Both the position numbers and the translations under genes were made by a program. From a virus, in the IMG/VR virus record IMGVR_UViG_3300015262_000020, positions 1-36,286 of that record: a stretch of DNA of 36,286 bases; one strand, given 5' to 3'. The notes below the pieces were generated by a model. It searched no databases. It was not told the origin of the DNA and saw nothing but the letters and a program-made list of their open reading frames with translations. Positions 1-36,286 of the stretch are shown here, piece after piece (the first letter of the stretch is position 1; each line of letters opens with the position of its first letter).

Positions 1-3
1 GAC

Positions 4-32
4 TTGCAAGAAACCGGCCACCTAGGTAAACT
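4..32 (+). promoter_or_regulatory. Promoter of the host tRNA-fMet gene
   Basis: A -35 box TTGCAA (4-9) is followed by a 17-base spacer and a -10 box TAAACT (27-32). Transcription would begin near 39, about seven bases before the mature tRNA 5' end. The -10 end and the following leader (32-45) are repeated at the right end of the prophage (36101-36114). Predicted from sequence only. Confidence 0.55.
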
Positions 33-45
33 CTTCGGACTCTGA

Positions 46-122
46 TGCGGGGTGGAGCAGTCTGGCAGCTCGTCGGGCTCATAACCCGAAGGTCGCAGGT
101 TCGAATCCTGCCCCCGCTACCA
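46..122 (+). tRNA. Initiator tRNA-Met (CAT), prophage attachment site
   Basis: This is a complete 77-nt cloverleaf with the CCA encoded at 120-122. The anticodon CAT is at 80-82, preceded by the stack of G:C pairs (GGG/CCC) typical of initiators. The 1:72 position is a T/T mismatch, in keeping with the unpaired first position of bacterial initiator tRNAs. The T arm reads GCAGG-TTCGAAT-CCTGC. The 3' part is shared with the right prophage end, so integration leaves the tRNA intact. The integrase gene is convergent and its last codons and stop lie inside the tRNA; the TGA overlaps the anticodon. Confidence 0.97.
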
Positions 123-1626
123 GCTTTATCTGCGATTCTGATGACGGCGCAATCTCGGCAACGAGGGCGCCGTTTTCGTTTTTGACGACGATGGATTGGC
201 CGACGAGTTCGCGTAGCGCATCGCGCGCTGCGGATATGTCGCGCACGTCGGCCAGGCGGGCGACGACACTGCGCCAGCGCTCGCGGGCGCGGGGGATCAT
301 CTGAGATGGTTGGAACGCCTTGATCGCGTCGAGTTCGGCGCGAGCGGTTTCGACGGTGCGCTCGGCGGCAACCAGCTCGGCCTTGGTGCTGGCGGTGATG
401 ATGCCGGCGCGCAGGGCGGCCATGATGTTCTGCTGCACGCGCTCGGCGTCGGCCAGTTTGCGCTTGGCGGCATCGGTGTCTGGTGCGGCTTTCTTGAGGG
501 CGGCCATCGCGGCGCGCTGGTAGCGCTGGAACGCTTCCTCGCTGAGCAGATCGTTGCGCACGCCGGCGATCAAAGCCTTTTCCACCGGCTCGCGCGCCAC
601 GCGCAGGCGTGAGCTGCAGGCGGCGTCGCCGCGATCCTTGTGAGTGGCGCAGCCATAACGGTAGCGATCGACGATGACGAGTGGGCCGCCGCACTCGGCG
701 CAACGCAGGATGCCGCTGAGCAGGTGGCGTGGCGGGCGGCCGGGGCCGCCCTTGCGGTCGCCGGTGCGCTTGGGCGCGGCGCCGCGTATGCGCGCCTGCA
801 CGGCGTCCCATGTTGCTTGATCGACGATGGCCAGCTCGGGCTGATCGGTGATGATCCACTCGGCCTCGGGGCGTTCCTTGCGTATGCGGCGGCCGGTGTC
901 GGGGTGCTTGACCCAGTGGCTGCGGTTCCACACCTGGCGGCCGACGTAGATCGGGTTGGCGAGAATGCCGATGCCGCGGCGCACGTCGCCATAGACGGCT
1001 GTGAGGTACCACTGGCCGCCGCGTGCGGATGGCACGCCTTCGGTGTTGAGCGCGGAGACGATGGCGCGCGGACTGCGGCCGGCGGCGTACTCGGCATAGA
1101 TGCGGCGCACGACGGTGGCCTGGGCTTCGTCGACGGCGCGCTGCCCGACCTCGGTGACGCGGTAGCCGTAGGGCAGGCCGCCGGCACTGGCGCCGGCGAG
1201 TGCGCGCCCGGTGAGGCCGCGGTGGGTCTTGTCGGCGAGGTCGTCCAGGTACAGCTCGGACATGAGTCCGCGCAGGCCTACGTCGGCCTTGTGCGACTTG
1301 CGCGCGGTGTCTACGCCGTCGCTGACGCCGACCAGGCGCAGGCCGGCGAACTTGAGCCGGCGCACGGTGATGGCACACTCGGCGCTGTCGCGGCTGAGGC
1401 GGCTGAGGTCGTCGACCAGCAGCACGTCGTAGCTGGCCAGCTCGGCCAGCAGCTTCAGGTAGCCGGGGCGGTCGTTGCGCGCGCCGCTGGTGGCGGCGTC
1501 GGTGTAGACCACGGGCGCATCCCAGCCCTGGCGCTGGCAATAGGCGCGGCAGTTGCGCAGCTGGTCGTCGAGGCTGGCCTCGCGCTGGCTGTCGCTGCTG
1601 TAGCGGGCGTAGGCGGCAATGCGCAT
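79..1626 (-). CDS. int: Large serine integrase
   Basis: This is a 515-aa site-specific recombinase catalysing phage integration and, with a directionality factor, excision. The N-terminal resolvase domain (about 1-145) starts with the Y-x-R-x-S motif, placing the catalytic serine at residue 10. It also has the VDDLSRLSRD strand-helix of resolvases. A Recombinase domain (about 155-290) follows, then a zinc ribbon (CAEC ... C...C, about 310-345), a coiled coil (about 365-445) and a short tail. It is the last gene of the leftward operon, 9 bases after its neighbour, so it should be controlled by the PL module. The final nine residues (GFEPATFGL) are encoded by the host tRNA, so the tail differs between prophage and circle. 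Serine integrases at tRNA genes are less usual than tyrosine ones. No clear Shine-Dalgarno precedes the ATG. Confidence 0.95.
   Translation of the reverse strand: MRIAAYARYSSDSQREASLDDQLRNCRAYCQRQGWDAPVVYTDAATSGARNDRPGYLKLLAELASYDVLLVDDLSRLSRDSAECAITVRRLKFAGLRLVGVSDGVDTARKSHKADVGLRGLMSELYLDDLADKTHRGLTGRALAGASAGGLPYGYRVTEVGQRAVDEAQATVVRRIYAEYAAGRSPRAIVSALNTEGVPSARGGQWYLTAVYGDVRRGIGILANPIYVGRQVWNRSHWVKHPDTGRRIRKERPEAEWIITDQPELAIVDQATWDAVQARIRGAAPKRTGDRKGGPGRPPRHLLSGILRCAECGGPLVIVDRYRYGCATHKDRGDAACSSRLRVAREPVEKALIAGVRNDLLSEEAFQRYQRAAMAALKKAAPDTDAAKRKLADAERVQQNIMAALRAGIITASTKAELVAAERTVETARAELDAIKAFQPSQMIPRARERWRSVVARLADVRDISAARDALRELVGQSIVVKNENGALVAEIAPSSESQIKLVAGAGFEPATFGL
102..123 (+). repeat. 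attL: attL: tRNA 3'-end repeat
   Basis: The 22 bases here match 36156-36177 at 20 positions, and the last 14 (110-123, GCCCCCGCTACCAG) match exactly. Everything downstream of 123 differs from the sequence downstream of the right copy. This is what an attachment core at a tRNA 3' end looks like. Joining the left tRNA body to the sequence after 36177 restores a tRNA followed by a terminator, which supports a crossover within the 14-bp segment. Confidence 0.8.
144..184 (+). terminator. Terminator for tRNA-fMet, embedded antisense in int
   Basis: Stem ACGGCGC (144-150) pairs with GCGCCGT (167-173). Inside it a second stem, CTCG/CGAG (154-157/162-165), closes a GCAA tetraloop. It is followed by TTTCGTTTTT (174-183). 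This is a good rho-independent terminator on the plus strand, lying within the 3' coding part of int on the opposite strand. It stands 22 bases after the tRNA, where the native terminator was displaced by integration. Confidence 0.75.
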
Positions 1627-1635
1627 CGGGAAAGA

Positions 1636-1797
1636 CTATGCCGCCTTGTCAGATTGCAGCAATGGGGCGTGATTTGGACGCTCGGCGGTGGAAGCCAGGC
1701 GCAGCGCGGCCTGCTCGCGCAGATAATCCTCCACATCGCGCGCGGCGAGGGCGTCGATCAGGCGCAGGTGGGTGGGGGTGAGGTTGCCGTCAGCCAT
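1636..1797 (-). CDS. Small protein of unknown function (53 aa)
   Basis: A 53-residue helical, charged protein (begins MADGNLTPTHLRLIDALAARD). Its ATG overlaps the stop of the upstream ASCH-like gene by eight bases, implying translational coupling, and int starts 9 bases downstream. I recognise no family. Being the gene directly next to a serine integrase, it is one candidate for a recombination directionality factor, by position only; those proteins share no common signature. Confidence 0.6.
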   Translation of the reverse strand: MADGNLTPTHLRLIDALAARDVEDYLREQAALRLASTAERPNHAPLLQSDKAA

Positions 1798-2488
1798 GGG
1801 TCTGCTCCACGCGCTTGAATTCGATCACCCATACCCACGGGTTGGCGTTCCACGAGTCGATACCGTTGATGCTCACCCAGAGAGCAGCCCACAGGGCGTG
1901 CAGAAGCATGTCTGTATCGCGCATGGCGGTTCGCCAGTCGTGGCCAAGGAAGTGGGCTGGGCCATACTTCGTGCTGATGTCGAGCAGGATGTTGCCGGTC
2001 GCGGCATCGACCGGGATGCGTACCCCTTCGGCCAGAATATCGGCGCTGGTGATGCTCTGGAGCCGCTCCACCCGCACGTTGATCACTTCAAGCGTGATGC
2101 GGCTGTGGCGGCGCCGCATGAACAACGGGCTGGTCCAAGGGCCGCGCCATTGGTGGTCATGATCACCGAGGTTATTGGAGCTGTCGGCGCGATAGTGCAC
2201 CCAGCATTGCCCGCTGCCAGGCGGCCCGGGTACTTCGCCGATTGCGTAAAAGGTTTCCTTGACCCATAGCCGGTCGCCTGGCTGGCCGTAGGGGCAGCTC
2301 GCGAGAAAATCAGGCTCAAGCCGTATGTGTCCGCCAACCGCGCCACTGACGTTCCAGTAGCGCATGCCGTCGTCGGCGACATTCGCGATGTAGGGCTGCG
2401 GCTTCACCACCCGCCGCGTCACAGTCTTGTGGCCTTCGAGGCCTGCGCGAACCATGGGTGCGGAGAAAAGGATGGGGCGCTCTTTCAT
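1790..2488 (-). CDS. ASCH-like phage protein
   Basis: A 232-aa protein opening with a motif (I-L-F-x(3)-M-V-x-A-x-L-E-G-x-K-T-x-T-R-R-V) typical of ASCH/PUA-fold phage proteins. It also has the PYGQPGDRLWVKETF block seen in that family. ASCH domains are predicted RNA- or nucleotide-binding modules; one branch hydrolyses N4-acetylcytidine, but nothing here proves an activity. The ATG overlaps the stop of the methyltransferase-like gene by four bases (ATGA). Family assignment is from memory of the motif pattern. Confidence 0.65.
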   Translation of the reverse strand: MKERPILFSAPMVRAGLEGHKTVTRRVVKPQPYIANVADDGMRYWNVSGAVGGHIRLEPDFLASCPYGQPGDRLWVKETFYAIGEVPGPPGSGQCWVHYRADSSNNLGDHDHQWRGPWTSPLFMRRRHSRITLEVINVRVERLQSITSADILAEGVRIPVDAATGNILLDISTKYGPAHFLGHDWRTAMRDTDMLLHALWAALWVSINGIDSWNANPWVWVIEFKRVEQTHG

Positions 2489-3162
2489 GCTGCGATCCGT
2501 TCCGGCAGTTGCACCGGGTCGAGGTTGGCGCGGGCCAATGCGCAGAGTGGCGGTGGGCTGACGCTGTTGCCGACCATGCGGACGCTGGCGCTGATGGACA
2601 GTTTGCGGCCGTCGGCGGTGGTGTCGATGATGTAGTCGGCTGGGAAGCCTTGGGCGCGGAACAGTTCCTCGCGGCGCAGCATGCGCAGGCCGATGTCCAC
2701 GATGACGTAGGGCGTGCCATGCACGAGCACGGTGACCAGCGCTAGGCGGTCGCGGGTGGTGATGGTGTCCAGCGGCTCGCGCAGGTCCAGCGCCTGGCCG
2801 TTGCCGTAGTAGTTCACCAGGAACGCGGCCACGCGCAGCGCGCCGGCTTCGTGTTCCGGCGACAGCGTGCATTCGACTACCGCGTGATGCTCGCCGCCGG
2901 CACTGATGGTATGCAGCGGGTCCGCCACGTCGGCGGCGCTGCTGGTGCCGCGGAGTTTGGCGAGGTGTGCGGTAGCCAGCCGCGACTGGCTGCCGGTGCC
3001 GGTGATCGTCGGGACCGGTTTGCGCAGGTCGTGGCCGTCGCCGTTGTAGTAGCCGCCGTTGGCTTGTTCGAGGAATGCGGTGATCACGCCCATGGCATGG
3101 GCGGCGGTCTTGGCCAGCAATGCCAGCCGGCGCTGGATCTGTTCGGGTGTATGGGCGGTCAT
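2485..3162 (-). CDS. C5-cytosine methyltransferase, C-terminal half only
   Basis: 225 aa. The C-terminal third has LRMLRREELFRAQGFP and VRMVGNSVSPP, matching conserved motifs IX and X of C5-cytosine DNA methyltransferases. Upstream are three related units (KPVPTITG, DPLHTISAGG, EPLDTITTRD), resembling the variable region of long phage-type enzymes. The N-terminal SAM-binding motif and the catalytic PCQ loop are absent. The upstream sequence is occupied by another gene in a different frame, with a four-base ATGA overlap at 3159-3162. The start at 3162 is therefore preferred over the longer open frame. It may be a decayed enzyme, one half of a split enzyme, or a DNA-recognition protein. Confidence 0.75.
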   Translation of the reverse strand: MTAHTPEQIQRRLALLAKTAAHAMGVITAFLEQANGGYYNGDGHDLRKPVPTITGTGSQSRLATAHLAKLRGTSSAADVADPLHTISAGGEHHAVVECTLSPEHEAGALRVAAFLVNYYGNGQALDLREPLDTITTRDRLALVTVLVHGTPYVIVDIGLRMLRREELFRAQGFPADYIIDTTADGRKLSISASVRMVGNSVSPPPLCALARANLDPVQLPERIAA

Positions 3163-3356
3163 CGGGCACGCTGCTTTTGGGTGAGTGCGGCCAGGCGGTC
3201 GCGGCACGGCACGCAGATGCGGCGACCACGCCAGCGGACCTGTTCGGCCTTGGTGTAGTGGGCGCCGCTTTGGCAGAACCATTCGCCGGTAGCGCGCTGC
3301 AGGGCCGCAGATTGACGGCGCGACTCAAGGGTGGTGGCGTTGGGTGGCTTGCTCAT
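3159..3356 (-). CDS. Small Cys-rich protein, possible zinc ribbon (65 aa)
   Basis: A 65-aa basic protein with one Cys and a nearby His (FCQSGAHY), then CVPC about 20 residues later. Together these could make a single zinc site. It has four-base ATGA overlaps with both neighbours, inside the PL operon. No family recognised; the metal site is inferred. Confidence 0.6.
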   Translation of the reverse strand: MSKPPNATTLESRRQSAALQRATGEWFCQSGAHYTKAEQVRWRGRRICVPCRDRLAALTQKQRAR

Positions 3357-3640
3357 GCGCCGGCCTTGCGGGTGGCGATGACGGGCGGGGCGCAGCCGCC
3401 CGCGTCGATGCTTTCCAGTTCGCGGTTGAGCACGCCGAGGAAGTCGCGCTCGGCTTGCTCGTAGTGCTCGCGGGCGGTCGGTACGGGCAACAGTTCGTCG
3501 ATCTGGTCGCGCAGGCTGCGGAGTCCGGCGTCGTCGGTGAACTCGTAGCCAGCGCCGATGAAGACGCCGATGCGGCCGTCGGGCAGGCGCGTTACCTGCG
3601 GCTTGCCGGGGCGGCTGGCGAACGGTGCGGGTGTGCTCAT
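3353..3640 (-). CDS. Hypothetical protein (95 aa)
   Basis: A 95-aa protein with an N-terminal beta-like segment (GRIGVFIGAGYEF) and a charged helical part (about 40-80). Start ATG at 3640 and stop at 3353 both sit in ATGA overlaps with neighbours, supporting the limits chosen. Function unknown. Confidence 0.6.
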   Translation of the reverse strand: MSTPAPFASRPGKPQVTRLPDGRIGVFIGAGYEFTDDAGLRSLRDQIDELLPVPTAREHYEQAERDFLGVLNRELESIDAGGCAPPVIATRKAGA

Positions 3641-3969
3641 GCTGACATGGCCTCCATCTGTGCTTCGCGCATGTGACGGCTGGCCTGCGCGGTGCGCGCT
3701 TCCTGCAGGTCGTTGACGATGTCGCCGGTGGTGAGCGGGAACGGTGCGGCCTTGGGCTTGCCGTAGAGCCGCACGACCTGCTCGGGGAAGTGGCGCCGCA
3801 CGGCGGTGGCGCGCGGGTGGTGGGTGAGCGCCAGGTACACGCAACCGTCGTCATCGACCCAACACAGGTACCGCTGGCCATCGGCCGCCAGGCGCAGGCG
3901 GTAGCACGCGCTGACGGCAAGGATCTGCAGGTTGCCGGCGATGTGGCCGATGGGGCGGAGGGGTGACAT
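3637..3969 (-). CDS. Hypothetical protein (110 aa)
   Basis: A 110-aa soluble protein with a central block including LCWVDDDGCVYLALTHHPRA and an acidic or charged C-terminal helix. The start at 3969 is chosen because it leaves a 17-base gap after the DUF1566 gene; the open frame continues upstream into that gene. The stop overlaps the next start by four bases. No family recognised. Confidence 0.6.
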   Translation of the reverse strand: MSPLRPIGHIAGNLQILAVSACYRLRLAADGQRYLCWVDDDGCVYLALTHHPRATAVRRHFPEQVVRLYGKPKAAPFPLTTGDIVNDLQEARTAQASRHMREAQMEAMSA

Positions 3970-3986
3970 GACTGCCAAAAGGCCGA

Positions 3987-4427
3987 TTACTGACCGGACG
4001 CCGCCGACGACACCGACCGCACCGCCCGCACCCGCCCGTCGTAGTGCTGGTGGCTGTAGAAGGCGTAGCCGTCGTTGAAGAGGACGCGCCACGCGTAGAC
4101 CGAGGGGGGCGACGCATGGACGGTGCTGGACCAGTACCAGCCGCCCTTGCACGTGGGAAAGGCGTCGGTATCAATGGCCGGCGAAGTGCGGCTGTGGTCG
4201 GCGATGGTGAAGAGTTCCTGCAGTGTCGGCAGGCGCCAATCGGTGAAGCCGGCGAACGCGTTGGCGTTGAGGTCGGCGACCAGGGCCGGCGCATTGCGGA
4301 ACGTGACGGTGCCGACGTCCTTGGCCGTCCACATCAGGCCGTGGCGCTGGTCGATGACGGCGGCGTGGTTTTTCGCATTGGCGCGGGCGGGCTTGCCGCT
4401 GGCGGCGATCTTGACGAAAGAGGTCAT
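3987..4427 (-). CDS. DUF1566 (Lcl C-terminal-like) domain protein
   Basis: 146 aa. It has the ordered hallmarks of DUF1566: D-x-x-x-G-L-M-W near residue 30, WRLPTLQEL (about 64-72), WYWSST (about 97-102), and a C-terminal A-W-x-V-x-F-x-x-G ... VRAVR. The family is C-type-lectin-like and often mediates surface or ligand binding; some members are targets of diversity-generating retroelements. There is no signal peptide, and it is encoded in an early operon of small cytoplasmic-looking proteins, which is an unexpected place. The start overlaps the upstream gene's stop by four bases. Role unknown. Confidence 0.85.
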   Translation of the reverse strand: MTSFVKIAASGKPARANAKNHAAVIDQRHGLMWTAKDVGTVTFRNAPALVADLNANAFAGFTDWRLPTLQELFTIADHSRTSPAIDTDAFPTCKGGWYWSSTVHASPPSVYAWRVLFNDGYAFYSHQHYDGRVRAVRSVSSAASGQ

Positions 4428-4603
4428 GACGGATCCTGTGCGGTGGTTTCGATGGCGGCGTTGCGGAGCAACGCGGCGGTGGTGTCGTGCAGGCGCGCGA
4501 CATAGCGCGGTGATGGCACGTCGGGTTCGGTGAAACGCGGATCGCCGCGCAGCTCGGCGAGCAAGGCCGTGCTGCCGTCGATATCAGGCATCCAGCTGGT
4601 CAT
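4424..4603 (-). CDS. Hypothetical protein (59 aa)
   Basis: A 59-aa protein with D/E-rich N-terminal half and a helical C-terminal half (RYVARLHDTTAALLRNAAIE). It is joined by ATGA overlaps to the membrane-protein gene upstream and the DUF1566 gene downstream. No family recognised. Confidence 0.55.
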   Translation of the reverse strand: MTSWMPDIDGSTALLAELRGDPRFTEPDVPSPRYVARLHDTTAALLRNAAIETTAQDPS

Positions 4604-4845
4604 GGCTGCCACCAGCCGAGCAGTTGGGCGAGGTAACTCAGGTCGGCGGCGCCGACGATGGCGGCGGCGAAAATCCACAGCAGGCGGCCGTCGTGGATGC
4701 GCCACAGACGGGTGGCGAGGCGTTCCAGCCAGGTGGGCTTGGCCGGAATGATCTGCACCAGGCGCAGATGGTTGGAGCGGTGGCGCGGCCAGCGTTGCTG
4801 GGCGCGCTGCAAGGCGGTGCGCTGGCGGAAGGTGTGGACACTCAT
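4600..4845 (-). CDS. Small single-span membrane protein (81 aa)
   Basis: The first 50 residues are strongly basic. They are followed by a hydrophobic segment (LLWIFAAAIVGAADLSYLAQLLGWW, about 55-79) that could be one membrane span, giving a basic cytoplasmic N-terminus and a very short outside tail. It is coupled to both neighbours by four-base overlaps. A role in exclusion or host takeover would be guesswork. Confidence 0.6.
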   Translation of the reverse strand: MSVHTFRQRTALQRAQQRWPRHRSNHLRLVQIIPAKPTWLERLATRLWRIHDGRLLWIFAAAIVGAADLSYLAQLLGWWQP

Positions 4846-5087
4846 GCGGCACCGCCTACGCGATCGATGGCGGCAATGGCTCGCTTGACGCGGGGATTGT
4901 CGGCGCTATACATCCCGAGTTGTCGATGCGCCGCTTCGAGCATGCGCAGCGTGTCGCGTTGAGTCGCGGCCAGTTCGGTCACGGCATCAGCCGATGCGCG
5001 CAGATCGGCAATAGTCACGGTGCCCATACCTGCGGCGTCCAGCACGTTTGCCGCATGGTGAATGGTGGTGATCACCGCCCTGCTCAT
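4842..5087 (-). CDS. Hypothetical helical protein (81 aa)
   Basis: An almost entirely helix-forming 81-aa protein with no Cys, rich in Ala and charged residues (for example AVTELAATQRDTLRMLEAAHRQ). It overlaps the neighbouring genes by four bases on each side. No family recognised. Confidence 0.6.
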   Translation of the reverse strand: MSRAVITTIHHAANVLDAAGMGTVTIADLRASADAVTELAATQRDTLRMLEAAHRQLGMYSADNPRVKRAIAAIDRVGGAA

Positions 5088-5278
5088 GCCGCACCGCCTG
5101 GCGTCATCGGCGCCTTCTGCTGTTGCTGGAACGCCCACAACCGCTGGGCGCCCGCGATGGCCTTGTCGCTGTCGGGGTAGAGGTTGACGGTGCGGGTGAG
5201 CACGGCGCCGTTGGCGCCGATGATCAGGCCGCGCCAGCCGCCGGTTTCGTGCTTGGCTTGGGCGATGATGACGGTCAT
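5084..5278 (-). CDS. Hypothetical protein (64 aa)
   Basis: 64 aa with a beta-rich first half (TVIIAQAKHETGGWRGLIIG) and a helical Gln-rich second half ending MTPGGAA. Start ATG 5278 overlaps the upstream stop by four bases. No family recognised. Confidence 0.55.
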   Translation of the reverse strand: MTVIIAQAKHETGGWRGLIIGANGAVLTRTVNLYPDSDKAIAGAQRLWAFQQQQKAPMTPGGAA

Positions 5279-5583
5279 GGTGTGCTGCCCTCGGCGCACG
5301 GCACCGGCAACCCGAGCCAGTCGGCGAGCTGTTCGGTTTCGTGCGAGCTGATGTGGATGTGGGCCACGCTGCTGCCCGGCTGTGTGCCGGTGGCGGTGAG
5401 GGCGTAGCGCACGCGGTCGTCGCTATAGGTGGCGCTGAGCGAAAGCTGCTGGCAGGCGACCGTGGCGATGGTGTCGCCCCCGGTGATGGCGACGATGCTG
5501 ATGCTGTAGCCCACGCCGGCGCGCTCGAGGCGCAGCTCGCGACCGCGCAGCACCGACGGCAGGGATATCTGCTGCGCGTTCAT
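5275..5583 (-). CDS. Hypothetical beta-rich protein (102 aa)
   Basis: 102 aa, predicted mainly beta, ending with SHETEQLADWLGLPVP. The next upstream gene (5580-5897) ends with a similar block (ADAAESIADFAGIALP), and the two have similar length and layout. They may be diverged duplicates. Four-base overlaps at both ends. Function unknown. Confidence 0.55.
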   Translation of the reverse strand: MNAQQISLPSVLRGRELRLERAGVGYSISIVAITGGDTIATVACQQLSLSATYSDDRVRYALTATGTQPGSSVAHIHISSHETEQLADWLGLPVPCAEGSTP

Positions 5584-5897
5584 GCCGCCGCCTGCTGCCG
5601 CGGCAGCGCGATGCCGGCGAAGTCGGCGATGCTCTCCGCGGCGTCGGCGGTAACTTCGAAGCACGCGCGGCGGCAGTTGTCTTCGCTCAGCCACAACACG
5701 TGGAACGGGCTGCCGTCACGCGGTGCGGTCAGCTCGATCGCATCGCCGGTGGCATAGGCCAACTGCACCAGCGGCTGGCCGCGGGTGGCGAGCGCCTGGT
5801 ATAGCGCCACGCTGTAGCGCGACCCGCCTGCAGCGGAATGGATGAGCTGCATGGTGCAGCCGCGTGCGGCGGAGGGCACGGTGATATGCCGATCCAT
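5580..5897 (-). CDS. Hypothetical beta-rich protein (105 aa)
   Basis: 105 aa with alternating beta segments and a C-terminal helix plus IADFAGIALP, resembling the end of its downstream neighbour. The chosen ATG (5897) shares its first base with the last base of the upstream stop (TGATG), a coupling arrangement. The longer open frame upstream overlaps the zinc-ribbon gene and is not used. Confidence 0.55.
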   Translation of the reverse strand: MDRHITVPSAARGCTMQLIHSAAGGSRYSVALYQALATRGQPLVQLAYATGDAIELTAPRDGSPFHVLWLSEDNCRRACFEVTADAAESIADFAGIALPRQQAAA

Positions 5898-6166
5898 CAC
5901 GCCACCTTCCTGCGCCGCACGGCGCGCAGCGGCAGGGCGAGCTGGGCATAGTCCATGCCCCACTCGGCTTCGGCCGCGGTGATGGTGTCGTGCTTGGCGG
6001 TGCGGGCGCCACAGCGGCATTCCAGGCTGTGGCGGTGGCCGGCGGCGATGAACTGCACGGGCTCTTTGCTGCTGCGGCCGCTGCTGCGGATGTGCCGCGG
6101 CTCGGTGCCGCACTGCCGGCAACGCGTGAAGCGGCCGGCGGGGTGGGATACGACGCGTTCGATCAT
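5897..6166 (-). CDS. Zinc-ribbon-like protein (89 aa)
   Basis: 89 aa with two Cys pairs, CRQC (about residues 16-19) and CRC (about 50-52), with His residues between them, consistent with one zinc ribbon. The C-terminus is basic (RAVRRRKVA). It could be a DNA-binding or transcription-modulating early protein; that is inference. Four-base ATGA overlap with the upstream gene. Confidence 0.6.
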   Translation of the reverse strand: MIERVVSHPAGRFTRCRQCGTEPRHIRSSGRSSKEPVQFIAAGHRHSLECRCGARTAKHDTITAAEAEWGMDYAQLALPLRAVRRRKVA

Positions 6167-6375
6167 GATTCGCCCCGTGCCGCCATTTCGCTGCGGTCGG
6201 CGGCTTCGATGAGCGCAGCGCCAACGCGACGAGAAAAGGAAGGCGTGAGGTGCAGGTTATGCACCCACGCTTCCCCGACCTGGCCAAGAACGATCGTTGC
6301 GGCGTCGGCTTTCACATCAACGCAGGTGTCGTCGTTGAGTTGGAACGGTTCGGATACAAAAGCAAGCTTGTTCAT
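6163..6375 (-). CDS. Hypothetical protein, first gene of the PL operon (70 aa)
   Basis: 70 aa, no recognised family. It is preceded by a strong Shine-Dalgarno (AGGGAGAAGG, two bases before ATG). It is the first gene after the PL promoter, whose transcript would start near 6406. All downstream genes to int are coupled by short overlaps or gaps, so this is the ribosome entry point of the operon. Confidence 0.65.
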   Translation of the reverse strand: MNKLAFVSEPFQLNDDTCVDVKADAATIVLGQVGEAWVHNLHLTPSFSRRVGAALIEAADRSEMAARGES

Positions 6376-6405
6376 TGCCTTCTCCCTGCCGTCGGATGAC
6401 GGCGC

Positions 6406-6455
6406 CGGGAGAGATTACGAAAGATCGTAACGCGTTGTCAACGATATTTCGTAAT
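6406..6455 (-). promoter_or_regulatory. PL promoter with two repressor operators
   Basis: On the minus strand a perfect -35 TTGACA (6436-6441) is followed by a 16-base spacer and a -10 CGTAAT (6414-6419). Two 18-bp palindromes of the form ATTACGA-N4-TCGTAAT lie on it, at 6414-6431 (covering the -10) and 6438-6455 (touching the -35). Their centres are 24 bp apart. The same layout, in the opposite orientation, is found at 7688-7729. Repressor binding here would silence the leftward operon including int. Confidence 0.8.
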
Positions 6456-6462
6456 GTTTTTT

Positions 6463-6504
6463 CAAAAAGATGGCCCGCAACCGCCGATTGAGGCCGTGCG
6501 GGCC
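6463..6504 (-). terminator. Terminator of the repressor operon
   Basis: Minus strand: GGCCCGCA (6497-6504 complement) pairs with TGCGGGCC (6472-6479 complement) across a 17-base loop, then the transcript runs into ATCTTTTTG. It separates the repressor/zinc-ribbon transcription unit from the PL operon. A T-run on the plus strand (6516-6522) lies too far from the stem to be convincing in that direction. Confidence 0.65.
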
Positions 6505-6520
6505 ACCTGTATGCCCTTTT

Positions 6521-6991
6521 TTAGAGCACGCTGATGCCGTTGATGACCAGTCCGGTGACCTGCGTGCCGTCCGCGGAGGTAGTGCACGATGCGAACGTGT
6601 CGAGGTTAGCCCCGAACGCGTTCATCATGGTCAAGCCCTCGCCACGGCGCCACGCAAATCGGTGCATCTGCCCGTCGCCAATGTCACGCGTGTAGGGCAC
6701 TTCCGCTGATGAGGGATTCTTGGCCGTCTGACGCACCGCCTGCCTGCACGTTGCCAGTGCGGTGACGGATGGGTCGGCGAGATGCGGTGTGTTATCCGTG
6801 CTGTTGAACATGGTGGTGCATGAATACACGCCGCCGCCCAGGATGACGATGATCAAGATGCTGCGGATGGTTTTTTCCGTGACTTGGTTTTGCTTTGCCG
6901 CCGCGCTGGGGCAGTTGATGCCGCAGTGCGGACACACGGCGGCCGCCGATGAAACGCTGGTGCCGCACTCGCGGCAGGTTGTCATTGCCAT
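6521..6991 (-). CDS. Zinc-ribbon, single-span membrane protein (156 aa)
   Basis: The N-terminus has CREC ... CPHC, a zinc ribbon (residues about 6-23). A hydrophobic span (SILIIVILGGGVYSCTTMF, about 44-62) follows, then a roughly 90-residue domain with two Cys. A good Shine-Dalgarno (AAGGGGGAAGC) supports ATG 6991. It follows the repressor in the same orientation and is cut off from the PL operon by a terminator. It is therefore probably expressed in the lysogen and is a candidate lysogenic-conversion or exclusion protein. Many bacterial genomes carry similar zinc-ribbon/membrane proteins of unknown role. Confidence 0.75.
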   Translation of the reverse strand: MAMTTCRECGTSVSSAAAVCPHCGINCPSAAAKQNQVTEKTIRSILIIVILGGGVYSCTTMFNSTDNTPHLADPSVTALATCRQAVRQTAKNPSSAEVPYTRDIGDGQMHRFAWRRGEGLTMMNAFGANLDTFASCTTSADGTQVTGLVINGISVL

Positions 6992-7025
6992 GCTTCCCCC
7001 TTCGCTGCGGCTCCATGCCGCACTG

Positions 7026-7205
7026 TCAGTTGCCGAACCTGCGCAGCCATTCGCGCGGCGTCAGTTTTTGGACGCGATCGAGCGCCAAGGTTGGCGGCGT
7101 TTTGACGGCATTGCCGCCCACTACGATCAATTCAGGCTTTGCGGGCGCGGCGCCGATTTGTCGCCGCAAGTACGCCTTGATCATCGTTACCCTTTGTTCG
7201 GTCAT
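7026..7205 (-). CDS. Small basic protein overlapping the repressor 3' end (59 aa)
   Basis: 59 aa, basic, beginning MTEQRVTMIKAYLRRQIG and ending LTPREWLRRFGN. It overlaps the last 74 bases of the repressor gene in another frame. AAGGA stands eight bases before the ATG and GGAAGGG abuts it. The reading frame beyond the repressor stop looks coding (balanced, non-repetitive). No family recognised. Its position suggests it is co-expressed with the repressor. Confidence 0.5.
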   Translation of the reverse strand: MTEQRVTMIKAYLRRQIGAAPAKPELIVVGGNAVKTPPTLALDRVQKLTPREWLRRFGN

Positions 7206-7665
7206 CCCTTCCGTCCTTCGGTGCCACCGCGCCATTGATGTGCGCGCCCAGCCAGGCGCGTCCGCGCCCTCTGGTGAAATTGCCGAAGGTCTGGGCGTGC
7301 TGGTACGCGGCGATGAAGAGCTGGGGGTTGGCGGTGAAGTCGTAGGTGAGCCCCAGTTCTTCATGCGTCTCAAGCAATGCGCGTGCCACGTCCATCACAA
7401 CCGCTGGATCAATACCGCCGCCGGGGCCATATGTTGGCGGTGACTCTTCATCCCTGACCATCGATCGCGGCTTGCCGGTTTCAAGGTACATGACATCTTC
7501 GCCGAGTTCTTCAGCAAGGCGGTGTAGTTTGGTCGTTGACTTGGCTTTACCGGATTCGAGGTCGGCGAGTCCGCTGTAGGACATGCCCGCGCGCTGCGCC
7601 AGGTCCTTGCGCGAAATGCCGCGGGCCTTGCGAATTCTCAGAATGCGGGCACCAATGCTCTCCAT
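7132..7665 (-). CDS. XRE-family phage repressor (CI-like, no peptidase domain)
   Basis: 177 aa. Residues about 5-58 form a Cro/C1-type helix-turn-helix (ILRIRKARGISRKDLAQRAG, then YSGLADLESGKAKSTTKLHRLAEEL). The remainder is a short domain (about 80-125) with a basic tail. No S24/LexA-like peptidase follows, so RecA-stimulated self-cleavage is not expected. It is divergent from the cro-like gene across the PR operators, which it presumably binds, as well as those at PL. ATG 7665 is the first Met matching the family start; the open frame upstream runs across the operators. Confidence 0.85.
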   Translation of the reverse strand: MESIGARILRIRKARGISRKDLAQRAGMSYSGLADLESGKAKSTTKLHRLAEELGEDVMYLETGKPRSMVRDEESPPTYGPGGGIDPAVVMDVARALLETHEELGLTYDFTANPQLFIAAYQHAQTFGNFTRGRGRAWLGAHINGAVAPKDGRDDRTKGNDDQGVLAATNRRRARKA

Positions 7666-7687
7666 TGCGCTATTGCAACGGTTTTGC

Positions 7688-7737
7688 GTTACGAAAGGTC
7701 GTTGACAGTTGATTACGATATCTCGTAATCTGGCGTC
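7688..7737 (+). promoter_or_regulatory. PR promoter with two repressor operators
   Basis: A perfect -35 TTGACA (7702-7707), 16-base spacer and -10 CGTAAT (7724-7729). Operators are 7688-7705 (GTTACGA-AAGG-TCGTTGA) and 7712-7729 (ATTACGA-TATC-TCGTAAT, a perfect palindrome of seven-base arms), with centres 24 bp apart. It closely matches the PL module in sequence and geometry. The cro-like ATG begins at 7738, eight bases after the -10, so the transcript probably begins at or next to the start codon. Confidence 0.85.
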
Positions 7738-7956
7738 ATGAGCATCTGGACCAACCGTGTGAAAGACCTTAGCCGGGCCGGCATGACCTACGCGGAAATT
7801 GCGGCGGCTATCCATCTAGCACCCTCCACGGTGGGTGATCTGGCGGCTGGCCGGTACAAGGAACCGCGATACGCGGCGGCCATGGCGCTTAAGGAACTGC
7901 ACGATCGCGTGGTGGTGAACGCCGCCCCCTCCAACGACCTGCGCGAGGCCGGCTGA
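7738..7956 (+). CDS. Cro-like regulator (72 aa), probably leaderless
   Basis: A 72-aa protein with a helix-turn-helix (MTYAEIAAAIHLAPSTVGDLAAGR, about 16-39). It lies divergent to the repressor and is the first gene of the PR operon. No Shine-Dalgarno is possible between the -10 box and the ATG, implying a leaderless or near-leaderless message. By position it should bind the same operators and favour lytic growth. Its last codons (D-L-R-E-A-G-stop) recur at 8344-8364. Confidence 0.8.
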   Translation: MSIWTNRVKDLSRAGMTYAEIAAAIHLAPSTVGDLAAGRYKEPRYAAAMALKELHDRVVVNAAPSNDLREAG

Positions 7957-7960
7957 CATG
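7936..7960 (+). repeat. Imperfect direct repeat, copy 1 (end of cro)
   Basis: These 25 bases match 8344-8368 at 20 positions. All five differences are C/T changes at third codon positions of the frame D-L-R-E-A-G-stop. The two copies bracket the inverted gene 7967-8275. Confidence 0.7.
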
Positions 7961-7966
7961 AGCGTG

Positions 7967-8275
7967 TCAGTGCGTGGGCATTTCCTGCAACTTCCGCATG
8001 GCGAAGTCGTTGCCGTATTGGAGCAGAGCGTCGGTATCGATGTTACGGCCGCGCGCCAGACACCACTCGGCGAAGGCGTCCGATTTGACGTGCGCCTTGA
8101 AGACGCGGATGCCGCGCTCGGCCTGCAGCTTGTCGAATGTCTGCTGCGCGGCGGCTTGCCACTGGTCAAACGTTGGGTGCCAAGCCCGGTTGGGCAGCAA
8201 CCGGCGGAACGCCTCGTAGTCCTCCCGGGCAAACCAGGGGAGGCCGGCGGCCTGGATTTGGCGCGTGTTGTCCAT
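7967..8275 (-). CDS. Conserved-looking phage protein of unknown function (102 aa)
   Basis: 102 aa with a natural composition and several Trp (begins MDNTRQIQAAGLPWFAREDY, and contains FAEWCLARGRNIDTDALLQY). A Shine-Dalgarno GGAG lies six bases before the ATG. The plus-strand frame over the same stretch looks like an antisense shadow. It faces leftward inside the rightward early operon, between two imperfect direct repeats, as an inserted single-gene module would. I recall similar small proteins in other proteobacterial phages and genomes but cannot name a function. Confidence 0.75.
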   Translation of the reverse strand: MDNTRQIQAAGLPWFAREDYEAFRRLLPNRAWHPTFDQWQAAAQQTFDKLQAERGIRVFKAHVKSDAFAEWCLARGRNIDTDALLQYGNDFAMRKLQEMPTH

Positions 8276-8289
8276 GAGGTGCTCCGGTG

Positions 8290-8364
8290 ATGGCGGCGAT
8301 TACTTGGCAGGGTCAAGGCTATCACCGGGTGCGCTTCTCCACTGATTTGCGTGAGGCCGGTTGA
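8290..8364 (+). CDS. 24-codon ORF ending in a duplicate of the cro tail
   Basis: ATG 8290 to TGA 8364 encodes 24 residues ending F-S-T-D-L-R-E-A-G, the same last six residues as the cro-like protein. It may be a remnant of a duplicated gene end or a real mini-gene. The rest of 8276-8434 shows only a second short frame (8366-8428, 20 codons) and no clear promoter. Confidence 0.25.
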   Translation: MAAITWQGQGYHRVRFSTDLREAG

Positions 8365-8368
8365 TATG
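8344..8368 (+). repeat. Imperfect direct repeat, copy 2
   Basis: Second copy of the repeat at 7936-7960; see that entry. It marks the right border of the inverted gene insertion and is immediately followed by an ATG, as in copy 1. Confidence 0.7.
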
Positions 8369-8434
8369 GCTACACGCGTGCTTTCGTTGTTCCCCACGTT
8401 GTTCCCCATGGTTTTCTCCCGAGGCTGAACAGTC

Positions 8435-8623
8435 ATGTATGACGACCCGACCCATATCCGCGACCACGAAGTGAAAGTGCGGCTGAGCGATGCCGAGCTG
8501 GCGGTGGTGGATGCCCTGGCTCGCTACAACCGTCGCCAGCGCGCCGCATTCATCCGCGACTTGGTGATGGCCAGCGTGGCCCGCTGCGAAGCACAAGGTA
8601 GCGCCGAACAGCAAGCGGCCTGA
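8435..8623 (+). CDS. Ribbon-helix-helix DNA-binding protein (62 aa)
   Basis: 62 aa. It has an N-terminal beta strand (HEVKVRLSD, about 10-18), then two helices (AELAVVDALARYN and RQRAAFIRDLVMASV), the layout of Arc/MetJ-type repressors and copy-number regulators. It is early, in the rightward operon upstream of the replication gene. Targets unknown. Confidence 0.75.
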   Translation: MYDDPTHIRDHEVKVRLSDAELAVVDALARYNRRQRAAFIRDLVMASVARCEAQGSAEQQAA

Positions 8624-8643
8624 AGGCCCTTTTGTGGGCCTTT
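8623..8643 (+). terminator. GC-rich hairpin between early genes
   Basis: AAGGCCC (8623-8629) pairs with GGGCCTT (8636-8642) around a TTTTGT loop. It has no proper U-run, so it is at most a weak terminator or attenuator. It starts at the stop codon of the preceding gene. Confidence 0.3.
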
Positions 8644-8656
8644 ACAGGGGGCTGCT

Positions 8657-8854
8657 ATGCCAGAAATCGCGATTGAGATGACCGAGGCCGAGCTGCGCCG
8701 CATTCGAGCGGCAGCGGTGGTGCTTGGCCAGACGGTGGAACAGATGGTGGCGGATGAGTTGCGGGCGCGGTACGCGCTGCTGGATCTGCCCGGCAAGGTG
8801 ATTCCACTGCGGCTGCGGCTGCGGAAAGGGGGCGTGGGCGATGGACATGATTGA
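8657..8854 (+). CDS. Small ribbon-helix-helix-like protein (65 aa)
   Basis: 65 aa. A short strand (EIAIEMTEAELR) is followed by helices (RRIRAAAVVLGQTVEQMVADELRARY) in a layout like ribbon-helix-helix proteins, then a basic tail. AGGGGG stands about six bases upstream of the ATG. Its 3' end overlaps the next gene by 14 bases. DNA binding is inferred. Confidence 0.6.
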   Translation: MPEIAIEMTEAELRRIRAAAVVLGQTVEQMVADELRARYALLDLPGKVIPLRLRLRKGGVGDGHD

Positions 8855-9059
8855 TGTGGCACAACGCCGACAGATGGAAGCTATCGAACAGGCCTTGGCT
8901 TCCCGCAAGACCGCAGGGCAGGGGCGTACGCACTGCATCGCCGAGGATTGCGGCGCGCCGATCGCGCCAGTGCGACAGGCCATGGGCGCGCAGCTGTGCC
9001 TCGACTGTCAGCGCGCCGCCGAACAGAGGGCCCAGTCATGGGCTCGCACGGCCATCTGA
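8841..9059 (+). CDS. TraR/DksA-type C4 zinc-finger protein (72 aa)
   Basis: 72 aa with a charged N-terminal helix and the pattern CIAEDCGAPIAPVRQ ... LCLDCQ (about 32-57). This is the C4 zinc finger of short phage TraR/DksA-family proteins such as P2 Orf82. Family members bind in the RNA polymerase secondary channel and alter promoter choice. The first Cys pair has four residues between cysteines rather than the usual two. Confidence 0.85.
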   Translation: MDMIDVAQRRQMEAIEQALASRKTAGQGRTHCIAEDCGAPIAPVRQAMGAQLCLDCQRAAEQRAQSWARTAI

Positions 9060-9232
9060 CATGCACGCATCGCAAACGCCCGCCGTCGCGCACGGCGCTC
9101 GAAACCATCGCCCGCATTCGGCAAGTGCTGGAACAGGGCTGCACGCCGGAACAACTGGCCCAGGCCCGGGCCGAATTGCAGGCCCCTTGCGCGCCGCGCC
9201 AGCCGCAGCTGCCGTTGCGGGTGAAGCCGTGA
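9038..9232 (+). CDS. Hypothetical protein (64 aa)
   Basis: 64 aa, basic N-terminus, then a helical segment (RTALETIARIRQVLEQGCTPEQLAQARAELQ). The ATG lies inside the 3' end of the TraR-like gene, and the stop overlaps the next GTG by GTGA. No family recognised. Confidence 0.55.
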   Translation: MGSHGHLTCTHRKRPPSRTALETIARIRQVLEQGCTPEQLAQARAELQAPCAPRQPQLPLRVKP

Positions 9233-9552
9233 CAGCGTGGGTGTCGCCGCTGCCCGACGGCCTGCGCATGTCCGTGCAGGTGTACCGCCCTGGCCACGAC
9301 GTGCGACGCCTGGCCGGCGCCATCGTAGAACGTGCCTGGCGGCGGCAGGGCGTGCGCGTGTACCGCTGGCCCTGCGGCACGGTGGCCGTCGTGCTGGTGG
9401 GTTCGCGCGCCGACGCCGTGCTGCTGGCCGAATGCGTCGACCATTTGTTGGTGACCTACGCGCGCCATGACCTGCTCGGCAAGCCCGGTCCGGGCCCGCT
9501 GCTGGTGGACGTGCTGCATGACCTGAACTGGGCGAGGGCGACGGCTGCATGA
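9229..9552 (+). CDS. Hypothetical protein (107 aa)
   Basis: 107 aa. The GTG at 9229 is chosen because it makes a GTGA overlap with the previous stop; an ATG at 9268 would give a shorter form. The protein has beta-strand-rich text (RVYRWPCGTVAVVLVGS) and a helical C-terminal half. No family recognised; it sits just upstream of the replication gene. Confidence 0.55.
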   Translation: MTAWVSPLPDGLRMSVQVYRPGHDVRRLAGAIVERAWRRQGVRVYRWPCGTVAVVLVGSRADAVLLAECVDHLLVTYARHDLLGKPGPGPLLVDVLHDLNWARATAA

Positions 9553-9737
9553 TCGTCCTCGCCCCATCTCCCCGTGATCAGGATCGGCGAACGGCCTCGG
9601 TCGGGTTCATCGCAGACGCGGACGGCGTGGCATACGGGAAGGGGGCGAACGCCGGGCATGGGTCCTCCCTGGACTTGACCGCATGCGGGTTGCACGGCCG
9701 CAATTCCTGGGTAGTTAGCGGGCTGGGAAGTTACTGA
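9549..9737 (+). CDS. Possible small protein (62 aa)
   Basis: An open frame of 62 codons starting in an ATGA overlap with the preceding gene and ending directly before the primase ATG. Composition is Gly/Ser/Ala-rich with no recognisable motif, so it may be only a spacer. It is kept because the overlap geometry matches the rest of the operon. Confidence 0.35.
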   Translation: MIVLAPSPRDQDRRTASVGFIADADGVAYGKGANAGHGSSLDLTACGLHGRNSWVVSGLGSY

Positions 9738-12140
9738 ATGTCAGCCACGAACTATGGTGACGTACTGGACCAGTTGCGCGCCGCCGGCCTGCAGGTCGAA
9801 TCGCTGGACATCGGGCGCATGGTGCGCTGTCGGGTCGAGGGCGATCGCGAGCGGCGTGGCTGGTACATGCTGCATGAGTTGACCGGGCAGGGCGGCGATC
9901 TGCTGATCGTCGGCAGCTTCGGCGTGTGGCGTGGGTCGGACAACGGCGCGCAGAAGGTGGCGCTGACCAAGACCGCGTTCACCGGCGAGCAGCGCGAGGC
10001 GATCCGAAAGCGCATGGCGGAGGATCGCCAGCGCATCGACCAGGCGCGCGCTGCCGAAGCGGCGCGCGCGGCCACGCGCGCCGCGAAAGTCTGGGCGATG
10101 TGCTCACCCACCGGTGAATCCGACTACCTGGTGCGCAAGGGCGTGCAGTCGCATGGCCTGCGGTTCTCGCCGTCCGGCGCGTGCGTGGTGCCGATGCTGG
10201 ACACGTCCGGCAAGATCCACGGTCTGCAAGTCATCCGCCCCAAGAAGGAGCGCGGCCGCGACAAGGATTTCTGGCCCACCGGGCTGGTCAAGAAGGGCCA
10301 CTTCCATTTGATCGGCACGCCCACGTGGATCGTGCTGATCGCCGAAGGCTATGCCACCGCCGCCACCGTGCACGAAGCCACCGGCTTGCCGGTGGCCGTT
10401 GCGTTCGACGCCGGCAACATTGGCCCCGTCGTCGCCAATCTGCACAAACGCTACCGTCAGGCGAAGGTATTGATCTGCGCCGACGACGACGTCTTCGCCA
10501 AGTGCCTGCATTGCGGCACGCGCGTCGACCTCACGCCCTGGCGCAACGGCCCCACCTGCGAAAACCCCGACTGCGGCAAAGAACATGGCCGCATCAACAC
10601 CGGTGTCACCAGCGCCAGCGCCGCCGCGCTCGAGGTCGGCGGCGCGTGGGTCGTGCCGGTGTTCGCCGACGCGAATGCCAGGCACAACGCCTTCATTGAC
10701 CGCGGCATCAAGCTCACCGACTTCAACGACCTGCACGCCGCCGAAGGCCTGCACGTCGTGCGCACGCAGGTCGAGACCCGCCTCACGGAATTGGGTTGGC
10801 AACCCGGCGCTCGCAAGCCGCGGTCACCGGCCAACGGGGGGGAGGGGAAGAGCGAACTGCGCCCCATCGAAACCATCGACGAACTGCTCGAGCGCTTCGC
10901 GCTGGTCTACGGTCAGGGCGGCACCGTGTTCGATCGACAGGAGCATTGCCTGCTGGCGCTGAGCGACATGCGCGACGCCTGCATGTCTCGCGAGATCCAC
11001 CGCGCCTGGGCCGAGCACCCCGACCGCAACATCGTGCGCGTGCGCGAAGTCGGCTTCGACCCCGGCAGCGACGACCCCGCCATCACCTGCAACCTGTGGG
11101 CCGGCTGGCCCACCGAAGCGAAGGCGGGCAACTGCGACAAGCTGCTCGACATGCTGCGCTACATGTGCAGCGACGACGGCGCACCCAACACGCTCTACAA
11201 CTGGGTGCTCAACTGGATCGCGTACCCCATCCAGCACCACGGCGCCAAGATGAAAACCACGCTGGTGCTGCACGGCCCGCAAGGCACCGGCAAGAACCTG
11301 TTCTTCGAAGCGCTCATGGCCATCTACGACCAGTACGGCCGCGTCATCGACCAGACCGCCATCGAGGACCGCTTCAACGACTGGGCATCCCGGCGGCTAT
11401 TCCTGATCGCCGACGAAGTCGTCGCGCGCTCCGACCTGTACCACGTCAAGAACAAGCTCAAGGCGTTCATCACCGGCGAATGGATCCGCATCAACCCCAA
11501 GAACATGGCGGCCTACGACGAACGCAACCACGTCAACATCGTGTTCCTGTCGAACGAAGTGATGCCCGTCGTCATCGACGAAGACGACCGCCGCCACGCC
11601 GTCATCTGGACCCCCGCCAAGCTGGGGCCCGACTTCTACCGCGACGTGCTCGCCGAGCTGGCCAACGGCGGCGTGGCGGCGCTGCACCACCACCTGCTGC
11701 ACCACGACCTGGGCGAGTTCGGGCCGGGCACCCTGCCGCCGTACACCGACGCGAAAGACGAGCTGATCAACCTCAGCCTCGACAGCACCGTGCGCTTCTA
11801 CCGCCAGCTCGCCGCCGGCGACATCCTCGGTGTGCGATGTCGGCCTGCACTTGCCACCGACGTGTTCGACCTCTACCGCGTCTGGTGCGCGCGCACGAAT
11901 GAACGCGCGGCGCCCATGCCGAAATTCGTCAACGCGCTCGAGCGCAAATGCGGCGTGCGCAACCAGCGCAAACGCTACACCGACGTCACCAAAACCGATG
12001 GCAGGGCAGGGCCACACGCCGTGCTGTTCCTCGGCGGTGCGGATTGCCCGCCAGGCGAATCCGAAGGCGACTGGCTCGCCGAGGAACTCAAGGGCTTCCG
12101 CCGCAACGTCGGCGTGTTCAAGGGCGAGGCCTATGACTGA
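9738..12140 (+). CDS. Primase/helicase (TOPRIM plus SF3-like ATPase)
   Basis: An 800-aa replication protein. Residues about 1-200 are a leader and primase-like N-terminal region. TOPRIM follows, with the catalytic Glu in EGYATAATV (Glu203) and the acidic triad ADDD (249-251). A four-Cys zinc element (CLHC ... CENPDC, about 256-279) directly follows the acidic triad. The C-terminal half is a DUF5906-type helicase with Walker A GPQGTGKN (513-520) and the downstream block RLFLIADEVV as Walker B. It would prime and unwind phage DNA, probably at the iteron block immediately downstream (12170-12411). The weak Shine-Dalgarno GGGAAG stands seven bases upstream. Confidence 0.9.
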   Translation: MSATNYGDVLDQLRAAGLQVESLDIGRMVRCRVEGDRERRGWYMLHELTGQGGDLLIVGSFGVWRGSDNGAQKVALTKTAFTGEQREAIRKRMAEDRQRIDQARAAEAARAATRAAKVWAMCSPTGESDYLVRKGVQSHGLRFSPSGACVVPMLDTSGKIHGLQVIRPKKERGRDKDFWPTGLVKKGHFHLIGTPTWIVLIAEGYATAATVHEATGLPVAVAFDAGNIGPVVANLHKRYRQAKVLICADDDVFAKCLHCGTRVDLTPWRNGPTCENPDCGKEHGRINTGVTSASAAALEVGGAWVVPVFADANARHNAFIDRGIKLTDFNDLHAAEGLHVVRTQVETRLTELGWQPGARKPRSPANGGEGKSELRPIETIDELLERFALVYGQGGTVFDRQEHCLLALSDMRDACMSREIHRAWAEHPDRNIVRVREVGFDPGSDDPAITCNLWAGWPTEAKAGNCDKLLDMLRYMCSDDGAPNTLYNWVLNWIAYPIQHHGAKMKTTLVLHGPQGTGKNLFFEALMAIYDQYGRVIDQTAIEDRFNDWASRRLFLIADEVVARSDLYHVKNKLKAFITGEWIRINPKNMAAYDERNHVNIVFLSNEVMPVVIDEDDRRHAVIWTPAKLGPDFYRDVLAELANGGVAALHHHLLHHDLGEFGPGTLPPYTDAKDELINLSLDSTVRFYRQLAAGDILGVRCRPALATDVFDLYRVWCARTNERAAPMPKFVNALERKCGVRNQRKRYTDVTKTDGRAGPHAVLFLGGADCPPGESEGDWLAEELKGFRRNVGVFKGEAYD

Positions 12141-12169
12141 CCATCGCGCCATCGGAATAACTGCACCTG

Positions 12170-12411
12170 TGCGGCATGTGCGGCATGGTGTGCGGCATCC
12201 CGTGCGGCATCAAACCGTTGTGGCGCCTCACTGTGCGGCATGTGCGGCATCCCCCACGTACACGTGCGGGCATGCGCACCTGCGCGCACACCCGCGCATG
12301 CACCCGTGCGCCCCCGCACATGCCGCACATAGCGCACATGCCGCACACGCCGCGCCGTTGCGCCATTCGCATGGCGCACACCATGCCGCACACAACCCGC
12401 CGCATGCCGCA
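12170..12411. repeat. Inverted iteron block, candidate replication origin
   Basis: The 342 bases between 12141 and 12482 hold no convincing gene. The left arm has TGCGGCAT at 12170, 12179, 12191, 12203, 12234 and 12243. The right arm has the reverse complement ATGCCGCA at 12320, 12338, 12383 and 12404, plus degenerate copies. The arms face each other around a GC-rich centre of alternating GCGC/CACA. The block sits directly after the primase/helicase gene and before the late genes, where an origin is plausible. A T-rich tract (12431-12445) follows, so the folded RNA could also terminate early transcription. Confidence 0.75.
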
Positions 12412-12482
12412 CACCCACACGCGCGCGCCCGTTTTTCTTCTTTTTCGCCTGCCGCGAAAGGAAAAGTAGTGGAGGAATCCCT

Positions 12483-13100
12483 GTGAATAGCGCCGCCGAA
12501 CAACCCGAAACCCTGAGCTTTGCCGGCTTCGCCCGGCTGCTCGGCATCAAACCGCAGGCCATCACCGCGTTGCGCCACGCCGACCGCCTGGTGCTCACCG
12601 CCGACGGCAATCGCGTGCAGGTCGCCGCCAGCCAGCAGCGCATCCGCGACACCGCCGACCCCAGCAAAGCCGGCGTCGTCGCCCGCCATGCGGCAGAGCG
12701 CGCCGCCAAGGCCGACACCCAGCCCACCGCCGCGCCAGCCACGCCCGCGCCTGACGCAGGGGCAGGGGACGACGACACCGCCGCCGAGGCGCCCACCGGC
12801 AACGCCGACTACCAGAGCAGCCGCGCCCGGCGCGAGCACTACCAGGCGCTGGAAGCCCAGCGCGCCTACGAGGTTGCCATGGGCAAGCTCATGGACGCCC
12901 ACGAAGTGGCCAGCGCCGTGGCCAGCGCCGCCGCCACCCTGCGCACGCGGCTGGAAAGCCTGCCCGACGTGCTCGGCCCGCAGCTCGCCGCCATCAGCGA
13001 CGAAGCCCAGGCACGCGCCACGCTGGCGGAGGCGATCGAACACGCGCTCGAGGAAACGTCGCGGCAGTTCGCGAATATCGCGAGGCAGGTGACGGCGTGA
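12483..13100 (+). CDS. Terminase small subunit
   Basis: 205 aa. The N-terminal helix-turn-helix (LSFAGFARLLGIKPQAITALRHADRL) is a Nu1-like DNA-recognition fold. An Ala/Pro/Asp-rich linker (about 75-110) and a long helical C-terminal part (about 115-205) that should bind the large subunit follow. It starts at GTG with a strong GGAGG seven bases upstream. It would bind the packaging site and pass DNA to the large terminase encoded at 13579. Confidence 0.8.
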   Translation: MNSAAEQPETLSFAGFARLLGIKPQAITALRHADRLVLTADGNRVQVAASQQRIRDTADPSKAGVVARHAAERAAKADTQPTAAPATPAPDAGAGDDDTAAEAPTGNADYQSSRARREHYQALEAQRAYEVAMGKLMDAHEVASAVASAAATLRTRLESLPDVLGPQLAAISDEAQARATLAEAIEHALEETSRQFANIARQVTA

Positions 13101-13582
13101 TGTTCCCACTTGCCACCTTCGATACGGTCAGCTTGGAACAGGCGAACAGCTTGCTGATCGAATGGGGGCACCGCATGGGCCCGCTGTTGCGCGGCAATAG
13201 TGCGGCCTTGCACTGCCATGCGCTGATCGTGCACGGCGAGCCCATCGGCATCGCATGCACATCCAGCCTGATTCGGGAGCGGGTAGGCGGTGGCCTGTCG
13301 CATCTGACCAGAGCCAACACGATCGAATTGAGCCGGCTATGTGCGCGCGAGTCGTGGGCTTGTCGAGTTGTGCTTCGCATGTGGCGAGAGATCGTGTTCC
13401 CGGCATCTGGCTATGCGGCGGCCATCAGCTATCAGGACGCAAATCTGCACAGTGGAAATATCTACAGGTTCGACGGTTGGCGCCGGGCTGGGTATTCCCA
13501 TAGCGGCAAGGACGGCCGCTCTGGGCGCGCCGGTCGGGACAAATACATCTGGGTATGGCCAGTGGAAGCAGCAACCGCATGA
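13100..13582 (+). CDS. Mom-like / GNAT-fold phage protein (160 aa)
   Basis: 160 aa. The middle has a helix-strand layout of acyltransferase-fold proteins (TIELSRLCARESWACRVVLRMW). The end carries ISYQDANLHSGNIYRFDGWRRAG and RSGRAGRDKYIWVW, which resembles the Mom family. In phage Mu, Mom adds a carbamoylmethyl group to adenines and protects DNA from restriction. The start ATG 13100 shares a base with the terminase stop (TGATG). The stop overlaps the large-terminase ATG, so it is embedded in the packaging operon. The family call rests on motif resemblance from memory. Confidence 0.6.
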   Translation: MFPLATFDTVSLEQANSLLIEWGHRMGPLLRGNSAALHCHALIVHGEPIGIACTSSLIRERVGGGLSHLTRANTIELSRLCARESWACRVVLRMWREIVFPASGYAAAISYQDANLHSGNIYRFDGWRRAGYSHSGKDGRSGRAGRDKYIWVWPVEAATA

Positions 13583-15525
13583 CCCTCGCCGCCGCCCCGC
13601 GCATTAATGCCGCCATCGCCCGCGCGCTCGCGCCGCGCAAGCCGCTCACCGTGTCGCAGTGGGCGGATGCGGAGCGCGTGCTGTCGGCGAAGGGCAGCGC
13701 CGAGCCGGGCCGCTGGCGCACGCATCGCAACCCGCCGCTGCGCGAGCCGATGGACTGCTTGAGCGCGCGCAGCACCGTGCAGGATGAGGCGCTGATGTTC
13801 CCCATCCAGTTCGGCAAGACCGAGATCGCGGTGAACTTCACCGGCTACACCATGGACCACGACCCGGGCCCGATCATGGTGTGCCTGCCCGGCGAAGTGT
13901 CGATGAACAAGTGGGTCGCGCAGAAGCTCAACCCCATGCTGGAAGAAACCCCCGCCGCGCAGCGCGCGCTCACCAGCGTGGCCAGCCGCGACAGCAGCAA
14001 CACCCGCACCTTCAAGGATTTCACCGGCGGACAGCTGTACCTGGAGCACGCCGGCAGCCCGAGCCGCCTCAAGTCCACCACCGTCAAGAAGCTCATCGTC
14101 GACGAGCTGGACGAATTCGCCGGCAACCTCATCGGCGGCGACGACCCCGTCGAAATGCTGGACGGCCGCACCTCGTCATTCCCCGCCACCGGCAAGCGCC
14201 TGTACATCAGCACGCCGCAGATGCAGGGCACCAGCCGCATCGAATATCTGTGGAACAAATCCGACCAGCGCCGCTACCACGTCGCCTGCCCGGACTGCGG
14301 CCACAAGCAGCCGCTCGAATGGAGCGGCCTGCACTGGGCGCCCGACGGCAGCCAGTGCTGGTACGTCTGCCGCGAATGCGGCGTGTGCATCGACGAACAC
14401 CGCAAAACCGAGATGATCGCCGAGGCCGACCGCCGCAACCTTGCCGGCGAGCCCGACATCGGCTGGGTGCCGCAGCACCCCGAGCGCAAGATGCGCGGCT
14501 ACACCATCAACTGCCTGTACTACCCCATCGGCCTCGGCCCGCGCTGGATCGATCTGGTCGCCAAGTGGCGCGATGCCCAGGGCGACCCCGCCAAGCTCAA
14601 GACCTTCGTCAACGATCGCCTGGCCGAACCGTGGGAAGACCCGGCCATGCGTGCGGTCAAGCACAACGTCATCGCCGATCGCGCCGAACCGTACCGCCTG
14701 CGCAGCGCGCCGGCCGGCGTGCTCGCCATCACCGCCGGCGTCGACACGCAAGACAACCGCCTCGCCGTCCACTTCACCGGCTGGGGCAGGGGCATGGCCT
14801 TCTGGACGCTGGACTACGTGGAACTGCCCGGCGACCCGGCCGACGATGCCGTGTGGGACGCGCTGACCGACCTGCTCAACAAGCCCATCGAACACGCCTC
14901 CGGCGCGCTGCTACGCGTGGAAGCTTCCGCCATCGACGCCGGTGGCCACCGCACCGAAGCCGTCAAGGCCTACGTGCGCCGCCGCGTCATCCGCCGCCCG
15001 CTGTGCATCTTCGGTGCCGTGCCCAACAACGCGCCCGTGCTCAGCAAGGGCAAGCTGCAGGACGTCAACTGGCGCGGCCAAGCGGACAAGCGCGGCGTCA
15101 TGATCCACCACGTCGGCACCGTCGGCATCAAGCACTGGCTGTACTCGCGCCTCTCCACCGATGCCGAGAAACAGGCGGATGCCCGCACCGTCCATCTCAG
15201 CGAAGACCTGCCCGCCGACTACTTCGGCGGCCTGGTCAGCGAAACCTACAACCCCACCAAAAACCGCTTCGAAAAGCGCAAAGGCGCCCCGCGCAACGAA
15301 CCCCTCGACACCTGGGTCTACAGCTACGCCGCCGCCCACCACCCCGAACTGCGCCTGCACCGCCTCACCAAGGCCGACTGGGATGCGCGCGAGGCGCGGC
15401 TGCAATCGGCCACCGAACAACAGGGGCCTGAAAAGGCCCCGCTTAACCCGAACCCCGCCGCCGCCAGCGCTCCACGTGGAACGCCGCAGTCACGCCGCTC
15501 CGGCGGTTTTGCCACCAATTGGTGA
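13579..15525 (+). CDS. Terminase large subunit (GpA family)
   Basis: 648 aa from ATG 13579, which overlaps the previous stop as ATGA; an in-frame ATG at 13555 would add eight residues. ATPase features are an unusual Walker A-like MFPIQFGKTE and a Walker B LIVDELDEF. A zinc-binding pair, CPDCGH and CREC, lies mid-protein, as in lambda gpA relatives. The nuclease domain begins near AGVDTQDNRL with its metal-binding Asp. Together with the small subunit it cuts and pumps DNA into proheads. A GC-rich in-gene hairpin (15423-15440) lies near the 3' end. Confidence 0.93.
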   Translation: MTLAAAPRINAAIARALAPRKPLTVSQWADAERVLSAKGSAEPGRWRTHRNPPLREPMDCLSARSTVQDEALMFPIQFGKTEIAVNFTGYTMDHDPGPIMVCLPGEVSMNKWVAQKLNPMLEETPAAQRALTSVASRDSSNTRTFKDFTGGQLYLEHAGSPSRLKSTTVKKLIVDELDEFAGNLIGGDDPVEMLDGRTSSFPATGKRLYISTPQMQGTSRIEYLWNKSDQRRYHVACPDCGHKQPLEWSGLHWAPDGSQCWYVCRECGVCIDEHRKTEMIAEADRRNLAGEPDIGWVPQHPERKMRGYTINCLYYPIGLGPRWIDLVAKWRDAQGDPAKLKTFVNDRLAEPWEDPAMRAVKHNVIADRAEPYRLRSAPAGVLAITAGVDTQDNRLAVHFTGWGRGMAFWTLDYVELPGDPADDAVWDALTDLLNKPIEHASGALLRVEASAIDAGGHRTEAVKAYVRRRVIRRPLCIFGAVPNNAPVLSKGKLQDVNWRGQADKRGVMIHHVGTVGIKHWLYSRLSTDAEKQADARTVHLSEDLPADYFGGLVSETYNPTKNRFEKRKGAPRNEPLDTWVYSYAAAHHPELRLHRLTKADWDAREARLQSATEQQGPEKAPLNPNPAAASAPRGTPQSRRSGGFATNW

Positions 15526-15530
15526 TACAC

Positions 15531-15830
15531 ATGGCCCATCTCGATCTTGTCGCCGACATCTTCCAGCGCATTGCCGAAAAGCACGCCAAGCTGCCCGCGA
15601 AAGTGCTGCAGCAAGTCGAGCAGGAAGTGCGCGACGATTGGGGCGGCGAGCGCCATTACATCGCCAAGGTCGGCGAGAACGGCAGGGCCCAGCTCGCTGA
15701 GCGCGACCGGCAGATATGCCGCGAACACCATGCCGGCGACCACGACGAACTGATCGCGCGGCGGCACGGCATCAGCGTCAAGCGGGTACGGCAAATCCTG
15801 GCCTGCGACTCCGGAAACGCTTTGCCTTAG
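15531..15830 (+). CDS. Mor-like transcription activator
   Basis: 99 aa. The pattern LPAKVLQQVEQEVRDDWGG ... HYIAKVGENGR, then a C-terminal helix-turn-helix (HDELIARRHGISVKRVRQIL, about 72-91), fits the Mor/C family that activates middle and late promoters in Mu. It sits between terminase and head genes. Its last six codons and stop lie inside the first copy of the 28-bp late element (15812-15839), making it the natural candidate to act on that element. Confidence 0.75.
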   Translation: MAHLDLVADIFQRIAEKHAKLPAKVLQQVEQEVRDDWGGERHYIAKVGENGRAQLAERDRQICREHHAGDHDELIARRHGISVKRVRQILACDSGNALP

Positions 15831-15839
15831 TCATTTCCC
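15812..15839 (+). promoter_or_regulatory. 28-bp late element, copy 1
   Basis: It contains CGGAAACG, then TTTGCCTTA, then TTTCCC in fixed spacing, and lies 23 bases upstream of ATG 15863. Two further copies lie at 17995-18022 and 32441-32468, each 22 bases upstream of a start codon. GGAAA and TTTCC form inverted ends. There is no sigma-70 -10 match at a usual distance, so activator dependence is inferred. Confidence 0.7.
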
Positions 15840-15862
15840 GAAACACGGCCAGCCTTTCGCGC

Positions 15863-16402
15863 ATGGCCGACAATCCTCCTTGCAGCATCCCCGCCGCGAT
15901 CACTGCCGGCGACACCGCCACTTGGCGCCGCGTGCTGGATGACTACCCGGCCAGCGCCGGTTGGGTGCTGGCCTACACGTTGGTCAGCAGCACCAAGGCG
16001 TTCACCGTCACGGCAACGGCTGATGGCGATGCCTTCATCGCCACCGCGGCGGCTTCCGTCACCGCCAGCTGGGATGCGGGCACCTATCGTGTCGCCGAGT
16101 ACGTCAGCAAGAACGACGAACGCTACACGCTCGGCACCACTACCCTGCGCGTGCTGCCCAACCTGGCCGTCGCCACCAGCGGACTGGATACACGCACCCA
16201 CGCGCAGAAGGTATTGGACAGCCTCAACGCCTGGCTGGAAAGCAAGGCGCCCGTCGCCGGGGCCATGGAAATCAACGGCCGCAAGATCAGCTGGTATCCG
16301 CTGCCTGACCTGATCAAGCTGCGCGACCGGTACCGTGCAGAAGTCGCCACCGAACAACGCGCCACCGGCGGTTTCGGTTCGCGCATCCTGGCGGTGTTGT
16401 GA
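15863..16402 (+). CDS. Head-tail connector-region protein (179 aa)
   Basis: 179 aa, starting 23 bases after the late element. The first two thirds look like an immunoglobulin-like beta sandwich (DTATWRRVLDDYPASAGWVL ... TATADGDAFIATAA). The C-terminal third is helical (KVLDSLNAWLESKA, and LIKLRDRYRAEVATE). The second part resembles small connector proteins placed before lambda-type portals (gpW position). The precise role is unproven. Confidence 0.65.
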   Translation: MADNPPCSIPAAITAGDTATWRRVLDDYPASAGWVLAYTLVSSTKAFTVTATADGDAFIATAAASVTASWDAGTYRVAEYVSKNDERYTLGTTTLRVLPNLAVATSGLDTRTHAQKVLDSLNAWLESKAPVAGAMEINGRKISWYPLPDLIKLRDRYRAEVATEQRATGGFGSRILAVL

Positions 16403-17988
16403 TGTTCGGGCTTTCCCGCCGATCGCCGGCAGAATGCGCGATCACAGAGCGCGGCAAGAAACTTGCCGCCGCCGTCGATCAACTGATCGCCGAGCGCGCA
16501 GCGCCCGCGCCACCGCCCGCCCATGCTGCTCGCCGTTTCGACGCCGCCCTGGTCAACCGGCTCACCGCATCGTGGCAAAGCATGAACACCGCGATCGACG
16601 CGGAGCTGCGCGGCGATCTGGATCGCATGCGCGCGCGCAGCCGCGACCTGTTCAAGAACAACGAATACGCCGCCAAGTTCGGGCGCACCGTCAAGTCCAA
16701 CGTCGTCGGCCCCGAGGGCTTCCGGTTTCAGGCGCGGTCGTCGGACAGCGGCACGCTCGACACGCTCGCCAACAAGGCCATCGAAAAGGCCATGTGGAAA
16801 TGGTCCCGGCCCGACCAGTGCGACGTCACCGGCAAGCGCAGCTTTGCCGATATTTGCCGTGGCGTAATGCTTGCCACCGCCCGCGATGGCGAATACCTGG
16901 TGCGCAAGCGCCGCGGCAACGGCGCGGGGTTCTTCGGCTACCAGCTGCAGCTGCTGGATGCCGACCGGCTCGACACGACATACAACGTCGCCCCGGCCAA
17001 CGGCCGCAACGCGGTCATCATGGGCGTGGAGGTCGACAGCTGGCGCAAGCCGGTCGCCTACCACTTGTGGAACCGCCACCCGAACGAAGCGGCCAACGGC
17101 ACGCGCAGCCGCGAACGCGTGCCGGCCAGCGACATCTTCCACGGTTACATCCCGCTGGAAGACGAACAGACACGCGGCGTGCCGTGGATGCATGCGGTCA
17201 TGCGTCGCACCAACGACTTGAACGGCTACCGCGAAGCCGCGGTGATCGCGGCGCGCATCGGTGCCGCCAAGATGGGTTTCTTCACCAGCCCCGACGGCAG
17301 CCCGAGCGGTGTGGCCGATGGCCAGACCCCATCCGGCGAGTTCATCACCGAGGCCAGCCCCGGCACCTTCGGCGTGCTGCCCGATGGTTACACCTTCACG
17401 GCGTTCAACCCGGATTACCCGCACGCGCAGTTCGACATGTTCTGCAAGGCTGCCTTGCGCGGCATATCGAGCGGCTTGCCGGGCGGCAGCTACCACACCA
17501 TCGGCAACGATCTGGAAGGCGTCAGCTTTTCGTCCATCCGCAGCGGCACGCTGGAAGAGCGCGACGAATGGATGGCCATCCAGAACTGGCTGATCACCGC
17601 CTTCCTGGTGCCGGTCTACGAAGATTGGCTCGACATGTCGCTGTTGCGCGGCGCCATCCTGCTGCCCAACGGCAGCGCCTTGCCGTTGGCCAAGCGCGAC
17701 AAATTCGCCGAACACCTGTGGCAGGGCCGGCGCTGGCAGTGGGTGGATCCGCTCAAGGACATCAACGCGTCCGTGGTGGCGATCGAGAACGGCCTGGCCA
17801 GCCCGCAGCAAATCGCCAGCCAGACCGGCCGCGACATCGAAGAAGTGATCAACGACCTGGCGGCTTTCCAGGCGCTGCTCGCCGCCAAGGGCGTCACCCT
17901 CACCGGTACCACGGCGGCCACCGCTGCCTTGGCCACCGCCGCCAGTGCCGACGAAACCACACCGTCCAAACCCGCCGCCAAGAACTGA
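16402..17988 (+). CDS. Portal protein (lambda gpB-like)
   Basis: 528 aa from ATG 16402, whose A is the last base of the previous stop (TGATG). Family features include SRDLFKNNEYAAKFGRTVKSNVVGPEGF near residue 80 and the large middle domain with YQLQLLDADRLD and VPASDIFHGY. It also has a C-terminal block with NWLITAFLVPVYEDWL. Portals form the dodecameric ring at the head vertex through which the terminase pumps DNA. Length matches lambda gpB (533 aa). Confidence 0.93.
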   Translation: MFGLSRRSPAECAITERGKKLAAAVDQLIAERAAPAPPPAHAARRFDAALVNRLTASWQSMNTAIDAELRGDLDRMRARSRDLFKNNEYAAKFGRTVKSNVVGPEGFRFQARSSDSGTLDTLANKAIEKAMWKWSRPDQCDVTGKRSFADICRGVMLATARDGEYLVRKRRGNGAGFFGYQLQLLDADRLDTTYNVAPANGRNAVIMGVEVDSWRKPVAYHLWNRHPNEAANGTRSRERVPASDIFHGYIPLEDEQTRGVPWMHAVMRRTNDLNGYREAAVIAARIGAAKMGFFTSPDGSPSGVADGQTPSGEFITEASPGTFGVLPDGYTFTAFNPDYPHAQFDMFCKAALRGISSGLPGGSYHTIGNDLEGVSFSSIRSGTLEERDEWMAIQNWLITAFLVPVYEDWLDMSLLRGAILLPNGSALPLAKRDKFAEHLWQGRRWQWVDPLKDINASVVAIENGLASPQQIASQTGRDIEEVINDLAAFQALLAAKGVTLTGTTAATAALATAASADETTPSKPAAKN

Positions 17989-17994
17989 GTGGCG

Positions 17995-18022
17995 CGGAAA
18001 CGCTTTGCCTTATCCATTTCCC
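17995..18022 (+). promoter_or_regulatory. 28-bp late element, copy 2
   Basis: The same element as at 15812, six bases after the portal stop and 22 bases upstream of ATG 18045. The first 18 bases are identical to copy 1. Being between genes here, its conservation is not explained by coding. Confidence 0.75.
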
Positions 18023-18044
18023 AAACCATCGCGATGCTGAGGTC

Positions 18045-19919
18045 ATGAACATGCACCAGCCCGACGAACTCAAACCCGGCAGCACCGGCGAGCGCTTCCT
18101 GCGCCTCGACGCCGAGCGTGCCGTGATCGATGAGGCTGCGCGCACCGTCACGCTGGCCTTTGCCAGCGAAACCCCGGTGGATCGTTACTGGGGCGTGGAA
18201 GTGCTCGACGTGAAAACCAGCAGCATGCGCCAGGGCCGCCTGAAGAGCGGCGGCGCGGTGTTGATGGATCACGACATGCGCGACCAGGTGGGAGTGATCG
18301 AGTCGGTACAGATCGGCACGGACAAGGTTGCCCGGGCCGTGGTGCGCTTTGGGAAAAGCGCGCGTGCCAGCGAAATCTTCCAGGACGTGGTGGACGGCAT
18401 CCGGCAGAACGTCTCCGTCGGCTACCGCATCTACGACGCCAAGCTCGAGTCCGAAAAAGACGGTGTCGGTACCTACCGCGTCACCGACTGGGAACCCTAC
18501 GAAATCTCGCTGGTAAGCGTGCCCGCCGACCCGAAGGTCGGCGTCGGGCGCAGCGCCGACCCCGAACCCATCATTCCCCGCATTCCGGAGATCCGCATGA
18601 ACGAGAACACCCCCCCGGCGCCGGTCGACACCGTCGCCATCGAAAACGCCGCCCGCACCAGCGCCATCGACGCCGAGCGCAAGCGCACCGCCGACATCAC
18701 CGCCGCCGCCGACCAGCTGAGCAAATACGACGGCGTGCGCGACATCGCCGCCGAGGCCCTGCGCGCCGGTTGGAGCATGGATCAGTTCCGCGCCAAGGCG
18801 CTGGAAGTGGTCACCAGCAAGCCGCTGCCCACTGCCGACATCGGCATGAACGCCAAGGAAGTGCGCCGGTACAGCATCGTGCGCGCCCTGCACGCGATGG
18901 CCAACCCGACCGACCAGCGCGCCCGTGAGTCGGCGGCGTTCGAGTTTGAGGTATCCGGCGCGGCTGCCGACAAACAGAACCGCAGCGTCAAGGGCATTCT
19001 GGTGCCATTCGACGTGCTCAACGCGCAGCGTGCGGACAACCTGGTCAAGGGCACTGCCACGGCTGGCGGCAATCTCGTCGCCACCGACCTGCTGTCGGGC
19101 AACTTCATCGACCAGTTGCGCGCCAAGATGGTGCTCAACGGCATGGGCGTACAGTTCCTGTCCGGTCTGGTGGGCAACATTGCCATCCCGCGGCAGACGG
19201 GCGGCGCCACCGCCTACTGGGTCGCCGAGAGCGGCGCCGGCACGCCGTCGGGTCAGGCGTTCGACCAGGTCGCCATGAGCCCCAAGACGCTCATGGGCCG
19301 CACCCAGATCAGCCGCAAACTGCTGCTGCAGAGCGCCATCGACGTTGAAGCCTTCGTGCGCAACGACCTCGCCACCGTGCTTGGCCTGGCGCTGCAGGCG
19401 GCCGGCATCAAGGGCGGCGGCACCAACGAGCCCACCGGCATCCTCGGCACCGCCGGCATCGGTTCGGTGGTCGGCGGCACGAACGGCGCGGCGCCGACCT
19501 GGGCGAACATCGTCGCCCTGGAAACCGCCGTGGCCACCGCCAACGCGGACGTGGGCGCGCTCGGTTACCTCACCAACGCGGCGGTGCGCGGCAAGCTCAA
19601 GACCACCGAGCGTTTCGCCACCAGCAACGGCGCGCCGATCTGGGCCGATGGCAATACGCCGCTCAACGGCTATCAGGCTGGCGTCACCAACGCGGTGCCG
19701 GGCAATGGCACCAAGGGCACCGGCACCGCGCTCAGCTCGATCATCTTCGGCAATTTCGCCGATCTGATCTTCGGCATCTGGGGCGGTCTGGAGCTGCAGG
19801 TGGATCCGTACAGCTCCGGCGACAGCGGCAGCGTGATCGTGCGGGCCTTCCAGGATTCGGACATTGGCGTGCGCCATGCCGAATCGTTCGCCGCCATGAC
19901 CGACGCGATCACCGCGTAA
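18045..19919 (+). CDS. Fused prohead protease and major capsid protein
   Basis: 624 aa. Residues about 20-170 form an HK97-type (U35) prohead protease, with His76 in LMDHD and Ser124 in NVSVGY as likely catalytic residues. A charged helical scaffold-like segment (about 195-290) follows, then an HK97-fold capsid domain (about 340-624, with SGNFIDQLRAKMVLNGMG and GGATAYWVAES). An internal ATG at 18597 (Met185) has GGAG six bases upstream, so a separate scaffold-capsid product could be made. The protease would remove itself and the scaffold after assembly. Late element copy 2 lies just upstream. Confidence 0.93.
   Translation: MNMHQPDELKPGSTGERFLRLDAERAVIDEAARTVTLAFASETPVDRYWGVEVLDVKTSSMRQGRLKSGGAVLMDHDMRDQVGVIESVQIGTDKVARAVVRFGKSARASEIFQDVVDGIRQNVSVGYRIYDAKLESEKDGVGTYRVTDWEPYEISLVSVPADPKVGVGRSADPEPIIPRIPEIRMNENTPPAPVDTVAIENAARTSAIDAERKRTADITAAADQLSKYDGVRDIAAEALRAGWSMDQFRAKALEVVTSKPLPTADIGMNAKEVRRYSIVRALHAMANPTDQRARESAAFEFEVSGAAADKQNRSVKGILVPFDVLNAQRADNLVKGTATAGGNLVATDLLSGNFIDQLRAKMVLNGMGVQFLSGLVGNIAIPRQTGGATAYWVAESGAGTPSGQAFDQVAMSPKTLMGRTQISRKLLLQSAIDVEAFVRNDLATVLGLALQAAGIKGGGTNEPTGILGTAGIGSVVGGTNGAAPTWANIVALETAVATANADVGALGYLTNAAVRGKLKTTERFATSNGAPIWADGNTPLNGYQAGVTNAVPGNGTKGTGTALSSIIFGNFADLIFGIWGGLELQVDPYSSGDSGSVIVRAFQDSDIGVRHAESFAAMTDAITA
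18587..18599 (+). promoter_or_regulatory. Internal ribosome binding site for capsid-only product
   Basis: GGAG (18587-18590), six-base spacer, ATG (18597-18599), in frame within the protease-capsid fusion at the domain border (after PIIPRIPEIR). It would yield a 440-aa scaffold-capsid protein. Sequence-based prediction. Confidence 0.5.
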
Positions 19920-19922
19920 GCC

Positions 19923-20222
19923 ATGGATGCCTGGGCCGACTTCGCCGCCGCTTCCCGTGAACTGCTCGCCACCCTCGGCGAGCAGGGCACGGTGGTGCGC
20001 GGCGCGGCCGGCCCGGTCACGCTGATGTTTTTCGTGGACGACGCCGTGCAGGACGTGGGCCAGTACGGCCGCGTCATCGGCAACAAGCGCGTGCTGTCCA
20101 TGATGCGCGACGACTGGCAGCCGGCCCGCGGTGACGTGATCACCGTGCGCGGGCGAACCAGCAAGGTCGATGAAATCCTCACCGACGACGGCATCGTCGT
20201 CACGGTGGTGATGTATGGCTAA
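19923..20222 (+). CDS. Head-tail joining protein (99 aa)
   Basis: 99 aa with a helical start and a beta-rich second half (GDVITVRGRTSKVDEILTDDGIVVTVVMYG) like lambda gpFII-type head-tail joining proteins. It starts three bases after the capsid stop and overlaps the next gene by eight bases. Assigned by size, position and fold hints. Confidence 0.65.
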   Translation: MDAWADFAAASRELLATLGEQGTVVRGAAGPVTLMFFVDDAVQDVGQYGRVIGNKRVLSMMRDDWQPARGDVITVRGRTSKVDEILTDDGIVVTVVMYG

Positions 20223-20673
20223 CCCCTCGCGCAGCTGGGCCATCATCCTGGCGCTGCAGACGCAGTTGTCCACCATCACGGTGGCCAACGGCTACCTCAC
20301 GGACATCGGCAAGCAAGTCTGGGTCACCGAAAACCAGCGGCCCAGCGCCGTCGCGCTTGGGCTGATGATCTACAGCGGCCCCATCCTGGGCAGCGGCATC
20401 GACAACGAACGCCCGGGCAAGCCGGTGCGCGAATTCACCATCTACGTCGAGGCCGCCATCGGCACCGACCAGGACGACGCCCAGCAGCAGATCCACAACG
20501 TCATCGAGGATGTCGAAGAGTGCATGAAGGCCTACGCGAAAGCGCAAGCCATGCGCCTCGAGCTGAATCAGGTGAAGCCCATGGCCGTCACCGACATCGC
20601 GATTCTCGACCGCCCCGAAGGCGCCGTCGACATGGTCATGGTCGCCAACGTGGTGGCGAGGTACTTCCGCTGA
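20215..20673 (+). CDS. Tail completion / minor tail protein (152 aa)
   Basis: 152 aa with an alpha/beta layout (helix 8-25, beta strands around GPILGSG and EFTIYVEAAIG, helix 80-110, final strands). This resembles tail terminator proteins such as gpU. It lies in the usual slot between head-joining and tail-tube genes. Shares TGATG with the next gene. Role by position. Confidence 0.6.
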   Translation: MANPSRSWAIILALQTQLSTITVANGYLTDIGKQVWVTENQRPSAVALGLMIYSGPILGSGIDNERPGKPVREFTIYVEAAIGTDQDDAQQQIHNVIEDVEECMKAYAKAQAMRLELNQVKPMAVTDIAILDRPEGAVDMVMVANVVARYFR

Positions 20674-21215
20674 TGGCCCGCTACACCTCCTTCGCCGTCG
20701 AACTGACCGGTGCCCTCGAAGCCGCGCAGCAGCTCAGCGCCATCCCCGGCCGCATCCTGCAGGCGCAGAAGCGCGCGCTTGGCACCGTGCGCCGCCGCCT
20801 GGCTACCGAGGCGAAGCGCGACATCGCGGCGGAATACAACCTCAAGGCCGGCCGCATCGCCGACGGTCTCACCGTGCGCAACCAGTCCGACGGCATCGCG
20901 CTGATCGGTCGCTCGCGCGGCATCAACGCCATCCAGTTCGGCGCCACCTGGTCGCGCCGCATGAAGGGCGGGGCGCGTTACGCCATCCATCGCGGCGGCG
21001 ATCGCGGCGGCCGCGATGGCGCCTTCATCGCCACCGGCAAAAGCAACAACCGGCTGGTGTTCGAGCGCAGCGGCGACAAGCGCCTGCCGATCCAAGCCGT
21101 CTACGGTCCCAGCGTCGGCCAGATGCTCAAGCACGGCCGCCGCCCCGAGCGCCTCGCCGAGTTCGCCATCCGCGTGCTGCAGTCCGAGCAGCAACGCCTG
21201 CTGGGAGTGCGCTGA
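20673..21215 (+). CDS. Minor tail protein, gpZ-like (180 aa)
   Basis: 180 aa, strongly basic. The pattern is an N-terminal helix bundle (IPGRILQAQKRALGTVRRRLATEAKRDIAAEYNLKAGRI, about 28-66, interpretable as the phage gpZ/minor-tail signature). A basic loop and a C-terminal helix follow. In lambda-like phages gpZ helps finish the tail before head attachment. Coupled to the upstream gene by TGATG. Confidence 0.65.
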   Translation: MARYTSFAVELTGALEAAQQLSAIPGRILQAQKRALGTVRRRLATEAKRDIAAEYNLKAGRIADGLTVRNQSDGIALIGRSRGINAIQFGATWSRRMKGGARYAIHRGGDRGGRDGAFIATGKSNNRLVFERSGDKRLPIQAVYGPSVGQMLKHGRRPERLAEFAIRVLQSEQQRLLGVR

Positions 21216-21216
21216 C

Positions 21217-21474
21217 ATGCCCTTCATGAAATTGCTGCGCGACCACACTCACGCCGGCACCCCGTACACCGTCGGCGCCCGACTGCATGTGGACGCCGCC
21301 ACCGCCGAATGGCTCGCCGCGCTCGGCGTCGCCGAACTGGCGGAACACCTGACCCTCAAGAGCGCGACACCGGCGGTGGGTGAGCCTGCCGCCGCGCCGG
21401 CCCGCAAGCACAAACCCACCTCGCCGCGCACCGCGGACACCGACACCACCGGAGACGACCATGGACAACGTTGA
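21217..21474 (+). CDS. Hypothetical protein (85 aa)
   Basis: 85 aa: a small ordered first half (MPFMKLLRDHTHAGTPY ... ATAEWLAALGVAE) and a disordered Pro/Thr/Lys-rich tail. The middle resembles small proteins seen before tail-tube genes in other phages; function unknown. It overlaps the tail-tube start by 14 bases. Confidence 0.6.
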   Translation: MPFMKLLRDHTHAGTPYTVGARLHVDAATAEWLAALGVAELAEHLTLKSATPAVGEPAAAPARKHKPTSPRTADTDTTGDDHGQR

Positions 21475-22243
21475 AACCTACCTGTACGGCCAGGGCCGTG
21501 TATCCCTGGCGTTGCGCGACGCCATCACGGGCGCGCTCGGCCGCTTCGTCTACGTGGGCGACGTCAGCGCCCTGTCCGCCAAGCTCACCACCGAAAAGGC
21601 CAAGCACGTCGAGAGCAACAGCGGGCAGAAGGGCACCGTGCGCAGCTTCGGCATCGGCAAAAGCTGCACGCTGGACATGACGTGGCACCAGTTCGACACC
21701 GACAACCTCGCCATCGTGCTGCAGGGCACGTCTCTGGCGACCGCGGCCGGCACTGTCACCGCCGAAGAAATCGCCGGGCCGCTGGCCGTCGGCGATGTGT
21801 TCTATCTGCAGAACCCCGGCGTCTCCAATGTCATCATCAAGGACAGCACGGGCACGCCGATCGTGCTCGTGCTCGATACCGATTACAGCATCGAAGATGC
21901 GGCGTTCGGTCGTTGCCGACTGCTGAACGTCGGCACCTTTGCGTGGCCACTGCTGGTCGACTACAGCTACAGCGCCCGCAAGGCTGCCGGCATGTTCACC
22001 ACCGGCCAGAAGGAATACGCGCTGCGCTATGAAGGCGTCAACCTGGCCGAAGGCAACGCGCCGGTCATGGCCGACTACTACAAGGTCGCGCCGGACGTGC
22101 TGGCCGAGCTGGCGCTGATCACCAGCGGCAGCGACGTGGCCGGCATGCAGATCACCGGCGAAGTGCTGCGCGATACCAGCAAGCCGGCCACCGGCGCGCT
22201 GGGCCAGTACGGCCACATCACGCAGATCGCGGCCGCCGCCTAA
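21461..22243 (+). CDS. Major tail tube protein
   Basis: 260 aa, mainly beta, with a regular pattern of strands (VSLALRDAITGALGRFVYVG; GDVFYLQNPGVSNVIIKDSTG; LDTDYSIEDAAFGRCRL). It occupies the slot directly before the G/GT chaperones and tape measure. A Shine-Dalgarno GGAG is six bases upstream of the ATG. Subunits would stack as rings around the tape measure to form the flexible tail tube. Confidence 0.75.
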   Translation: MDNVETYLYGQGRVSLALRDAITGALGRFVYVGDVSALSAKLTTEKAKHVESNSGQKGTVRSFGIGKSCTLDMTWHQFDTDNLAIVLQGTSLATAAGTVTAEEIAGPLAVGDVFYLQNPGVSNVIIKDSTGTPIVLVLDTDYSIEDAAFGRCRLLNVGTFAWPLLVDYSYSARKAAGMFTTGQKEYALRYEGVNLAEGNAPVMADYYKVAPDVLAELALITSGSDVAGMQITGEVLRDTSKPATGALGQYGHITQIAAAA

Positions 22244-22246
22244 ACC

Positions 22247-22732
22247 ATGGCCAAGCAACCAGCAGCATCGCAGGACGGCGAGGACGACCTCGCCATCCTG
22301 TTTCCCGATCGGCACGTGACCATCGCCGGCAAGGCGGTGGTTATGCGCGAGTTCCGCTGGGCCGAAGGCCTGCGCCTGCAAGCGCTGATCGCGCCCATCG
22401 TGCAGCATCTTGCCCATCTTGCCGAGCAGGGTGAGTTGATGCAGGCGGCGGCGCTCGATGCGCTGTTCGCCGATCACGCCGACGACCTGTTGCTGCTCAT
22501 CGCCACCGCGTGCGACCAGCCGGTGGAGTGGGTGACCGCGCTTTCGGACAGGGACGGCAGCAACCTGCGCCTGTTGTGGTGGACCGTGAACGTCCCTTTT
22601 TTCGCGACGCGGGTACGCGAGCGCCTGCAGGCCAATCACCTTCATCAGCTCGCTGGTCCGATGTCTTCGCCATCCTCATCGACGCCGGACACAACCCCGA
22701 GCGGCTCGGGCAGTACACGCGTCGTCAACTGA
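22247..22732 (+). CDS. Tail assembly chaperone G
   Basis: 161 aa. The first 119 residues are the folded chaperone part (LFPDRHVTIAGKAVVMREFRWAEG ...). The zero-frame tail after the slippery site is Ser/Thr/Pro-rich and low complexity (SSPSSSTPDTTPSGSGS), as expected where the sequence mainly serves the other frame. It binds the tape measure during tail assembly. A minority of ribosomes should shift to make GT. Confidence 0.8.
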   Translation: MAKQPAASQDGEDDLAILFPDRHVTIAGKAVVMREFRWAEGLRLQALIAPIVQHLAHLAEQGELMQAAALDALFADHADDLLLLIATACDQPVEWVTALSDRDGSNLRLLWWTVNVPFFATRVRERLQANHLHQLAGPMSSPSSSTPDTTPSGSGSTRVVN

Positions 22733-22857
22733 ATCTGCACCTGGATGCCGCCTTGCGCCTCATGCGTCGTGACCGTCGGGTTCACATCGTGGATACCAGC
22801 GCCGGCACGCACGGCGGCGACGCGGCAAAGCAACTGTTGCGGGAACTGAAGGATTGA
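22247..22857 (+). CDS. Tail assembly chaperone GT (frameshift product)
   Basis: A -1 shift at 22597-22603 joins residues 1-119 of G to 84 residues in the other frame, giving about 203 aa. The T part (WSDVFAILIDAGHNPERLG, YTRRQLNLHLDAALRLMRRDRR) looks like natural protein and has no start of its own in a sensible place. GT recruits tail tube subunits to the G-coated tape measure. It ends three bases before the tape-measure ATG. Confidence 0.8.
22597..22603 (+). promoter_or_regulatory. Programmed -1 frameshift site T_TTT_TTC
   Basis: In the G frame the codons are CCT TTT TTC; the heptamer T_TTT_TTC allows both tRNAs to re-pair one base back. The -1 frame is open from here to 22857 and encodes the T domain. 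Position, just before the G stop and before the tape measure, matches the conserved tail-chaperone frameshift. Confidence 0.85.
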
Positions 22858-22860
22858 GCC

Positions 22861-25422
22861 ATGTCCGTCCAAGACTATGAACTGTTACTGCGCGTGCGCG
22901 CCGACATGCTGCAAGCCATTAGCGGCCTGGACAGCGTGCGCAAGAAGCTCGACGACGCCGGCAATCAAGCCAAGGACATGGGCGACAAGGCCGGCAAGGC
23001 CGTCGACGGCATGTCCAAAAAGTTCGATGGCCTCAAGTCGCTCATTGCCGGCCTGGCCATTGGCGCGGGTATCAAAGCCGTCTTCGGCGCCGTGCAGGAA
23101 TCCGAGAATGCCGTGGCGCAGCTGGATGCGCGCCTCAAGGCCACCGGTAGTTCCGCGGGGCTCACGCGCGAGCAGTTGATCGCCTTGTCGAAGGAGATGC
23201 AAAACCTCACCACCTTCGGTGATGAAGCCGTGCTGAGCATGGAAACGCTGCTGTTGTCGTTCGGCGAGATCAAGGGTCCGGTGTTCAAACAAGCCACACA
23301 GGCCGTGCTCGATATGAGCGTGGCGATGGGCAAGGATTTGCAGACGGCAGCCACGCAAGTGGGCAAGGCGTTGAATGATCCCATTCAGGGCCTTGCGGCC
23401 TTGAGCAAGGTGGGTATCACGTTCAATGACACGCAAAAGGCCGTCATCCAGTCGTTGGTGGATACGGGCCAGAAGGCCGCCGCGCAAAGCATCATCCTGA
23501 AGGAGCTGGAAGGGAGATTCGGCGGCACGGCAGCGGCGGCAGCCAACACACTTGGTGGGTCACTCTCCCAGCTCAAGGAAGCTTTCGGCGATCTTCTGGA
23601 AGGCGACGGCGGCAACCTCACGGATGCGACTACTTCCGTAAAAGAGTTGACGGCCACCATGCGAGACCCTTCTGTGCAGGAAGGCTTTAGCGCCCTGGTG
23701 AGCGGACTGACGGCGGTAGCCAGCTTTGCGGCGAAAGCTGCTGGCGCCTTTGCCGGTTTTGGCACCGCCGTGGCGGATGTGTTCCGCGCCGACGAAAACA
23801 AGTCCTACCTTGGGCTATTGCAAGAGCGCATGCGACTGGACAACAAAATAACTACGCTTCAGGACAATCCGATCGGCGGTCGTTTAGGCTGGAACAAGGG
23901 CGATATTGCTGAACTCAAGCAGCAGCTTGCAGTGGTCGATAAATTGATTCTTGCCCGGAATGCAGTGGCATCGACGCCAAGGAAAGCGACTGGGGTAGCG
24001 ACCCCGGCCATCATCGATACGTTACCTACGGTCACCGTCAGCGCGTCCCAGCAAGCAGCTGCCGATAAGGCCAGTGCCGACAAGGCGGCCTCGCAGACGG
24101 CCAAATACATCGCCGCCGCAACAGCCTTGCAGAAGCAGATGACCGACCTGCAGGGCACCCTTGGCCCCGCTGCCGCGGCGTGGAACGCCTACAACGCCGA
24201 GGTGGATAAGGCCAACGCCGCTGCCGAGCTGGCCAAGAAAGCGCCCAACGCCAATGCCGAGGCCATCGATGGCGAACGCCAGGCGGTGATCGGGCTGGCC
24301 GCCACCATCCGCGATGCCGCGCTCGACAAGCTGGCCGCCGCCGATCGCGAAGCGTGGGAGCGCCTGCGCGATAGCCTGCGCACACCAGCCGAAGTGCAGC
24401 TCGACAAGGCGCTATCGCAAATCAAGGAACTCAACGACGACCTGGCGAAAGGCGTCATCAACTCCGCGCAGTACAACGACGCGCTTCAGCGCGTGGGCAC
24501 GCAGAGCGTGGTGGCTTTGCCCAAGTACCAGGGTGCGGATGCGGCGGTCACTGGCCCTTACGGCGAGATGGCGAAGAACTTCAAGGCGCAGGACGATCTC
24601 GATGCCGCCTATGCCGCGCAGCAGGCGTCCAACGAAAAGCTGCTGACCGACAACGACAAGTTTCGCGGGGATGATCTGGCACGGCAGGCGGCCTACAACG
24701 CCGCCCGTGCCGAAACCGACCGGCAATACGCCGAGCAGTCCAAAGCCATCGACCAGGGCCGCCAGCAGATCGGCCTGGCCGCGGCGTCGGACTTTTTCGG
24801 CAACCTAGCCAGCCTGCAGCACAGCAGCAACAACAAGATCGCTCGCATCGGCAAGGCGGCCGCGATCGCCCAGGCCATCATCAACACCTACCAAAGCGCT
24901 ACGGCGGCATTCTCGGCCATGGCGTCCATCCCATATGTTGGCCCGGCCTTGGGCGCCGCCGCCGCCGCCGTCGCCATCGCCACCGGTCTCGCCAACGTCG
25001 CGCAGATCCGTGCGCAGCCGGACAGCTACGCCACGGGCGGTCCCATTCGCGGCCCAGGCACAGGGACCAGCGATAGCGTGCTGATGTGGGGGAGCAACGG
25101 CGAGTTCATGCAGAGCGAAGCCGCGGTGAAGAAATACGGCCTCGACTTCATGCAGTCCGTCAACAGCCTTCAATACCCGGGTTTTGCCGACGGCGGTTTC
25201 GTGGATTCCATGGCCGGTGCGCATCGCACTGTCATGCCCGACTTCGATGCCATCGGCCAGAACGCCAGCGCCGCGCCGCAAGTGCATAACAACGTGCGCG
25301 TGCTGACATCCTTCGACGCCAACGATCTCGCACAGAAGATCCTCTCCACGCCCGCCGGTGAAAAGTTGGTGGTGGCGCACGTCATCGCGAACGGTTCGGC
25401 CGTCAAGCAGGGCATTGGCTGA
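22861..25422 (+). CDS. Tail tape measure protein
   Basis: 853 aa, Ala-rich and largely helical. It begins with a coiled region (LDSVRKKLDDAGNQAKDMGDKAGK), has hydrophobic stretches near residues 58-78 and 682-717, and a conserved-looking middle (SKEMQNLTTFGDEAVLSMETLLLSFG) seen in lambda gpH/phage-tail-length proteins. By the usual rule of about 0.15 nm per residue, the tail would be roughly 125-130 nm, that is a siphovirus; this is an estimate. Directly after G/GT. Confidence 0.92.
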   Translation: MSVQDYELLLRVRADMLQAISGLDSVRKKLDDAGNQAKDMGDKAGKAVDGMSKKFDGLKSLIAGLAIGAGIKAVFGAVQESENAVAQLDARLKATGSSAGLTREQLIALSKEMQNLTTFGDEAVLSMETLLLSFGEIKGPVFKQATQAVLDMSVAMGKDLQTAATQVGKALNDPIQGLAALSKVGITFNDTQKAVIQSLVDTGQKAAAQSIILKELEGRFGGTAAAAANTLGGSLSQLKEAFGDLLEGDGGNLTDATTSVKELTATMRDPSVQEGFSALVSGLTAVASFAAKAAGAFAGFGTAVADVFRADENKSYLGLLQERMRLDNKITTLQDNPIGGRLGWNKGDIAELKQQLAVVDKLILARNAVASTPRKATGVATPAIIDTLPTVTVSASQQAAADKASADKAASQTAKYIAAATALQKQMTDLQGTLGPAAAAWNAYNAEVDKANAAAELAKKAPNANAEAIDGERQAVIGLAATIRDAALDKLAAADREAWERLRDSLRTPAEVQLDKALSQIKELNDDLAKGVINSAQYNDALQRVGTQSVVALPKYQGADAAVTGPYGEMAKNFKAQDDLDAAYAAQQASNEKLLTDNDKFRGDDLARQAAYNAARAETDRQYAEQSKAIDQGRQQIGLAAASDFFGNLASLQHSSNNKIARIGKAAAIAQAIINTYQSATAAFSAMASIPYVGPALGAAAAAVAIATGLANVAQIRAQPDSYATGGPIRGPGTGTSDSVLMWGSNGEFMQSEAAVKKYGLDFMQSVNSLQYPGFADGGFVDSMAGAHRTVMPDFDAIGQNASAAPQVHNNVRVLTSFDANDLAQKILSTPAGEKLVVAHVIANGSAVKQGIG

Positions 25423-26618
25423 TGGCCTATGCGATCGGCGAAGCGGTGCCCTGGCCGGTGCCACCGGACTGGGGTACGGCTGTGCGCGACACGCGCGCCT
25501 GGCTCACCGACTACATCAACCCGCGCAACGGTGCCCGCCAGAAACGCCAGCTTCGCCTTTCGCCGCGCCGTACCGTGGAGTTCAACGTCGTGGCCACCGA
25601 CGCCAATCGCCGCCTCGTGGACGCGTTGCGCTTCGACCAGGGTGCCCGGCAATGGTTGCTACCGATCTGGCCCGATCTGCAATACCTGTCGGCATCGCTG
25701 TCGCTGGGTTCGACCAGCATCCCCTGCGCCACCACGGGCTACGACTTCGCCGACGCCGGCCAGGCGCTGCTGTGGAGCGCGCCCAACCACTGGGAGGTGG
25801 TGCAGGTCGCCACCGTCGAAAGCGACCACCTCGCGTTGTCGGCGGCCACGCTGGCCATCTGGCCGGCCGGGACGCGGCTGTATCCCCTACGCCTGGCGCG
25901 CGTGCCGGATGCCGCGCAGGAATCGCTGTGGACGGATGATGCCAGCCAGATCAAGGTGGTGATGCAGGTGGATGAACCCTGCGACTGGCCCGCCGTGGCG
26001 CCGGCCACCACCTACCGCGGCTATCCCGTGCTCGAGTGGCGCGGCGAGGAAAGCAGCGGCCCCAACACCAAGTACGACCGCGCCATCCAGACCGTGGACG
26101 GCACCACCGGCGCCATCGTCTACATCGATCTGCCCGCGCAGCCGTTTCGCACCCAGTCCCATAACTGGCAACTGGTCTACCGTGCGGAATACGCGGCCTT
26201 CCTGAGCCTGCTGTATTGGCTACGTGGTCGCATGGGCACCTTGTGGATGCCCAGCTTCGCCAGCGACCTGTTGCTGGCCGCCAGCGTCGCCAGCGACGCC
26301 ATCAGCGTCAGCGTGGAGTGGGCTGGCTATACCGTGTTCGGGCGCCAGCAAAGCAACCGCCGCGACATCCGCATCGAGCTGTATAGCGGTGCCGTGTTGT
26401 ATCGCCGCATCACCGCCAGCATCGAGGCCGGCAACACCGAAACTCTTACCCTCGACAGCGCGCTCGGCGTGGCGGTGGCGCCGGCCGACGTGCGCTGCAT
26501 CAGCTTCATGACGCTGAGCGAGCAGGCCGCCGACAGCATCAGCATCGACCACGTCACCGACGCGGACGGCCTCGCGCAGGCGCAAACCACCTGGGCAGGG
26601 ATTCGCCATGACGTCTGA
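25422..26618 (+). CDS. Distal tail protein (398 aa)
   Basis: 398 aa, beta-rich with many Trp. The order is an N-terminal domain (about 1-90), a middle sandwich (ALLWSAPNHWEVVQVATVESDHL), then a region with FRTQSHNWQLVYRAEYAAFLSLLYWLRGRMGTLWMPSF. This resembles tail proteins directly after the tape measure in phages that use a BR0599-type protein next. It shares TGATG with the tape measure and overlaps the next gene by 11 bases. It probably caps the tube end. Confidence 0.65.
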   Translation: MAYAIGEAVPWPVPPDWGTAVRDTRAWLTDYINPRNGARQKRQLRLSPRRTVEFNVVATDANRRLVDALRFDQGARQWLLPIWPDLQYLSASLSLGSTSIPCATTGYDFADAGQALLWSAPNHWEVVQVATVESDHLALSAATLAIWPAGTRLYPLRLARVPDAAQESLWTDDASQIKVVMQVDEPCDWPAVAPATTYRGYPVLEWRGEESSGPNTKYDRAIQTVDGTTGAIVYIDLPAQPFRTQSHNWQLVYRAEYAAFLSLLYWLRGRMGTLWMPSFASDLLLAASVASDAISVSVEWAGYTVFGRQQSNRRDIRIELYSGAVLYRRITASIEAGNTETLTLDSALGVAVAPADVRCISFMTLSEQAADSISIDHVTDADGLAQAQTTWAGIRHDV

Positions 26619-27423
26619 AGCGCGCGACGCCAGCCTCGACCAGGGCCAGCCGCTGAAGCTGTACACGTTCACGCGGTCCACCAAGACCTGGCGATACACC
26701 GACGCCGACCGCATCATCTTCTACGGCGGCAACGCCTATGCGCCGGCGCCGATCACGCATACCCAGATCACCGACGGCGGCGAGCAGAACAAAATCAGCA
26801 TCACGCTCACGCTGCCGAAGTCACTGACCGTGTGCGACAACTGGCGACCATATCCGCCGGCTGATCCGATCAACGTCACCATCTACACCCAGCACTTCGG
26901 CGAGACCGATTTTCTCGCCGACTGGGTCGGCCGCATCATCAGCCCCAAGTTCGGCGACACCACCCTCGCGCTCACCAGCGAGCCCAGCAGCACGATGGCG
27001 CAGCGCGCCGGCGGTGGCCGTACGTTCCAGCGTGGCTGCGACCTGCTGCTGTATTCACAGGGCCTAGGCCTGTGCAACGTCGATCCTGAGTTGCACAAGA
27101 TCACCGGCACGCTCACCGGCGCCGCATCGCTGATGCTGAGCGCGGCCGAGTTCGCCACGCTGCCCAGCGGCCGCCTTGCCGGCGGCTACATCGAGTGGCC
27201 TCGAGCGGACGGCTTGCTCGATCGCCGCAGCATCGACAGCCACAGCGGTAGCACGATCATGGTCGATTACGGCGGCCCCGAGTTGCTGCAGGGCCTGGTG
27301 TTCGACGCGTTCCCCGGCTGCAACCAGAGCTGGGATGACTGCACCTACTACGAAAACAACGACAACTACGGCGGGGAATTGTGGATCCCCGGCCGCGACT
27401 ACTACGACGGCAACCCGATCTGA
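26608..27423 (+). CDS. DUF2163 / BR0599-type tail protein
   Basis: 271 aa. The N-terminal two thirds fit DUF2163 (beta sheet with DFLADWVGRIISPKFGD). The end has the BR0599 signature: GLVFDAFPGCNQSWDDC ... ENNDNYGGELWIPGRDYY, with Cys residues and N-x-x-x-Y-G-G. Comparable proteins in gene transfer agents and siphophages form part of the tail hub. The conserved Cys may bind a metal. Confidence 0.8.
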   Translation: MTSEARDASLDQGQPLKLYTFTRSTKTWRYTDADRIIFYGGNAYAPAPITHTQITDGGEQNKISITLTLPKSLTVCDNWRPYPPADPINVTIYTQHFGETDFLADWVGRIISPKFGDTTLALTSEPSSTMAQRAGGGRTFQRGCDLLLYSQGLGLCNVDPELHKITGTLTGAASLMLSAAEFATLPSGRLAGGYIEWPRADGLLDRRSIDSHSGSTIMVDYGGPELLQGLVFDAFPGCNQSWDDCTYYENNDNYGGELWIPGRDYYDGNPI

Positions 27424-27433
27424 TGAGCACGCC

Positions 27434-27544
27434 ATGCTGAAAGCCCTTGCCCTGTTCGCCGTGCTGTTCCCTTGGCCGCTGCTGATCCCCAGCGTGCGCC
27501 GCCACCTTGCGCAGCGCATCGCCGCCGCGCGTCGGAGCCGCTGA
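27434..27544 (+). CDS. Very small membrane-like protein (36 aa)
   Basis: 36 aa: one hydrophobic stretch (ALALFAVLFPWPLLIP) and a basic Arg-rich tail. Ten-base gap after the BR0599-type gene; the following gene starts two bases after its stop. Too small to assign. The spacing within the operon supports a real gene. Confidence 0.5.
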   Translation: MLKALALFAVLFPWPLLIPSVRRHLAQRIAAARRSR

Positions 27545-27546
27545 CC

Positions 27547-27759
27547 ATGTGGGTCGCACTCGCCATCGTCGTCGTCGCCCTCATCCTGGCCGTGGCCATG
27601 ATGCCGAACGTGCGCAACCAGAACACCGGTCCGACCAAGGGCACCGTGCCCGACGTGAAAGACGGTAAACGGGTCATCCGCATCTACGGCACCGTCTGGA
27701 TCAACGACCCGATCCAGCTCGCCATGCTCAACACCGGCCAGACCCCGATCCGCAAATGA
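27547..27759 (+). CDS. Membrane-anchored small protein (70 aa)
   Basis: 70 aa with an N-terminal hydrophobic segment (MWVALAIVVVALILAVAMM) and a soluble 50-residue remainder (GKRVIRIYGTVWINDPIQLAMLN). Four-base overlap with the next gene. Similar small anchored proteins occur in the tail-tip modules of related phages; function unknown. Confidence 0.65.
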   Translation: MWVALAIVVVALILAVAMMPNVRNQNTGPTKGTVPDVKDGKRVIRIYGTVWINDPIQLAMLNTGQTPIRK

Positions 27760-27983
27760 TCATCACCCTCGAACATCTCGCCGGCGTCCGCGGCTTCAGC
27801 GTCAATCCCGGGTTCTGCCGCCATGGCGCGCGCGCCTGGGCCAGGCGGCACGGCATCGACTGGTCGCACTTCCGTCATCACGGCATCGACGAAGCCGCGT
27901 TGCTGGCGATCGGCGACGCTTTCGCGCTCGCGTTGGTGCGGCACGCGCACGACATGGAGGCCTCGCATGGGCGGCAGCAGTAA
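27756..27983 (+). CDS. Small tail-module protein (75 aa)
   Basis: 75 aa, His-rich (FRHHGIDEAALLAIGDAFALALVRHAHDME). Starts in an ATGA overlap and overlaps the tail-tip gene by 17 bases. Recurs, in my recollection, before large tail-tip genes; no function known. Confidence 0.6.
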   Translation: MIITLEHLAGVRGFSVNPGFCRHGARAWARRHGIDWSHFRHHGIDEAALLAIGDAFALALVRHAHDMEASHGRQQ

Positions 27984-30849
27984 GCAAACCGTCGGCTATT
28001 GGTACAACTGGGCCATGTGCTTCGGCTGGTGCAAGGGTCCCGTCGATGCGTTCCTCGAATTCCGCGCGGGCGACAAGACCGCATGGCAAGGCCGGCTCAC
28101 GTCCAGCGGCACTATCTCGATCAACAAGCCCAACCTATGGGGCGGCGAAGACAACACCGGCGGCGGCACCGGCGGCATCGTCGGCAGCATGGACGTTATG
28201 TTCGGCGAAGCCACCCAGGCACCCAACGACTACCTCGTCAGCACCTTCGGCCCCCAGCAATCCGGCCGACGTGGCAAGTTCTGCACCGTCTTTCGCGGCG
28301 GCAAGTTCGGCGCGTTCGTCGCCAACCCGAAACCGGTCAGCGCGAAGCTCGAACGGATCCTTGCCGATTGGCAGGACGACACGCCGTGGTATCCGGAGAA
28401 GGCGAGGATCAAGCTACCCACAGGAGTGATTGCGAATGACTGGAGGCACGTGGAGCTTTCCTGCGACGGCAACATAGTGCGCTTCTTTGTATCTGGAATC
28501 CTCCGCGGTCAAACAACGCTTGATTACACGCCAAATGGTGGTATCGGCGGTCATGCCACGGTGGGCAGGTATCGTTATTCCACCAACGATGGCTCACCAT
28601 ATCGTGGGTTCATCGATAACTTCCGAGTGACCAAGCGGGTCAGGCATTCAGATAATTTTTCGCCTTTGCGCGATGAGCCTAGTCCACAAACTGATCCCTA
28701 TTGGTCGGACGTGTTGGTAATGCTTCCGATGAATGGTGCTGATGGTTCTACGACCTTCACGGATCTGAAAGGCAATGCATGGACAACCGCAGGAGCGGCG
28801 TCGATGTCTACTGCCAAGTCGGTTAGCGGTGGTGCGTCTGGTCATTTCAGCGGCGGTGGTTTTGTGTCGTTGCCATACGCGAGCGGGCTCAATCTTGGAC
28901 CGCATTGGACGATGGACATGTGGGTCAGTCCGGATTCGCTACCAGGCGAAATTGCCAATCTGTGGCAATTGGACAACCAGCACTCCGGTTACATGATCGC
29001 GATCAATTCAGATGGCACGCTCAAGGTCATTTTTGGTCGGAACACATGGCCGTCTGATCCCATTGTGATGGACGAAACCGGGGACGCCGATCTCATTGGC
29101 ATGAACCCGGCTCATATCCTCTACGACAGCCTGACTCATGCTGACCTGCAGGGCGAACCAGTCGGGGCGATCAGCGACGCAAGCTTTCGCGATGCGGCGG
29201 ACAAGCTATATGACGAGGGCTTTGGCTTGTGCACTGATTACGACAGCAGTCAGGAAACGCCAAAACAGTTCCAGCAACGCATCTGCAATGTCATCGGCGC
29301 CAGCCTCAGCCAGAGCCGCGTAGACGGCCTGTATTACTTGGACCTGATTCGGGGTGACTATGACCTCGACAGTCTGCCGATCATCAGTGATGACGACATC
29401 ATCTCCTTCTCGCAAGATCCAAGCGTCATCACCGAAACTGGAAATAAACTCAGTGTGGAGTGGCAGGATCCACAAGCCAAGGAAACGCGAACTACGGCAC
29501 CGATCTATTCGATGGGCAACATTCGCAGCGCGGGCAGGGTGATCCCGGCCGAGACAAAAAAATATCCTGAGATTCCGGTAGAGAGCCTGGCGCTTCGTGT
29601 GGCGGCCCGCGACTTGAAGTCCACCGCTGTGCCGCTCAACAAGTTCGATCTATCGACACGCGCGACGCAACGCGGTCTGCGGCCCGGCATGAATGCGCGC
29701 CTGCAGATGCCGTCCGAAGGCATTGCCGACATGGTGGTCGTGATCGGCAGTGTGGCGCACGGCACGGCAACGAAGGGTGATATGAAGATCGTCGCTGTTC
29801 AGAACGTGTACAGCATGCCGTCAACGGTCTACGTGACGCCGCAGGATGGGCTATGGGTGCCTCCCGCAACTACGCCAACGGCATCGCCGCATCAGCTTGC
29901 TTTCGAGGCGCCCTATGTCGAGCTGGCCAGTTCATTAAGTTATGCCGATCTGTCAGCACTGCCTGCCGATGCCGGGTATCTCCTGACGGTGGCCACTCGA
30001 CCAGCGGCCGGCGTCAACTACGCGATCGACACCGCGGCCGCTGGCGAAGACTATACCGAACGCGGCAGCGGTGAGTGGTGCCCCACGGCCACGATCAACG
30101 AAGCCGTAAGCTACCTCGACACGGCATTCACCATCGCCGCCGGTGAGTTGCTCGATCGCGTCGAGGTAGGAAGCTGGGCCTGGTGGGATGATGAGATCGT
30201 TCGCGTCGACGCCATCGACAGCACGGCCGGCACTCTTACGCTTGGCCGCGGCTGCGCGGATACCGTTCCAGCGCAACATGATGTCGATTCACGCATCTAC
30301 TTCTGTGGCGACTGGATCGGGAGCGATCGCCGCGAATACGTCGGCGGCGACGTCGTTGCCGCGAAGTTGCTCACCCGAACGGGAAGTGAGTCGATGGATC
30401 TCGCTGATGCCACAGCGCAGGAAGTGACATTCGATGAGCGAGCTGCGCGGCCGTACCCGCCGGGGCAGCTGCGCATCAACGGCCAGGCGGATCCGTCCTC
30501 CATCGTCGGCGCCATCACGATCGCCGGCGTGCATCGCGACCGCGTGCAGCAAGCCGACCAACTGGTGGACAGCGAGATGGCCGCCATCGGCCCGGAGGCG
30601 GGCACCACATACACCGTGCGCTATCTGCTCAACGGCACGCTGTTGTTCACCGATACTGGGTTAGCTATGCCGGCCTCGAGCTATACGCCGAGCGGCGCGG
30701 GGATCATGCGCGTGGAGGTTGAATCGTCGCGCGATGGGCTGACCAGCTACCAGATGCACGTGCGCGAGTTCGCCATCGGCCAGCCGTTGCTGGCGGAAAA
30801 CGGCGACCCGATCACCACCGAAGACAACCAGATCATCATCATGGGGTAA
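27967..30849 (+). CDS. Central tail tip / host-specificity protein with inserted LamG domain
   Basis: 960 aa, start ATG 27967. The N-terminal ~155 residues (GYWYNWAMCFGWCKGPVDAF ... GGTGGIVGSMDVMFGEATQ) and residues about 370-960 (starting AMNP-like GMNPAHILYDSLTHADLQGEPVG) form a tail-hub protein of the gpJ/baseplate-hub type. Between them lies a LamG-like block (about 155-366) in C-half then N-half order. The insertion region is visibly lower in GC than the rest. The protein should sit at the tail tip, contact the receptor and control DNA release. Confidence 0.85.
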   Translation: MGGSSKQTVGYWYNWAMCFGWCKGPVDAFLEFRAGDKTAWQGRLTSSGTISINKPNLWGGEDNTGGGTGGIVGSMDVMFGEATQAPNDYLVSTFGPQQSGRRGKFCTVFRGGKFGAFVANPKPVSAKLERILADWQDDTPWYPEKARIKLPTGVIANDWRHVELSCDGNIVRFFVSGILRGQTTLDYTPNGGIGGHATVGRYRYSTNDGSPYRGFIDNFRVTKRVRHSDNFSPLRDEPSPQTDPYWSDVLVMLPMNGADGSTTFTDLKGNAWTTAGAASMSTAKSVSGGASGHFSGGGFVSLPYASGLNLGPHWTMDMWVSPDSLPGEIANLWQLDNQHSGYMIAINSDGTLKVIFGRNTWPSDPIVMDETGDADLIGMNPAHILYDSLTHADLQGEPVGAISDASFRDAADKLYDEGFGLCTDYDSSQETPKQFQQRICNVIGASLSQSRVDGLYYLDLIRGDYDLDSLPIISDDDIISFSQDPSVITETGNKLSVEWQDPQAKETRTTAPIYSMGNIRSAGRVIPAETKKYPEIPVESLALRVAARDLKSTAVPLNKFDLSTRATQRGLRPGMNARLQMPSEGIADMVVVIGSVAHGTATKGDMKIVAVQNVYSMPSTVYVTPQDGLWVPPATTPTASPHQLAFEAPYVELASSLSYADLSALPADAGYLLTVATRPAAGVNYAIDTAAAGEDYTERGSGEWCPTATINEAVSYLDTAFTIAAGELLDRVEVGSWAWWDDEIVRVDAIDSTAGTLTLGRGCADTVPAQHDVDSRIYFCGDWIGSDRREYVGGDVVAAKLLTRTGSESMDLADATAQEVTFDERAARPYPPGQLRINGQADPSSIVGAITIAGVHRDRVQQADQLVDSEMAAIGPEAGTTYTVRYLLNGTLLFTDTGLAMPASSYTPSGAGIMRVEVESSRDGLTSYQMHVREFAIGQPLLAENGDPITTEDNQIIIMG
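28424..29066 (+). other. LamG-like insertion in permuted order
   Basis: Residues about 155-245 look like the C-terminal half of a LamG/concanavalin-like domain (WRHVELSCDGNIVRFFVSG ... YRGFIDNFRVTKRVRHSDNF). Residues about 258-366 look like the N-terminal half (LVMLPMNGADGSTTFTDLKG ... HWTMDMWVSPDSLPGE). Flanking tail-tip sequence resumes at GMNPAHILYD. Hand counts of 40-60-base stretches here give about 48-57% GC, lower than neighbours. A carbohydrate-binding role is inferred. Confidence 0.6.
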
Positions 30850-30853
30850 TGCG

Positions 30854-31675
30854 ATGCCACAGATTTCCGAAATGGCCGCGCCGGCGGCGCTGTCAGGCCT
30901 TGAACTGATTCCCGGCCTCCAAGGCAACGCCAATGCGGGCATGCCGCTGCTGGCGCTCGGTGGCTTGCCTCGCGGCAATGTGTTGCAGCTACGCCGTTCC
31001 TACGCCGCCGACTTGGCCGCCACCACCGACGCGGATCCCGGCGCCGGCAAGCTGCGCTGGAACAACGCAGTGCCAGCATCCGCGACCGTGCTGTACGTCA
31101 GCAACACCGCTGCTGACGCCGCCGACATCTCGGCCGCGTGGGCAACGCTTGCTGTGGGCGGTTTCGTTTATGTCCAGGGCAGTGCCGACGGAGCCCATCG
31201 CGCCAACTGGCAGAAGTGGCAGATCACATCGGTGACCGCGGTGAGCGGATACGCCAAGATTGGCGTATCCCTGCAGGCCAGTGCCGGCGCCTTTGCCGAC
31301 ACCGACACGATCGAGCTGACCTTGCAACAGCCAACGCCTTCACTTGGCGTTAACCGGAACATCAGCAATACCGTTGCCTCGGCGAGCGGTGTGCTGACGC
31401 TCGACCTATCGCTTGGGGACTACTTCAAAACCACGTTGACCGAAAATATCACCAGCATCGTGCTGACCAATGTCCCGGCGGCCGGCACGTTCAGTTTGTC
31501 GATCACTCAGCACGCCTCGGCGGCCAAGACCGTCACCTTCCCGGCGATCTGGAAGAAAGCTGGTGGCGGCAGCTTCGTCGTGTCGACGACGTTGAGCGCG
31601 CGGGATCGCGTCATCTTTACTACCGACAACGCCGGAGCGAGCTACGACGTCGACATGGGCAAGGGCTACGCATGA
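30854..31675 (+). CDS. Tail fibre-like protein (273 aa)
   Basis: 273 aa, rich in Ala/Thr/Ser and beta strands. The ending (DYFKTTLTENITSIVLTNVP ... SFSLSITQHASAAKTVTFPA) resembles the repetitive beta sheets of phage fibres and appendages. It follows the tail-tip gene and overlaps the next gene by four bases. Receptor binding is inferred. Confidence 0.65.
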   Translation: MPQISEMAAPAALSGLELIPGLQGNANAGMPLLALGGLPRGNVLQLRRSYAADLAATTDADPGAGKLRWNNAVPASATVLYVSNTAADAADISAAWATLAVGGFVYVQGSADGAHRANWQKWQITSVTAVSGYAKIGVSLQASAGAFADTDTIELTLQQPTPSLGVNRNISNTVASASGVLTLDLSLGDYFKTTLTENITSIVLTNVPAAGTFSLSITQHASAAKTVTFPAIWKKAGGGSFVVSTTLSARDRVIFTTDNAGASYDVDMGKGYA

Positions 31676-32289
31676 GCGCGCTGCTGAAGCATCAACAATT
31701 GATTTTGTCAGGTGGTGGTGCCTTGGTGGTCTGGGACCCAGCGGCCGTTGGCGCAAATTTGTCGCTCTCTAACGGCAATCTAACCGTCACGCGTGGCACG
31801 GGCGGAGGCTCGTCATGGACCACAGTGCGCGCAACGCAGGGCCGCAGTAATGGCAAGCGGGTGTTCCAGGTCAACAACGATGTGGTCACGTCCAACAACG
31901 ACGGACTGATGGTGGGCTTTGTTACCGCTAGCACATCCCTCGCCGGGTTCTGCGGAAGCACCGCCGACAGCTTCGGTGTCCACTCGATCAACGGTCGGTG
32001 CTACAACAATAATCTGCAAGTGGGTTCGGATGCCCTTCCGCAAACCGTGAACACTCAACGCCGTCTCGCCGTCGACTTCGCCGCCGGACTAATCTGGGTC
32101 GGACTTGGTACTACCTGGATCGGAGACCCAGTAGCGGGCACCGGCGCTCGGTTCTCATTCCCCCCCGGCACTACGCTTTACCCAGCTGCTTCGGGGTATC
32201 GCAGCCCCCAACAAGCTACCGGTTATTTCCGCGTCGCCGATCTACCTGGCACGCCCTATGGACTGCCCAGCGGTTTCACCGACTGGTGA
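31672..32289 (+). CDS. SPRY/B30.2-like tail appendage protein (205 aa)
   Basis: 205 aa. The pattern WDPAAVGANLSLSNGNLTVTRG, GKRVFQV, GLMVGFV, then GLIWVGLGTTWIGDP and LYPAASGY matches the strand order of SPRY/B30.2 domains. These occur in phage receptor-binding proteins. Lower GC than the structural genes around it suggests recent exchange. Last gene before the terminator and lysis cassette. Confidence 0.7.
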   Translation: MSALLKHQQLILSGGGALVVWDPAAVGANLSLSNGNLTVTRGTGGGSSWTTVRATQGRSNGKRVFQVNNDVVTSNNDGLMVGFVTASTSLAGFCGSTADSFGVHSINGRCYNNNLQVGSDALPQTVNTQRRLAVDFAAGLIWVGLGTTWIGDPVAGTGARFSFPPGTTLYPAASGYRSPQQATGYFRVADLPGTPYGLPSGFTDW

Positions 32290-32303
32290 TGAAGTAACGG
32301 AGC

Positions 32304-32327
32304 GCCGGGCTGCTGATACAGCCCGGC
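32304..32327 (+). terminator. Strong hairpin at the end of the tail operon
   Basis: GCCGGGCTG (32304-32312), loop CTGATA, CAGCCCGGC (32319-32327): a perfect nine-base-pair stem. The following CTCTCTCC has few T residues, so it is a weak intrinsic terminator or an RNA-stabilising end. Confidence 0.55.
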
Positions 32328-32391
32328 CTCTCTCCACGACAGGCGTGGACCACACTGCGGGCAACTTCCCCTAAACACACCCGCACCCCGG

Positions 32392-32416
32392 CGGCAACCA
32401 TGGCGCCATGTTGCCG
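32392..32416. repeat. Dyad upstream of the lysis cassette
   Basis: CGGCAAC-CATGGC / GCCATG-TTGCCG is an almost perfect inverted repeat with one extra C, 24 bases before the third late element. It could be an operator or an RNA hairpin. The rest of 32290-32490 shows no gene. Confidence 0.45.
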
Positions 32417-32440
32417 ACCTTGCCACCGCCCGCGCTGCCC

Positions 32441-32468
32441 CGGAAACGGTTTGCCTTAGTGGTTTCCC
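32441..32468 (+). promoter_or_regulatory. 28-bp late element, copy 3
   Basis: The same element as at 15812 and 17995 (C to G in CGGAAACGG), in non-coding DNA 22 bases upstream of the endolysin ATG. This is the third independent occurrence with the same distance to a start codon. Confidence 0.75.
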
Positions 32469-32490
32469 GCGCGCGGTCGAACATTCGCCC

Positions 32491-33063
32491 ATGACGACGA
32501 ATGCCATCGACCAGCGTCTGCCTGCGAAGCCCGTCCAACTGGCCTGGGGCGCACGCGTCAGCACTGCCTTCGCGCAGGTGGTGTTCGGCATCTGCAAGGA
32601 GTTCGGCTGGGGACCGCAGCACGCGAGCTGGCTGATGGCGTGCATGGCGTTCGAAACCGGCACAACGTTCAGCCCATCGGTGCGCAATGGGGTCGGCAGC
32701 AGCGCCGTGGGGCTCATTCAGTTCATGCCGGCGACGGCGCGCGGCCTGGGCACCACCGTCGAGGATCTCGCACGGCTTTCGGCGGAAGCCCAGCTCGGCT
32801 ACGTGCGTAGCCATTTCCGCCCATACGCGCGGCGCATCGCCAGTCTGTCCGACATGTACATGGCCATCCTGCTGCCCAAGTACATCGGCCAGCCGGAAGA
32901 TGCCGTGCTGTTCTCCGGCGGCGTGGCCTACCGACAGAATTCCGGGCTGGACGCCAACCGCGACGGCAAGATCACGAAGGCCGAGGCCACTGCACGGGTT
33001 GCCGACATGCTCAAGCGGGGCATGCAGCCGGGTGTATTCGCAACATATGAGGCCGCGACATGA
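32491..33063 (+). CDS. Endolysin: SLT transglycosylase with EF-hand loop
   Basis: 190 aa. Soluble lytic transglycosylase-like fold with the likely catalytic Glu55 (MAFETGTTFSPSVRN) and GSSAVGLIQFMPATA, the GLMQ-like motif. Residues 154-165 (D-x-N-x-D-G-x-I-x-x-x-E) form a canonical 12-residue EF-hand calcium loop. It cleaves the peptidoglycan glycan strand at the end of infection. No signal peptide is visible, so it should depend on a holin, two candidates for which follow. Preceded by late element copy 3. Confidence 0.88.
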   Translation: MTTNAIDQRLPAKPVQLAWGARVSTAFAQVVFGICKEFGWGPQHASWLMACMAFETGTTFSPSVRNGVGSSAVGLIQFMPATARGLGTTVEDLARLSAEAQLGYVRSHFRPYARRIASLSDMYMAILLPKYIGQPEDAVLFSGGVAYRQNSGLDANRDGKITKAEATARVADMLKRGMQPGVFATYEAAT

Positions 33064-33461
33064 TCCCCGAGACTCGACCGGCGGCGATCGTCGCAAGCGC
33101 TTATTCATCCATTGCCGCCGCGGCCACGTGGTCCAGTCCCTTCGAGTTCGTGGGGTTGCCGGCGCCGGTGGTGTTCATGGCGTTCGCCGGCGTGGCGGCT
33201 GGCCTGATTCTGCAGCCGCCCAAGAACATGTCGCGCCTGGCGATGTTCATGCTCACGTTGGCGTTGACGTTCTTCGCCGCGGTGAGCACTGTGGTTCTGG
33301 GCCATATCCCGAAGATGGACTGGGTGCGCGACGCCGGCCCGGCCATTGCCGGCACCGTCGGCCTGTTCGCGCAGGCACTGGTGCCGGCGCTGCAGCGGCG
33401 CCTGCAGAAGGAAGTTAACGATCGGGGGGCAACAACCAGCTCGGGCGGAGGTTCGCCATGA
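33060..33461 (+). CDS. Holin-like membrane protein (133 aa)
   Basis: 133 aa with about three hydrophobic segments (AAIVASAYSSIAAAATW; VVFMAFAGVAAGLILQ; MFMLTLALTFFAAVSTVVLG) and a polar tail. It overlaps the endolysin stop by four bases and lies in the usual holin slot. In lambda-like phages such proteins form the lesions that release the endolysin. Confidence 0.7.
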   Translation: MIPETRPAAIVASAYSSIAAAATWSSPFEFVGLPAPVVFMAFAGVAAGLILQPPKNMSRLAMFMLTLALTFFAAVSTVVLGHIPKMDWVRDAGPAIAGTVGLFAQALVPALQRRLQKEVNDRGATTSSGGGSP

Positions 33462-33781
33462 TCGCGATTCTTGGTTGGTTGGCCGCCCTGGTGGCGGCCA
33501 TGACAGGTCTGGCGATGCTGCAGGATGCCACCATCATCGCCCCCGATGGCAGTGCTCGGGGTTGGCTGCGGCACGTGGTGAGGCTGGTACTCCTGATCGG
33601 CATTACCGCATCGTCCGCCGTGCTGCTGGTGATACCCGCACTGCATGCCTCATCGCTCTACGAAGTGGCCTTGCGCTGCTGCCTGGCCGGGTACCTCGCC
33701 AGCAGCGCGCCATGCCCCTGGTGGCGCTATGTGTTCAAAGGGCAGGGCGCTGCGCGCATCGAACGCCGGCGGGTTCTATGA
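33458..33781 (+). CDS. Second membrane protein of the lysis cassette (107 aa)
   Basis: 107 aa with an N-terminal hydrophobic segment (MIAILGWLAALVAAMTGLAML), another two (LVLLIGITASSAVLLVIPAL; ALRCCLAGYLASSAPC), and a basic tail. Could be a second holin or a holin antagonist. Four-base overlaps on both sides. Role by position. Confidence 0.65.
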   Translation: MIAILGWLAALVAAMTGLAMLQDATIIAPDGSARGWLRHVVRLVLLIGITASSAVLLVIPALHASSLYEVALRCCLAGYLASSAPCPWWRYVFKGQGAARIERRRVL

Positions 33782-34203
33782 GCGAGGTCCTGCTGTGGCT
33801 ACGGTTCCTGCGAACCCACTGGAAGCCCATCCTCGTCGTACTCGCTGTGCTGTACTTCGCCATCGTGGCGATCGGCAAAATCCACGCCTACGGCCAGCGC
33901 CAGTACCAGGCAGGCCGCAACGCCGTCATCGCCGAGGACGCCATCGCCGCCGCGCAAGCGCGCCTCGACGCCGACCAGCATGCCACCGCCTCGGCTGCCG
34001 CCGGCGTCGCCATGCACAACACGCTCGACATCGCGCTCCCGCGCATCGAGGTAGCCTCCAATGACGCCGCCGACAAAATCCGCACCATCTACCTGGCCGC
34101 GCCTGCTGGCCCTGCTGCTGTGTGCGTGCGCCCTCCCGGCGTGCAAACAGCACTCGACGCGGCCCGCGCCCGCGCCAACGCCGCCGCCCGTGGTCAGCTG
34201 TGA
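33778..34203 (+). CDS. Inner-membrane spanin (Rz-like)
   Basis: 141 aa. An N-terminal membrane span (ILVVLAVLYFAIVAIGKI, about 18-35), then a long helical periplasmic domain (QYQAGRNAVIAEDAIAAAQARLDADQ ...), the plan of Rz i-spanins. Its 3' third overlaps the Rz1-like gene in the +1 frame (34061-34203). It works with Rz1 to fuse inner and outer membranes in the last step of lysis. Confidence 0.8.
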   Translation: MSEVLLWLRFLRTHWKPILVVLAVLYFAIVAIGKIHAYGQRQYQAGRNAVIAEDAIAAAQARLDADQHATASAAAGVAMHNTLDIALPRIEVASNDAADKIRTIYLAAPAGPAAVCVRPPGVQTALDAARARANAAARGQL

Positions 34204-34387
34204 CCAGACCCAGCCCCCTGCGCTGATCCCGCCGCTGCCACCGATCACCACGCCACCGGCACAGATGCTGGCAGCGATGGATACGTGGGCCGTGCAAGCC
34301 ATGGCCGTCTATCAGCGTGAGGTGACCACGCGGCTTGGCGAGCATGCGTGCATGCGCAAGCTGCGCAGCAAAGGTGTGATTCAGTAG
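34061..34387 (+). CDS. Outer-membrane spanin lipoprotein (Rz1-like)
   Basis: 108 aa. A signal peptide with basic start and hydrophobic core (LLALLLCACALPAC) ends in a lipobox LPAC, giving a lipidated Cys near residue 28. The mature part is Pro-rich (RPAPAPTPPPVV), typical of Rz1, and is longer than the shortest family members. It starts inside the Rz gene in another frame, the classical overlapping-spanin arrangement. Confidence 0.82.
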   Translation: MTPPTKSAPSTWPRLLALLLCACALPACKQHSTRPAPAPTPPPVVSCDQTQPPALIPPLPPITTPPAQMLAAMDTWAVQAMAVYQREVTTRLGEHACMRKLRSKGVIQ

Positions 34388-34474
34388 CACGTAAGCAGGT
34401 GGAACGATGCCCTGGCGCTTTTGATGCCACGTTGACGCCGGTCAGAGCTATGCTCCGAGTTCTTGAGACCGGAC

Positions 34475-34723
34475 ATGACCATGGCCCTGTCGCGCGCTGA
34501 ACTAGAAAAGCTGCTGGTGGATCTCGACGCCGCCATACCGGCCATGATGGTCGAATACCCCGATGCCGCGGATTTCAACCCGGCCTTCGCCGGGCTCGCG
34601 GACGTGATCACCGACAACGCCAGCGTCGCAGACGAAGCCTGGGTTTTCGAGCGCATCGACGGCATCCTCGAGCGGCACGGCCTGTGGCGTCCCGGGCAGG
34701 AAGACCTGCCGCCGGACGAGTAG
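34475..34723 (+). CDS. Small acidic protein of unknown function (82 aa)
   Basis: 82 aa, acidic and helical (LSRAELEKLLVDLDAAIPAMM ... VFERIDGILERHGLWRP). A TTG at 34463 could add four residues. An inverted repeat CCGGTC/GACCGG (34437-34442, 34467-34472) lies just before the start and no Shine-Dalgarno is obvious. Three bases before the DUF72 gene, so probably co-transcribed with it. It follows the lysis genes, the usual site for cargo. Confidence 0.65.
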   Translation: MTMALSRAELEKLLVDLDAAIPAMMVEYPDAADFNPAFAGLADVITDNASVADEAWVFERIDGILERHGLWRPGQEDLPPDE

Positions 34724-34726
34724 GCC

Positions 34727-35647
34727 ATGTCCGGTCGTATCGAGGTCGGCACCGCGAGCTGGACCGACAAGTCGCTGATCGCGTCGAAACGGTTCTATCC
34801 GCGCGGCTGGAACACGGCCGAGGCCCGGTTGAGGTATTACGCCAGCGTCTTCCCCATGGTCGAGGTCGACAGCAGCTACTACGCGATGCCCAGCGAGCGT
34901 AACGCGCAGCTGTGGGTGGAACGGACGCCCCCGGACTTCACGTTCAACATGAAGGCGTTTCGCCTGTTCACCGGTCACCAGACCCCCGCCAACGCGCTGC
35001 CGGCGGATATTCAGCACGAGCTGACATGGCATTTCGCGACCGCTAAAAACATCTACTACCGCGACGTGCCCAACGAGATGCTTGACGCGCTGTGGGACCG
35101 CTTCCGGCGTGCGATCGACCCGCTGGCGGCCGCGGGCAAGCTCGGTGCGGTGCACTTTCAGTTCCCGCCGTGGGTAGTGCCCTCGCGCGAGTGGCACGCG
35201 CACATCGAGGAATGCGCTGGCCGGATGCAGGGGTACCAGCTCGCCACCGAGTTTAGGCAGGCCAAATGGTTCGACCAAGAGCACTGCGAGGCGACGCTGG
35301 CATTCGAGCGGCAGCACAACTTCGCGCATGTGGTGCTGGACATGCCGCAGGGCTTCAGCAACAGCCTGCCGCAGATCTGGGAGGCCACCTCCCCGAACCT
35401 GGCCATCGTGCGTCTGCACGGTCGGAACGCCGAGACGTGGAACGTCAAGGGTCAGACATCGGCGAGCGATCGCTTCAACTACGACTATTCCGACGACGAG
35501 TTGCAGGAGTTCGTGCCCAAGATGCGCCGCCTGGCCGATCACGTCGGCACGGTGCAGGGCATCTTCAACAACAACTACGAAGACCAGGGCCAGCGCAATG
35601 CGGCCACGCTTGAGGGGCTATTTGGCGTCGACGCCCGACGCGCCTGA
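34727..35647 (+). CDS. DUF72 (YecE-like) TIM-barrel protein
   Basis: 306 aa. Family marks are VGTASWTD at the start, VEVDSSYYAMPS, PPDFTFNMKA ... TGH, GAVHFQFPPW and the ending FNNNYEDQGQRNAATL. DUF72 proteins are widespread in bacteria, usually chromosomal, with no settled function. Position after the lysis cassette and before attR marks it as prophage cargo. Overlaps the convergent zinc-ribbon gene by 30 bases. Confidence 0.9.
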   Translation: MSGRIEVGTASWTDKSLIASKRFYPRGWNTAEARLRYYASVFPMVEVDSSYYAMPSERNAQLWVERTPPDFTFNMKAFRLFTGHQTPANALPADIQHELTWHFATAKNIYYRDVPNEMLDALWDRFRRAIDPLAAAGKLGAVHFQFPPWVVPSREWHAHIEECAGRMQGYQLATEFRQAKWFDQEHCEATLAFERQHNFAHVVLDMPQGFSNSLPQIWEATSPNLAIVRLHGRNAETWNVKGQTSASDRFNYDYSDDELQEFVPKMRRLADHVGTVQGIFNNNYEDQGQRNAATLEGLFGVDARRA

Positions 35648-35983
35648 GTCGGCGTAGGCGTCCCACTCAGTATCGCCCACCTGATGAAGCGCCTCGAGCA
35701 GCGGCGTGGCCACGGGGTACCGTCGTAACACCGTCTTCGCCGCGAGCGCGCGCCACTCTGCATGCACGTCATCGACAGTGACGTCGTCCGTTGGCGTCGC
35801 CCCGAGGAATGTTTCGCCGTCAAAGCTGTACCGCCAAAAGCGCCGGTGCATGAAGACGCCGCGCTTGCATCGATAGCACAGTATCCCTTCACAGCCCATG
35901 TCCCAATTCGGATGGCCGCAGGCGTCACAACAGCCGCCAGGCCCGAACAGGGAGTTCATTCTACTGAGATCGCGACCGGCCAT
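35618..35983 (-). CDS. Zinc-ribbon protein (121 aa)
   Basis: 121 aa. CCDACGHPNWD ... CYRCKRG (about 19-44) forms a four-Cys zinc ribbon. The rest is a mixed domain with WRYSFDGETFLG and a helical end. ATG 35983 or 35959 could be the start; neither has a good Shine-Dalgarno. Convergent with DUF72, last gene before attR; no family recognised. The stretch 35984-36090 shows no gene in the integrated form. Confidence 0.65.
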   Translation of the reverse strand: MAGRDLSRMNSLFGPGGCCDACGHPNWDMGCEGILCYRCKRGVFMHRRFWRYSFDGETFLGATPTDDVTVDDVHAEWRALAAKTVLRRYPVATPLLEALHQVGDTEWDAYADSGASGVDAK

Positions 35984-36072
35984 GGCCACAGAGTAGCGCG
36001 GCGCTGTCTCATCGCCGCAAGCCTGCGGGAACAGCCACGCGGTGGTGGGGGTGATTCGGCCGCCCACGGCTA

Positions 36073-36176
36073 TTGCGGTGGGGGCGCCTAATCTGTAATA
36101 TCTTCGGACTCTGAGCGGGAGAGAGGCACGCGGTACGGCTCTGTAAGATAAAGACCGAATCGCGCCCCCGCTACCA
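36073..36176 (+). pseudogene. Degenerate tRNA-fMet-like copy with promoter-like boxes
   Basis: The -35-like TTGCGG (36073-36078), 17-base spacer and TAATAT (36096-36101) have the same spacing as the left tRNA promoter. The 14 bases at 36101-36114 equal 32-45. Acceptor-like ends (AGCGGGA at 36114-36120, CCCCGCT before ACCA) still pair at six of seven positions. The T stem does not pair and the middle is about 15 bases shorter, so it is not a working tRNA. In the excised circle the minus strand through here encodes a different tail for int. Confidence 0.6.
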
Positions 36177-36177
36177 G
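36156..36177 (+). repeat. attR: attR: tRNA 3'-end repeat
   Basis: Right copy of the attachment repeat. Exact 14-bp match at 36164-36177 with 110-123, and 20 of 22 overall. Followed by host sequence: a perfect hairpin (CTTTCTTG-ATG-CAAGAAAG, 36180-36198) and the host terminator. Confidence 0.8.
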
Positions 36178-36195
36178 ATCTTTCTTGATGCAAGA

Positions 36196-36218
36196 AAGCC
36201 TCCTCGTGAGGCTTTTTT
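36196..36218 (+). terminator. Original terminator of the host tRNA gene
   Basis: AAGCCTC (36196-36202), loop CTCGT, GAGGCTT (36208-36214), then TTTT: a canonical intrinsic terminator. In the uninterrupted chromosome it would lie about 75 bases after the tRNA. Host DNA from 36219 to 36286 shows no recognisable gene start. Confidence 0.75.
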
Positions 36219-36286
36219 GTTGGGCGCAAGGATGCGTCGTGCCGGGCTGCCGTTGGTGGCTGCGCGCGCCGGAAAGAGCTGCTTGA

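Follow-up and report, generated by a model that had tools for sequence, protein, structure and literature searches.

What is the function of a 28-bp sequence that occurs three times on one strand of a viral genome, each time shortly before a gene? The record in question (IMG/VR IMGVR_UViG_3300015262_000020) was analyzed as a single stretch of 36,286 nucleotides, hereafter the window. Initial annotation from the sequence alone viewed the repeats as a candidate late promoter, driven by a Mor-like activator whose gene ends inside the first copy. The three copies are almost certainly switches for late genes (head, capsid, and lysis), as judged from sequence comparison, and the element is probably switched by a virus-encoded activator resembling Mor of phage Mu.

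Three copies of the element and the genes behind them

Pattern search of the record places the copies exactly where they were first noted, with CGGAAACGCTTTGCCTTAGTCATTTCCC at 15812-15839, CGGAAACGCTTTGCCTTATCCATTTCCC at 17995-18022, and CGGAAACGGTTTGCCTTAGTGGTTTCCC at 32441-32468, all on the same strand and, as originally counted, 23, 22, and 22 nt before an ATG. With up to 3 mismatches allowed, the full pattern is found three times on the forward strand, never on the reverse strand, and never in the control, so there is no fourth copy in the 36,286-base record even at 3 mismatches. The shorter pattern TTTGCCTTAnnnnTTTCCC, searched at the same tolerance, gives three matches, every one exact, against 0.21 expected, and none of 100 shuffles attained three. 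The inverted ends described at the outset are real: GGAAA and TTTCC occupy positions 1-5 and 22-26 of a 26-bp core. The gene that ends inside copy 1 indeed encodes a Mor-family protein by both Pfam and PHROG, and this gene (mor), the genes following each copy, and the elements of the three candidate promoters are collected in Table 1.

Table 1. Features of the three candidate late promoters (numbered 1 to 3) and their genes; positions are those of the window
Feature	Position	Strand	Remarks
Mor-family activator gene (mor)	15531..15830	+	Pfam PF08765 (E=1.5e-7); late transcriptional activator by PHROG (phrog_532/836); follows terminase large subunit gene directly; precedes all three promoters
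Element copy 1, core (26 bp) GGAAACGCTTTGCCTTAGTCATTTCC	15813..15838	+	about -49 to -24 relative to predicted start at 15862; overlaps last mor codons
Minimal -10 box CAGCCT, promoter 1	15850..15855	+	fixed offset, 12-17 past element
Head-tail joining gene (phrog_5774)	15863..16402	+	first behind promoter 1; A of ATG is predicted +2; lacks a Shine-Dalgarno match
Portal protein gene (Phage_portal_2)	16402..17988	+	presumed second gene of promoter 1 operon
Element copy 2, core GGAAACGCTTTGCCTTATCCATTTCC	17996..18021	+	noncoding; predicted -49 to -24
Minimal -10 box GATGCT, promoter 2	18033..18038	+	same offset as in promoters 1 and 3
Fused S78 protease/HK97-type major capsid gene	18045..19919	+	A of ATG is predicted +1
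Hairpin GCCGGGCTG-6-CAGCCCGGC	32304..32327	+	behind tail genes, before promoter 3; not called by terminator scan
Element copy 3, core GGAAACGGTTTGCCTTAGTGGTTTCC	32442..32467	+	noncoding; predicted -49 to -24
Minimal -10 box GAACAT, promoter 3	32479..32484	+	same offset as in promoters 1 and 2
Endolysin-type gene	32491..33063	+	weak Phage_lysozyme2 and SLT matches; phrog_4928, phrog_196; A of ATG is predicted +1

The activator had been suggested to drive its own operon as well as other late operons. Because copy 1 sits at the 3' end of mor, it can drive only genes downstream of mor, and this part of the proposal falls away, whereas control of the other late operons is strongly supported by the sequence comparisons below. 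All three promoters follow mor and the terminase genes, so mor would be expressed from an earlier promoter. The hairpin ahead of promoter 3 is a possible weak terminator.

Several other genes in the window deserve mention. The gene at 13097-13582 matches phrog_1384, a Mom-like DNA modification protein; it is flanked by the two terminase genes, precedes mor, and is without the element, whereas mom of phage Mu is a C-activated late gene. In the early region, a gene for an Lcl_C-domain protein is encoded on the minus strand (3987-4427). At the left edge, a tRNA gene (46-119) and the end of a gene for a large serine recombinase (79-1626) overlap, and a DUF72 gene lies on the right side (34727-35647); together, these make the record look like a provirus with host flank.

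A minimal -10 box and the predicted transcript start

None of the copies had been credited with a sigma-70 -10 box at a normal distance. This holds for consensus boxes, in that scans for consensus sigma-70 promoters found none near the copies, but not for a minimal box, [C/G]AnnnT, which begins after 11 nt from the end of the element, at an identical offset in all three copies; the initial annotation overlooked both this box and the start that it predicts at or next to the ATG. In the sigma-70 -10 hexamer, the second and sixth bases matter most, and A and T occupy these two key positions in all three boxes of the window. Among 35 nonredundant sites from the window and its relatives (see below), offset 13 past the element is A in 30 (P = 1.7e-21) and offset 17 is T in 31 (P = 9e-24), against a spacer background of about 14% A and 13% T, and every other offset from 1 to 23 carries at most 0.34 bits, i.e., is essentially unconserved. 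AnnnT is present at the exact offset in 30 of the 35 sites and within 1 nt of it in 34, and when similar spacers are collapsed, both bases are kept in 29 of 33 clusters. The -35 position reads TTA or TCA followed by nnn. A matrix combining the element with the -10 box, trained without the genome under scan, scores real sites at 33 to 57 and everything else at 4 or less, and it finds no weaker further copies above background in either the window or its relatives.

In the related contigs, nearly every element is followed by an ATG 23-25 nt further on. If the conserved T is taken as -7, the predicted +1 is the A of this ATG in 13 sites and falls 1-4 nt before it in another 17, such that an ATG at predicted +1 to +5 opens the expected gene at 30 of the 35 sites. 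Transcripts beginning on the start codon or so close to it would be leaderless. The five exceptions are L005, L080, L013:7813, L077:9552, and L101: in the first two, an ATG is present at +1/+2 and does not open the expected gene, and in the last, to judge from its sequence, the start is probably a GTG adjoining the listed ATG. L013:7813 and L077:9552 are capsid promoters whose ATG lies further down and is provided with a Shine-Dalgarno sequence, making them natural leaderless/leadered switches.

A late promoter of this kind could also start transcription somewhat further up- or downstream and yield a short leader rather than a truly leaderless message. Start-site choice can vary by a few nucleotides, and the five exceptional sites have no gene start codon at +1 to +5. 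Against a short leader, 26 of 30 sites have the T at -7 and the ATG spaced by 6 or 7 nt, and a pyrimidine directly precedes the ATG in 29 of 30 (versus 14 of 20 for other start codons of the window; Fisher P = 0.012). Nor are Shine-Dalgarno sequences enriched unless the start codon is displaced: a 4-nt match precedes 4 of 32 promoter-proximal ATGs, where chance alone gives 10%, and all three start codons displaced to about +22 to +35. We regard a short leader as improbable, though it is the most serious competitor to leaderless messages.

Conservation of the element and its association with Mor

When the viral collection was scanned for exact matches to GGAAACGNTTTGCCTTANNNNTTTCC, 22 stretches were recovered, and a looser scan adds a few. 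The nonredundant sites number 35, from about 25 contigs and prophages of related viruses, and they are not fully independent because related phages share ancestry. The consensus of the core is GGAAACGSTTTGCCTTANYSRTTTCC, with positions 3-5, 9-15, 17, and 22-25 invariant. The search of related prophages, which had been proposed as a check, thus finds the element in the same three gene positions: near-complete relatives have three sites each, all pointing along the late genes, namely, after the Mor-like gene and before the head-tail gene, in the gap between the portal and protease-capsid genes, and before the lysis gene. Three sites are present in the window and in G003, G004, G014, and G028; one relative, likewise with three sites, is a prophage within a Rhodanobacter genome bin. 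The genes that follow differ, with the head-site copy preceding either phrog_5774 or phrog_118 and the lysis-site copy preceding at least three nonhomologous kinds of gene (SLT-like, phrog_3108, and one that, from reading its sequence, we take to be GH108-like). In the stretches read from six isolated phages whose head genes are homologous, the element is absent, the best matches having 7-9 mismatches.

A motif scattered through the host chromosome away from gene starts would have spoken against a phage promoter. Of 398 genomes of the order to which Rhodanobacter belongs, 395 lack the element, and the three positives are the Rhodanobacter prophage, a genome with mor and two sites, and G089, which has two stray copies and no Mor; host genomes therefore carry the element only with a prophage, one stray apart, and no such scatter is seen. 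The two G089 copies (L108:6526-6551 and L108:7172-7197) occupy an rhs-like locus of the host at a spacing of 646 bp; the second has a good -10 box, and its ATG at +1 leads into sequence resembling an rhs C-terminal region.

The Mor-like gene accompanies the element in 11 of 12 element-bearing genomes tested (the exception being G089), and all 17 aligned Mor homologues match Pfam Mor. In G019, about 2.1 kb of cargo splits mor from the first element (L081:8208-10190, corresponding to G019:18207-20189), and the element is still at a late gene start, there ahead of the different head gene phrog_118. G025 encodes a 29%-identical Mor and has a different element, GAAACGCCTGGACTGAAAATTTC, which occurs exactly twice, after mor and before the capsid gene, each time with a -10-like CAAGAT or CAACAT following 12-13 nt on. 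Contig L039 has GAAATCTTTGCTCAAAATTTCC behind mor and is too short to hold a second copy. Copies within a genome differ less than copies between genomes (2.10 versus 3.68 differences; P = 5e-5), and in G021, the ends have changed symmetrically (G1 to C together with C26 to G) in both copies. The persistence of the pair across the G019 cargo, the nonhomologous downstream genes, the G025 pair, the likeness within genomes, and the symmetric change in G021 suggest one trans-acting reader that coevolves with its sites, and they point to Mor as the obvious candidate.

No operators were identified at the more distant Mor loci L043, L044, L046, and L118. A gene of Stenotrophomonas phage S1 (gp5, L124:5357-5677), annotated as a putative peptidase, matches the late transcriptional activators of phrog_836 and likewise lies behind the terminase, with a different operator. 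Relatives of Mor in the isolated-phage collection gave no tblastn match at an E value of 1e-5, and sequence search for a relative of solved structure returned nothing significant. In the predicted Mor model (pLDDT of 75.5), the top Foldseek match, a weak one (E value of 0.26), is to Mu C from the initiation complex 9l0x, with Mor itself (1rr7) ranking fifth, and VIA Z values of 6.9-7.1 are no higher than those of unrelated HTH entries.

Could the element instead serve another factor, such as a host regulator, an alternative sigma factor, or a phage RNA polymerase, with Mor a mere neighbor? The core TTTGCCTTA is asymmetric, GGAAAC resembles the -35 elements of ECF sigma factors, and the distance from GG to GC is near that of sigma-54 promoters. 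A sigma-54 promoter itself was rejected: the copies read GG-N9-GC, and sigma-54 requires GG-N10-GC (-24/-12). Against any such factor, the -10 box, with its A at -11 and T at -7, follows the sigma-70 pattern, the element is confined in host genomes as described above, a diverged Mor is paired with a diverged element, and G019 keeps both at a distance of 2.1 kb. We consider a factor other than Mor unlikely.

Less likely by far is an RNA hairpin in the 5' leader that controls translation from a fixed distance to the start codon. Its inverted ends, constant distance from the ATG, and symmetric double change in G021 would suit such an element, but consistent pairing is limited to 5 bp (of the 35 sites, 17 cannot form pair 6-21 and 7 cannot form pair 7-20), and where the ATG is displaced, it is the distance from element to -10 box that is constant to within 1 nt. 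A conserved -10 box downstream of the element moreover places the element outside the transcript. There is no Rfam match at the three copies. Finally, that the element is a functionless gene flank inherited with the structural genes, or a product of chance, has a negligible probability: many of the sites do come from related phages, but the element stands before nonhomologous genes and at three dispersed places per genome, the spacer between element and gene is unconserved (mean identity of 0.32), and chance expectation is far below the count.

The idea of a late promoter under Mor that started this analysis has thus gained strong, sequence-based support from the conserved positions, the -10 box at a fixed offset, the co-occurrence with Mor, the diverged pair, and the absence from 395 of 398 genomes.

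Proposed activation of late operons and comparison with phage Mu

We propose that the Mor-like protein would be produced along with the terminase at an earlier stage of the lytic cycle and would bind the 26-bp inverted-repeat element at about -49 to -24, straddling the -35 region. There it would recruit host sigma-70 RNA polymerase to the minimal -10 box, which is presumably too weak alone, and the first transcribed nucleotide would lie at the first gene's ATG or 1-4 nt ahead of it. The messages for the head-tail joining protein, the capsid, and the endolysin would then be leaderless, and one activator would serve three late operons, i.e., head completion and portal, capsid plus tail, and lysis. 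We hold it highly probable that these are Mor-activated promoters of the sigma-70 type giving leaderless mRNAs, with Mor binding, initiation by host RNA polymerase at this place, the start nucleotide, and leaderless translation as predictions of this reading.

How Mor would sit on the element can be imagined in more than one way. The perfect arms lie at -49 to -45 and -28 to -24, 21 bp (two helical turns) apart from center to center, and form a dyad centered near -36.5; an alternative, imperfect 14-bp dyad is possible at -49 to -36 (center, -42.5). A simple dimer bound to an inverted repeat does not account for the asymmetric middle, which lies at -41 to -33 and is invariant or nearly so. Among the structure matches, the PDB entry for Mu C and polymerase contributes at least three C chains, so more than one dimer is conceivable, and both one dimer across the two arms and two dimers on the element may be considered.

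In phage Mu, Mor binds a dyad at -51 to -36, centered at -43.5, and recruits RNA polymerase (PMC4287176). The arrangement described here resembles the Mu Pm promoter and Mor in its Mor-family protein, possibly in having its dyad upstream of and overlapping the -35 region, and in a -10 box that is (here by prediction) activator dependent with no usual -35. It differs from Pm in that the arms extend from -49 to -24 around a center near -36.5 with an asymmetric core, the element being longer (26 bp) than that of Mu Mor and reaching to -24, in that several operons are served, in that the start codon is at the predicted +1, and in that its protein is no more than a distant relative. Four late promoters of Mu (Plys, PI, PP, and Pmom), with nonconsensus -10 and -35 sequences, are activated by C (PMC4461284). 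As with C, a single Mor/C-family activator would govern several late operons, including lysis, through nonconsensus -10 and -35 sequences, but the sequence and length of the element are different, and the messages here are predicted to be leaderless. The phages also differ: Mu is a transposing phage, unlike the present one, which has a GpA-type terminase, a lambda-type portal, and a protease-capsid fusion.

The lambda cI message from PRM is leaderless. Leaderless mRNAs are known elsewhere too, e.g., in mycobacteria (PMC4633059). The late messages proposed here resemble them in having a predicted transcription start at the ATG and no Shine-Dalgarno sequence, and they differ from them in that leaderlessness would be a rule for the late structural and lysis operons of a phage under one activator. 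Our literature search found no description of the motif or of leaderless late promoters of this kind.

The element is in all likelihood functional and a variation on the Mor/C type of late promoter; leaderless late messages are the most interesting prediction. On balance, we favor the view that this group of temperate phages possesses a compact module, some 50 bp long, that fuses an activator site with a minimal -10 box and a start codon and from which one Mor-like activator would control leaderless head, capsid, and lysis operons, through an operator longer than that of Mu and placed differently. The sites with a displaced start codon and a Shine-Dalgarno sequence, together with the second pair of Mor and element, offer ready-made comparisons. 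If the proposal is true, Mor/C control reaches beyond Mu-like phages to phages with a GpA-type terminase and a protease-capsid fusion, the late operons of such phages could be located by a sequence signature, and the capsid and other phage proteins with heavy expression would provide a testable case of leaderless translation.
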